Shown here: in pieces, positions 1-64,000 of the stretch
Position numbering within the stretch: the first letter of the stretch is position 1
How the letters are laid out: each line of letters begins with the position of its first letter
Assembly (NCBI GenBank): GCA_032622095.1
Contig: CP136066.1
Coordinates: 6,905,784-6,969,783, forward strand
Direction of reading: 5' to 3'
DNA length: 64,000 nt
Origin: Siphonodentalium dalli
Taxonomy: Eukaryota; Mollusca; Scaphopoda; Gadilida; Siphonodentaliidae
Position numbers and translations under genes: made by a program
Notes under the pieces: generated by a model
The model's database searches: none
Seen by the model: only the letters and a program-made list of their open reading frames with translations
What the model was told of the DNA's origin: nothing

Positions 1-115
1 TTTTGATCTCTTCTCATTTCAGTATGTGTGGACGGTGTAGAATGGTCTGGTGTTAAGTTCTTCCAACTGTCATCTCAATGGCAGACACATCTGAAGCATT
101 TCCCTGTGGCATCAT

Positions 116-290
116 TCTGTGTGGCGGAGTCGTTGTGCTGAGATACGCATGCGATCATTTCTGGCGGAGTTGCATGTGATCATTTCTATGTGGCCGAGTC
201 GCATGCGATCATTTCTGTGTGGTGGAGTCGCACGCGATCATTTCTGTGTCGCTGTGCCGAGATACGCATCCGATCATTCTATGTACTGTT
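116..290. repeat. Short degenerate tandem repeat
   Basis: About four to five imperfect units of roughly 35 bases, each with a GCATGCGATCATTTCTG-like core and a GTGGCGGAGTC-like part. The 114-codon open frame across it is a by-product. Confidence 0.55.
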
Positions 291-475
291 ATCCTGTTCG
301 AAATTCAGGCTCTCTGCTTGAACTGCCTGTGATGAAGGTTCAAGCGTTTCTGTATTTGTTGCCATCTATAGCCTCATGTGCTAACACCTATAAAGTGTTC
401 TGCCATAGCATTATTTGTTCAATTCAATTTGAAGGACTTATTTATGGTTTTACCCGGAAGTAATTGCAATAGAAC

Positions 476-729
476 CAAGCCTTGAAATAGGGCGTCTGTC
501 ATTTGCAGAATGAGGTCCCCAGAGGGTGAATTTAGTGATGCTACCCCGCATAGCGGGCTAGCATCACCAAATTCACCCTCTGGGGACCTCATTCTGCTTA
601 CACCTCAGCAGATTGAGGTTCCCAGAGGGTGAATTTGGTGATGCTAGCCCACTATACGGGGTAGCATCACTAAATTCACCCTCTGGGGACCTCATTCTGC
701 AAATGACAGACACACTATTTCAAGGCTTG
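476..729. mobile_element. Palindromic hAT-like MITE, copy A
   Basis: Termini CAAGCCTTGAAATAG and its inverse. Inside are two successive hairpins built from GAGGTCCCCAGAGGGTGAAT and its complement. A perfect 8-bp target duplication AATAGAAC lies at 468-475 and 730-737. The 8-bp duplication and CA...TG ends suggest the hAT superfamily; there is no coding content. Confidence 0.85.
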
Positions 730-737
730 AATAGAAC

Positions 738-1355
738 TTTTCTCTGCAAGAATAAGTACATAAATCCTTTATAAACAATGTACTAAAATATACTAAAATT
801 TAACAAAATTTGGTAAAATAAATTAGAAAACATTTTGTAAAATCTAGGGTGCCACGATTAATCCTATAATTGATGAACTGTTGATATAACCGATTACCAT
901 TTCCGTCATCGATTAATCTGTGTTATTTCGGATGTCGGAAAATGCCGGGTATTATTGAATACCGTGTTTGTTTTACACAGTTTAATATACAACCGAGGGG
1001 TTAACAACCTTTGATTGTGTATCAAAGAGATTCTGACAATATGAGCAATACTAATATGTTGCAAACAGTTGGGCAGTTCATGTGATGATGTGACATGGTT
1101 ACTCTTTGGGTTGTTGTATATTCTACAAATTGGCGGCACTGCAGCTTTGAACTTATGGCGAAGTCGTATATTTTAATCAGCCATGTTGTCCGCAATGTCA
1201 TTTGCGAGTATACTTTGTTTGCAAGTATACTTAGATGTTGCTAGTACAGGCTATCGCTTATCAAGTGGTGACTGATGAATGAAACTCACTATTATCAAAT
1301 ACTTAGCTTGTTCTGAGTCCTGAAATTTGCTGGTGGGGGCCCACCTTTGTGATTA
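738..1355. other. Unassigned intergenic stretch
   Basis: AT-rich, with short open frames only and no family resemblance. The 840-925 segment has repeated ATCGATTA-like words. Nothing else seen. Confidence 0.4.
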
Positions 1356-1363
1356 TCCATGCT

Positions 1364-1554
1364 CAAGCCTTGAAATAGCATGTCTGTCATTTGCAGAATG
1401 AGGTCCCCAGAGGGTGAATTTAGTGATGCTACCCCGCATAGCAGGCTAGCATCACCAAATTCACCCTCTGGGAACCTCATTCTGCTGAGGTGTAAGCAGA
1501 ATGAGGTCCCCAGAGGGTGAATTTGGTGATGCTAGCACACTATTTCAAGGCTTG
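1364..1554. mobile_element. Palindromic hAT-like MITE, copy B
   Basis: Same family as 476-729, with one full hairpin and half of a second. A perfect 8-bp duplication TCCATGCT lies at 1356-1363 and 1555-1562. Confidence 0.85.
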
Positions 1555-1959
1555 TCCATGCTCTGGAAGTTTGCTGAAACTTATAGTTTTTGTAACATTA
1601 GATTCCTTTTTTCAGGAACCGCCGGCGGTCCATCGTGCATTCCTACTTTTATATTGTTTGTATGTTTGGCTATTCATAACACTGAAATTAATCACTACAT
1701 TCGTTCTAATGAACTCACAAATATTATAACTGGACATCACCGAGAACTGTGCTCATTACCAGTGGTTTATCATGCACTTTATTAACGTAAAATTACATGC
1801 CTCAATCAACCAGCGACAGTGCAGTTAACCAGCACCCAGCCATATTACGGAATACTTATACTGATGTTAGTAATATTAGGTACGATTATAGTCGATTATT
1901 GACAACCAATTATCAAAATCAATAATCGTGGCACCTGTAGTAAAATCATCATTTTTTTA

Positions 1960-2332
1960 CCCTGTGCCAATGCATTCTCTTATATATGCGAGCGAGTCGA
2001 CCATAGGTCGCCTCGCATATATAAGAGAATGCATTGGCCTAACAATTTTTTATCATTTTTTTTTAAATAAATGTTTCTTACAATTTTTAGGACATAAAAT
2101 AAAAAACATCCATTACCCTGCAGGGAGCCCCATACATATATAGAAGCATATAGAAGAGTGTCGTCTGCTCATGCTTGTCTGGGGCTCTGTATGGGTGAAA
2201 TTATAAAATTGTTAAAGAATACAAGAACAAATTATTAAAATTGTAAAAAATTGTTAGGCCAATGCATTCTCTTATATATGCGAGGCGACCTATGGTCGAC
2301 TCGCATATATAAGAGAATGCATTGGCACAGGG
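1960..2332. mobile_element. Double-hairpin element, stand-alone copy
   Basis: Bounded by CCCTGTGCCAATGCATTC and its inverse. Each end is itself a near-perfect hairpin (about 32-base arms around GTCGACCATAGGTCG). The ends are separated by about 230 bases that include an AT-rich stretch with TTGTTAAAGAAT words and a segment with CCTGCAGGGAGCCCC. The flanks are TTTTTTTAC and GTAAAAAAA. The sequence to the right (2333-2385) matches, inverted, the left flank of the partial copy near 63.05 kb, so the parent element was larger. Confidence 0.75.
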
Positions 2333-2385
2333 TAAAAAAATCCCGACTTATGACTGGATTTGATATGGCGGTTCACATATGTTTT

Positions 2386-2762
2386 AGGCCCACTTAATTT
2401 CACGGTTATATATATACAAAATTTATATTCACAAATCCTTCCGATTTCATGTCCATTTTCTAGGGTTTACTTTCCTGATTACCGAACAGAAAACCATTCC
2501 CAGATTCATTAAATATTTTTTAAGTTACCTGCTTTCAAATAAACAAGTTTATCTGATTTCAGAACCTCAATTTCTCGAAATGAGCAAAATTCCACTCATA
2601 TTTCGGGGAAACTGACTCCAAATTTGAATAGTGGAATAATGGGGTATGGGAAATCATATCGACAAAAACTTGGAAAACGTGCATCTTGAAGCCCGAAGCT
2701 TTACTCTCAACAACTCGCAACTACTGCATACATTGTTATTTCCTTTTGAGTTATTGGCCTAA
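2386..2762. other. Unassigned intergenic stretch
   Basis: No open frame of note, no tandem repeat and no inverted repeat recognised. Confidence 0.35.
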
Positions 2763-2766
2763 TGTA

Positions 2767-2936
2767 CAGTAATGCTCTAATTAATCGACTCCTTAAACAC
2801 AGCAGAATTATGGGTAACTTTTCAGGATTTAGTCGGACATAGAGCTTTCCGAAGAATGGCAACAAGCCGACTAAATCCTGAAAAGTTACCCATAATTCTG
2901 CTGTGGTTAAGGAGTCGATTAATTAGAGCATTACTG
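2767..2936. mobile_element. Pogo/Tigger-like palindromic MITE
   Basis: 70-base arms (2767-2836 and 2867-2936) are almost perfectly complementary around a 30-base loop. The ends are CAGTAATGCTC, with TA on both sides (2765-2766, 2937-2938). TA duplication with a CAGT start is typical of Tc1/mariner/pogo MITEs. Confidence 0.8.
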
Positions 2937-2938
2937 TA

Positions 2939-3301
2939 CAAGCCTCATTATAGTGTGTCTGTCATTTGCAGAATGAGGTCCTCAGCGGGTGAATTTAGTG
3001 ACACTATCCCGCATAGTGGGCTAGCATCACTAAATTCACCCTCTGGGGACCTCATTCTGCTCAGGCCTCATAATAATGCAAATGCATAATCGAGGTTCCC
3101 AATGGGTGTACCATGCACAACACAATATTCACCATTTTGGAACATCAATCTATGTCTCTCATAGCAGATGAGGCCATGCAGATTGAGGTCCCAAAAGAGG
3201 GTGAATTTAGTGATGCTAGCCTGCTATGTGGGATAGCTTCACTAAATTCACCCGCTGAGGACCTCATTCTGCAAATGAGAGGCACACTAAACTCAGGCTT
3301 G
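2939..3301. mobile_element. Palindromic hAT-like MITE, copy C
   Basis: Ends CAAGCCTCATTATAGTGTG and ACTCAGGCTTG, with two internal hairpins and a GAGGTTCCCAATGGGTG variant block. The right duplication CTAATGTG (3302-3309) pairs with CTAATG-TA on the left once the pogo-like element at 2767-2936 is removed. Confidence 0.8.
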
Positions 3302-3502
3302 CTAATGTGTTACACCTTTGAATTGTCTATGTGCTCTGTGTCTAAACGGAGGGTAACCTCAAACAAATTTATTGTGATATTTATGTTACTCATTTCTGTA
3401 GCCAACTGCCAGTATTTGACCTTTGCCCTCCGATATCATAACCCTTTCTATACTAAACACTCAGGAAAATGTTCAGATAATAAGTTCAGTAATGGGAAAA
3501 TC

Positions 3503-3959
3503 CAGGGAAAATAAGGTGCCTGTCATTTGCAGAATGAGGTCCCCAGAGGGTGAATTTAGTGACGCTATCCTGCATAGCGGGCTATCATCACTAAATTCAC
3601 CCTCTGGGGACCTCATTCTGCCTAGGCCTCATCTTCTCTGGAAAGTTTCTTTATTATCAAATTTCTATAGAAACTTCTTCACATTGATTCTATTTCTTTT
3701 TTAGTTAAGTTTCTCTAAATCCCCAAATTGGCAGACGACACATTGCATAATCGAGGTACCCAATGGGTGTACATCACAATATTCACCATTTGGGAACTTC
3801 AATCTGAGTCTATGTCTCCCATAGCAGATGAGGCCATGCAGAATGAGGTCCCCAGAGGGTGAATTTGGTGATGCTAGCCCACTGTGTGGGGTAGCATCAC
3901 TAAAATCACCCTCAGGGGACCTCTTCCTGCAAATGATGGGCAAACTATAATCAGACTTG
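3503..3959. mobile_element. Degenerate long member of the hAT-like MITE family
   Basis: Hairpin block at 3530-3621, a spacer with AGAAACTT words, then a second block at 3745-3930. The termini are eroded (AAGGTGCCTGTCATTTGC at the left, ATCAGACTTG at the right) and no target duplication can be read. Confidence 0.6.
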
Positions 3960-4079
3960 AAAGTTTGTTGAACTTATTACCTCCCCTTTTCCCCCCTCCC
4001 TCTAAATGAATAATAGACTATTCCAATGTATACATGTATGACTGAGTTAGAGAATCCATTTAGTATAGAAAGGGTTTAA

Positions 4080-4471
4080 CCCTTTACCCAACAAACCGGC
4101 CAAAAACGGCAAAATAAAGCTGCAAGACCCTAAATTATCTTGGGTCTGTCTCAATAAAACCATACAAATATGGATATCATTGGAACCGGCTCATTGACCA
4201 CATTGTGATGGTTACAGTTATGCCATGTGCCAATGCATTCTCTTATATATGCGAGTCGACCATAGGTCGCCTCGCATATATAAGAGAATGCATTGGCCTA
4301 AAAAAAATCTTTTTTTAACACTTTTTACCATTTTTTCTTACATTCTTTAACAATTTTATAATTTTTAATGTGTTAAGCCAATGCATTCTCTTATATATGC
4401 GAGGCGACCTATGGTCGACTCGCATATATAAGAGAATGCATTGGCACAGGGCCGTTCTGTTGGGTAAAGGG
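4080..4471. mobile_element. piggyBac-like MITE, subfamily I
   Basis: Ends CCCTTTACCCAACA and the inverse, with TTAA at 4076-4079 and 4472-4475. Subterminal GGCCAAAAACGG; the inside carries the two-hairpin cassette. TTAA duplication with CCCTTT ends is diagnostic for piggyBac-type elements. Confidence 0.85.
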
Positions 4472-4598
4472 TTAAATGACTCGTGATAAATTAGCTTATG
4501 ATCTCTTTACATTTTTACTGTTTAGTTCTTGAAATTTGCTATCACAAGTTTGTATGAACCTCAACTGAAACATATTGGAAAATTTGGACAATATTTAA

Positions 4599-4857
4599 CC
4601 CTATCATGATGGAAGTTGTGCTGGTGCAGCATTAAATATCCTGTGCCAGTGCATTCTCTATTATACATATGCAAGTCTCCCATAGGGAGCCTCGAATATA
4701 TAAGAGAATGTACTGGCTTACAAGATCAAGGTAAATATTGTTAGGCCAATGTATTCTCTTATATCTGCAAGGCTCCCTATTGGAGACTCTCATATATAAG
4801 AGAATGCATTGGCACAGGATTTTCGCAACATATCAGGAAGCTCCAGTTATGGAAGTG
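4599..4857. mobile_element. piggyBac-like MITE, subfamily III, old copy
   Basis: TTAA at 4595-4598 and 4858-4861. The left end is CCCTATCATGATGGAAG and the right end CCAGTTATGGAAGTG. Inside is a diverged hairpin pair (CTGTGCCAGTGCATTCTC) with CTCCC loops in place of GTCGACC. Confidence 0.65.
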
Positions 4858-5062
4858 TTAAAAGAGCATCACATGACATAGTTTCAACCAACCAAAATCC
4901 TGCATTCAAGTACCACAGCACGAAGGGATGCACGAGTATAAATATAATATATTGATAAAAGTTTGTGATATCATTTATTCCACACCTGCTGGCACGATGC
5001 ACATGTGTTCAACAGAACCACAGCCATTGATTATGTATCGTTGAATTACAACACATTGAATA

Positions 5063-5280
5063 CTTGCCAGAACTACTTGTTGGCGTTGTTGCCAAAATCA
5101 ATAAAGTAGATTCAAGCCTTGAAATAGAGTGTCTGTCATTTGCAGAATGAGGTTCCCTCTGGGGACCTCATTCTGCAAATGACAGACACCCTATTTCAAG
5201 GCTTGAGTAGATTACGTTAATGACCCGCTTCCGGTGATGCTTGCAAAAATAACTGAAATAACAATTATGGCAGTCAAGAT
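5063..5280. repeat. Dispersed repeat, copy 1 (relative at 12720-12830)
   Basis: The segment around CCGCTTCCGGTGAT matches the reverse complement of 12720-12830. It is interrupted here by the MITE at 5113-5205, so the other copy shows the empty site. Confidence 0.6.
5113..5205. mobile_element. Minimal palindromic hAT-like MITE (93 bp)
   Basis: Only the termini of the family remain, as one near-perfect hairpin from CAAGCCTTG to CAAGGCTTG. A perfect 8-bp duplication AGTAGATT lies at 5105-5112 and 5206-5213. Confidence 0.88.
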
Positions 5281-5330
5281 TTGAACTTAAAACATGTGGT
5301 ACAGTGTGGTGTGAAATAAACACAGAACAC

Positions 5331-6061
5331 AACTTGCATCAAATTCTTAAATCTTTTAATGAACTCTTTGCAGATGCCATATACATGTAGTTACATTTCA
5401 CTCGATCTCCGCTCTCATGAAATATATCCTTGCGCCATCCGCAACTCGATCTCCGCTCTCATGAAATATATCATTGAGGTATCCGCAACTCGATCTCCGC
5501 TCTCATGAAATATATCCTTGAGGTATCTGCAACTCGATCTCCGCTCTCATGAAATATATCCTTGAGGTATCCGCAACTCGATCTCCGCTCTCATGAAATA
5601 TATCCTTGAGGCATCCGCAACTCGATCTCCGCTCTCATGAAATATATCCTTGAGGCATCCGCAACTCGATCTCCGCTCTCATGAAATATATCCTTGAGGC
5701 ATCCGCAACTCGATCTCCGCTCTCATGAAATATATCCTTGAGGTATCCGCAACTCGATCTCCGCTCTCATGAAATATATCCTTGAGGCATCCGCAACTCG
5801 ATCTCCGCTCTCATGAAATATATCCTTGAGGTATCCGCAACTCGATCTCCGCTCTCATGAAATATATCCTTGCGCCATCCGCAACTCGATCTCCGCTCTC
5901 ATGAAATATATCCTTGAGGCATCCGCAACTCGATCTCTGCTCTCATGAAATATATCCTTGAGGCATCCGCAACTCGTTCTCCGCTCTCATGAAATATATC
6001 CTTGCGGCATCCGCAACTCGTTCGACAAAAGATTCTTGATTAAGATGCGTGTTGTGTTCTT
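5331..6061. mobile_element. CAGAACACAAC-ended MITE expanded by an internal minisatellite
   Basis: Ends CAGAACACAACTTGCATC and its inverse near 6040-6056, as in the unexpanded 160-bp copy at 12484-12645. Nearly all the interior is the 44-bp array described next. Confidence 0.7.
5398..6019. repeat. 44-bp minisatellite, about 14 copies
   Basis: The unit contains GATCTCCGCTCTCATGAAAT followed by ATATCCTTGAGGCATCCGCA (positions 5407-5446 in one copy). Copies differ only at a few sites (TGAGGTA, TGAGGCA or TGCGCCA). Confidence 0.92.
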
Positions 6062-6159
6062 TCTATGTAATAAGATTCTATGTAATAAGATTCTATGTGT
6101 AAGATTCTATGTATACAGTTCTGTTTTGTAGCTCAGTTGGTAAGGTACTTAGTATATTA

Positions 6160-6965
6160 GTGCTGAAGCGGCCATTGTTACCACATATTGGTGTACTGGG
6201 TACCCAGCTTTAGGAAAAGGTGTTTTGGGTTACCAGCTTGATCTTTGTAATGTTGGAGCACACAGTTGTTAACCCTTTACCCAACAGAACGGCCCTGTGC
6301 CAATGCATTCTCTTATATATGCGAGTCGACCATAGGTCGCCTCGCATATATAAGAGAATGCATTGGCTTAACATATTAAAAATGATAAAATTGTCAAAGA
6401 ATGTAGAAAAATATTATAAAAATTGTTAAAAAATGTAAGAACAAATTATAAAATTGTTATAGAATGTAAGAAAAAATGGTAAAAAGTGTTTAAAAAAGAA
6501 TATTTTTAGGCCAATGCATTCTCTTATATATGCGAGGCGACCTATGGTCGACTCGCATATATAAGAGAATGCATTGGCACAGGGCATAACTGTAACTATC
6601 ACAATGTGGTCAAGGAGCCGGTTCCAATGATATCCATATTTGTATGGTTCTATTGAGACAGACCGAATATATTTTAGGCTGTTGAAGCTTTATTTGGGCG
6701 TTTTTGGCCGTTTTGTTGGGTAAAGGGTTAAATAAATATATAGCATGCTATCAAGTGGTGCACACTAATCTGTGACTAATAATTACTTTTTCTCGGCACT
6801 ATAATGTTATTATTTACGATAACATAATCATATAACATAAAACCACAAAGGTCAAGCTAGGTATGCAAAACACCTTTTCGTAAAGCTGGGTACACAACAC
6901 ATCAAAATGTGGCGACAATGGCCCCTTCAGCTATATTAGTCCATCATAAAGCATCTGTTCGATTC
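6160..6965. mobile_element. Foldback element between tRNA-like half sequences
   Basis: Arms at about 6160-6250 and 6850-6950 are inverted copies of each other (GTACCCAGCTTTA, AAAAGGTGTTTTG). The outer left flank has TAGCTCAGTTGGTAAG (A-box-like, 6128-6143) and the outer right flank TGTTCGATTCCCCG (B-box-like, about 6956-6969). The loop is filled by the piggyBac-like element at 6273-6727. Confidence 0.6.
6273..6727. mobile_element. piggyBac-like MITE, subfamily I
   Basis: CCCTTTACCCAACAGAACGG end and its inverse, with TTAA at 6269-6272 and 6728-6731. It carries the full two-hairpin cassette and a CAAGGAGCCGGTTCCAATGA subterminal block. Confidence 0.88.
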
Positions 6966-7308
6966 CCCGATAAGTGTGGAATTGTTATTCATGTCAATGA
7001 TAAACGAAACTAAAAACATTCAATCTGGGAGAATACATATATACTGATACAGACGGCGTATTGTTACATTTCACTTGACCTCCGCTCTCCGGGAGAATAC
7101 ATGTATCATGTTACGGACAGCAAAATGATTCATCATTAATCACTTTTCAGCAACTATCTATAAAGACATTTCAGCATCAAGACCTAGTCTTCTCGGTCCA
7201 CAGCAGATTGGGATATCGGGGTGATGCTGTTTTGAACCGAGTCCCGCCCCATTGCTCTTGTATAACATACTTTCATTCAAAAGATATACTACATGTACAT
7301 GTGGAGTC

Positions 7309-7754
7309 CAGGCAATAGTGTGTCTGTCATTAGCAGAATGAGGTAGGTCCCCAGAGGATGAATTTAGTGACGCTACCCAGCATAGCGGGCTAGCATCACT
7401 AAATTCACCCTCTGGGGACCTCATTCTGCTTAGGCCCTCAACTACTATGTTAGATCTAGGATCAGATCGAAGTTCCCCAGTTGAAGTTGGTGATGTTCAC
7501 CCATTGGGCACCTCAATTATGAATTTTATCTTCTGCAAATTAGGGGAATATAGAAACTTCCTAGAAGGGAAAACGTAACTAAAAACAATATTAATTTGAT
7601 ACTATAGATACTTCCCAGAAGATGAGGCCTAAGCAGAATGAGGTCTCCATAGGGTGAATTTGGTGATGCTAACCCGCTGTGCGGGATAGCATCACTCGAT
7701 TCACCCTCTGGGGACCTCATTCTGCAAATGACAGACACACTATTTGCAGGTTTG
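7309..7754. mobile_element. hAT-like MITE, diverged
   Basis: Two hairpin blocks of the GAGGTCCCCAGAG family at 7335-7430 and 7630-7725, with a spacer holding GAAGTTCCCCAGTTGAAG. The ends are CAGGCAATAGTGTG and TATTTGCAGGTTTG; the target duplication is not clear. Confidence 0.6.
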
Positions 7755-7763
7755 AGTGATTAA

Positions 7764-7845
7764 CCCTTTCAGTTAAGCTGATGCAGCATTATAGATCCTG
7801 TGGCAGTGCATTCTCTTATAAGAAAATGCACTGGCTTACAAGTCA
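7764..7845. mobile_element. piggyBac-like MITE remnant, subfamily III
   Basis: TTAA then CCCTTTCAGTTAAGCTG and half a diverged hairpin (GTGGCAGTGCATTCTCTTAT). The right end is missing. Confidence 0.5.
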
Positions 7846-7934
7846 ATATCGTATAATCGCTATACATTTTTCTATCACGGTAAATGATCGATCATTTTAA
7901 CGACAGATTAATCACGGACATGTCAGATGATTAA

Positions 7935-8303
7935 CCCTTTACCCAACAGAAGGACCCTGTGCCAATGCATTCTCTTATATATGCGAGTCGACCATAGGTC
8001 GCCTCGCATATATAAGAGAATGCATTGGCTTAACACATTAAAAATTATAAAATTGTTAAAGAATGTAAGAAAAAATGGTTAAAAAAATATTTTTTTTAGG
8101 CCAATGCATTCTCTTATATATGGTCGACTCGCATATATAAGAGAATGCATTGGCACAGGGCATAACTGTAACTATCACAATGTGGTCAAGGAGCCGGTTC
8201 CAATGATATCCATATTTGTATGGTTCTATTGAGACAGACCGAAGATATTTTAGGCTGTTGAAGCTTTATTTGGCCGGTTTTGGCCGGTTTGTTGGGTAAA
8301 GGG
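7935..8303. mobile_element. piggyBac-like MITE, subfamily I, in a palindrome centre
   Basis: TTAA at 7931-7934 and 8304-8307. It carries a two-hairpin cassette with a truncated right hairpin. It sits, with the next element, at the symmetry centre of foldback X. Confidence 0.87.
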
Positions 8304-8307
8304 TTAA

Positions 8308-8470
8308 CCCTTCCATTACTGGAGGTTCTTGAAATTTTGCGAAAACCCTGTGCCAATATATTCTCTTATATACATGTATGTGAGGCTCCCTATGGGAGCC
8401 TCGTATATATAAGAGAATACATTGGCACAGGGTTTTCGCAAAATTTCAGGAAGCTCCAGTAATGGAAGGG
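8308..8470. mobile_element. piggyBac-like MITE, subfamily III (163 bp)
   Basis: Ends CCCTTCCATTACTGGAG and its inverse. TTAA at 8304-8307 is shared with the previous element and repeated at 8471-8474. It contains one hairpin with CTCCCTATGGGAG as its tip. Confidence 0.87.
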
Positions 8471-8831
8471 TTAATCATCTGACATGTCCGTGATTAATCT
8501 GTCGTCAAAATGATCGATCATTTACCGTGATAGAAAAAGGTATAGCGATTATATGATCGTTTAATGTATTATTAGTGCAACAAATCAAATATAAATCTTG
8601 TTGCTTTGACATTTAACGGACATCTGATATATGCATGTCTGAAATCATGCTTTGGAAAGGCTGCCCTCTTTGTTCATATATGCAATGCTTCCATTTGACC
8701 TAAATCGAAGACAAACGAGCAAGAGAAGTCCTGCCCATGATTCTGGGCATAAAGTATGTTAAAGAAGAGTAATGGGATGGGACTCAGTCTAAAACAGCAT
8801 CAACCCAATCGATATCCCAAGCTGTTGTGGA

Positions 8832-9185
8832 CAAGCCTGAATTTAGAGTGTCTGACATTTGCAGAATGAGGTCCCCAGAGGGTGAATTTAGTGACACTAT
8901 CCCGAATAGCGAGCTAGCGTTACCAAATTCACTGCTACTGGAGACCGAGGGTCAGATTGGAGTTCCAAAGTTTAATTTGGTGAAGTTCACCGATTGTCAC
9001 CTCGATTATGCAATTTATCCTCTGCAAATTCGGCCATATAGAAATTGAACAGAAGGTGTAACTAAAAACAATGTTAATTTATATTTACTTCCCAGAAAAT
9101 GAAGCCTAAGCAGATTGAGGTCCCCAGATTCACCCTCTGGGGGGACCTCATTCTGCAAATGTCAGACACACTAAATTCAGGCTTG
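8832..9185. mobile_element. Palindromic hAT-like MITE, copy E
   Basis: Ends CAAGCCTGAATTTAGAGTG and the inverse. Near-duplicate target sites GTTGTGGA (8824-8831) and GTTATGGA (9186-9193) match at 7 of 8 bases. Confidence 0.8.
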
Positions 9186-9369
9186 GTTATGGATCGAGAA
9201 GACGTGGTCTATTGACGACCATCACATCGCCAACATCTTCTTTCCATAAAATTCTCATTTGTTTTATATATCATTTTTTAAATGTAAAATGAAATTTATT
9301 TGCACGAGTTATCATTTATACAGTCCACAGAAACGCCAAAAAAAACAACAACCAACAGATCACGCCGTG

Positions 9370-9520
9370 TTAACTATTGTGTTCATACATCATATGAAAA
9401 CCATATGAAAACCATGAAATCACAACATGTTTGTTATCGTGTTCATACATCGTATGAAAACCATGAAATCACAACATGTTTGTTACATCACATGAAATTT
9501 AGACATGTTAGTGCTTCTAT
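9370..9520. repeat. Short tandem repeat, about 58 bp, two to three units
   Basis: Repeats of GTTCATACATCRTATGAAAA and GAAATCACAACATGTTTGTT, with a truncated third unit. Confidence 0.65.
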
Positions 9521-9545
9521 CACGTAAATGTTATATTTTGTTTAA

Positions 9546-9906
9546 CCCTTTACCCAACAGAACGGCCCTGTGCCAATGCATTCTCTTATATATGCGAGTC
9601 GACCATAGGTCGCCTCGCATATATAAGAGAATGCATTGGCTTAACACATATTAAAAATGATAAAATTGTCAAAGAATGTAGAAAAATATTATAAAAATAT
9701 TATAAAAAATGTAAGAAAAAATTATATAAAATTGTTAAAGAATGTAAGAAAAAATGGTAAAAAGTGTTAAAAAAAGATTTTTTTTAGGCCAATGCATTCT
9801 CTTATATATGCGAGGCGACCTATGGTCGACTCGCATATATAAGAGAATGCATTGGCACAGGGCATAACTGTAACCATCACAATGTGGTCAATGAACCGGT
9901 AAAGGG
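9546..9906. mobile_element. piggyBac-like MITE, subfamily I
   Basis: TTAA at 9542-9545 and 9907-9910, with the full two-hairpin cassette. The right subterminal block is cut short: GAACCGG joins TAAAGGG directly. Confidence 0.85.
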
Positions 9907-10074
9907 TTAATATTATAATGACTCACGATTTCTTCATAGTTCAAACACAGTGGAAAGCCTGCAAAGTTGCCATTTCCACACAGAAATTATCCCCCTTTAA
10001 TAGCATTCCCGATCATTTCATCCATGGATTTTGATCAGATAATGAATAAAAATTCTGTTTCTTCCAAGAATGGA

Positions 10075-10990
10075 TATAGTGTTTCTGACATTTGCAGAAT
10101 GAGGTCCCCAGAGGGTGAATTTACTGATGCTACCTCGCACAGCATGCTAACATCATCAAAATCAACTGCCAAAATGGTTAAAGTCGCCTGCCACAATGGT
10201 TAAAATCACTGACAAAAATAGATTCTATATTGTGCTTGGAAAAGTAGATTATACCATAAAATGTTCTAGATTTGGAAAAGATGTGTATACCATAAAATTT
10301 TCTAGATTTGGAAAAGAAGTTTAACCCTTTCAGTGCCAGGGGCCGATCTCATCGGCCCTAATTTACGGTCTGTAAAATCGGCCCTAAAAAAATAGAATTT
10401 TTTTTTTTTTGGGTTGAATTTTTTTTGGGTATGCTTAAGCATGCTATAGCGGATATAAAAACAAACTGGATAAAACCTTAGGGGCATGTTATAACTCAAA
10501 ACTATCACCAAGTATTCATAATAATAATTTTGATGCCCATGAAAAACGTAAGATTCCCTGGCACTAAACCTACAAAATAAGAATATAAGAACAAATTATT
10601 AAAATTGTAAAAAATAACAAATGATGAAAAATTGTTAGGCCAATGCATTCTCTTATATATGCGAGGCGACCTATGGTCGACTCGCATATATAAGAGAATG
10701 CATTGGCACAGGGTATATGGGTTGATACAAAAATCAGACCTGGCACTGAAAGGGTTAAACCATAAAATGTTCTAGATACTGATGTCTGGAATTCTTTTGG
10801 GAAAATATGAATTAGAATTGCCCAAGAACATTTAATTTACTGTATTAATATTTGACATTTTATGCTGTGTTTTAAGGAACTCGGGGCCTTCGAAGTGGGT
10901 TCATGTGTTGTAACATAAATTGTATAAAAGTCAGTAATACAACTCATTAATCCTTTCAACCCTGACGTCCTGAACATTAAATGGTCCACA
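10075..10990. repeat. Composite repeat with few 36-bp monomers, copy 1
   Basis: A hAT-like hairpin remnant (10095-10150), about three monomers of the ACCATAAAATGTTCTAGATT type, then GATACTGATGTCTGGAATT and a tail with GCCCAAGAACATTTAATTTA. The same order recurs at 37387-39070 with about 25 monomers. It is interrupted by the element at 10325-10754. Confidence 0.7.
10325..10754. mobile_element. piggyBac-like MITE, subfamily II
   Basis: Left end CCCTTTCAGTGCCAGG with GGGCCGATCTCATCGGCCC just inside; the right end CCTGGCACTGAAAGGG is its inverse. TTAA at 10321-10324 and 10755-10758. It contains the right half of the hairpin cassette and inserted into a 36-bp monomer. Confidence 0.87.
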
Positions 10991-11740
10991 CCCGAGGCGC
11001 CTGATGTTATATAGCGCTTCCGACGACGTAACTCGTAATGCTCTTCAATGGGACGTATATACATGTATACACACTCAACTATATGGCAATCTACTATGCC
11101 AACTGAACTAGTGTTTGGTGAAATATGTCAAGGTATTTCAGCGAGACAGTCTATTCCACGTTCAATATACATGTAGGTTATATTGCGGCTCCTACTGATC
11201 GCGCTATATATTTATAACAAAATTCTTATCCTTTGCCAATGATGAAAGGCATTTCTCAAAATGCACCTCTATGCATGCGTGAAGAAACAACCCCCTGTCA
11301 CCACCAATTTGGCTGCTAAAATCAGAGTTATGAACATACATGTGACTCATTCGTGCCAAGTAGAAGCACAATTCTAGGTAATTTGTGCTTTGATCCCAAA
11401 ATTTCTAATGTAATACTTCCCCTTTCAGTTTCCGAAAATAAAATGTGAATGTTTTTTTCTCAAAATAGGCATCTGCGCATGCGCAAAGAAACAGACCCTC
11501 TGTCATCAGTTTGTCGGTCAAAGTCACATGGGTAAACATGTGACGAATGTGTGCAAAGTAGAAGGACAACTCTAGTTTATATGTGCATTTATTGTGCAGT
11601 AATTTCGTGGCAAATATTGTATGATTTCCGGACCGGTCTCCTGGGATATAGGAATATAAGGCTTGGACCGGTATTGCGGTCTCCCGGGATATAGGAATAT
11701 AAGGCTTCGACCGGTATTACGGTCTCTCACGTTCAAAGGG
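10951..11740. mobile_element. Possible old TTAA element
   Basis: Bounded by TTAA (10947-10950) and the TTAA at 11741-11744 that it would share with the next element. The ends TCCTTTCAAC and CGTTCAAAGGG are only roughly inverse. Inside is a short direct repeat of GGGATATAGGAATATAAGGC near 11645 and 11695. Confidence 0.3.
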
Positions 11741-11744
11741 TTAA

Positions 11745-12144
11745 CCCTTTACCCAACAGAACGGCCCTGTGCCAATGCATTCTCTTATATATGCGAGTAG
11801 ACCATAGGTCGCCTCGCATATATAAGAGAATGCATTGGCTTAACATATTAAAAATGATAAAATTGTCAAAGAATGTAGAAAAATATTAGAAAAATTGTTA
11901 AAAAATGTAAGAAAAAATTATAAAATTGTTAAAGAATGTAAGAAAAAATGGTAAAAAGTGTTTTAGGCCAATGCATTCTCTTATATATGCGAGGCACAGG
12001 GCATAACTGTAACCATCATAATGTGGTCGATGAACCAGTTCCAATGATATCCATATTTGTATGGTGTTATTGAGACAGACCGAAGATATTTTAGGCTGTT
12101 GTAGCTTTATTTGGGCGTTTTTGGCCGTTATGTTGGGTAAAGGG
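11745..12144. mobile_element. piggyBac-like MITE, subfamily I
   Basis: TTAA at 11741-11744 and 12145-12148. The left hairpin is complete; the right hairpin is cut after its first arm (GCGAGGCACAGGG). Confidence 0.85.
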
Positions 12145-12483
12145 TTAAGAATCGCAGGTAGAAATATATCTGCAAATAATGAAATTTTGCATATCAAGAG
12201 CATTGAAAAATATTTGAACTTACTATACTATCAGTGACTAGTTTTATTTACATAATGGTTTCAACATGTGAATATTTTTCTTTAGTTGTGATGTTTTAAC
12301 AGACTTCTCTATTTCTTGCCCATTTGTCTACTGTGTGCCTTGGGTTCCTGTCATTCTGGGCTTTCCACAGTATCAATGTCAAAACTTAATCTATATATCT
12401 CTCTTCCTGCTATATTTTCAGAATGTTTTCACGTCATCAGATATGGCTGATCCTAAATTCAACTGTAATATAGTACTATATAG

Positions 12484-12645
12484 ACAGAACACAACGCGCA
12501 TCTTAATCAAGGCTCTTTTATCAAATGAGTTGCGGATGGCGCAAGGATATATTTCGCGAGAGTGCAGCTCGAGCGAAATATAACTTTGCGCGGTCCGCAA
12601 CGAGTTCGATAAAAGATTCGAGATTATGATGCAAGTTGTGTTCTG
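12484..12645. mobile_element. CAGAACACAAC-ended MITE (unexpanded copy)
   Basis: An almost fully palindromic 160-bp element: CAGAACACAACGCGCATCTT, GAGTTGCGGATGGCGCAAGG and their inverses around a short centre. It shows the ancestral form of the element at 5331-6061. Confidence 0.75.
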
Positions 12646-12659
12646 TATTTATTCTACAC

Positions 12660-13780
12660 CGTTCTGTCAGATAAGTTCAATCCATGAATGTCACCTTCAT
12701 TGTTATTATAGCTACCTTTATTGTGATTTAAGTCTGACAAATAACCAGTAATTATGGGGGGATCACCGGAAGCGGATGATTGACGTAATGTACGTCATCT
12801 TTATTGGCGACAACGTCAACAAGAATAGTTCCGGCTTGTATTCCACTAGAGGTATACACTAATATGTATTCAATGGCTGGGATTCCGTTGAATACACGTG
12901 ACTCACGTCAATGGGTGTGGAATAAAATTGTTAATATTCTACTACCTTACTCGTATTTAAATTCGCGCAGTACTTTAAAACTGAGCGAAAATCTTACGAC
13001 TCCCAAGTTTAATCTAAACCGCAGTCCATATGAAATAAAAGAGTGCTATGTTCATATATTATGAACGGTTGAATAGACAATTACGTCGAAACATGTATGC
13101 ATATATTTACATTCGGCTAACCGCCATCAAGACCATTGCTCACAATTCAAGCGACAATTCGCAGTAACATAGGTATTGTTAAAATGCTTGTATAAGAAAT
13201 AGTAATAGTCCAAGTGCCACAACATTATGATGAATGTAGTTACTAGTGTATTATCTACACGATGTAAATCCACCGCGATGGTGTTTAATATACACATAAA
13301 TTATACTATCTCCCGCAATGACTAAGAGTCGTAACTGTCATTAGCTCCAAGATATAGGAAAATATCACAGAAATATTAAGAAAATAGTTTTCTCAGTTTT
13401 GAATTCGCGCAGCTAGGTGCGCGAATTTAAAATTAAAAGTCATCTTCAACCCACAATAATGACAAGATATACATGTAATCCTATAATGCCAAGGATGATT
13501 CAATAATATTTTAATCCTATAATCGAATCAAATAAAATTGGCGGCCCATTCAAAAATAAAATATTGAAGCTTTTGTAAGGCCCTACTATTGAAGCTTTTG
13601 TAAGGCCCTGTTATTGAACTATAATAGGACTATAATAGTTGAATTTAGTTTGTGTCAGACCTGGTTCAAGCTTTCAGAGTATTAATTTCATACCTTGAGC
13701 ACAATCAAATGAGTTGTAACTTTTGTGACTTGATTTTCATCTGATTTCAGAGTCGGTGAGAAACATTAGTCTTCCACAAA
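12660..13780. other. Unassigned intergenic stretch
   Basis: Contains the empty-site relative of 5063-5280 at 12720-12830 and a small direct repeat TTGAAGCTTTTGTAAGGCCC (about 13563-13610). No coding sequence recognised. Confidence 0.4.
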
Positions 13781-14880
13781 ATGTTTAGTCATGTATTGCA
13801 TTATTTAATACCATTCGAAGCTAGGCCTCTCATGGGTTAGTCATGTATTTAATACCATTAGAAGCTAGGCCTCTCATGGGTTAGTCATGTATTTAATACC
13901 ATTCGAAGCTAGGCCTCTCATGGGTTAGTCATGTATTTAATACCAATCAAAGCTAGGCCTCTCATGGGTTAGTCATGTATTTAATACCAACAAAGCTAGG
14001 CCTCTCATGGGTTAGTCATGTATTTAATACCATTCGAAGCTAGGCCTCTCATGGGTTAGTCATGTATTTAATACCATTCGAAGCTAGGCCTCATGGGTTA
14101 GTCATGTATTTAATACCAATCAAAGCTAGGCCTCTCATGGGTTAGTCATGTATTTAATACCATTCAAAGCTAGGCCTCTCATGGGTTAGTCATGTATTTA
14201 ATACCATTCGAAGCTAGGCCTCTCATGGGTTAGTCATGTATTTAATACCATTCGAAGCTAGGCCTCTCATGGGTTAGTCATGTATTTAATACCATTCGAA
14301 GCTAGGCCTCTCATGGGTTAGTCATGTATTTAATACCATTCGAAGCTAGGCCTCTCATGGGTTAGTCATGTATTTAATACCATTCGAAGCTAGGCCTCTC
14401 ATGGGTTAGTCATGTATTTAATACCATTCGAAGCTAGGCCTCTCATGGGTTAGTCATGTATTTAATACCATTCGAAGCTAGGCCTCTCATGGGTTAGTCA
14501 TGTATTTAATACCATTCGAAGCTAGGCCTCTCATGGGTTAGTCATGTATTTAATACTAATCAAAGCTAGGCCTCATGGGTTAGTCATGTATTTAATACCA
14601 TTCGAAGCTAGGCCTCTCATGGGTTAGTCATGTATTTAATACCATTCGAAGCTAGGCCTCATGGGTTAGTCATGTATTTAATACCAATCAAAGCTAGGCC
14701 TCTCATGGGTTAGTCATGTATTTAATACCAATCAAAGCTAGGCCTCTCATGGGTTAGTCATGTATTTAATACCATTCGAAGCTAGGCCTCTCATGGGTTA
14801 GTCATGTATTTAATACCATTCAAAGCTAGGCCTCTCATGGGTTAGTCATGTATTTAATACCATTCGAAGCTAGGCCTCTC
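13781..14880. repeat. 44-bp minisatellite, about 25 copies
   Basis: The unit contains GGGTTAGTCATGTATTTAAT and ACCATTCGAAGCTAGGCCTC. Several units lack the TCTC step before the next GGG, making 40- and 42-bp variants. The array continues at 14881-15060 as degenerate units near 68 bp with GGTGATTCAGTCT. Confidence 0.93.
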
Positions 14881-15186
14881 TGGTCGGTGATTCAGTCTTG
14901 TGGTTTAGTCATGCATTACATGTATTATTACCATTGTAACCTGGGCCTCTTTGGCTGGTGATTCAGTCTCATGATTTAGTCATGTATTACATGTATTTAT
15001 ATCATTGGAACCTGGGCCGCTCTGGCTGGTGATTCAGTCTCGTGGTTTAGTCATTTTTACCTGTTCAGTTTATATATCCACTTTATCAATAAAAAACTGC
15101 ACCGTTCTGTCTGGCCCAGAGGGGGGAATTTCAACATTTCTTGCCAAAATGGGATTTATATGCCAATTTATTTGAAACTTGCCTAG

Positions 15187-15600
15187 TTGAAGGTACTCAA
15201 TCCGATTCAATGGTCCCCATATCATCAGATTCCAATAACTTTTTTTGAAATGTCGCTTCAGTTATTAGAATAGATTAATTGCTCAAAAATAATGCTAACC
15301 ACAGTCAGCTATATAGTATAAAATTCCCAAAACCTCAACATTTTGTTCAATCAAAAGCCACTTGCTTTTAGAGTTATCAATCATCATACGCAATTTGGTC
15401 CGAGACCGTCGGCTTGTAAACATTTTATCAGCTACTAATAAGTCCTGACGGTGAAAAATAACAAGATTAAAAAAATTTATATCTATTAAATAACTCTGAG
15501 CTTTAATGGGTGGGTTTTTTTACTCGAATCAAATTTTTTTTTTTTACCCCTGAAGCCAAATAAATAGTAATTGAGGGGCATTTAATCGGATTATGCATCT
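15187..15600. mobile_element. GGTACTCAATCCGAT-ended MITE, copy 1
   Basis: Matches the reverse complement of 60178-60592, including CAACATTTTGTTCAA, the GGTCCGAGACC block and the CCCACCCAT block. The left end is AAGGTACTCAATCCGAT and the right end is worn (ATCGGATTATGCATCTTT). Confidence 0.7.
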
Positions 15601-15845
15601 TTAAGTGACTTGCCAGGATTCATTTGTTCTATTTTATATCCAGTAAACAGGTCAGGACATCTTTAAGTGACTTGCCAGGATTCATATGTTCTATATATAT
15701 CCAGTAAACAGGTCAGGACATCTTTAAGTGACTCGCCAGGATTTATATGTTATTTTATATCCAGTAAACAGGTCAGGACATCTTTAAGTGACTTGCCAGG
15801 ATTCATATGTTATTTTATATCCAGTAAACAGGTCAGGACATCCTC
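15597..15845. repeat. About 61-bp tandem repeat, four copies
   Basis: Units contain CATCTTTAAGTGACTTGCCA and ATCCAGTAAACAGGTCAGGA. It starts inside the end of the preceding MITE. Confidence 0.88.
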
Positions 15846-15849
15846 TATT

Positions 15850-16830
15850 CAGCTATTATACATGTAGTCATAGTTGACAGTGCCAATTTACAGCCAAATC
15901 CACCACGTTGCTGTTTTCTGTGAAAAATGGGTTCACGCATGCCAGCCAAAGTGCACTCTGGTGAATGAATTCCAAATAAAATCTATTTTTTAACTGTTTG
16001 AGCCAGCAAACTTGGCCTTTCTAAATGACATGACAATCCCAATTGAATTGAAAATACAGTTCTGAACCATGATATCCCCATAACAATCCTCATATAAAAA
16101 AACATTTCATTTTTTTGCGCCTCCCCAAATTTTCCCTGGTCAAAAGTGTTCCTAAGATTTAATATGATGCAGGAGGGTCCTGCTGAAGACATAACAGTAA
16201 TTTTACTTAACCAGGTCTGGCTCATTTGCAAATCGAGCTATACAGTTTTGGTATGAAATATTTTATTTCTACCAAATACCAATTACTTTGAAATCGAATT
16301 GGTTATATCTCAATCTTTTTCCACCAATTGATGCTGAGGACAATCAGTTTCCAAAATAAAGTGAATTTATGAAGTTTGAAGAAGATTACAAAACTGTCCC
16401 AAAGTATCAGTGAGTATGGCGAAAGTAATCATCAAAAGTCCATTTTCGGTTTAAAAAATTATTCCTGCTGGAAAATATTGATTATTCTCACATCAACATA
16501 ATTATTGAAATCAAACAATTAGTGACAGAAAATAAACTGATCTTTGTACCAATAAAATCTGATGATACACTGGTATAGCTCCATTCACACATTATGTGCA
16601 AATCGGACTATAAAGTCAGATCTGCACATCATCCAGACCTGTTAACAGCATCAGTTTGACCTACCAGCATCATTTCAGCAGGACTCACCAACATCATAGC
16701 AAATTAGAAGGATCCTTGCCCGGGGTGAAACATTAGGGTTTGAATACCCGGCTATATTTTATCATTTATTACACGGTATAAAATGTGTTGATGAATTTGT
16801 TTAGTGCATCGTTTTTTATTTTGTTGTATT
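15850..16830. other. Unassigned intergenic stretch
   Basis: No repeat with visible ends and no credible coding sequence. The open frame at 15983-16231 shows no family signal. Confidence 0.35.
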
Positions 16831-16834
16831 ATGC

Positions 16835-17195
16835 TAAGGATGCATATATTATGCTGAGCTGGGAGCGTTCAGACGATCATGATTCAATCGTAAGTGGAAG
16901 GATGTTCACATCAATATCGCAAGTCAAAATATAATATCAAGCACTGTTTGGTTTTAGATTTGAAATCATGGATACTCCCACTGGCAACGTAATCGCGGTC
17001 GTGTGTATGTAAAATCTTAGCTGGAAAGATCGCAGGGTAGTCAATCACATGCTTACGAACAACCTACGATATCATCATGTATGACAACATCACAATCGTG
17101 TGAACAAACTATCCACGATTTTTGTCAGGCCTGATTCCTCCACTTATGATTGAATTTTGGTCATCTGAACGTTCATTAAGGATGCATATATTATG
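16835..17195. mobile_element. Inverted-repeat element between 19-bp direct repeats
   Basis: Inverted arms GAGCGTTCAGACGATCATGA (from about 16863) and its diverged inverse (to about 17175). Identical TAAGGATGCATATATTATG lies at 16835-16853 and 17177-17195. Confidence 0.6.
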
Positions 17196-17450
17196 TCAGA
17201 TATGGTTGTTATTTATTCATATTCATCATTAAGAACAATGCATCAATAAAAATATGAAAATCCACTGTGTTAGGTCTTAACCCTTTAGGTCTACTTATCA
17301 ATTTCTTTACTAAATGGAATTTCCCATTCAGTTATAAAAAGTATACATTTGAATGATTTATTATTCATTTGGAGGGGTGTTCCGATACCATTATCTGAAC
17401 ATTTTCTAAGGGAATTTCCCGACAATGGGTATTTAGTATATACTAGAAGG

Positions 17451-20400
17451 GTTACCCGGCGTTGCCCAGGTTAAAGTGATGTGAAACCATCTGCATAATG
17501 TGGATATATGGCGGGAATAGAGGATACTCTTGTTCAAAGCGTTACCCATATTTTCATAAATTATATATCCAAATAGCATCACAAAACATGATTCTTACAC
17601 ACGAAATATAAGTAGTAGCTCACCTTGTCGGATCGGAGCGATTGTCATGTTGTTTATCGCGATTGATCCGTCCCACCAATAAAGTACTATTTATTTATTT
17701 ACAAATGCGTATACTTCAGACGTTATAACATGAACATCATAAACACATTAGTTCGCAAAAATAAAAGACGACAATTGGGTTTCATATAGAGATGTATCAA
17801 TTAATCTAGTGGGTTTGACTAAGATTTTGAGGACACCTGGTTATCATATTTCCATGACGATACAGATATTTTAAAGAAATATCCAGGTACTCCTCTGTTC
17901 ATGGTTCTATATACTGGCTAATTTTTCTCAGTTTTAAAGAAATGTTGCTATGCAACTTTATCAGCTGCATGTGCCCGACTCAGAGCGAGATTTTGAGTTG
18001 TTTATGTTAGGCGATGAGTCTGTTCTAAAACATGAATATATCTTCTGTATATTGGGCAGATATATAACCTTGTCAGATGTCAGTATTGGAGGATCCTGAA
18101 AAGTTATGTTCCACTGTCTCCGTTTTCTTTTATCTCAGAAGAAATTATATTAAACGGCACACTGTGATCAATATTGTTGAACAGGCCTTCTATATATACA
18201 TTTCCATATCCCTTGTAACTTTTGTATGGAAACTATATTGAATGGGCAGACTCAATTGTGTTATAATATTAACATGTAACTAATATTTTAACATGTACCA
18301 TTCTTTTCCTCGTAAAAAGTTACCACTTTTAGAATGCCTTGGTGCCATCTCGATTGTATCCCGTGAAGTTATATATAAAACACATACAGACAGACATATA
18401 TTTGCATATATATTTAGGCATCAAATGTGACGTTTTAACACGCACGATTTGATTCCTCGTATCATTTGAGAAGAACGTGTATGAATTTGATGTTAATTTG
18501 CACTAAACATAATTCTATCAGTTTTGGTAATCCGCCCGTCCCTATTTAGGACTCAAGTGGCACCACATTTGACATAATTAAACCCCAAATTTACGACTCA
18601 TTATAGAGATGAATATATATATAAAAAATTAACATTGGCGAGTATACAAATTCGTATAAATTTAGGGCCCCCACATCTTTCACCGAAATGGCACAAATTT
18701 GGCGTATTTAAACCACACGATTAGATTCCTCGAATCACGGAGAAGAATATTTATCAGTCTGGTGGAAATCGGCACTAAACATAATTTATTGTTTATCAAT
18801 TGTTGTGTCTCTCTCTCACCCTGTCTCGAATGGCACCACTTTTGACACCTTTAAACTAAACAATTAGACTCCTGATACCATGGAGATGATTATTTATAAG
18901 TTTAGTGCTGATTGGCGACTAAACAATATTTTTTTATCAAATTTAGTGCCCACCCCACACCATCTCTCACACAAACAGCACCAATATATCGTCTTTAAAT
19001 CACATGATTTGATTTTTCATATCATGGATAAGAATGTTTATCAATTTGGTGAAAATTGGCGCTAAAATTATTGTGTATGAATTCTGGTGCCCCTCTAATT
19101 TTCAGTGCACCCTGACTCGAATGACGCCACTTTTAACAGTTTTAAGCCACACCATTAGACTCATCATACCATGTGGAGGATTTTTAAAAAGTTTGGTAGC
19201 AATGGATGACTAAAACAATTCTTAACAATGTTAGTGCCCCCCGCCCCCATTCTCACATCCAAACGACACCAATTTGGCGTCTTTAAATCACACAATTAGA
19301 TTCCTTGTTTCATGGAGAAGAATGTGTATCAATTTGGTGGAAATCGGCGCTAAAATCATTTGTGGATGATTTTGTAAAAGTTTTTGTATAAAATTGCGAG
19401 TATACAAATCCGTATACAATATAGGGCCCTCATATCTCTCAACCAAAACGGCACTAATTTAGCGTATCTAAACCAAACGATTAGATTTCTCGTATCACGG
19501 AGAATATATATCAATCTGGTGGAAATCGGCGCTAAACATATTGTTCATCTTTTTTGTGTTCCTCTCACCCTCTATGCATCCTGACTTGAATGGTCCATGT
19601 GTGACAGTTTGCGACATCCTTAAACCACCCACTTAGACTCCTCATATCATGGAGATGATTATCGATAAGTTTGGTACCAATCGGCGACTAAACCAGTGTT
19701 GATCAAATTTAGTGCTCACTTACCCCCAAACAGCACCAACATGGCGTCTTTAAATCACACAATAAGACTCCTCGTATTATGGATAAGAGTGCGTATCACT
19801 TTGATGGAAATTGTCGCTAAACTTATTGCGTATCAATCTTGGTGCCCCTCTGCCTCTCCCTGACTCGAATGACGCCACGTTTGACGGATTTAAGCCACAC
19901 CATACCATGATGATGCTAAGTATAAATGTGGGTGGCGACTAAACCCATTCAAATTGAGTGCCCCTTCCACAAACTTTCATCAAAATGACAGCAATTTGGA
20001 GTCTTTAAATCGCACAATTAGATTCCTTTTATCATGAAAAAGAATATACATCAATTTGGTGGAAATCGGCGCTAAAATTAGTTTTATCAATATTGGTGGC
20101 CCTCTCCTTCCGTGCATCCCTGACGCGAATGGCGCCATGTTTGACATATTTACACATCACCATTAGATTCATCATATCATGGCAATGATTATATAAAAGT
20201 TTCGTGGTAATCGGCGGCAAACATTTTGTCTGCCCCTCCCCTGTTCTGCCCCTGACAACGGCGTCACTTTAGAAAATTCTAAGCCGCACCATTATCTTTC
20301 TCGCAAAACGATACCCCTAGTAGACCCGTTTGGTGCCATCTAGATGGTCCCTCGGCGCTAAACTTAGTTTATCAATTTTGATGCCCCTCTCCCCTTCCAT

Positions 20401-20640
20401 GCGTCCCTGACTCGAACGGCGCCACTTTTGACATATTTAAACCATACCATCAGATTCCTTATATCATGAGGATGATTATATATAAGTTTCGTGGCAATCG
20501 GCGACAAAAAAAAATTCTAACCCCGACCATTATCTTTCTCGTAAAAAGTTACACCTAGTAGACCCCTTTGGTATCATCTAGATGGTCCCCCTGTGAATTT
20601 CTATAGAACACAGACAGACAGTCGCAAATATAGATATAGA
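17451..20640. mobile_element. Dispersed element with long degenerate internal tandem array
   Basis: Head TACTAGAAGGGTTACCCGGC followed by GTTGCCCAGG; tail with ACAGACAGACAGTCGCAAAT and ATATAGATA. Between about 18360 and 20600 a roughly 220-base module repeats with strong decay: each has TTTAAACCACAC, ATTAGACTCCT, ATCATGGAGA and GGTGGAAATCGGCGCTAAA. A tail-like motif also occurs at 18360-18415. Head and tail resemble those of 44103-46425; the class is uncertain. Confidence 0.6.
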
Positions 20641-20878
20641 TTATAAAATACACCCATATTAGCCGAGAGAACAACATTTTCACCACTTGTGGTATTAACC
20701 AATATTCCACTAACACTGAAAGAACTCCATTTTAAATTTTACAATGAGAGGCAGTCTGTTGTGCATTCGGCAAAGTTGAAAGGGCAATCAGAGATGGTCA
20801 TACAGGCCACTGGTACATGACAAAAATATTGAATTTAAAGATTTTTTTCCCACAGGGTGGATGGTTGATTCATTAGGC

Positions 20879-21000
20879 CAGGGATCAGCCTAGAGTTTGA
20901 CTTAGGAGACATCTATTCCCCAAAATGTGCCACTTCTACCTATTTTTGTCCCAGGGAGAAGTTACCTCTCTCATATAACAGTATGCATATGTCCCAACAG
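20879..21000. mobile_element. hAT-like end fragment
   Basis: CAGGGATCAGCCTAGAGTTT and what follows match the left end of the element at 27141-28029. No right end was found nearby. Confidence 0.5.
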
Positions 21001-21146
21001 TGTATTTAACCTTTCCATATATATAACACATTGGCCTAACAATATTTACCCATCGCCTTGTAAGCCATGCATTCTCTTAATATATGCGAGGCTCCCCAAA
21101 GGTGTTCTTTACTCACTACAATGGTTTTATAAATGGGTAGCATAAT

Positions 21147-21250
21147 TCTCTTTGGATCATGGAAGGGTGATGGGGTGTAAATTGATCATGGAAGGGTGAT
21201 GGGGTGTAAATTGATCATGGAAGGGTGATGGGGTGTAAATTGATCATAGA
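21147..21250. repeat. 29-bp tandem repeat, four copies
   Basis: Unit around TTGATCATGGAAGGGTGATG and GGGTGTAAA. Confidence 0.88.
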
Positions 21251-21369
21251 ATGGTGATGTTGAGGTGTAAATTGAACTTGAGCCATTTTGACTTCTTCCT
21301 AATAACCGAATGGGGAGAACTGACTTCTCCAAAATTTAAACCTCAGTCAGTCAGTAGGGGGATAACCCA

Positions 21370-21815
21370 ATGTATAACATGGACTACACCGACAGCCAGT
21401 GACAAACCACAGTATCACTGGAGGGGGTGTCGGTCAGTTGGGGGAACAACCTGCTGTATACCATGGGTATAACATGGACTACACGGACAGCCAGCATCAA
21501 ACCACTGTATCACTGGAGGGGTTGTCGGTCAGTTGGGGGAACAACCTGCTGTATACCATGGGTATAACATTGGACTACACGGACAGCCAGCATCAAACCA
21601 CTGTATCACTGGAGGGGGTGTCGGTCAGTTGGGGGGGGGGGGACAACCTGCTGTATACCATGGGTATAACATTGGACTACACGGACAGCCAGCATCAAAC
21701 CACTGTATCACTGGAGGGGGTGTCGGTCAGTTGGGGGAACAACCTGCTGTATACCATGGGTATAACATGGACTACACCGACAGCCAGTGACAAACCAGTA
21801 TATCACTCAAGGTGA
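21370..21815. repeat. About 95-bp tandem repeat, five units
   Basis: Units carry GTATAACATGGACTACA, GACAGCCAGCATCAAACCAC and GTCGGTCAGTTGGGGGAACA. Spacing varies from 95 to 102 because one unit has a G run of about 12. The open frames across it are by-products. Confidence 0.9.
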
Positions 21816-21924
21816 GTATCTTATGTGCAACACCAGAGTGCATCGTTGCAGATTGCAGCGTAAATCGCGATAATCTTATCAAATTTACTATCCAGATCCT
21901 ATATATGGGACGACGGGGCCCTCG

Positions 21925-22150
21925 ACAGGGCCTATCACAAGATGACATCGGGCCTATCACTTGATGACGAGGCTATCCCAAGATGACAACGGGGCTATCC
22001 CAAGATGACTTAATGACGGGGCTATCCCAAGATGAATTAGTAAATTGGAGCATAAATTGGAGCATACAACGGGGCCTTCCCAATACGACCTCATAAATTG
22101 TTTATAAATGTGGAGCTCATGACGGGCCTTCCCAAGATGACTTAATAAAA
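21925..22150. repeat. Degenerate short tandem repeat
   Basis: Recurring ACGGGGCTATCCCAAGATGA-like words about 25 to 40 bases apart, decaying to the right. Confidence 0.6.
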
Positions 22151-22739
22151 TGTTTATAAATGTGGAGCGCCTGGTGTAGTAAATATTTGTAAGAATTGTA
22201 GAAATTCAATAGTAGTTATAACAAGAGATGGACTGTCGTCTGGTGCATACCCCCATTGTGGCATACCGCCTAGTGTGGGCATATCTATAACTTATGACTG
22301 CCATACTCAGACAGATGGACCCAAAAATCAGCATTTTCATATAAACAAAGATGAATAACTATAGAACAAAAAACCAAAACAAAACAGTTGAATGTGCCAT
22401 TAAATGTCCTCATATTGGTGAACATCCATACAAATTTTCATTGAGATCCGAGTATTACTGTTCAAGTTATGACCTGAACCTGAACAGACATCGGATGGAC
22501 CAAAGAGCCAACATTTCCAGATAAACAAAGATGAATAACTCTAGAATGGAAAATCCAAACAAAACAATGGAACCCTCTATAGAATATCCTCATGGTAGTG
22601 AACATCCATACCAAATTTCATTGAGATCCCAGCACAACTGTTGGAAGTTATGACATGAACAGACACCAGACAGACCAAAAAGCCAACATTTCCAGATAAA
22701 CAAAGATGTATGAAGAATGGAAAATCCGAACAAACAATG

Positions 22740-23010
22740 AAACCCTCCATTTAATGTCCTCATAGTAGTGAACATCCACACCAAATTTCATTGAGATCCG
22801 AGCACTACTGTTCAAGTCCGAACAAAACAATGAAACCCTCCATTTAATGTCCTCATAGTAGTGAACATCCACACCAAATTTCATTGAGATCCGAGCACTA
22901 CTGTTCAAGTCCGAACAAAACAATGAAACCCTCCATTTAATGTCCTCATAGTAGTGAACATCCACACCAAATTTCATTGAGATCCGAGCACTACTGTTCA
23001 AGTTATGACA
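22740..23010. repeat. 93-bp tandem repeat, about three units
   Basis: Exact spacing of 93 bases between AGATCCGAGCACTACTG occurrences. This is a local amplification of one module of the surrounding dispersed repeat. Confidence 0.88.
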
Positions 23011-23054
23011 TGAACAGACACCAAACTGACCAAAAAGCCAACATTTCCAAATAA

Positions 23055-24467
23055 GGCCTAAAAAAAAAATACCTGTGTTTCCACTAACCCGACCGACTGT
23101 TAAAAAAGTCGCCGACTGAGACCATTTTATTGCAAATTAAAAAAAAAAAAATTTAAACTGCTTCTGCTAACCCGACCGACTGCCGAAAAAGTCGCCGACT
23201 GCCTCCAAGTTAATTTAAATTAATATCACGTGGTGCGTTGAGTGGGTACCTTGCCGCAGAAATGCGATGTATACTGCGTCTACAGACAGACAGGAGACAG
23301 TGTCATGTGGTCGGCCGATCGCGAGATCTCGTTGCACGAGATTGACAGATTGTCGGACGGCCTAATTATAACAAGTGCACCGCTGGGCGGAGGTAACACC
23401 CCCGACTGTACAATCAGAGAAACTTTCTGGTTAAGCGCTATAAAAATGCCAGATGTTGTTCTATATTAGCTTCAAATTTGGTCTGGTGCCACAAAAATAG
23501 AAGGAAAACTGAATTTTCTAAAAAAAAAACTGAATTTTTTAAGTCGAAAAAGGGTCATAACTCTCACAAAAATTATCCGATTGAACCGAAATTTTGCCTT
23601 GACCTGTATTGCGATATTGGTAATACACAAAAATACGGGTTTTGCAAATAAACATTCCAAAATCAAGTTATCATCTGGAAACCAAAAAAAGTAGCAGAAA
23701 ACCTGAATTTTCTAAGTCCAAAAAGGGGCATAACTCTGGAAAAAATGGGCGGACGAAACCGCAGTTATGGGGAAATCTTGTCCCCCCCGGCTGGTCTATT
23801 AGCATACCAAAGATCAACTGAATTGAGTTAGCGAAACCAAAGTTACGAGTTGAAACGTTCGTACGGACGGAAGGACGGACGGACGGAGGGCTCCACTATA
23901 TACCCCCAAATCTCCATCGGAGATCGGGGGCATAATAATAATTATTATCACCCAACCACAATTGGCCAATCGGGCTCGATCGTTCGTTTACGTTAGCTGT
24001 CAATGGGCATTCGAAACACCTCTGCTATATTTTCGTAGCGCCGCGGGCGAATGCTGTAATCGGAAATCGTTCCTCGAGAAAATCGCGAATCCCAATCCCC
24101 ACCGTGCAGGCAATCTCGAGTTAATGATTGCATGTAGGCCTAGCTACAATCGGATTACGGAACTGTTATTGTTACAAATACATTCCGTTTGATCACTGAA
24201 CAGTGGTCATCGGCACATGAGACCAGTGGTCACCCATGAGCGTCGACTTGCAAAAATTACAAAAAAACTGTGACTGCCTCTACTGATGCAAACTCAAATT
24301 GAACAAATGAGTAATGTTGCTTGATCATGAATCGCAGACAAATATTATCCCAAAAAGTTGCCCCGCCAAAATAGGTTTAAAAAACAACAACAAAAAGTTT
24401 ACCTACCTACCGACCCAACATTTTTGGGACCCCGTTAGCGGAAACACAGGTATTTTTTTTTTAGGCC
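23055..24467. mobile_element. PIF/Harbinger-like non-autonomous element (1.4 kb)
   Basis: Ends GGCCTAAAAAAAAAA then TACCTGTGTTTCC, inverted at the right. TAA at 23052-23054 and 24468-24470. The uninterrupted form AAATAAACAAAGATG can be reconstructed from the flanks and is seen nearby. The inside includes another bivalve-type repeat at 23490-23935; no transposase was recognised. Confidence 0.82.
23490..23935. repeat. GGGGCATAACTCT-type dispersed repeat
   Basis: AAAGGGTCATAACTCTCACA, CCTTGACCTGTATT, TTATCATCTGGAAACC and a (GGAC)n tail at 23868-23890. Related to 26060-26820. Confidence 0.65.
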
Positions 24468-24699
24468 TAAACAAAGATGAATAACTCTAGAATTAAAAAT
24501 CAGAACAAAACGATGGAACCCTCTATTTAATGTCCTCATAGAAGTGAACATCCATACCTAATTTTATTGAGATCAGAGCACTACTGTTCAAGTTATGACA
24601 TGAACAGACACCGGACGGACGTATGGTACGACACACGCACGGACGGACAGGTGCAAAACAGTATACCCCATTTTGCTGTATAATAACAGGATGCATACA

Positions 24700-26030
24700 A
24701 TAATCAGTAATATTTACATAGCCCGTATCTGTTACACTAAATACTGTTCAGTGATTGGTCAACTGCCAATTGGGTCACCCGTTTTATACCCCAATAACAC
24801 ATACAACATGAACACAACATAAATTGTTGACATAATCTGACCTAATTATTAAAAGCAGTCAGCAGATTAATTGGGTGTGATTTTAAAAGTTCAGCCAAAT
24901 TGCATCTGAAGCCAGTTATTTATATCAATCACATTATCATTACTAAGTGTTTAGAAATCTTATATTGGGTGACTTAATATGCTGCGTGGGGTAGTCTCAA
25001 ACTCTCGGCAGATTTTGTGATAATAAATAAAATCAGATTTTTTATGGGATTACATCATCAAAAAGCAAAATAAATATAAAAAATTTGGGGATATGGCGCT
25101 GTGGTCGTTGGGAGAACATTTTGTGATTCGCAGTTCACAAAATGTGCCCCAACGACGACAGCGCCATATCTCCAATAACTCACACACCCACTACATTCAT
25201 TTCTTAAATAAATATCATTTGTATGTTAAAAACTAGAAGATAATAGCAACCACCAAGGGTGCTTATACCTAAGGCAGGTGAATGACGTCATATAATTTTT
25301 TCTATATCCATCAGTGATTTTTCAAGATCGCGGGTATAGATTTTGGAGAAATTGTCACGTGACGTCCGGTTAGATTGCAAAAAACGCGGAATTGGAAATG
25401 AAGCATCACGATAAAAATGAAAGTAACTGCTTCACAACTTATGAAGAATATTTCACATGTGATTTAAGTTTATTAATTTAATTTAGAGCAATTTCGTTGG
25501 TCAGCTTAATGAAAATGAAAAATGAAGAAGTCATGACGATAATCCAGACAAGATTTTAAAATCCACGACACGTCTTGTCAATTTGGCATGTCGTCTCCAT
25601 CGTGACCACTGCATGATGTTACATAAATTATCCTTAGCGTTACGTCGCCGAATAAAGGCAAATTTGATTGCTCCACTACGTGTTACGTACGATTCATATT
25701 ATCTAGATGACGAGTAAATTTGATCACATTCAATTTATCATCTGTATTATAAAATGTATCGTGTTTCACAATGAGTGAGAAAATTGTCAACACGTCATTG
25801 ACATCCGATCTCACAATTTACATATAACCAATCATGAAATGGTGTTCCGCATTACAATGAGTTGTTACATAACTAACAGAATAAAAGGTCGGCCGACCAC
25901 AGTGTCCCGCTTTGTTGATGCCGCTTTGTTAAAGAAATTCGAAAGGGTTAATAATTCCGTAAAGAAATAATTTTTCCGTCATCTATATACATGTTGCACA
26001 TCTCCAATCTGTGGGTAACAATACCCTGAA
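24700..26030. other. Intergenic stretch with one strong palindrome
   Basis: 25089-25172 is a hairpin with about 30-base arms (GATATGGCGCTGTGGTCGTT and its near inverse). The rest shows no coding sequence and no other clear element ends. Confidence 0.5.
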
Positions 26031-26059
26031 GTTTCAAATATCTACGATCAAAACTGTAG

Positions 26060-26820
26060 GAGGAGTTGATTACACCATGAAGGTGCCCTCATACAGAAAA
26101 TTATAAAAAAAATAAGTCGATTGGCCCATAACTCTGGGAAAAATCATTGGATCAAACTCAAATTCGAACTTGACCTGTATTTTGATATGAATGACCCACA
26201 AAAAAAAAGAATTTCCAATTAAACAATCCAAACTTGAGTTATCATCCGGAAACCAAAGAAAAACAAGAAAAAAGTATTTTGTAAGTCGAAAAGCCCATAA
26301 CTCTGAGAAAAATCTTCGGATCAAACTCAAATTCGAACTTGACCTGTATTTTGATATCAATGACTCACAAAAAAACGGAATTTTCAATTGAACAATCCAA
26401 ACTTGAGTTATCATCCGGAAACCAAAGAAAAAAGAAAGTAAAAAAAAGTCCATAACTCATAAAAATCATCGGATCAAACTCAAATTCGAACTCAGCCTGT
26501 ATCTTGTTATGACTGATCCACATAAAAACGGTATTTGCAATTAACGGATCCAAACTTGAGATATCATCCGGAACCTAAAAAGTGAGAAATTTTCTAAGTA
26601 AAAAAAAAAGTTGAAAAAAGGGAAATAACTCCATAAAAGAACATCAGATCAAACCCAGAATTGCAGAGCACATGTGTTCTTGGTTGAGACACCTACATAC
26701 CAAGTTTCAATCAAATCGGATGATCATTACTGGAGTTATAACTCCGGACGGACGGACGGACGGTACGACGCACGCACAGAAGATTACAATAGTCCCCGAA
26801 AATAAATTTTACGGGGGACA
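26060..26820. repeat. GGGGCATAACTCT-type dispersed repeat with tandem modules
   Basis: Three to four modules near 150-190 bases, each with CCCATAACTCTG, GGATCAAACTCAAATTCGAA, TTGACCTGTATTTTGATAT and TTGAGTTATCATCCGGAAAC. Ends in CCGGACGGACGGACGGACGG and a short ACGGGGGACAAT tail. The open frames at 26070-26553 are by-products. Confidence 0.7.
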
Positions 26821-27140
26821 ATGAAATGGTACCCAGTCTGAGAGATGACCAATGGAATTAAGGGATTCCCATCAATACAGAATCACAATTTCAGACGTAA
26901 ATCTGACAATATTATGTCAGAGACTAGCTGCAACACTCCTGCAAATTGCCAGAATTGTGAAGCACATGAATAATTATGAATCAATTAGTGATGTGTGGTT
27001 TTACGGTTTCTCGGTTTTCTGTCGGTTTTATTTCAAAACCAAACCACAAGATACCGATATATTCTATAAAACCTGTTCTTCCTGCTTCAATTAACCGACA
27101 CCACTGGTTGCTGAATTGTCGCTTTTACAAGACGTGTGGT

Positions 27141-28029
27141 CAGGGACCAGCCTAGACCTGATTTTCAGGGCGAAGTGACTTCTCTCTGTCACAAAAATAA
27201 GGTGAAGTGGGCGTTCAATAGGGCAAAGTGGTCTTTTCAAAATCTACCTGTACAATAGTCACCTATAATAGCTATATGACGAAAATAGGAGATATCATGT
27301 AATATCTATATTAAAACGGTGAAACAATTGTTCAAATATGGAATCTTTATGTTCAAATCATGACTCAACATGACTCAATAACTATGAATAATCTCCAAAC
27401 ATAATTGTGAGAGAATGGTAGAATTTTATATAATAATTTTGGCAGAACAGCAGTTTTACAACCGCTTATGAATACAAAAAATAATAATAAATTAAACAAT
27501 GCTTATGATTACGAAAAAAATTGCTGTCAATTTACGGTAGAACGAAACGAAATCTTGAATATTCTCACTTATTATTAAGTTAGGTGTAGATATTAATATG
27601 TTACACAAATGAATTTGTGTTCAAAGTTGTTCTGGCCTTCACAAAGGGTTGATGAACTGACACATGTTAGGGTGTATGAGTTGTAATCTTCATCTATTGG
27701 ATTCGGAAGGTGTGATATACAATCGTCACTGTAGACACCTTATACAATGTTTTCACAGCTGTCTGCAATCAACGCTAAGGTGTGAATAGGCCCCCAAATC
27801 GGATTAATATAGATGTTAATAAGAATTATGGTGTTTTATCAGACCCTATGAATGGATAACTGGGTTCAATCAATGTTGGCAGTAAATTAGAAGGAATATT
27901 TCGCCGATTTTCATTGGTCAAATTCAGAAATTTCAGGGCGACTAAAACTTCGCCCAGCTGCAAAATTAGGGCGAAGTGAGCAGGAATAGGGAGACTTCCC
28001 GCCCACATCTCCCTCTCGGCTGGTCCCTG
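27141..28029. mobile_element. hAT-like non-autonomous element (889 bp)
   Basis: Ends CAGGGACCAGCC and its exact inverse. The 8-bp flanks CGTGTGGT (27133-27140) and CATGTGGT (28030-28037) match at 7 of 8. GGGCGAAGTG words lie near both ends. No transposase frame recognised. Confidence 0.78.
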
Positions 28030-28165
28030 CATGTGGTTAGTGTTCTTGTCAGTTGCTATTTGCCACCATTACTAGTAGCAGTTTAAATTTGGAACATTTG
28101 GAGAAATTACTAGAAAATGGCTGGAAATATTATGTCAAATATATAATATTTATAAATAATATTAC

Positions 28166-28435
28166 TTTTTCCTTAAGGGAAGCCCGAAACTGACCTATAT
28201 GGATTACGTCTCCGGCCTTGTGTCAATCAGGAGGGTTAAAATTTTAATGCTGTGCCGACCCACTCACACCCGTGTCCAGATTAGTCTCGCATGAATACAC
28301 CCGCATTCTATCTATTGTCTAGTCAGTTTTTTATTTCCGACTTAATCATGAGATTTGCGAGTCGCGGGGTTGGGAATGGCACCACCATGGGAGGGATCTA
28401 TGATAGTTCAGTTTCGGGCTTCCCTTAAGGAAAAA
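28166..28435. mobile_element. Short inverted-repeat element with CCTTAAGG ends
   Basis: TTTTTCCTTAAGGGAAGCCC and its exact inverse. The symmetry extends outward through GTAATATTATTTATAAATAT on both sides (to about 28144 and 28457). About 150 internal bases (28195-28330) match the right end of the next element, inverted. Confidence 0.7.
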
Positions 28436-28459
28436 GTAATATTATTTATAAATATTATA

Positions 28460-31400
28460 TTTTTCCGCCAAGGAGAAGCCCTCAACTGAACTATATGGAT
28501 TAGAATGCAAGCCCAGGAGGAGGCACGAGCAATAAAGTTAATTAATATCCAAATTCGATGGGAATGTACTCTTCCGAAACAGGATTCATGTAAATGTGAT
28601 TTAGTCATGAATCAGATATGATTATGTTACGTGAAAGAGCTCCCAATTCAGATTACGACATTGCTCAAATGTGTACCGCCCGCCCCCCTTGTTTTTGGAA
28701 TAAACATCCCAGGTAGTGCCATATAATTCATGCTAGCGAGACAACCGAGCAAGTATAACTTTGCTGCATCCTATTCTCTTTGTTATCTTCTTCGCTCTCT
28801 CGACAGTTCACATTATGAACTGATGTCACATGCAGCCATTGTGTATGCCATAAGATATCAGAATGCTTATGATACACCAGGGAGCAAATTAACTGGAATC
28901 GCATGGCGATTTGCCACTGAAATGTGGATACCGGTAATAGCGAGGAATTTTTTATACATGTATGATGTTATAAAAATGCTATCTAATCATGTCAATGTGA
29001 GATTATTTGCTAATCAGATATCGAAAGTAAATTGCTCCCTGTGATACACAAACCAGATATAAAAATGATATGCTGCAGATATCATAGCGAGGTAGGAGGT
29101 TTCATTATATCATGCCACACATCTGTACTCCAGCCTCGTATAATGTAGAGAGCAGGGAACGCCATCATGATCCAAGGTATCATTGCATACCAGTATATAT
29201 GGGATTAGAGAACACCACTGAGGACTTGATGAACAAGCATAGAAGCATCAGTGATCTATGATGGCGTACATAACGAGTGTCGGGTACATTTCGAAATGAT
29301 CAAATGTAGCAGAATGATCAAAATTGCAAAATGACCGGTGAAGGAGTGGCCTGGAGGTATCCCGAAGGTATTACGATTCCAGGAGATTGGACCCCATCGT
29401 GTGGAGATGTGGGCCACTGCACCGTGGGGAAGAGATAGAAGGCTGGTTGGTGCAGCTCTTGGAGGCACGCAACAAGTCTTCCCCACCCAGATCATTCAGC
29501 CTTTCTTTCCTACCGGTGAAGGAGTGGCCTGGAGGTATCCCTAAGGTATTACGATTCCAGGGGATTGGACCCCATCTTGTGGAGATGTGGGCCACTGCAC
29601 CATGGGGAAGAGTTAGAAGGTTGGTTGGTGCAGCACTTGGAGGCACGCAATAACAAGTCTTCCCCACCCAGAACATTCAGCCTACCGGTGGAGGAGTGGC
29701 CTAGAGGTATCCCGAAGGTGTACGATTCCAGGGGAGTGGCTGGACCCCATCTGTGGAGATGTGGGCCACTGCACCGTGGGGAAGAGGCAGAAGGCTGGAG
29801 CAGCTCTTGGAGGCACGCAACAACTCTTCACTTCCCCACCCAGAACATCCCCCAAAGGCTACAGTGCTGGATCTTTCCTGACTGAGATAAATACTTGTAC
29901 TTATCGCAGATTGTTGAATTAAATGAAGCAATATAAGATATCAACCTGTATCCTCATCCTGTACAAAATCACTTACCAGCGGAACATCAGAATCCTCGTC
30001 CGACAGTGTGCCTGGCGACCCACTGTCGACCCGCGATTCTTGCTCATCGTCGTCAAACCTGCCGACGCCACGCGATGCAGAGAAGCATGTCAAGATCGAC
30101 GCCAGCCAACAGAATTGGCTGCATCAGGTTGGGATACCAGACTGTGGAAGAGGCCTACTCTGAAATGGTTCGACGCAAGACAAATGCTCTTGCATTTGGG
30201 ATAAGTAGCTATGTCCTGTCCAAGGTCACCCCCTCAAATTCTGGGGCATCATCAAGCTGCGCCCCCAAGGCCAGAGGGAATAAGTTCTGATGAGCCATTT
30301 GATCAGAGGAAGCCCCTTCCATGGAATCCCCCAAATGCAGGTGGTCCTGACCAAACTGGAATAAATGTCGATGACATACCACTATGATCACATGACGGCG
30401 GAGGAGCAGGCCCGGATGTATCCCGAAGGTATTACGATTCCAGGGGATCGACTGGACCCCATCTTGTAATGATGTGGGCCACTGCACCATGGGGAAGAGT
30501 CAGAAGGCCATTTGGCTGGTGCGCTATGTCTATGAGAGCAAGAGCGTCACGTGACGAGTCTTCCCCACCCAGAACAGCCGCCAAAGGCTACTCCCAGGTG
30601 CCCAATAATTGTGGTGGCCTATAAACAGATCTTCGTGGCAGGAATCCAGGCCGAAATCAAAATACTGATGGAAATTTCACTCTATGTGGAATAATAGTAT
30701 ATCGATGTGAATTTTTTCGAAATTTAATAATCGTATTGCCACTACCATTAGGCACCTGAGAGAAAGGTACCGGAGCAATCGCCGTGAAGATTGGTTTCCC
30801 GAATCAACCACTTGCAGCACCCGCCTACCATTGGTTCACACTGCCGTAGCAGGACCTGGGGGGCCAGAACTGGTCCTGCCCGAGGTAAAGACTGGTACGG
30901 TTGCTCAAAGTAGGTAATCATTGACTAATATGCCCTTACCCAACTATAACAAGTAATACACCCGTGAATGAGCAACCTGCACGGTGTGTGGCCATCAAAT
31001 TCGAATCATGTTCGACTGCAAGACATGCTGTTAGTTATAACAAAGCAAGGTTAATATACATAACACAATACAACCTAGGTCATTGAGTATAAAGTAAGGT
31101 TAATATAAAATCACGTTATACCCCTGGCCACGTGATCTTACCTGCTATGACAGGTAAGATACTGTCTTTTCTCGTATATGAGGACGATGAGTTCCGAATG
31201 CACATAGGCAAGAACTAGGCGGTTTCCGTTAGGAAAGTGCGCTTACAGCGGACGTGAAGATACGAATGCCTTCATTTTTGGCATGATTGTATCGAATCGT
31301 TATGTCACATAATCAGTGGATATGTGACAATAGACGAAGAGCCATGTCTTGGCCGGTTTCGGAAATATATTGGCAGTAGATGTGCGCAATATAAACGCTG

Positions 31401-33030
31401 CGCATGTAAGCTCGCTTTAGACATGTAACAATACAAATGCAGTCCTTTCTGATATTCTGCGCAATATAAATGTGTTGCATGTAACTGCGCATCATACACG
31501 AGTGAAAGCTATTTGGCAGAATATCGTTTTGATATATGTGGAAATAGAAGTTAGTGAGCCAAGTGATGGTCTCTACTGGAAAGACTATTGGCAGTGAATC
31601 TGGAGCACGTGACAATATGTATTCTGTCTATTTCGCTGTTTGCCGTTAACATTCACTGATGAAACTGCAAAGTATGTCAGTATTGGGATGAAAACTGTTC
31701 ACCATATGTAAGCATACTAGTAGTCAGTTCTGACAGCATACATGAGGCCCTGATACCATATGATTGTCATGTACAATGTATGGAACTATTACGGCGTGCA
31801 ATACATTATTGCAAGCTCGCCCATGCCGAGGCATATTAGAGCCTACGGTAAGATGGCTTAGTGTCAGGCTACAAAGTTTTCACTTCATTGCAGTTGGTGA
31901 ACAATAGTTCGTAGGAACCCAAACTGTACATACATGGATGTAAAGAATGCAACACAATATTTAGAACGTCAGACAACACATCAATTTGAAGTGTGGTTAT
32001 ATATGTGATAACGAATACCATCCCCCTGTTACGGAGTGTTAGTAACTATTGTACTGATGATACAATGAGTTATATGATATTTAATCTTGATAGACAAGGC
32101 AGAATTTTCTAAATACCTTGAAGTCGATGTAATGTGTTATTACATTTGCCATGTGTCTAACAAGACCACGCGCTCATACATACTGGCGAGCGTAGATTCG
32201 CAGGTATTGATCGTTAAAACAATGTTACAGATCGCTCAGTCGAAAGAAATGTGAATTGTCATCTGATAGTGATAACAAGTACTATCTTTCGTATTTATTC
32301 ATGTAAATTATTACAAAGGAGGATATGGCTGTCCTGTGCAACTTTCTGCGAATTAACAGAGCAGTGCCATGTATGATTTGGCAGTATACATTAGGATACA
32401 AAGCAACGGAACTTACGAAATAACCGAAGCGAGTCGACGGAAACTTATGTAAAGTGAAACACGTGTAGCACGAAATTAGGAGATATCGCATACCGTACTA
32501 CATTGCGTCCTCAATTGTAAGTCATGATAGTCATCACGCCGTATGTGTGGCACAATATGCACTATGTGGTTTTGCCACAAGTAAGCTATGTGATTCTTTA
32601 GTCATTGTCAAGATGGCCATCTTAATTCCAATTGTTGGAAGATAAAGCCGTCTTGAGGAAAACAGAAAACACGGAAACAAATTACGGATACAGTGAAACG
32701 AAAAAAGTTCCCGTTTCGGATGTGAGAAATATTAATTAACTATCGGGTACAATAAATTGCAAGTTTGTAATATCAACAATAAATATTGAGTCGATAAACT
32801 CGCAACACAGAAAGATACAACCTTGAGAAAATAGAAACGATCCTGTCCTGGCGAGGAGGAATAAAAACTGACTAGACAATAGATAGAATGCGGGTGTATT
32901 CATGCGAGACTAATCTGGACACGGGTGTGAGTGGGTCGGCACAGCAATAAAATTTTAACCCTCCTGATTGACACAAGGCCGGAGACGTAATCCATATAGT
33001 TCAGTTGAGGGCTTCTCCTTGGCGGAAAAA
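28460..33030. mobile_element. Large inverted-repeat element (about 4.6 kb)
   Basis: Ends TTTTTCCGCCAAGGAGAAGC and its inverse, continuing for over 40 bases (CCTCAACTGAACTATATGGA). The right subterminal 32865-32995 matches 28195-28330 of the neighbour, inverted, so the two are one family. No transposase was recognised; the open frame at 28730-29044 (104 codons) has no signature I know. The right end lies about 200 bases past the FAM50 stop. No target duplication could be read. Confidence 0.65.
29335..29870. repeat. About 175-bp tandem repeat inside the large element
   Basis: Three units begin near 29337, 29515 and 29688 with GAGTGGCCTGGAGGTATCCC and contain TGTGGGCCACTGCACC and TGGAGGCACGCAACAA. 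A detached fourth copy lies at about 30395-30600. Open frames on both strands here arise from the repeat. Confidence 0.85.
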
Positions 33031-33063
33031 TGATACCATCAGCTCTATAAATATAGTCATTGG

Positions 33064-33069
33064 TTTATT
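33064..33069 (-). promoter_or_regulatory. Candidate poly(A) signal of FAM50
   Basis: AATAAA on the minus strand about 170 bases past the stop. It lies in an AAACC-rich repeat tract (33060-33165) similar to 26990-27060, and about 35 bases before the end of the large TIR element. The signal could be real or chance; no downstream GU-rich element was confirmed. Confidence 0.3.
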
Positions 33070-33237
33070 AAGTAAAACCATAACGGAAACCAAAACCTGT
33101 TTTTTCCACAAAAACATACCAAAACCAAAACCGAAATGATACGTTAAAACCACACAAAACTAATTTATATCTGTCCATCGAATGCCATCCCACATTCTGG
33201 ATGGGAGGAAATTAACAAGATAAAATGTTACATGCTT

Positions 33238-33748
33238 TCATTTGACAGTAATTTTCGCAGCGTTTTTGTCTGATACAGTATAATGATCCCAACTCTTCTC
33301 TGGGTCATAAGCTTCCCACCGACTTGCAGGAAAAATATGCTTATTACGATCATACCACGATCGTGAACAGACTTTCCCGGCATGCGATTCGTCCTTCTCG
33401 ACTCGAGCGTCACTAATCACTCTCACATCACAATGAACGTCAAAGTTAAATAAAGGTCCACTTTTACCTCGCGCTTTCGTCACAATGAAATCATAGAATG
33501 AATAATGATGTGGAATTATAAGATCTTCTTTAATGTACATTAGTTGGTCGACAGTCATTGTTTTCATGTCATTGAATTCCTTTCGTAAACTTTCTAAACA
33601 CCGTTGCAGGAATTGCTGAATAGAGTTGCCTTTCCTCATTCTGAGCTGCCGTCGATGGCCGGATCCATCCCAGTAACTGTACGTTATCTCAATCTCCTCG
33701 TTCTTCATATCCTCTTGTTTCTGAACCCATTCTTGTCTCAACTTCTCT
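33238..33748 (-). CDS. FAM50: FAM50 exon 5 (XAP5 domain, stop)
   Basis: 511 nt carrying the whole C-terminal XAP5 domain in one exon. The acceptor is TTTAACAG|AGAGAAG. Visible blocks in order: [80 protein letters not shown] and [12 protein letters not shown]. The chain ends about nine residues past the usual mammalian stop with [11 protein letters not shown] few otherwise conserved positions differ, for example Cys where Asp is usual after NFDVH, and a Cys-Ser pair after HAGKV; these look like ordinary divergence because the frame is clean. Confidence 0.95.
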
Positions 33749-36700
33749 CTGTTAAAGCAGAGCAAATATAAATAGTTAGATTAAAGGTTTTGCCAGGGCA
33801 GGGACAAGGATATAGATCGTTTCCGTTGTGTGGTGGAGGGGGGAGGGGCGGTTCCAACTTAGAATTTCCAACTGCACCTCCCTCCCTTGAACAAGACCAA
33901 AAACAAAATGATAAAAAATGATAACATTGTTAAAGAATGTGAGAAAAAATGATAAAAATTGTTAAAGAATATTAGAAAAATTAAAAAAACAGATAATTTT
34001 TTTTTTTAAATGTAAGAAAAATTTATAAAAAATGATAAACAATTGTTAGGCCAATGCATTCTCTTATAAATGTGAGGCGACCTATGGTCGACTCGCATAT
34101 ATAAGCATGCAGTGGCACAGGGTCTTTAATGTTTGTCCAATATAAAAAAATTACCTTGATTTACATCCCATCCCGACCCTATGTTTAATCCCCTCCTCAA
34201 TTTTGTTTTTATTTGGGTATCATTTATATAAACTTTTTTCTCATGCCTTAACCCTCAAATTACATTTGAATGACCCATTAATCAGTCTATTTTGATCAAA
34301 TTGACATCTAAATCAAGTTGTATTATATAAGATAGGATATTGCTCCAATATCTAAAACTGTCCATGACCAACAATTTATTTATATTGGCCTTGGGAAGTC
34401 CACACACCCATTCTTGTCTCAACTTCTCTCTGTTAACCCTTTCAGTGCCAAGTCCGATTTTTGTATCAACCCATATTTCCTTGATCATTTTTCAAATTTA
34501 TTGATTATAATAACTGAAAGGGTTAAAGCAGAGCAAATATAATTAATTAGCTTCAAGATTTCCCCAGGTCAGGGACAATGACAAATTCTGTGATATTCTG
34601 TGGATATTCATCATTTACTCTGAGAAACCAACATTACCCCTTTTATGCCATAATTATCATAATTGCAATTAGAGGATGCTGTCTGGTCTGCCCCCCCCCC
34701 CCCACTCCCCCAATACCAATGTGACCACAATAGAAATGAAAGTGTCAATGACACTGTAGCTCAACTTAGGTAGGGGAATAATTTAATGGTTGACAGTAAA
34801 TGGAGGAATAGGAAACGTTTTTTTTTATATAATTTTTATTTCTTTTTGTTACAATTTGTCATAATGTAATATATAAGGCCAAAAGGAAGAATACCTGAGT
34901 TTAGGGTAACATGAAGGAAAAAAACAGAGGCGGGCGGGCGGTACTTCATTTTATTTTATTTTTTCATTTTATTTTTCACGGGGGATAGTATTTAAGTATT
35001 CGTGCCTTCTAATCATCTGCCAGTGTCACTCGTATAAAGCTTCGGCAAGTCATTGTCACACTAATCAATGTCATGGTAGCTTTAATCAGTTTAATGGTGT
35101 TACAGAAGTTCAATGACATGTATACAGCATGATATTAAATGATATTATATATAGAACTAGAAGGTGACCCGACTTCGTCCGGGCTTTGACCTTGAATTAA
35201 ACCATTTTGAAGGTCAAGGTCAGTTCGGGGTCACAATTTGACCCGTCGAAAACACTCCCCCGATAAAAGTATCCGTAGGTATCAAATTTCGTCGAAATCC
35301 GTTAATTGTTTAATTTATTTTGAGTTAATTCTGCCTTTTTAATCAAGAGACATGATGGTAGCCGTCCCGTGATGGTACCCGTCCCTAAAATAGGTACGTT
35401 TGTGGGTACCCGTTTCAAGGTGAAGATCACCTCGGGCGGAAAGCCCTAAGTACGTCACACAACACGCTCATGTCTGGATGCAGTCATACACGCACACGCC
35501 CAGATGTAATAATCACATTACACACATACGCTCTTTATCGACGACACTGCGGATACGAACGCTCTTTAACTATCAACGCGATTAACCCCACCGTGCCAAT
35601 GGCGGTAATTTTTGTGACTGGGGGTGGAGAATGGGTGCTCTGACGTTCTCAGAAGCGATGCGATGCCACTTCATCTGGTATTTTACCCTTAGATAGGAAG
35701 TTTGGGCTCAATCCGTCCGGCAGTTTTCGAGTTCATCGCGATCACACACACACATATCTTCCAAAATATATAATAGATAAGTGTCTAGTGTTGGAAATTA
35801 AACAGTTTATGTTCACGCTGAAGCTCGGATAAGACGGATATTACAGGCCAAATCCTACGAGTGGACATATTACTGTTCAATTTCCCACACAAGACACTTA
35901 TGATATTTTGTTTATCCACCGACTCGAATACTAAGAAATTTTGCGAAATATTCAACTCAGAAGGTGAATTTAACAAGAGTTCCTCCATTGGAAATGGCAC
36001 ATACATGCGGCAAGGCGAACGTGACGTACAGAATTATTTTTAATCTGACATTTTATTACTATGTCTTTTTCTGTCAGTTCAGAATCCGTGTGGTACCGAT
36101 TCACGCACGACAACATGTCTGTGCTATAGTTGACAGGCGCCATGTTTCTATTCTGATTCATATGAACGCATTTGTGAAGTTTAATAGCTAAAACGCAGGA
36201 TCTATCGCACACGGAAGTGTTTCCGCCATATTCAATCGGCAAAATATCCGGTTACTTTCGATTTGCTAGTTAATACATATCGCGTGTTTTCTGGTTTCCG
36301 CTTTCGAGAAATCGGCGAGGTTTGCCGAACAATGACGAGGGAATACGAATATACTACAACAACAATGGCAGCACTTCCGTTTTTCGTGAATTGACGATAT
36401 TTGCAAGGAAATGGTTTACATGAAGTCGGAGGAAATTTTTGAAAAACGATAAAATGGAATTTGGCGGCAGGTTTTGAGTAGGGGCGGGCGGGTTACCATA
36501 AACACAGGTATTCTTCGTTTTGGCCTAATGGATATAACAAAAACAATGGCGTCACAGTGCACAGTTGCTCTTATCCTGGCAAATTTCATGAACATCCAAC
36601 CAAAGCTACGACCTGTAGCCCGCGCCAAAGGATTTAGTCATGCAAAGAGTAAAATCAAAAAAGGATGTTTTTTGGCCGAATGACCCCAAAATGACTCGTT

Positions 36701-39700
36701 CCCATCTACATGTCAATGTCAACATTCATGACAAATTTCATAAAGATTAGACCAAAGGTACGACCTGTAGCCCGCACCAAAGGAAATTGTTGACGGACAC
36801 ACAGACAGACGGACGCCAACCCATGGCAATAGCTCAAACTTACAAAGTAAGTTGAGCTAATAAATGGTTGTTAGACTGTTTTTTATGCTATCCCGATGGG
36901 TTTTGGTCACCTGATAGCCTCGGACAACCTCATTACAGAGCCAATTCTATAGTAAAACCTGTGACATTTATATTTACACATATATTGCCATATGTACATG
37001 TACCGGTATGCTACATGTAACTCAACTTTACTACACTACACATTGTTCTCGATATATCATATTTTTTCTAAAAGCTGGCTCTTGCAATTGTCATTTTATT
37101 TGTATTGTTGTCTGTTGTTATGGTTATTCAAAGACCATTAAAAGTATCTTATCTTAAGGATAAGCTCAGGGTTTCTGTTAGATGGGGGGTGAATATTTCC
37201 AAAATCTACACCCCCTCTTGTGCTTGAATTTTCCAACTAGTACCTCAAGATTTCCATACGTGGGAAAATTTCAATCTGATAGTATTGGATAATTGTTCAA
37301 CATTTGGAAATCATGAGGTGACAAGTGATTGGAGGTCACTAGTTCAAAAAACTTTTGGTCTGAAAACATCCCAGTAACTACGTTATCAAGTCTGGATATA
37401 GTGTGTCTGACATTTGCAGAATGAGGTCCCCGGAGGGTTAATTTAGTGACACTATCCTGCACTGCAGGCTAGCATCACCAAATTCACCCTCTGGGGACCT
37501 CAATCTGCTTAAGCCTCAACTATTATGGGAGACCTAGGATCAGATTGAAGTTCCCCAGTTGAAGTTGGTGATGTTCACCCATTAGTTACCTCGATTATGC
37601 ATTTTATCTTTTTAAAATTAAGGGATATAAAAACTGAAGAGAAGGGAAGAGTAACTAAAAACATTGTTAATTTGAGACTATAGATACTTCCCAGAAGATG
37701 AGGCCTAAGCAGAATGAGGTCGCCACATGGTGAATTTGATGATGCTAGTCCACTGTGCGGGAAATTCTGGAATTATCACACACTATATCCAGGCTTCTAT
37801 TTGACAATATTCCAAGAGTTCAAAACCAGATCCCAAAGATTTCCATTGTTACAAATTCAGATGTTCCGAAATGACCTGCCGAAATTCAGATGTTCCGAAA
37901 TCACCTGCTGAAATTCAGATGTTCCAAAATCACCTGCCGAAGTTCAGATGTTCCGAAATGGCTAACATTTCGGGAAAAGTAGATTCTATAGAATGCTTGG
38001 TAAAGAAAGAAGTTTACTCCATAAAATGTTCTAGATTCGGAAAAGATGTTTAGTCCATAAAATGTTCTAGATTCGGAAAAGATGTTTAGTCCATAAAATG
38101 TTCTAGATTCGGAAAAGATATTTAGTCCATAAAATGTTCTAGATTCGGAAAAGATGTTTAGTCCATAAAATGTTCTAGATTCGGAAAAGATGTTTAGTCC
38201 ATAAAATGTTCTAGATTCGGAAAAGATATTTAGTCCATAAAATGTTCTAGATTCGGAAAAGATGTTTAGTCCATAAAATGTTCTAGATTCGGAAAAGATG
38301 TGTATACCATAAAATGTTCTAGATTCGGAAAAGATGTGTACACCATAAAATGTTCTAGATTCGGAAAAGATGTTTAGTCCATAAAATGTTCTAGATTCGG
38401 AAAAGATGTTTAGTCCATAAAATGTTCTAGATTCGGAAAAGATATTTAGTCCATAAAATGTTCTAGATTCGGAAAAGATGTTTAGTCCATAAAATGTTCT
38501 AGATTCGGAAAAGATGTGTATACCATAAAATGTTCTAGATTCGGAAAAGATGTGTACACCATAAAATGTTCTAGATTCGGAAAAGATGTTTAGTCCATAA
38601 AATGTTCTAGATTCGGAAAAGATGTTTAGTCCATAAAATGTTCTAGATTCGGAAAAGATATTTAGTCCATAAAATGTTCTAGATTCGGAAAAGATGTTTA
38701 GTCCATAAAATGTTCTAGATTCGGAAAAGATGTGTATACCATAAAATGTTCTAGATTCGGAAAAGATGTGTACACCATAAAATGTTCTAGATTCGGAAAA
38801 GATGTTTAGTCCATAAAATGTTCTAGATTCGGAAAAGATGTGTATACCATAAAATGTTCTAGATTCGGAAAAGATGTGTATACCATAAAATGTTCTAGAT
38901 ACTGATGTCTGGAATTTTTTTGGGGGACAAATTTTATTAGGCTGTTTTTCTCATCGATTTCTTTTCTATGTATAAATTTCTATGTATAATTGCCCAAGAA
39001 CATTTAATTTACTGGCCGTGACATTTTATGCTGTGTTTCAATGGACTCAAGGCTTTTAAAGAGATCGTTATCCAGACTTGATGTTCACACATAAGATTAC
39101 CTCAGTTTGTTTTCTTCGGCCTCTCGATCACGATCTGGGAGAAAACTTGTATCAACATTTGGGTTTTTACCTGTGAATAAATGAACATTTACTAGTAACA
39201 GAATATTGTGCAATGAAAAGGTGAGTACATATATACCTGTAGAACCAGGGAATGGAATAAATGGTGAAGTGAATATAGGTAATTGCTAAACAATTTAATA
39301 TTTCCTTGAGCATGTTGCTACCGACTGCATATTGTTAACCCTTACATGATGGGAGCTGTGCTGGTGCAGCATTAAAGATCCTGTGCCAGTGCATTCTCGT
39401 ATATATGCGAGTCTCCCATAGGTCAATTGCTGATGTGTTTGTGGGTGCATCGGCATGTGGTACATGTAAAAATGTTGAATCATAGTGACAGGACAATCAC
39501 TCACAGTGCAACCTGGCAATCACTCAGACGGCGACCGGACAATCCAGGCTTCTTAACGGTACCAGTACCGGTAACGCAACCATCAGTACTTGGACAATTT
39601 CCATGGTACTGGTACTGAGTGTACAGCGGTACACAGTACTAGGCAGTACTCAAATTATTAGTCTATATACGTTTGTTTAAGCAATGAATAACTTGATTTA

Positions 39701-42700
39701 GATGTTATTTGCAGTGTTAACAAAACCAAATTTCAACCAGTTTGTTATTGCTAAATAAATGGTGCTTGTATACATATTGTGACAATATTCACATAGAAGC
39801 AAACGTGATTTGCAACTTGCCCTGACCAAAACGGAAGGCAATAGGATCTATCGGTAGATGCAAAAAGTACTTATTTTGTCGCAAAGTTGGATAATTTAAA
39901 TTATGCACATCGTCTGCATATATCATCGGGTGCCACGGTAACCTCCACCCAACGTGACTAATTAGCGACGCTTCTATGAGTGTTGAAACATACACATACT
40001 GTGACTGTGACCTAAACATAAAAGACAATTACAAATCACCAATCGCTGACTGAGCAACAGGTCATGATACACGTGGCCTTGACTGACAGCATGTGCTGTA
40101 ACTGCAGCTGAATCAATGTTGAGGGGATATATCATGTATCATTTCTGTACTTCAAAGACACCAAATGATCAATCTGTAACGGACATGCACCATTCCTCGA
40201 GGCTCGATTTGATATGTTGTAATAAGTTAACCCTTTACCCGACAGAACGGCCCTGTGCCAATGCTTCTCTTATATATGCGAGTCGACCATAGGTTGCCTC
40301 GCATATATAAGAGAATACATTGGCTTAACATATTAAAAATGATAAAATTGTCAAAGAATGTAGAAAAATATTATAAAAATTGTTAAGAACTGTAAGAAAA
40401 AATTATAAAATTGTTAAAGAATGTAAGAAAAAATGGTAAAAAGAGAATGCATTGGCACAGGGCATAACTGTGACCATCACAATGTGGTCAATGAACCGGT
40501 TCCAATGATATCCATATTTGTATGGTGTTATTGAGACAGACCAAATATATTTTAGGCTGTTGAAGCTTTATTTGGGCGTTTTTGGCCGTTTTGTTGGGTA
40601 AAGGGTTAAATGATTGATCAATACAGACAGCTTTAGATGTCCATTATTGTATTATATTTATTTCAATAGGATTCCATAATCACAATTTTAATAGTCAGTG
40701 AACCTGTGTTTGTGAATATAAACTGCTCATCATTAATATGTTCAAAGTTGAGGAAGCTTTTTCAACCGCTTTGTAAAAATACCAAAGCAGAAAAGCTTAC
40801 CGACCTGCCAACCATCTTGAATCTTCGCTACATATCATATTCATACATAGGAACAACGTTGCCTGTTACCATTTTGGATATAAGATCAATTACATTTATG
40901 GCGACTATGATCACTCAGTGAGGATACACAGCGGAGTGGTTGCATGAACTCACAGTACAAATAAAAAAAATATATAATAATTATGACATAAATAAAATAC
41001 ACCCATAGTAGTCGAGAGCACCAAATATACCCCACTCGTGATATTGTGGATTTAATCACCCACCAAAAGGCTCATGGTTAACCCATTGAGTGCCAGGGGC
41101 CGATCTCATCGGCCCTAAACATACAAAATAAGTCTGTTAAAGAATATAAGAATAAATTATTAAAATTGTAAAAAAAATAAAAAAAATTGTTAGGCCAATG
41201 CATTCTCTTATATATGCGAGGCGACCTATGGTCGACTCGCATATATAAGAGAATGCATTGGCACAGGGTATATGGGTTGATACAAAAATCGACCTGGCAC
41301 TCAAAGGGTTAAAACCACAATTCCACGTGTAGTGAAAACTCGGTACTCTGAGCTATTATGGGTGTATTCTATATGATCCAATCTACTCATCAAATAGTTA
41401 AATATAATGAATTTGATGATGCTGCTTACCAAATCTTTTCTTTTTCATCACAGATGTCGTCGGCACCATTTGAGCATACCCCTCCTCCTCTTCTTCTTCT
41501 TCTGCCTCCTCCTCCTCTACCCCCTCATCCTCCTCACCGTCGTCTTCATTCGGATTGAATGATAGATTCGCAATCTGAATATCAGATGTTTTAAGATAAT
41601 GTTTTAAAGGGGGACTGTACCCTAAATTTGACCATTTATGGGACCATCTCCTTTTATACTCAACAGAATGTAACAAATAATGATAAAAAAAAATGATAAA
41701 AATTGTTAAAATAGATTGTAAGAAATCATGATAAAAATGATAAAAATTGTTAAAGAATATAAAAAAAAACAAATAATAAAAAAATGATAAAAATTGTTAA
41801 AGAATGTAAGAAAAATTGATAAAAAAATATAAAATTTTGTTAGGCCAATGCATTCTCTTATATATGCGAGGCGACATATGGTCGAAACAACATGGCAATT
41901 ATAATGAAAATGAATTTATGACTCCAGCCATTTATTCATTTTCATTATAATTACCATGTTATTTGATCGTTCATAGAGCACACAAGAGTATTTTGCACTA
42001 ATCCATGGCTCAAATTCATTCACTTGTTCATAAATGGCCGGATTTAGTGTACAGTCCCCCTATTTAAACATTTTTATTGAGAGAAAAAAACAGCAAATGA
42101 TTGAAATAAATAAGTGACAAAATACAATTTTCCTGATTTCAATAATATAAATTATAATGTATTCAAGCCTTCAAATAGTATGTCTGCCATTTGCAGAATG
42201 AGGTCCCCAGTGGGCTAGCATCACCAAATTCACCCTCTGGGAACCTCATTCTGATCAGGCCTCATCTTCTGGGAAGTATCTATAATCTATAGTTTCAAAG
42301 CAACATTGTTTTCAGTTAATATTTCCCTTCTGTTCAGTTTCTATATCCCCTAATTTGCAGAAGATAAAATGCATAATCGAGGTGACTAACAGGTGAATAT
42401 CACCAACTTCAATTGCGGAACTTCAATCTGATCCTAGATCTCCCATAACAGTTGAGGCCTAAGCAGAATAATGTCCCCAAAGGGTGACTTTGGTGATGCT
42501 AGCCCACTCTGTGGCGAAGAATCACTAAATTCATCTTTATTCAGAAAATGTCAAACAGACTATTTCAAGTCTTGAATGTTACAACATAATTCAGCAGTTG
42601 ATATTATAAGTTACAGTGTTTCCAATAGAGTGATAAAAGTCTCGGCGGGACCAATACCATCCGTTGTGAAGCGGAGTGTTGTATTGTTGTGAAGCGGAGT

Positions 42701-45700
42701 GTTGTATTGTTGTGAAGCGGAGTGTTGTATTGTTGTGAAGCGGAGTGTTGTATTGTTGTGAAGCGGAGTGTTGTATTGTTGTGAAGCGGAGTGTTGTATT
42801 GTTGTGAAGCGGAGTGTTGTATTGTTGTGAAGCGGAGTGTTGTATTGTTGTGAAGCGGAGTGTTGTATTGTTGCCGCCGAGCTTTATATCATGGTGGAGA
42901 CACATAAAGGTATTCACCATGTCAACAATTCTAACCAATTGGAAATAATTCCCCACATGCGAGTGTGCTTGCTGAATGTCAAACATTAAGTTTTGAACAA
43001 ATGGCTTCACATTAAATCTGATATATTCGGGTTTATCGATGTGACTTTACATACTATGTATATACATGTACTCATAAAATGACAAAGACTGCCAAAACTA
43101 ATTGCAAACTGTCAAAATTAAAAACTACATGTTAAAAGTACAAACATGAAGATTGTTTGAATTATTCACAGATTTTTTCCATTTCTTATTTACAGTTTCA
43201 GTAAAAAAAAAGTTGTTGGTGGGTTGGTAAATTGGTGTCGGCTTAGCCAATCAATTTCTCAAAAATAAATGAACTATCGTACAATTTTGTCAATGTTTTT
43301 AGTGCTTGTAAATTATCAGATGCTGAATTTAAGTTAGACACCTGTGACTCAGATTAATATATTATAAAGAAATGCAGAAATATGACTGATGAAAGTTAAT
43401 GTTTCTTTTTAGATGAAATTCTTATTGTGACCAACAAATATCTTCTGCTGATATTTTCAGCCTATAGTATTTACCAACAATAGTAAAATTGAGATGGTAT
43501 TAAAAAAATGTTGATTCTTGATTACAGTGTCATGATGATTACAGTTCACACTTACCAGGTCAGGCACATCCTGAATTCCACTATTATAGTGGTATTCCAC
43601 TATTTTGTGGTATATGACTATAACATATTCATATTTCCTTTATTTGCGTCAGGAATAGAAGAGGACGCATTCCAGTGCACAGCCAAATGTCACTCTTAAC
43701 AATATCGCAGCGAATGAACAGTCTTCCGACAAAATTTGTTGTGCAATCTTTTGCGCCAGCTTCGTTATTCAATAATATTATATTATTACTTATATATGTC
43801 TATCTATATGACAATAACGTGATGACTCAATCGTTCCTTCATAACAACATTTCAACTAATTGCATGCTAATTGAGTTGTGCCATCATGATAAATCATTCT
43901 CCTGGACAAAATATATGTATGATACAGAATTAGTGCGAAGATGATTCTGAATAATATTTTTGTGAAATATGATTTTGGATTATCCCTCTTTTATCAAATT
44001 AACAAAATGGTAATGGGCATATACCACTATAATAGTGGAATTCAGGATGTGTCTGACCCGCTCACACTCACACCTGTCTCCTCTGAAAAAGTTTTATGAT
44101 ATACTAGCTGTGGTACCTGGCATTGCTCGGGTAAAGATTAGAAACGAAGTGTTTTAACAAGCACTTACTCAATTTCAAAGAACTTATATATTCACCGCAT
44201 TGGTGGTCTTCCCTTCTGCTACATGGATGAAGAGGTTTTGCTATTATCGAATGCTTGAGGACCTGTTGAACTAGTCCTGATATGGAATGGATAAAGAGCG
44301 TTATGGTCGCTTATGCTATTCGAGGCAATGTCTGACATTGAGTGCGGTCTCTGTGGAGACTAGTGATAAAGAGCGTTCACTGTCGATCTATTCCTGATAT
44401 GGTAAGAATAAAGAGCGTTCTGCTCGCTTATGTGCAGCAACTTGTTAACAACATTCCGTGCGAAGTCTCAGCTGGACTTTTTTAAGGTAGGGCCCTGCGA
44501 ATTGGAAATTCGGCAACCGAATTGAATCTCAAATCGAATCGGGTGTCTGATGTCGACATCGACATTTAATCCGAATCGATTGGAGAAAAATCACAGCCCT
44601 CTTAATTCAGATTGTTTAGCTTCTGCAATCTGCTACAGCAACCCTTTATCGTGGACCAGTTTGCTTCAGCAAATTGCTTTGGCATTGATTCCCGTAACCA
44701 ATTATGATGGCTGAAAATCATAGCTGACATCGGATATCCATCTAATTATTATTCACTTATTTGTCATAAAAGCTGAGACTTTTTCCAAATATGAAACAAA
44801 GAATGAAGACAGATTTGAAAGACAAACATTTTGCGACTCAGACTGACATCGTTCTCAGCATTATTTTTGAACGAAAATTAAAACTGTATATCACTTAGTC
44901 TAACATGTGAAATATATGCAATCTAAAGATTTCTAAGCAGACCTTGACACCGACTATAAAATGAATAATTACTACTGAAAATACACTACTCGACTACTCC
45001 AGCAGTGAGTATATATATAATATAGCATTTCTTAATTTGATATCACCAATGACTAAGACTGTATATTACAAGGATTTCAGGACTGATATATGTTGTATCA
45101 TAAACAATGGCATGCATATCGATGTGCATGACCTGCCGCATCAGTACCCGGATGGCTACTTATAATAATGTATTCCGTTTGATGGGCGGTAACTCTATAT
45201 AATCATCATGTGTGTTCATCCTTGAATTTAATAAAATATTGCGATACCTGGCTTTCTTGTATTTATTATTATTATTATTAACATTTGTAGAGCGCCTATT
45301 TCACTACAGAGTTGTGTTCATAGGCGCTGGTACATAAAATATCTGATAAAATATATATACAATAAAAGATCATCATACTATAGGATAAAAGAGAAAACAC
45401 GCGGATAAAATAAGTCTAAGAGATGGCAAATCCTAAAAAATCACAGATATAAATTAATGGTTAAAAAAGTCATTTGAAGAGAAACTCCAGATAAAGTCAG
45501 ATAAAATTTCAGTTGAGTCCATAAGCTATTTTAAAAAGATGTGTCTTTAAAAGTTTACGGAATTCTAAACGATCATCCGTAAGCCTCAGAGCCTCCGGGA
45601 GTTTGTTCCACAACTTTGGAGCTGTGACAGAGAAGGCTCTGTCCCCTAACGTAGGATGGTTTGAGTTAGGAAGTGTTAGAAATCTCTTCCCGTCTGATCT

Positions 45701-48700
45701 TCGCTGCATCGTACCTGAAGTCTTTAAACATACTAGCTCTTTGATGTATTCGGGCGCTGTTCCTTCAAGAGCACGAAATGTGATCAATATGATCTTTGAA
45801 TTTGATCCTGTATTGGATGGGCAGCCAGTGGAGATTTTGCAAGACTGGACTCATCTCTGTCCTTCTCGGTACCCTCGCAACAATTCTAGCAGCAGTTTTG
45901 CTGCTCACAAGTGACTGGATAATTGATTTAGTTGCCGAAACTGTCAAGTATTTTCTTATTTTACCAATATTTCTCAAATGATAATTACATGCTCGACATA
46001 CATTATTTACATGAGCGTCCATAGACATGTTGGTATCGAACCCGAGGTTGCAATGGATTCACTTGACATGATGGAATTGGAATCGATCTTAATAAGAAGA
46101 GGAGAATCAAGTTTTGTAAATCTGAAAGCGTTTATGTGAGGGACCAGAGTAACATGTTAATATATGTGGATCGTTGGACATTAACAGTGTGGAGGAATAT
46201 AAATGTATTAATATTCACTTAATATTCAACAATCTGATCTCGACACCGAATCAAATCTTCGAAGCTTCGTCAATGGGACCTATCTAGTAAGATTCCCCGG
46301 GTAAAATTACCACTATAACAAATAATCAGCTTCGAGGGTCTGTCAATGGTCCATCCGTTTGGTCGCCTACAGCCAGACAAACAAACGAACAAACAGAATT
46401 GAGTTTTATTAGTATAGATCATGCACTCGCACCCATCTCCTGTGAAGCAGTTTTATGATATATCATACCTTCATTTTTTCTCTTTTTTTCTTGTCTTGTT
46501 TCTGTTTTTCAAGCAGTCTTGCCTCGGCAACTTTTTTAGCAAGTTGTTTTTCTCGTTCATTAATTACATGTTCCTGTTTGGCTTTCATCTCATCTAGCGT
46601 AACCAATCCTGGAACAAACACAAAAACAAACTTTAACCCTTTGAGTGCCAGGGGCCGATCTCATCGGCCCTAAACCTACGAAATAAGTCTGTTAAAGAAT
46701 ATAAGAATAAATTATTAAAATTGTATAAAAAAAAAAAAATTAAAAAAAAAAAAGGTTAGGCCAATGCATTCTCTTATATATGCGAGGCGACCTATGGTCG
46801 ACTCGCATATATAAGAGAATGCATTGGCACAGGGTATATGGGTTGATACAAAAAACAACCTGGCACTCAAAGGGTTAATATTGTTCCTGAATGGTATCTT
46901 CCATTCAGTCCTAAAAGTAAGCAGTGAACTTTCATACATTGTACTTGTTACATGTTTTCAGTTATACTATTACTGCAGGCGATGGAGATATTATACTATT
47001 ACTGCAGGCGATGGAGATATTATACTATTACTGCAGGCGATGGAGATATTATACTATTACTGCAGGCGATGGAGATATTAGTTATACTATTACTGCAGGC
47101 GATGGAGATATTATACTATTACTGCAGGCGATGGAGATATCAGTTATACTATTACTGCAGGCGATGGAGATATTATACTATTACTGCAGGCGATGGAGAT
47201 ATTATACTATTACTGCAGGCGATGGAGATATTATACTATTACTGCAGGCGATGGAGATATTAGATTATTACTGCAGGCGATGGAGATATTATACTATTAC
47301 TGCAGGCGATGGAGATATCAGTTATACTATTACTGCAGGCGATGGAGATATTATACTATTACTGCAGGCGATGGAGATATTATACTATTACTGCAGGCGA
47401 TGGAGATATTATACTATTACTGCAGGCGATGGAGATATTATACTATTACTGCAGGCGATGGAGATATTAGATTATTACTGCAGGCGATGGAGATATTAGA
47501 TATACTATTACTGCAGGCGATGGAGATATTAGATTATTACTGCAGGCGATGGAGATATTAGATATACTATTACTGCAGGCGACGGAGATATTAGATTATT
47601 ACTGCAGGCGATGGAGATATTAGATTATTACTGCAGGCGATGGAGATATTAGATATACTATTACTGCAGGCGATGGAGATATTATATATACTATTACTGC
47701 AGGCGATGGAGATATTAGTTATACCATTACTGCAGGCGATGGAGATATTAGTTATACTATTACTGCAGGCGATGGAGATATTAGTTATACTATTACTGCA
47801 GGCGATGGAGATATTAGTTATACTATTACTGCAGGCGATGGAGATATTAGTTATACTATTACTGCAGGCGATGGAGATATTAGATTATGACTGCAGGCGA
47901 TGGAGATATTAGTTATACTATTACTGCAGGCGATGGAGATATTAGATTATTACTGCAGGCGATGGAGATATTAGTTATACTATTACTGCAGGCGATGGAG
48001 ATATTAGTTATACTATTACTGCAGGCGATGGAGATATTAGTTATACTATTACTGCAGGCGCGATGGAGATATTAGTTATACTATTACTGCAGGCGATGGA
48101 GATATTAGTTATACTATTACTGCAGGCGCGATGGAGATATTAGTTATACTATTACTGCAGGCGATGGAGATATTAGTTATACTATTACTGCAGGCGATGG
48201 AGATATTAGATATATTTATTACTGCAGGCGATGGAGATATTAGATATAATAATTTATTACTGCAGGCAATGGAGATATTAGATATATTAATTTATTACTG
48301 CAGGCGATGGAGATATTAGATATAATAATTTATTACTGCAGGCGATGGAGATATTAGATATATTAATTTTCAGCCTATCATTTACTTTTCAAATTCTCAA
48401 CACTAACTGGGTCATTCGTAGTTAATAAGACTCTTATAGAGTTGTGTAGCCTTCAGAGCTGTTGGTCCGTATGCATTGACATGATACATTGTCTGTGTTT
48501 AACAATTCACACAGGAGCGTATATTGTGTTATAACTCAGGCTTCCGATTAATAATTCACACGGGAGCGTATATTGTGTTATAACTCAGGCTTCCGATTAA
48601 TAATTCACACGGGAGCGTATATTGTGTTATAACTCAGGCTTCAGATTAATAATTCACACGGGAGCGTATATTGTGTTATAACTCAGGCTTCAGATTAATA

Positions 48701-51700
48701 ATTGTCTGTGATTAACAATTCACACGGGAGCGTATATTGTGTTATAACTCAGGCTTCCTCACACGGGAGCGTATATTGTGTTATAACTCAGGCTTCCTCA
48801 CACAGGAGCGTATATTGTGTTATAACTCAGGCTTCCTCACACGGGAGCGTATATTGTGTTATAACTCAGGCTTCCTCACACGGGAGCGTATATTGTGCTA
48901 TAACTCAGGCTTCCTCACACGGGAGCGTATATTGTGTTATAACTCAGGCTTCCTCATCCGGGAGCGTATATTGTGTTATAACTCAGGCTTCCTCACACGG
49001 GAGCGTATATTGTGTTATAACTCAGGCTTCACACGGGAGCGTATATTGTGTTATTACTCAGGCTTCACACGGGAGCGTATATTGTGTTATAACTCAGGCT
49101 TCACACGGGAGCGTATATTGTGTTATAACTCAGGCTTCACACGGGAGCGTATATTGTGTTATAACTCAGGCTTCACACGGGAGCGTATATTGTGTTATAA
49201 CTCAGGCTTCACACGGGAGCGTATATTGTGTTATAACTCAGGCTTCACACGGGAGCGTATATTGTGTTATAACTCAGGCTTCACACGGGAGAGTATATTG
49301 TGTTATAACTCAGGCTTCGGGAGCGTATATTGTGTTATAACTCAGGATTCACACGGGAGCGTATATTGTGTTATAACTCAGGCTTCACAAGGGAGCGTAT
49401 ATTGTGTTATAACTCAGGCTTCACACGGGAGCGTATATTGTGTTATAACTCAGGCTTCACACGGGAGCGTATATTGTGTTATAACTCAGGCTTCACACGG
49501 GAGCGTATATTGTGTTATAACTCAGGCTTCACACGGGAGAGTATATTGTGTTATAACTCAGGCTTCACACGGGAGAGTATATTGTGTTATAACTCTGGCT
49601 TCACACGGGAGCGTATATTGTGTTATAACTCAGGCTTCACACGGGAGCGTATATTGTGTTATAACTCAGGCTTCACACGGGAGCGTATATTGTGTTATAA
49701 CTCAGGCTTCACATGGGAGAGTATATTGTGTTATAACTCAGGCTTCACACGGGAGCGTATATTGTGTTATAACTCAGGCTTCACACGGGAGCGTATATTG
49801 TGTTATAACTCAGGATTCACACGGGAGCGTATATTGTGTTATAACTCAGGCTTCACACGGGAGAGTATATTGTGTTATAACTCAGGCTTCACACGGGAGC
49901 GTATATTGTGTTATAACTCAGGCTTCACACGGGTGAGTATATTGTGTTATAACTCAGGCTTCACACAGGAGAGTATATTGTGTTATAACTCAGGCTTCCG
50001 ATTAATAATTCACACGGGAGCGTATATTGTGTTATAAATCAGGCTTCACACGGGAGAGTATATTGTGTTATAACTCAGGATTCACACGGGAGCGTATATT
50101 GTGTTATAACTCAGGCTTCACACGGGTGAGTATATTGTGTTATAACTCAGGCTTCACACGGGAGAGTATATTGTGTTATAACTCAGGCTTCCGATTAATA
50201 ATTCACACGGGAGCGTATATTGTGTTATAAGTCAGGCTTCACACGGGAGCGTATATTGTGTTATAACTCAGGCTTCACACGGGAGCGTATATTGTGTTAT
50301 AACTCAGGATTCACACGGGAGCGTATATTGTGTTATAACTCAGGCTTCACACGGGAGAGTATATTGTGTTATAACTCAGGCTTCACACGGGAGCGTATAT
50401 TGTGTTATAACTCAGGCTTCACACAGGAGCGTATATTGTGTTATAACTCAGGCTTCACACGGGAGCGTATATTGTGTTATAACTCAGGCTTCACACGGGA
50501 GAGTATATTGTGTTATAACTCAGGCTTCACACGGGAGAGTATATTGTGTTATAACTCAGGCTTCCGATTAATAATTCACACGGGAGCGTATATTGTGTTA
50601 TAACTAAGGCTTCACACGGGAGAGTATATTGTGTTATAACGCAGAGCTTCCGATTAATAATTGCAGCTAATAAGTTTGATATTGGAATAAATGCAAATCA
50701 ATCTGTAATAAATTAATTCCATGATGATGCCAAACCTGTCAAATCCCAACAACTAACATTTTATTGATATAAAAATACAAGCTGATTTACCTTCACTTCA
50801 ATTAAAGCCGCCATATTTATCGATTGAAAGCAAGAAACGTCAGGATGTACACCAAATAAGGTACTAGTATGCATTACGCCTTATGTTGCTTTAAAAATAG
50901 AATATCTCCATTATTGTCTGAAATTCAATTTCAATGCAAATGACTCTTCTCAACACTGCTTTAGGAATAAAAAAATGTTCATAATTTGAACGAAAACGAC
51001 TTGTGGTAGTGAGCGATCGAGTGAAGCAAGGCACAGCCCCACAGAACTAGTATACATGTAGGCCTTACCGGGGGTATCATAGTAATTTAATTCTAGGCCT
51101 TAGGCACAAAAAAAAAGATAGTGTGTTTCCGCTATAAACGGGGTGAAAATATTAGGGTAGGTACATGTAGGTAGGATTTTTTTTTTTTTTTTTTTTTTTA
51201 TCCAGCTGCAGAAATATATTGAACTGCCTGGACCGAAGTAACATAAAATCCCAACTCATGCTGTGGGGAAAGTATTGCTTGAACAACACAGTGGAAATAT
51301 ATATTAAGATTGAATAAAGATCAAACTTGGTTTATGCTTAAGTGTGTGATTTGTTATTCACATACCAAATTTTCTTAATTTTGGCTATATTACTTGGTAT
51401 GAAATTGATGTCACTGGACTTTTTTTTATTTTAAACTTTTGAGGTCTAGCTGTCACTTTATGGTCACTTTACGCAGGGAAATGTTGGAAACCATGTGTTT
51501 TGCACACTGATGAACATCATTATGTATGTGCTTTGGTGGTAAAAAACAGTAAATTATTATTTTTTGTTTTGAAATTTCAATTTTTCTCAAAATATCAATA
51601 AAAAGATTTGGGTCGACATTATTTTTAGGGTCGGTCGATGTGCGGAAAGGTATCTTCTTTTTTTTTGCCTTACCGATAGTGTCCGATTTAAGTTGCTGCT

Positions 51701-51866
51701 CGATAGCGTCATAATGTGCAGCGAATTTGTTTTCTATGCTGCCTATTTTTAGATCCTCTTCTATCTTTTTCTTCTTCACTTCTATTTCTTCTTGTTCCTT
51801 CTGTCTTTTCTTTATGAGGATCATGGCCCGACCGGCCTCTGAGGCCGCACCTTTGTAGAATGCCAT
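33238..51866 (-). CDS. FAM50: FAM50/XAP5 family protein, five-exon gene (whole coding span)
   Basis: Seen: join of 51866-51674, 46608-46469, 41574-41430, 39170-39101 and 33748-33238 on the minus strand gives 1,059 nt, or 352 codons and TGA. All four introns are GT-AG and each junction keeps frame (phases 1, 0, 1, 2). The N-terminus carries the family signature [12 protein letters not shown], followed by a charged coiled-coil-like region, an acidic Glu run (about residues 129-142), a basic KKKRFGK segment that could be an NLS, and a full XAP5 domain from about residue 184. Known: human FAM50A is about 340 residues, nuclear, and associated with the spliceosome; plant XAP5 (XCT) affects the clock and RNA processing. 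Inferred: a conserved housekeeping nuclear protein. Length and order match the family end to end, so I read it as functional, not a pseudogene. The vertebrate A/B paralogue split should not be imposed on it. Confidence 0.95.
34040..34125. mobile_element. Right half of the two-hairpin cassette
   Basis: TTGTTAGGCCAATGCATTCT to TGGCACAGGG, with small deletions, preceded by AT-rich TTGTTAAAGAAT spacer (33900-34040). No left hairpin. Intron 4. Confidence 0.6.
34406..34590 (-). pseudogene. Duplicated FAM50 exon-5 splice junction, interrupted
   Basis: 34406-34436 plus 34527-34590 repeats 33725-33808: the first coding bases of exon 5 (REKLRQEWV), its acceptor and the adjacent intron. About 47 bases at the junction are essentially identical. 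The copy lies in intron 4, upstream of the true exon in transcription, and is split by the element at 34437-34522. Confidence 0.85.
34437..34522. mobile_element. Minimal piggyBac-like MITE (86 bp), subfamily II
   Basis: CCCTTTCAGTGCCAAG at the left, TAACTGAAAGGG at the right, TTAA at 34433-34436 and 34523-34526. An internal deletion has removed the hairpin cassette. Confidence 0.88.
34877..36525. mobile_element. PIF/Harbinger-like non-autonomous element (1.65 kb)
   Basis: Ends GGCCAAAAGGAAGAATACCT and, inverted, GGCCAAAACGAAGAATACCT. TAA at 34874-34876 and 36526-36528. G-rich GGCGGGCGGGCGG lies near both ends. Contains the repeat at 35156-35777 and no recognised transposase. Intron 4. Confidence 0.8.
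35156..35777. repeat. Dispersed element nested in the Harbinger-like element
   Basis: Head ACTAGAAGGTGACCCGACTT then CGTCCGGGCT, later AAATTTCGTCGAAATCCGTT and GCTCTTTATCGAC, tail ACACACACACATAT and ATATATAATAGAT. Head and tail style are as in the 17.4- and 44.1-kb elements. Confidence 0.55.
36530..37386. other. Intron 4 sequence with dispersed-repeat tail
   Basis: 36590-36870 holds two copies of ACGACCTGTAGCCCGCRCC about 160 bases apart and a (GGAC)n-like tail with CAACCCATGGCAATAGCTCA, a form I associate with mollusc repeats. 36871-37386 shows nothing further. Confidence 0.5.
37387..37797. mobile_element. hAT-like MITE, diverged, intron 4
   Basis: Ends CAAGTCTGGATATAGTGTG and TATATCCAGGCTTC. 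Hairpin block at 37420-37507, spacer with GAAGTTCCCCAGTTGAAG as in 7309-7754, second block at 37710-37760 partly deleted. Confidence 0.65.
37798..39070. repeat. Composite repeat with 36-bp array, copy 2
   Basis: AAATTCAGATGTTCCGAAAT words (37855-37970), the 36-bp array, then GATACTGATGTCTGGAATT and a tail GCCCAAGAACATTTAATTTA. The order is the same as at 10075-10990, and both have a hAT-like hairpin MITE on the left. Confidence 0.7.
38011..38905. repeat. 36-bp minisatellite, about 25 monomers, with higher-order repeat
   Basis: The monomer contains CCATAAAATGTTCTAGATTC and GGAAAAGATG. Monomers differ at the junction word (GTTTAGT, ATTTAGT, GTGTATA, GTGTACA). Between 38155 and 38802 the order GTTTAG, GTTTAG, ATTTAG, GTTTAG, GTGTAT, GTGTAC repeats three times, giving a 216-bp higher-order unit. 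Confidence 0.93.
39101..39170 (-). CDS. FAM50: FAM50 exon 4 (70-nt micro-exon)
   Basis: The exon is short and not visible as an open frame; it was found by looking for the missing family block. The acceptor TTATTCACAG|GTAAAAAC leads into [20 protein letters not shown], equivalent to [20 protein letters not shown] of vertebrate FAM50, then KL and the first two bases of an Arg codon. The donor is CTGAG|GTAATC. Phases at both ends fit exons 3 and 5 exactly. Confidence 0.93.
39336..39425. mobile_element. piggyBac-like remnant, subfamily III
   Basis: TTAA then CCCTTACATGATGGGAGCTG and one hairpin arm (CTGTGCCAGTGCATTCTC), then cut at CCCATAGG. Intron 3. Followed at 39555-39640 by a cluster of GGTACC/GTACTGG words. 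Confidence 0.55.
40231..40605. mobile_element. piggyBac-like MITE, subfamily I, intron 3
   Basis: TTAA at 40227-40230 and 40606-40609. The left hairpin is present with one base lost; the right hairpin is deleted down to its last bases (GAGAATGCATTGGCACAGGG). Confidence 0.87.
41082..41308. mobile_element. piggyBac-like MITE, subfamily II, intron 3
   Basis: CCCATTGAGTGCCAGGGGCC left end, CCTGGCACTCAAAGGG right end, TTAA at 41078-41081 and 41309-41312. One hairpin only. It lies about 120 bases past the exon 3 donor. Confidence 0.87.
41430..41574 (-). CDS. FAM50: FAM50 exon 3 (acidic region and basic cluster)
   Basis: 145 nt. The acceptor ATATTCAG|ATTGCG opens IANLSFNP, the counterpart of ISSLSFTL in vertebrates. 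It is followed by an acidic stretch with a run of Glu broken by one Ala, then a basic KKKRFG segment. The Glu run is coded by an imperfect CTC/CTT triplet tract on the plus strand (about 41482-41520), so its length could vary between alleles. The donor is TTTG|GTAAGC. A separate TIR element ends about 35 bases upstream of the acceptor. Confidence 0.92.
41609..42060. mobile_element. GGGGGACTGTAC-ended TIR element, intron 2
   Basis: GGGGGACTGTACCCTAAAT and its near inverse, extending into CCATTTATG (about 32 bases). The inside has another half cassette hairpin (41840-41886) and a palindrome around CATTTTCATTATAATTRCCA (41887-41962). Its left edge is 35 bases from the exon 3 acceptor. Confidence 0.75.
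42164..42574. mobile_element. hAT-like MITE, intron 2
   Basis: CAAGCCTTCAAATAGTATG and TATTTCAAGTCTTG ends, with hairpin blocks at 42195-42255 and 42460-42530 and the CTTCAATCTGATCCTAGAT spacer. Flanks AATGTATT and AATGTTAC share five of eight bases. Confidence 0.7.
42660..42875. repeat. 23-bp minisatellite, about nine copies
   Basis: The unit is GTTGTGAAGCGGAGTGTTGT plus three bases, nearly invariant. Intron 2. A 139-codon open frame across it is a by-product of the repeat. Confidence 0.93.
42880..43557. other. Unassigned intron 2 sequence
   Basis: No repeat ends and no coding sequence seen. Confidence 0.35.
43558..44058. mobile_element. TIR element, 38-bp ends, intron 2
   Basis: GGTCAGGCACATCCTGAATT then CCACTATTATAGTGG, inverted at the right with one mismatch. 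The AT-rich interior has only short frames. Superfamily unknown; no clear target duplication. Confidence 0.7.
44103..46425. mobile_element. Dispersed element of the CCCGGCGTTGCCC-head type, intron 2
   Basis: Head TACTAGCTGTGGTACCTGGC then ATTGCTCGGG; tail ACAGCCAGACAAACAAACGA and TTATTAGTATAGAT. Flanked by diverged direct repeats of about 40 bases (44061-44102 and 46428-46465; CACACCTGTCTCCT versus CGCACCCATCTCCT, both ending AGTTTTATGATATA). A retrotransposon fragment is nested at about 45250-46040. Confidence 0.6.
45250..46040 (-). pseudogene. 5'-truncated, broken L2/CR1-type retrotransposon
   Basis: The minus strand codes the C-terminal end of a non-LTR reverse transcriptase. Blocks include [45 protein letters not shown] and [17 protein letters not shown], typical of the L2/CR1 group. 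It lacks the stretch normally between the SLVSSK and AARIVAR blocks (about 20-25 residues), and the frame shifts by one base just after the LHWLP block (near 45780-45790). The 3' region has a small hairpin (GAGCGCCTA and its inverse, 45291-45327) and ends in a TAA-type repeat. 5' truncation is usual for such insertions; it cannot be active. Confidence 0.85.
46469..46608 (-). CDS. FAM50: FAM50 exon 2
   Basis: 140 nt. The acceptor TTTGTTCCAG|GATTGG completes a Gly codon and is followed by [20 protein letters not shown], matching the LVTLNDMKAKQE block of vertebrate FAM50. The rest is a Lys-rich helix ending KKKREKMK. The donor is AAG|GTATGA. A piggyBac-like element begins only about 25 bases upstream of this acceptor. 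Confidence 0.93.
46637..46874. mobile_element. piggyBac-like MITE, subfamily II, at exon 2 acceptor
   Basis: CCCTTTGAGTGCCAGGGGCC left end, CCTGGCACTCAAAGGG right end, TTAA at 46633-46636 and 46875-46878. One cassette hairpin. It is separated from the exon 2 acceptor only by a T/G-rich tract. Confidence 0.88.
46962..48366. repeat. 29-33-bp minisatellite, about 44 copies, intron 1
   Basis: The core TACTGCAGGCGATGGAGATA is invariant and the linker changes along the array: TTATACTAT on the left, TTAGTTATACTAT in the middle, TTAGATATAATAATTTAT on the right. Long frames across it are by-products. Confidence 0.95.
48506..50665. repeat. 36/39-bp minisatellite, roughly 55-60 copies, intron 1
   Basis: The core GGAGCGTATATTGTGTTATA is followed by ACTCAGGCTT. 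Zones: about 53-bp units with CCGATTAATAATT spacers at the left, then 39-bp units (TTCCTCACACGGG), then 36-bp units. GAGAG replaces GAGCG in some units. Because 36 and 39 are multiples of three, two frames stay open for long distances. Confidence 0.95.
50666..51450. other. Intron 1 sequence near exon 1
   Basis: Includes an orphan Harbinger-like end (about 51097-51150, GGCC...GTGTGTTTCCGCTA) and a T tract of about 22 at 51178-51199. Nothing coding. Confidence 0.45.
51674..51866 (-). CDS. FAM50: FAM50 exon 1 (start codon exon)
   Basis: This exon codes residues 1-64 and the first base of codon 65. It opens with [15 protein letters not shown], the most conserved N-terminal block of the family, which fixes the start; an A-rich leader ending AAAAA precedes the ATG. 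It continues with a Lys/Glu-rich helix and [20 protein letters not shown]. The donor is ATCG|GTAAGG, with the exon's last base at 51674. The open frame runs on past the donor to 51453, but that continuation is intron and does not resemble the family. Confidence 0.95.
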
Positions 51867-52090
51867 TTTTTGGTTTTAGCTATGCTCTATTACCTGTAAA
51901 ACAGGTATTTGCATAAAATAAGATGTTGCAAATAAAAAGGAAAATATGAACATCACCATTTGAAACTTCATTGAAAGCCCTTGTGATGTGTTCTACCAAA
52001 TTCTTCATGACGGCCATTTTATCAAATTTCGTATGTAAGCTGAAATAACGTAACACTAATTTGTCATTGGTCAAATATAAATACAATACA
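51867..52090 (-). promoter_or_regulatory. FAM50 upstream region with YY1-like motif
   Basis: Minus-strand leader upstream of the ATG. AAAATGGCCGTC at about 52009-52020 resembles the YY1 motif that often sits just downstream of housekeeping start sites. A TTTTACAG|GTAATAG site near 51893 could be the acceptor of a 5'UTR intron. Start site and UTR structure are inference. Confidence 0.3.
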
Positions 52091-52244
52091 CTGTGAATGG
52101 CTTTAAATTGTTGGTATAAATTTTCGTGGTTCAGCCATTTAATATGAATTTTTTTGGATTCGTGGGTCTGCTGGTACTAACTGTCCAAACCCCCAATAAC
52201 CAATAATAACAATCAAGTCCAACTAATAGAAGTGCAGCCACCTC

Positions 52245-53365
52245 GGCGAGCCATCAGAAATGGTGCATCCGCACTGTAGGATTAATTAGCACGTCAGCGA
52301 GCGATCAGAAATGGTGCATCCGCACTGTAGGATTAATTAGCACGTCAGCGAGCGATCAGAAATGGTGCATCCGCACTGTAGGATTAATTAGCACGTCAGC
52401 GAGCGATCAGAAATGGTGCATCCGCACTGTAGGATTAATTAGCACGTCAGCGAGCGATCAGAAATGGTGCATCCGCACTGTAGGATTAATTAGCACGTCA
52501 GCGAGCGATCAGAAATGGTGCATCCGCACTGTAGGATTAATTAGCACGTCAGCGAGCAATCAGAAATGGTGCATTCGCACTGTAGGATTAATTAGCACGT
52601 CAGCGAGCGATCAGAAATGGTGCATCCGCACTGTAGGATTAATTAGCACGTCAGCGAGCGATCAGAAATGGTGCATCCGCACTGTAGGATTAATTAGCAC
52701 GTCAGCGAGCGATCAGAAATGGTGCATCCGCACTGTAGGATTAATTAGCACGTCAGCGAGCGATCAGAAATGGTGCATCCGCACTGTAGGATTAATTAGC
52801 ACGTCAGCGAGCGATCAGAAATGGTGCATCCGCACTGTAGGATTAATTAGCACGTCAGCGAGCGATCAGAAATGGTGCATCCGCACTGTAGGATTAATTA
52901 GCACGTCAGCGAGCGATCAGAAATGGTGCATCCGCACTGTAGGATTAATTAGCACGTCAGCGAGCGATCAGAAATGGTGCATCCGCACTGTAGGATTAAT
53001 TAGCACGTCAGCGAGCGATCAGAAATGGTGCATCCGCACTGTAGGATTAATTAGCACGTCAGCGAGCGATCAGAAATGGTGCATCCGCACTGTAGGATTA
53101 ATTAGCACGTCAGCGAGCGATCAGAAATGGTGCATCCGCACTGTAGGATTAATTAGCACGTCAGCGAGCGATCAGAAATGGTGCATCCGCACTGTAGGAT
53201 TAATTAGCACTGTAGGATTAATTAGCACGTCAGCGAGCGATAAGAAATGGTGCATCCGCACTGTAGGATTAATTAGCACTGTAGGATTAATTAGCACTGT
53301 AGGATTAATTTAGCACTGTAGGATTAATTAGCACTGTAGGATTAATTAGCACTGTAGGATTAATT
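52245..53365. repeat. 51-bp minisatellite upstream of FAM50, about 20 copies
   Basis: The unit contains GCGAGCGATCAGAAATGGTG and CATCCGCACTGTAGGATTAA. Copies are nearly identical, so expansion was recent. At the right (53195-53365) the array collapses to an 18-bp subunit GCACTGTAGGATTAATTA. It begins about 380 bases upstream of the FAM50 ATG. Each unit carries TTAATTAG, a homeodomain-type word. Confidence 0.95.
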
Positions 53366-53462
53366 AGCACGTCGCATGTCCTAGCTTTTGTTGCCAACTA
53401 TCGAGAATGTTAACAACGGGATTTTATTACATTTATATTAAAGCTACATGAAGCTACATGTA

Positions 53463-53827
53463 CCCTGCAGGACAAAACAAGTGTCCATTGGCACCGTGGT
53501 GTATTTGCTGTTCGGCCGCAGTGTCAGAGTTTGTAACTGCAGTTGAGCACCATGGCCGAACGGCAAGTACACCGCGGCCGAACAGCAAGTACACTGCAGC
53601 TGAATGCAAACTACACTGCGACCAAATGGCATGTACACTGTGGTTAGATTTCATGTTTGTATCAGTTTAATGGACGTACACGGAAGCAACTACACCATGG
53701 CCGAACGGCAAGTACACCGCGGCCCAACTGTAGTTAGCCGGTGGAGCCACGGTGTAGTTGAATTTCAGCCGCGGTGGCAACGCTAACCACACCGCGGTTA
53801 AGTGGACACTTGTTTTGTCCAGCAGGG
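53463..53827. mobile_element. CCCTGCAGGAC-ended TIR element (365 bp)
   Basis: CCCTGCAGGACAAAACAAGT then GTCCA, inverted at the right with one mismatch; TA on both sides. The GC-rich interior has repeated GGCCGAACGGCAAGTACAC-like words on about a 22-40 base period. Open frames here are by-products. Confidence 0.75.
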
Positions 53828-53829
53828 TA

Positions 53830-54740
53830 AGTGAAAGTCACTCTCTTCTCAAAACAATCAAAGCGAGAATGGGGGATTATTTACCGAAGCCAACATCTGA
53901 TTAATCTGCACCATATAAAATATACCCACAATCAGTCAAATATATAATGCAAATATGTCTCTTAAAAGCTGGTTACAAAAGACTTGTGATTGTGTCGGGT
54001 TTCTCAAAAGCTGGACTGTGATGTAACTGTTAATAGTTAATACTTCAAACACTTGTTATCGGTAAGTTATTTATTTTCATTTTATTTTGTTATGGTCTCG
54101 TGTGGGCCATGCCTAACCACCATCAAACACCATACAATGACCCGAGCAACCAACAAATTGTTGATAAAACTGATGTATGCTAACAAGATATAATTATATA
54201 TATTTTTACGAAATAAGTTTAATTATTAACCAAACAGTAAATATATCGTAGATATAAAATATCTAGTTTGATGCCAACAAAATGGGAATGACAATTATGT
54301 GTCCCCAGGGAGCAGTATTAAAAAATATATCTCCCCGATAAGAAATTCTCCTATCAGAGTCGGGGTACAATGTTTACTTTAGTGATACATTGTAGTTGCC
54401 ATTCATTTCCCTGGCCACTGTAGCTTCCTGCTGAGCATGTCTTATAAGTCACAGCCGGCTACAGCTTTTTTGCTCAAATACACTCAACAATACTCCATAT
54501 AAACGCAAACACGTGCTTCCGGTCAGCGAAGAGGAACGATAACCTGTAATCATCCGGTATTGCGTCCGGTCGTGATTTGACTTTTTGTTTGAAGAGTGAC
54601 GAATGTGGCTTTGCGAAAAATATATAAATATATCAAAGATAATAATTTATCTCGCGAGGTGAATCAGATAAAATGGAACCACGTGCACATAGTTTGGTTA
54701 TCAGCGCGGTCGGTCGGTTTATAGATTGATTTTTTTTATT
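53830..54740. other. Unassigned intergenic stretch
   Basis: AT-rich; no element ends or coding sequence recognised. Confidence 0.35.
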
Positions 54741-54744
54741 TAAA

Positions 54745-54829
54745 ACCAATAAAATTAACTTGGGTCGGGAGGTTTTGAAGACAGTCGGTCGGGTTACGGG
54801 AAACACGCATTCATTTTGTTTTGGCCTTA
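54745..54829. mobile_element. Orphan right end of a Harbinger-like element
   Basis: GGTCGGGTTACGGGAAACAC then GTTTTGGCC followed by TTA. The matching left end is not found nearby; the only similar left end (51097) lies across FAM50 exon 1. Confidence 0.5.
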
Positions 54830-54887
54830 TCAACAACAATGAAAACCTAAAAATTGGACCACCAGGAATAAATGTACTTTTACATTA

Positions 54888-55431
54888 GGCTTAACAAAAA
54901 AAATTTATCAGTGTTTCTGCTAACGGACATGATTCCTATTACTGATTGTATTCCTGACTTCGTTGATATTTAATGAATTCTCAGTACTGACATTTAAAAT
55001 AATAATTTATTCAACATGTACCTGTGCCAGGTCCAGGGCTAATGATCTTTTTGGTGTGTACCGGTATATTAATTAGATACATGTACACATTACTGAAACA
55101 ATAGAATTAGAAATAGCCAAGTGGATAATTTGGCTAGTTTTCAATAACTTTCTTGCCCTGAGAATGTGAGACCTGTATGCTATTTGAACTGTTCACAACT
55201 TATTCTGGGTGATAATCTTTTCAAAATAGAAATCTAGTCAAAGACGAAAAACAAATAATTGACACATCTTCATATACAGGCTTTTTATGTTTCTGTATAG
55301 ACATTATATTTATTATTATGGTATATTTAAACAAAATATATATATATAAAATCAGCACAAAATTATGAGTCGGAGGTTTCGGACATGGGTCAGTCAGGTT
55401 AGCAGAAATACAGGTAATTTTGTTTTAGGAT
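54888..55431. mobile_element. PIF/Harbinger-like MITE (544 bp)
   Basis: Left GGCTTAACAAAAAAAATTTA with GTGTTTCTGCTAAC; right GTTAGCAGAAATACAGGTAA and TTTTGTTTTAGGAT. TTA at 54885-54887 and 55432-55434. Older than the copies at 23 and 34 kb. Confidence 0.65.
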
Positions 55432-55439
55432 TTACTCTC

Positions 55440-56200
55440 TAAACATTTATGAAGTTATATTCTTGTCCATATGTACATGTATGTTTATAAATCAGCATTT
55501 GTGTCAATTAAATCTTAATGTATTTATTTCAGTTTTCTAACTACCGGTATTTAATATGTTGCGTATGAAGTATAAATAGTAGGACTACTGCTGGTCGATT
55601 TGCACAAAATGCCCATCATGATGCATTTGGTAGAACGCTTCTGAGTTCTGAAACTAATATTTTCAAAATATGAGAGGCCATTATGTGGCTTGATTGCTTT
55701 GAATCGGTCAGTAAGCATTTCTTCTTCCAATGACGCATAATATATATTTACCTGTATTCTTGAGCCTTATAAGCTTTCGCTTGGTGTGGCTAATACGTTT
55801 GTTCTTGATTTCAATTTTTTTTTGCGTATGTCTTTGAAATCATAGTAAAATTAGTTTTCTTTATCTCTCCAATGATCATTAAGAATTTATTTAAAGTAAT
55901 TTATTGTATTTGCCAATATATATATTAGGCCTACTTTATATTGTTGATAGTGTCTTTGAGGCGCGAGTAGATACAAATTACATAACCGGGAACTACTATA
56001 GACTATATTCTTATTATAAATATTTAAATATATTATTATACATTAATATATTGTCTTTCTTCAAAAAGTTTAATGAAAACAAATAAAAAAGACAATTGTG
56101 GAAAATTAAATGCTATTCCCATTGCATATATAACTTATTATAAGAGTTTCGCGATGTATGCCCGCGATCCACTGTGAGTGAGTGTGACTGTGTATCCCGG
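55440..56200. other. Unassigned intergenic stretch
   Basis: AT-rich with short frames only; nothing recognised. Confidence 0.35.
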
Positions 56201-56208
56201 TGATTCGT

Positions 56209-57825
56209 GGTCATACTCTTGGGCTCCAAATAAACATACATGCACGTTTATTATTTTTCTTGAGAAATCCCCCTCAGTGCTTATTTGGGTCTGCACGTTT
56301 ATTAATATTTTGAAGCTATGAAAATTTAAATCAGCACAAATTCAAGATTTCTATATGATTCTGCTGTAAAAATGATGGGCTTTATTTTGCATGTACTCTT
56401 GAGTGCCTAATAAAAGTACAGGGTGGAATAATAGCAGGCTTGTCAAAGTACCGCCGGTACCAAGGTAGTCGGTACCGGTACCGGTACTGTGTTGGAACCG
56501 CGGTACCGGTACTGGCGTTGTATTGTTTATTCCACTACATATCACACATTTAAAAGAGTATATTCTAATATAAATAATGTGGTAATTACTGGTAATGTAT
56601 AGCACTTTGTGCCAGTTTTTGGTGATTGTTGTGGATGACAAAATCAGACAAATACAACCATGTCAGACTATCCTAATGCACGTATGCCACAGCAGCCATA
56701 CATAAATGTGTGACAAACATGCATTAGTATAGTCTGAAATAGTTGGATTTATCACCCACAACAATCACCTAAAATGTGCCATAATTTAGGCAGCCTGATA
56801 GGTGTTAGAACTTTTATGTTTAGGGCTTCAGCCGCTCAAATACATACATCGGAAAGATGGGTATATATATATGGTGAATGACAATTTAAACTGAAATAAA
56901 TTTTATGTACCTGCAAGGCTGCAATCCTCAGATGTAAGCTATAATGTAACACACATTGAGTCAATGACACATATATAGCTATATACATTGTTGACTAAAA
57001 TGATAACATCTTCAAGACTCGGCATCCGCCGCCGCGTGCTTGACCCGTTGACACATAGTAGCATACCATAATGCAAGCGGCAGTTGCGGCACACTTAAAA
57101 GAGCAAAGTTCCTTCAATTTTAATCGATCTATACTGATATATTTACTGTTTTTGGCGAGTACCGAGAACCGTCGGTACTGAGTATCAGAACCGGTACCGT
57201 TGAAACGGCCAAGTACCGCCGGTACCGGTACCGGTTGACAAGCCTGAATAATAGTACAGGTTGGAAAATGTCGCGTAACTGAATAATAGTACAGGGCGGA
57301 ATAAACGTACATACCGGTACTGGAAATATTAGTACCGGTACCATACATCCCAACAAAACGCACCATCTGACTGGTTTACTGATGCCATGTGACAGAAATA
57401 GTTTCGATGGATAGCCAGGTCTGTGAATCTACAGTGTGCTGATCACTGTCAACAATCAGAGTTCATTTATGTATGAATAACACAATTTAAGATTGGTGAA
57501 TTATTTCTTTTGGTTACGGTAATTTAATAAACGTACAGGACCAAATAACGATCGTACAGGTGGGAATTTTACCTCAATTTTAATAATCGGACATGTATGT
57601 TTATTAGGCACTCAAGAGTACATATTCAAGTATGTGGCAAACCAAAACACCACATGATACATACATGTACCTGTACTACATGTTGACTCGTATACTTGAA
57701 CCTGCTATAAAAATTATTTGGTTAACCACAGTTGATGTTTTGCTCAGAGTTCCCCCTGCACTATTATTTGGGCCTGCACTATTATTTGGGCCTGCACTTT
57801 TATTTTGAGCACGAGAGTATGTAGT
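56209..57825. mobile_element. Foldback element with AATAAA-rich arms
   Basis: CATACTCTTGGGCTCCAAAT at the left pairs with ACATACTCTCGTGCTCAAAA (inverse, about 57825) at the right. TGTACTCTTGAGTGCCTAAT at about 56391 pairs with its inverse near 57620. A hAT-like element is nested in the loop. Confidence 0.55.
56435..57246. mobile_element. hAT-like MITE with GGTACC clusters (812 bp)
   Basis: CAGGCTTGTCAA at the left and its exact inverse TTGACAAGCCTG at the right. A perfect 8-bp duplication AATAATAG lies at 56427-56434 and 57247-57254. Dense GGTACCGGTACC runs sit just inside both ends, and 56610-56790 contains a nested palindrome. Confidence 0.88.
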
Positions 57826-57829
57826 GAGG

Positions 57830-58560
57830 TGTGAAGTTACTGCCATCACCATGCTGCTTACACAATTAATAGCTAATCACTCTCCCAAAAACATCACCAC
57901 GGTGTTGAGTGCTTTCCTTATCATCGCACACGCTTTCTGTACTGCATGCGAAAAATTGAAAATCATCTAGAATAACCTAAAAACAAATTGCTGATGTGTG
58001 TGACACTTTCACATTCAGGAACTGTGTATCTGCAACGTTGACAATGGTTGACATTTTTTTTCGAGAGACCTCTGAGCGGGTGCCCAACATTATTTTACTT
58101 CACCTAATTTCGTTGTACAATACAATAGGGCCTAAAATTCTTCATTTTATCTTTCAACAATTTGCAAGAATTATCTTCTAACAAAACTATTAAATCACCT
58201 ATGATCTGGATATCTAAACCAGAATGGTGGAGCTTAGTTTGTTGTTTTTGTTCTCTTGTGGGAAAAACGCTAACTGCGGATCATGAAATGAAACTATACC
58301 GATGACCTTGACATTGAATATTCTACAAAACCTTCACCTTTAAGTTCTATCAAAAGAAGAATCACAAAACAAATCTGATTTGAAGCCTAAAATTTAACGT
58401 GTTTGGTTTTCCCCGGTTTACGGTGGATCAAAATAGATCGATAAGACCACACTTTAAATTCACTTATATGGACATTATACATGCATATGCCACATGCAGA
58501 GTTATCCGAATTAGAAATTTAGAAAAAATCGGATCCAGACTTTTCCCCATGAAGCATGAA
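57830..58560. other. Unassigned intergenic stretch
   Basis: No coding sequence or clear repeat ends. Confidence 0.35.
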
Positions 58561-58564
58561 AAAA

Positions 58565-58790
58565 TAAAGAGCATTGATTGCCATCCTCTCCTGATATGAT
58601 GGGAATAAAGAGCATTGATTGTCATCTTGTCCCCGGTATGGTGAAAATAAAGAGCGTTTTGTCATCATGCCCCTGATATATGGTGAAAATAAAGAGCGTT
58701 TTTGTCAACTTGTCCCCGATATGGTGAAAATAAAGAGGGTTTATTGTCATTCTGTACCCGATATGGTGAAAATAAAGAACGCGTGTCTCA
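58565..58790. repeat. About 44-bp tandem repeat, five units
   Basis: Units with GATATGGTGAAAATAAAGAG and CGTTTTGTCATC. The AATAAAGAGCG word also occurs at 44.3-44.4 kb, linking this to the dispersed-element family there. Confidence 0.8.
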
Positions 58791-58829
58791 ATTATTTACG
58801 AAAATTTAAACCAGCTGGAACATGATATG

Positions 58830-59340
58830 GCTATAACAAGTTTTTAAAGTACCGGTATAACAGATTTCTTGTTTTATCTGCGTGTGAATTTACTCATGAG
58901 CACATAGGCCTACCGGTACGCACTTATAATAAATTGTAATTATATATATAATTGAGATGTTGTACGGAACATTTTATATGCCTCCTAATTTGGGAGTTTA
59001 ATTATCTAACTGACGTACCGGTACGTAGGCCTACCGGTATATGAAGGAGTTGTGAAATGGTTTTATATACATCCTTGAAATATTTTATCAAAATTTCACA
59101 AATTTATTTGACAAAATTCACCATTTTCACATTTCATGATTCCTTTTTATGTGTACTATGTTGTTTACAATGGGTTAATTAATGCACCTATTCCTGATAA
59201 GAAACATTGTGTTGAAATCATAAGTCACTGGACTACGTATCTGGTCATGACCGATGTCTGTATTTTAGAGCTACGTGGATCCTATCACTGCCTGTGCTGT
59301 ACGTTACAGTGTTATGTTCACAAACAATGGTTTTAACATG
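58830..59340. other. Unassigned intergenic stretch
   Basis: Contains several TACCGGTA words; nothing coding. Confidence 0.35.
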
Positions 59341-59348
59341 CGGACTCT

Positions 59349-59975
59349 TGATACATCACCACCACCACCATCATCCATCCATCATGATCATCATAATCAC
59401 CATCATCACCATCATCACCATCATCCATCAATCCATCATCATCATCATCAGCATCATCGTCGTCGTCATCACCACCATCACCCACCACCAGCATCATCCA
59501 CCATCAGCATCATCCATCATCGGCATCATCATCATGATCACCACCATCATCATTATCACCATCATCATCAGCAGCAGCAGCATCATCGTCGTCGTCATCA
59601 TCACCACCATCATCAGCATCATCCACCATCAGCATCATCCATCATCGGCATCACTACCACCATCATCATCATCATCATCGTCATCCACCACCACCATCAT
59701 CATCGTCCATCATCGGCATCACCACCATCACCATCATCATCAGCAGCAGCACAACCACCACCATAAGCATCACCATCATCAGCATCGAGCATAATCATCA
59801 TAATCATCACCATCATCATCATTATCATCAGCAGCACCACCACCACCATCAGCATCATCCATCACCGGCATCACCATCATAATCATCATCATCATCATCA
59901 TCACCACCACCATCATTCATCCATCATCATCATCATCATCATCAGCATCGATCATCATCCACCATCATCATCACT
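59349..59975. repeat. CAT/CAC/CAG compound microsatellite (about 620 bp)
   Basis: An imperfect mix of CATCAT, CATCAC, CACCAC and CAGCAG on the plus strand. The His-rich and Ile-rich open frames (163 and 166 codons) are by-products. Confidence 0.95.
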
Positions 59976-60177
59976 TGTGACTTTTAGTTCCATTTGAACT
60001 GGTGGTATTTGGAGTTTTTGGTCGTGGCCTCTAGTCATATTAGATAAAAATTTCTGGGGAAAAACATGCTTGGCTCAACGTTATAGCATCCATTTAGAAT
60101 CTTATATGCCTCTATGGGGTCAACCGGAATCTCATGAATATCAGGTTTAGTCTTATTCATCGTTCTTTGTATGTCTT

Positions 60178-60592
60178 AAAGGTCCTCAATCCGATCAGAC
60201 GCTCCTAAATTACCATTTCTTTGACTTCTGGGGTAAAAAATATTTGATTCGAGTCGAAGAACCCACCCATCAAAGTTCAGAGTGATCAGATATCGATTTT
60301 TGAAGTTTGTTATTTCTCGAGATGTGTAATAATATGTGACCCAGAAACGTGTGGTCAAACGGAGGGTCTCGGACAAAATTGCGGATGAAGATGGATCACT
60401 CTAAAATCAAGTGGTAATACGGTCAAATTTCGTGATACTTTAGTGATAATACGGCCATATTTAGTTGAACAAAATGTTGATAAATAACAAGTTTGGGGAA
60501 ATTTTATAACATATAGTTGACAGTGGTTAGCATTAATTTTTGTTGTATCGTGATGGTATGGGGACCGACTGATCGGATTGAGTACCTTTACT
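60178..60592. mobile_element. GGTACTCAATCCGAT-ended MITE, copy 2
   Basis: AAGGTCCTCAATCCGATCAG at the left and its near inverse at the right, with TA on both sides. Inverted relative to the copy at 15187-15600. Confidence 0.75.
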
Positions 60593-60659
60593 TGTGGAAC
60601 TAACTTTGTCACCATTCGTTGAATTCTTTCAAGTGTTATATACTTTGGTACTTGAGGTA

Positions 60660-60960
60660 TGGGTTCCAAATTGTGTCACTACCACCATGGAGTGATATCT
60701 ACCATGCATGCGCATGATACTATACCACGATAGATGGCACTGTACTATGGTGGTGTACCATGTTACACTTGGTACTACCATATGGTACTACCACGGTACA
60801 GTAATATTTAGTACTATTGTACTACAATGCAGTGGAACTGTACCAGGGTAATCTACCATGGTACAGTTAGTACTACGATGGTACTACCACGGTAAAGTTA
60901 TGTTTCCAATGGTATGTCGTGGTTCTTGTGAACTGTATACCATGTTACAGGTTTGATGTA
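60660..60960. repeat. TACCATGGTA-rich cryptic repeat
   Basis: About a dozen variants of ACCATGGTACTACCA in both orientations without fixed spacing. Confidence 0.5.
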
Positions 60961-61004
60961 AAGTGCCTTTTGTCATATTGGACTAGATTATTCTACTATA
61001 TATG

Positions 61005-61475
61005 TAGACCAAGTCTTCTAGGTACAAAAACAGCTTGAGGTTGGATTGGTGCTGTTTTTTGGACCGTCCATTGACGGCACTCTTTTAGCTATACCATATT
61101 TTCATTAACAAGATGTACTACATTTACATGTGGAGTCCGGGTATTCGTGAACTCCTGAATATTTTTAATCATCTGACATGGCCGCGACAAATCGAAATTC
61201 ACTGGAAAACAAGGCTTTGTTTAATTATAAATCTAAGTGCTTGTGACATTCAAGGGACCTCTGATATACGTATGTTTCATATATCAACATGTTTGGGAAA
61301 GGCTGCCCTCTATATATGTTTATATACGCAAAGCGTACATTTCACATAATCTGAAGAATACAAGCAAGATTATGGGCGTAAAGTATGTAACAGAAGAGTA
61401 ACCCGACGGGACTCTGTCCAAGACAACATCACGATTCGCCGTTCTACGTTCCTCGCCAATCATAGCTAAAGGGGT
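61005..61475. mobile_element. Foldback element, copy Y
   Basis: A diverged relative of copy X (7186-8827): GTACTACATTTACATGTGGA, ATCATCTGACATGGCCG, GGAAAGGCTGCCCTCT and the AAAGTATGTAACAGAAGAGT arm. It has no piggyBac-like insertion. Confidence 0.55.
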
Positions 61476-61688
61476 CACTCGCACCAAAACAAGTGCTGAA
61501 GGATACACAGGTTTTGAAAATGTGCTGAAGGATACACATGGTTTGGAAATATGCTGAAGGGTATACAGCTAGGGCTTGTGGTCGGCATTAACACCGTCCG
61601 TTACTTAGACTGTGTTTCTGAAATTCTGGCGTCCATTATTAGTTTTGTTTTCAGTTAATTTTAATTATCATTGGAACGTAAACACTTA

Positions 61689-63786
61689 GGCCGGATTCGT
61701 CATCTCCGGTTTAAACCTCCGAGTTTAAACCTGGTTTAAACCTACATTGGCGGTCCAGCCAAACCAGGTCTAAGGGGGCGTTTTGTCGTCCAATTGCCAG
61801 CTAATTGACAACTCGATTCGGTGATATGATTATGCAATCATACTACCCTAGCTCTTACCAATCGGATCAAAAGATAGGCCGATATAATGGTTATTGACAA
61901 GTCATAAATTATCGTGACCGCGTTCACGCTCAACGGATTTATTCATTGAGAAACAAGTATCGCTCATTGACTATTAATTCGATCTCATTCTGTGTTTAAA
62001 TCAATTTAGCAAAGGGCATGTCTCTCAACACGAGTTTCACGCTCTGTTCATCACTTTGTTTGTGAAGGATTTCTGCAAGATGTTTCACCCGCAAAGACAA
62101 CATTTGGTGTATTTACATGTATATCTGTATATATTAAAGGGTATAGGAGCTGTCTATCTGTACGTCCGTTTGCACCTGTTCTCCAATACCCCTGGACCGA
62201 TTTCAATTAAATTAGATGTGGTGATTCGTGAGGTATAACGGCGTTAAGATTTTTAAAATTTTGATTTAAAAATAAGTAAAATATAATTTTAAAAAAATGA
62301 AAAAATTGTGTTAAATTGAGTAAGGAGTTGAATCTAAAAAGAAACAAAATTTAAATTAGCATTTGTTTGTTTTAAATTTAATTAAATGTGTTTTTTAATT
62401 AAAATGTTCAAATGATAAAAATGTGCGCAAAGCCCCTCTGGGGCTGAATAAAGTCTCCATAATCGAGTCAATCCTGGACCAAGAGGCCAGTCAAGTGAAG
62501 GCAGTTTGCTTATGAGTAGTGCACACCATAAGTGGCATCTAAACTGTTGGAGGTGGGTAACCACGCGGAGGGACAGCTTTTAATACAGAAATATATTACA
62601 TGCGTTGATTTTTTTTCAATGTCATAAATTTCCCGTCATGCAGAAAATCAAAAAGGTTCCCAGGTTTTGAACTGGTAGAATATTATGGGAATTTATGGGC
62701 GTAGCCAGAGTAGAGCTTTGTGGCATGATCTATATCAAAATAAGTTATCATATAGCAATATAAGTTTAGGATGGCAAACTATGTGTATAGCATGTCTGGT
62801 CATGCAGTAGCATCGTTTTGGTGTCAAAATTAAAACGTTGAACCCTTCAAATGAATTCGTAGAAAACACCAGTATTTGTGATTGCCACAACCCAAACAAA
62901 CAAAACCACAGTATAGTTGTAAAAATCATATATATCATGTCCATATCTGATCGAGAAAAGCTCGCGTGCGAATGCATGAATCAACTGTCGGCAGTCACCA
63001 CTTAGAAACGCCCTCACTCAAGATTATTTACAGCTCCACCCTTTGACTGATTGTTTGATTATATCAAATCCAGTCGTAAGTCGGGATTTTTTTACCCTGT
63101 GCCAATGCATTCTCTTATATATGCGAGTCGACCATAGGTCGCCTCGCATATATAAGAGAATGCATTGGCCTAACAATTTTTTATCATGTTTTTTAAATAA
63201 ATGTTTCTTACAATTTTTAGGACATAAAATAAAATAACATCCATTACCCTGCAGGGAGCCCCACACATATATAGAAGCACATAGAAGAGTGTCGTCTGCT
63301 CATGTTTGTCTGGGGCTCTGTATGGGTGAAATTATACTGATTCGTCATCTCAAGATTAGGCTCATAAAGCTGGTTTAGCTGGACCGCCGAATTAGATGGT
63401 TTAGTTGCCGGTTTAATTAAGCTTATAAAACGAAAAACCAATATTGAAATTGACAAAAACTTATCCCCATATATATACGCTTTATATGTGTGACTGCTTC
63501 TCGCTTGTACATTTCCAATCAAAATATGACCGCTGTCGTAATTATTGATTTTCGCAATCAATAAAACGAGGCGGTCCGCATTAGGAAAGTACGTTTAATT
63601 ATCTCGACGATAGAGACACTACTGCTAAACCACTGGTCTGGCTGGACCAGGTTTAAACCAGAGATGACGAATGCGTCACTTAGACCTGCGGTCTCGGGTT
63701 TAAACCACGAATTTTGCTGATTCACGGCGGTTTAAACCTAGAGGTTTACGTAGACCAGGTTTAAACCTGAGATGACGAATCCGGCC
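61689..63786. mobile_element. PIF/Harbinger-like element, GGCCGGATTCG ends (2.1 kb)
   Basis: GGCCGGATTCGTCATCTC then GGTTTAAACC, inverted at the right. TTA at 61686-61688 and 63787-63789. Further GGTTTAAACC and GAGATGACGAATG words lie inside near the right end. Contains a partial double-hairpin copy. No transposase recognised. Confidence 0.78.
63045..63338. mobile_element. Partial double-hairpin element nested in the Harbinger-like element
   Basis: The left hairpin starts at 63095 (CCCTGTGCCAATGC). The inside matches 2060-2200, with CCTGCAGGGAGCCCC and GGGGCTCTGTATGGGTGAAA, then stops at 63338. Its left flank ATATCAAATCCAGTCGTAAG is the inverse of the right flank at 2340-2385. Confidence 0.75.
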
Positions 63787-64000
63787 TTATTATCTAACAG
63801 AAATCATGGCAGATACGAAAACTAAACGCCATTTAGAATGGAATTTCAAAACCTGTGTACCCTTCAGCACATTTTCAAAACATATGTACCCTTCAGCACT
63901 TTTTTGGTGAGAGTGACCCCTTCAGCCCAACTATATTAATTAGCCCAACTATAGTTATATATATACTATATACGCTTAATTCTCGAAAGTAGTGTTTAAA

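Follow-up and report, generated by a model that had tools for sequence, protein, structure and literature searches.

A two-hairpin cassette with base-precise edges lies within TTAA-ended MITE families of differing terminal repeats

We report that a cassette made of two long hairpins around an AT-rich, repeat-bearing spacer is real and behaves as a discrete unit in a 64,000-nucleotide stretch of Siphonodentalium dalli DNA (the window), where its carriers are mostly TTAA (piggyBac-type) MITEs with differing terminal repeats (Table 1). On balance, we favor the proposal that the cassette is a once-discrete palindromic core that was captured by several TTAA-type (piggyBac-like) non-autonomous transposons and is now their passenger. 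The open question addressed here is how non-autonomous transposons acquire new ends or interiors. Given base-precise junctions in several families, a core-less relative and internal markers of the core (type A or B stems, left/right spacer differences), a single genome assembly would allow capture, exchange and selection to be told apart.

Table 1. Cassette copies and related elements in the window
Positions	Strand	Feature	Evidence
1960-2332	+	Type V cassette: left hairpin (4-bp insertion) and right hairpin, between them two AT spacers separated by a 111-bp unique insert	
2333-2366	+	34-bp right flank of the 1960 copy; recurs at 63061-63094 with 1 difference	
4076-4475	-	Family I TTAA MITE, complete, two intact hairpins	TTAA + TIR at both ends; alignment
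4595-4861	+	Family III TTAA MITE, two type-B hairpins, short spacer, unlike left/right ends	
6269-6731	+	Family I TTAA MITE, complete, two intact hairpins	TTAA/TIR ends; alignment
7760-7845 (right limit approximate, by eye)	+	Family III left-end fragment, centrally deleted hairpin	
7931-8307	+	Family I TTAA MITE, right hairpin with 14-bp central deletion	
8304-8474	+	Family III palindromic form, one type-B hairpin central to 42-bp outer arms	
9542-9910	+	Family I TTAA MITE with both hairpins intact and an internal deletion that shortens the right flank	
10321-10758	+	Family II TTAA MITE, long form, spacer + right hairpin only	
11741-12148	+	Family I TTAA MITE with a break in the right hairpin (11967-12001)	
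21034-21110 (limits by eye)	+	Degraded type-B cassette piece: inner spacer + half hairpin	
33901-34122	+	Orphan half cassette: AT spacer + one diverged hairpin, CACAGGG outer end	
34433-34526	+	94-bp TTAA MITE, family II right end (reverse orientation), no cassette	
39335-39422	+	Left-end fragment of family III with a hairpin broken 3-4 bp beyond its centre	
40227-40609	+	Family I TTAA MITE that has lost most of its right hairpin	
41078-41312	+	Family II TTAA MITE, short form, right hairpin only	
41665-41885	+	Orphan half cassette: AT spacer + hairpin truncated 7 bp beyond its centre	
46633-46878	+	Family II TTAA MITE, short form, right hairpin only	
63061-63332	+	Type V outer flank + left half cassette, ends in unique insert	

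The cassette has 25 outer ends in the window, 23 of which read (C/T)CCTGTGCC, and CCCTGTGCCAATGCATTC was found there 24 times at up to 3 mismatches (0.03 expected). Eight distinct outer contexts, drawn from families I, II and III, type V and one orphan, were compared at the edge: they were 0.896 identical over the 33 bp inside it, versus 0.277 over the 40 bp outside. The latter value is at chance level, as random sets of eight 40-bp sequences gave a mean of 0.263 (standard deviation 0.015) and 395/2000 of them reached 0.277. A constant outer boundary with changing flanks, the test set beforehand in the earlier note, was thus observed. As its refuting condition, that note named copies that are all deletion products of a single piggyBac-like ancestor. 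In a rival reading of this kind, the outer parts of such an ancestor would simply have diverged. The TTAACCC-type tips common to TTAA families and the frequent central deletions speak for it, but divergence would grade, whereas the mean identity drops within a single base from about 0.9 to chance level, around a core that is often letter-identical, and deletion does not put new outer sequence at a constant position. Outer ends unrelated to one another join the core at the same base, and simple divergence was rejected on account of this sharp edge; we give a single ancestor hardly any credence.

Outside this edge, TTAA was found at both ends of all 12 delimited elements, one of them without a cassette, a result that is partly by construction as the elements were delimited by TTAACCCT-type ends (the 41078 element was read starting one base ahead of its printed first position). 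The terminal repeats begin with CC[C/T]T, namely CCCTTTACCC in family I, CCCTTT(C/G)AGTGCC in family II, and CCCTTCCAT and CCCTATCAT in family III, the exceptions being the left end at 41078 (CCCATT) and the right end of 4595-4861 (CACT). From the outer TTAA end to the cassette edge the distance is 24, 147 (48 in 9542-9910), 44-45, 42, and 44 or 36 bp. No transposase was found among the six ORFs tested. The cassette had been placed in both families I and II, which is correct for family I, whereas the family II elements (10321-10758, 41078-41312 and 46633-46878) possess its right half only, a spacer with one hairpin. The half copies listed at 34040 (with one outer end) and 41840 (with none) were recovered, together with the diverged, type-B copies in what had been called subfamily III; the latter is apparently a single family whose two ends differ, complete at 4595-4861, and the right-type end occurs on both sides of 8304-8474. 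Two copies lay beyond that list, a broken right hairpin (11967-12001) and a degraded type-B piece (about 21034-21110).

TTAA adjoins the CCCTGTG edge at 0/25 outer ends, ruling out the cassette itself as a piggyBac element. A direct target duplication was absent from the edges of eight of the nine cassettes tested (four junction types), and the ninth, at 1960, shows only a 2-bp TA. The latter copy had been regarded as stand-alone, a description that we abandon: a 34-bp segment of the right flank is found again at 63061-63094, where it is joined to the left half of the cassette. The missing duplications and the repeated flank of this single supposedly free copy weaken the idea of an independent foldback transposon, still self-inserting, possibly without target duplication, that would repeatedly have entered TTAA elements and sometimes palindrome centres. 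Such a transposon would fit the base-precise edge constant across eight contexts, the base preceding it (A in 6/8 contexts, G in 2/8), and the inverted-symmetric outer flanks that reach right to the edge at 8304-8474 (12/12 bases tested) and 1960-2332 (9 bases), but this symmetry is also expected of a MITE with long terminal repeats around filler, and the six family I copies, having a common junction on either side, count as one event. We consider this transposon improbable, and more doubtful still its narrower version, a still-mobile foldback element without target duplication, with fixed CCCTGTG/CACAGGG ends and a preference for palindrome centres such as the tip of an extruded cruciform. 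The analysis covers the 64,000-nt window, and independent insertions of the cassette elsewhere in the genome are possible. Separately, the A before the edge in 6/8 contexts prompted us to consider a Helitron-like A/T insertion, which was rejected. Helitron tips are TC at one end and CTRR at the other; 4/25 cassette ends begin with TC, the opposite ends of the cassettes read CAGGG or CAGGA (CATGG on the reverse strand for the copy at 4223), and the paired tips were not found.

When both of its hairpins are present, the core measures at least 181 bp. Its ends had been claimed to be hairpins, and the two type-A ends tested do fold as such (single-strand DNA energies of -36.3 and -38.7 kcal/mol, z about -15); the AT-rich spacer likewise proved to bear repeats, the period being 31-33 bp in most copies, besides calls of 22 and 47 bp. 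The cassette hairpin, i.e. the CCCTGTGCC hairpin, is 69 bp long and letter-identical in 12/22 folded copies. In family I, its better preservation relative to the spacer, noticed earlier, is even greater relative to the flank. Six copies of this family were located by their TIRs; with the hairpins taken as 75 bp each, tip included, the non-consensus letters amount to 4/792 in the hairpins, 17/676 in the spacer, 31/783 in the right flank and 3/144 in the left TIR, and the changes per column to 4/150, 14/142, 22/147 and 3/24, respectively. Counted on gapless columns only, the changes are 0/75 in the hairpin, 10/62 in the spacer and 3/44 in the right flank of family II (three copies), and 0/75 in the hairpin and 4/161 in the rest of type V (two copies).

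In families I, II and type V, no other part changes as slowly as the hairpins, which also suits the proposal of a selected structural end. In this proposal, the long palindrome would be a transposase-binding or synapsis site maintained by selection for transposition, and different TTAA families would share it since their transposases require or favor it. Four stem pairs changed on both sides among 12 distinct rows (25/500 shuffles reach 4), 0/500 shuffles reach the 8 cells or the covariation score, and slid controls gave 0-1 pairs, but the number of further pair types is unexceptional (148/500 shuffles reach it). Shorter subterminal palindromes are bound by the piggyBac/piggyBat transposases via paired C-terminal domains, but the binding palindromes described in the cited passages (PMC11707139) are of 14-19 bp. 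Furthermore, one end of family II lacks a hairpin and 34433-34526 is entirely without one, yet both are TTAA-ended, and the distance between the outer TTAA and the edge is variable (24 to 147 bp). The hairpin is therefore not strictly required, and we view a selected structural end as an unlikely, though still live, alternative to the captured core.

Four-gamete conflicts numbered 20 in family I, nine between spacer and right-flank markers, thus spanning the right hairpin, and 11 inside the right flank. They indicate exchange between copies; with six copies, some of them could be repeated mutation. Because 11/20 fall inside the right flank, the hairpin is not the centre of exchange, and its uniformity is not explained by exchange alone. 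Arm-to-arm correction was rejected as the main homogeniser, as a T/C stem mismatch is retained in 18/19 aligned hairpins (read by eye from the alignment). Hairpins might mutate only after losing their partner: among type-A hairpins with a near-full stem, a stem substitution occurs in 0/8 of those in intact pairs (family I elements at 4076, 6269 and 9542; type V at 1960) and in 3/8 of those without an intact partner, a count made by eye and too small to decide.

Returning to the captured core, we propose that the ancestral cassette was a discrete DNA bounded by invariable CCCTGTG...CACAGGG ends; it probably was itself a small transposon that would have existed in a free state. Different TTAA elements may have taken it up between their ends, perhaps as filler in excision-gap repair. 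A transposase would then cut at the outer TTAA ends and move the core as a passenger, with no target duplication of its own. The near-identity of the hairpins may have been upheld by sequence exchange between copies, possibly with selection for the pairing structure. We count in favor of this proposal the base-precise edge amid unrelated outer sequence, the outer TTAA ends, the missing duplications, the slow change of the hairpins, the marker conflicts in family I and the coral precedent described below. A further point in its favor is the element at 34433-34526, which has a family II end but no cassette and in which the sequence shared with family II stops 1 bp from the cassette edge; over the 40 bp compared, the interior of this element matches nothing else in the window beyond one 11-base hit. 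We count against it that this sole empty relative could be a deletion product, that the capture step itself is unseen, that none of the six ORFs tested is a transposase, and that no TTAA ends were identified for type V and the orphans. Two TTAA ends were likewise not identified in three fragments.

Foldback (FB-type) transposons have inverted self-folding ends and internal tandem repeats. Taken alone, the cassette has the same self-folding ends and tandem repeats; unlike FB-type transposons, it shows no clear target duplication at its edges, and its tandem repeats lie between the hairpins. Rfam gave no match at gathering thresholds, and exact hairpin 27-mers had no match in viral and prokaryotic contig collections, which says little about animals. 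Among the matches listed, the titles and abstract beginnings of open-licence PMC articles held no other report of a twin-hairpin core common to TTAA MITE families.

According to the passages cited here, piggyBac and piggyBat resemble the cassette MITEs in having palindromes just inside their TTAA transposon ends, but these are protein-binding sites of the length given above, whereas the cassette hairpins measure 69 bp and are absent from one family II end (PMC11707139). Galileo, of the P superfamily in Drosophila mojavensis, is alike in its chimeric copies, whose ends and centre come from different subfamilies and are attributed to inter-copy exchange; it differs, in the parts of the paper cited, by its superfamily, its 7-bp duplications and its long, internally repetitive terminal repeats (PMC3573991). 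The coral CMITE families I-VI of Acropora (Wang et al. 2010, PMC2872659) are about 100 bp long and share one 75-bp core, the origin of which is left unexplained in the passages cited. Like CMITEs, the cassette-bearing families combine TTAA duplications and family-specific terminal repeats with a shared interior more conserved than the ends. In these same passages the CMITE core is not described as a hairpin, whereas the cassette core consists of an AT-rich repeat flanked by two long hairpins, and the printed 60-bp coral consensus looks unlike the cassette hairpin (compared by eye only). The mix-and-match build is thus known from corals, and the long, unusually well-kept hairpins are what differs here.

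The cassette, described in the earlier note as a module shared by several unrelated MITE families, opens when complete with CCCTGT and closes with ACAGGG; between them lie a 69-bp hairpin (33-bp arms, 3-base loop), an AT-rich spacer, mostly with a period of 31-33 bp, and a second hairpin in inverted orientation. In the window its tip CCCTGTGCCAATGCATTC occurs 24 times (<=3 mismatches; 0.03 expected), and there are 25 outer ends, including one broken copy at 11967-12001; (C/T)CCTGTGCC is read at 23 of them, those at 4223 and 7796 being each one base off. The ends are borne by 24 hairpins, because 8304-8474 has a single hairpin with an outer end on either side; two pieces, 41837-41885 and a degraded one at ~21034-21110, have no outer end. 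Type A hairpins (stem CGACC) go with the outer ends of families I and II, of type V (a larger repeat) and of the orphans (half cassettes), and type B hairpins (stem CTCCC) with family III, which thus carries the diverged form previously noticed there; the cassette reported for families I and II is present in both, except that family II has no hairpin at one end. Folded as single-stranded DNA, two type A hairpins reach -36.3 and -38.7 kcal/mol (z ~ -15) and two type B hairpins -17.1 and -32.8 kcal/mol (z -5.3 and -10.7). Of the 22 hairpins folded, a set that omits the broken copies 39379 and 40462, 12 are letter-identical; these come from families I and II and from type V.

The cassette is a discrete core with fixed ends set between unrelated ends, which in three families are TTAA ends. 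The proposed comparison of boundary and flanks was positive: over eight outer contexts, one representative each (both ends of I, III and type V, one end of II, and orphan 34122), mean pairwise identity is 0.896 in the first 33 bases inside the edge, bases 2 to 10 being the same in all eight, versus 0.277 in the 40 bases outside, a value reached by 395 of 2000 random sets of eight window stretches (0.263, sd 0.015). The five bases closest to the edge are somewhat alike (0.407), partly because both type V flanks have ATTTTTTTA and an A or a G precedes the edge in the eight contexts. The terminal repeats differ: CCCTTTACCCAACAGAACGG in family I, CCCTTT(C/G)AGTGCCAGG in family II (CCCATT at 41078), and CCCTTCCATTACTGGAG together with CCCTATCATGATGGAAG in family III. 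Twelve elements were delimited via TTAACCCT-type ends, so that TTAA at both ends is partly by construction, which does not hold for their paired inverted repeats; for 41078-41312, the first T of TTAA is the base just before 41078. Elements I (7931-8307) and III (8304-8474) lie back to back with one TTAA in common, inside a palindromic sequence (7848-8557) whose ~90-bp arms (reported at 7848-7939 and 8466-8557) meet at TTAA, as expected of TTAA-targeting insertion. TTAA stands beside the cassette at none of the 25 outer ends, and no direct duplication was found at the edges of eight of the nine cassettes with both sides known, which represent four junction types; the duplication sought at 1960-2332 amounts to TA only.

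The copy at 1960-2332 does not stand alone, as had been thought: the 34 bases to its right are found again, with one difference, at 63061-63094, and this flank joins the right cassette half at 1960 and the left half at 63095. Either the flank is a terminal repeat on both sides, or the interior was flipped via recombination between the inverted hairpins; under both histories 1960 belongs to type V instead of being a free cassette. For the 60 bases on its left, the rest of the window offers short matches only, the best with E 0.039. Mid cassette, type V has a 111-bp insert (2090-2200 and 63220-63331; 96% identical), by eye less AT-rich than the spacer and containing an imperfect inverted repeat. 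The 94-bp element 34433-34526 matches the family II right end over 44 bp (95% identity), up to CCCATAT, one base short of the cassette edge, and the 40 interior bases compared have a best window match of 11 bases (E 0.37). This is consistent with a family II end having occurred without the core; a deletion product is also possible.

Substitutions are rarer in hairpins than in spacer, as the earlier note had observed for the arms. In the six family I copies, which were located through terminal repeats and hence not selected on hairpin quality, non-consensus letters number 4/792 in hairpins (75 bp each, tip included), 17/676 in the spacer (p 0.0015), 31/783 in the right flank (Fisher p 1.4e-6) and 3/144 in the left TIR. 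Letters are not independent by descent; counted per column, changes are 4/150 in hairpins, 14/142 in the spacer (p 0.014), 22/147 in the right flank (p 1.5e-4) and 3/24 in the TIR. Gapless columns give 0/75 (hairpin), 10/62 (spacer) and 3/44 (right flank) in three family II copies, and 0/75 in the hairpin and 4/161 in the remainder of two type V copies, one hairpin having a 4-bp insertion. Age alone does not explain this conservation, because within any one copy the hairpin arrived along with its flank. Deletions do strike hairpins, the right one being broken in three of six family I copies. Among seven broken hairpins, the breakpoint lies <=8 bp from the centre in four by script (39379, 41840, 12001, 8160) and in one by eye (21067); 7796 has lost the centre and 40462 one arm and the centre, these being raw counts. 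Hairpin 41840 is cut off 7 bp beyond its centre; a short imperfect palindrome (41889-41960, 86%) begins <=4 bp from this cut-off.

The four-gamete test on family I gave 20 conflicts from 11 informative sites. Nine oppose three spacer markers, which unite 4076 and 7931, to right-flank markers 329, 346 and 382, which unite 6269 and 7931; the other eleven fall within the right flank. Exchange therefore seems to be general rather than hairpin-centred. In an alignment of 19 of the 24 hairpins (five broken ones omitted; 12 distinct rows), four stem pairs are altered on both sides (shuffle mean 1.8; 25/500 shuffles reach four; slid controls 0 to 1), with eight cells of two-sided change and a covariation score of 0.097 (each reached by 0/500), and ten further pair types, which is unexceptional (148/500); the test is biased towards the structure, which was taken from one of the aligned sequences. 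A T/C stem mismatch is retained in 18 of the 19 rows (exception 8346), which argues against free arm-to-arm correction.

The window also holds a second long-palindrome repeat with arms GCAGAATGAGGTCCCCAGAGGGTGAATTTAGTGATGCTA, unrelated to the cassette, in many copies, some of them side-by-side hairpin pairs. A XAP5/FAM50 exon marks the DNA as eukaryotic and probably that of an animal.

Positions of other repeats and of a candidate gene in the window
Feature	Position	Strand	Remark
GCAGAATGAGGTCCCCAGAGGGTGAATTTAGTGATGCTA palindrome repeat copies	476-730, 1363-1543, 2925-3078, 3509-3637, 3838-3959, 7340-7410, 7617-7745, 37400-37489		
Long minisatellite arrays	46960-48362, 48653-50564, 52239-53210, 38006-38900, 13802-14880		periods 33-51 bp
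XAP5/FAM50 C-terminal exon	33241-33777	minus	Pfam E 1.7e-56
XAP5/FAM50 N-terminal exon (presumed)	51456-51875	minus	no Pfam match
Candidate XAP5/FAM50 gene	33241-51875	minus	introns would hold five TTAA elements or fragments

The shared cassette stands, with corrections, among them that 1960-2332 belongs to type V and that family II lacks one hairpin. Its independent mobility, one of the two readings first considered, is possible but not supported by the window copies. The simplest account would be that a free or excised palindromic element was captured into several TTAA MITEs, we infer as filler while an excision gap was repaired, and that co-mobilisation and exchange between copies followed. 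A hairpin function in transposition is plausible by analogy, because piggyBac and piggyBat transposases bind palindromes close to element ends (PMC11707139), but family II does without a hairpin at one end. In Galileo of Drosophila mojavensis, a single copy can combine the centre and ends of different subfamilies (PMC3573991). The closest published case found is that of the coral CMITEs (PMC2872659): six families whose terminal repeats differ, that show TTAA duplications, and whose 75-bp interior is better conserved than their ends; its authors could not account for the origin of this interior. TTAA MITEs with a shared core were known before; here the core is a long twin hairpin.
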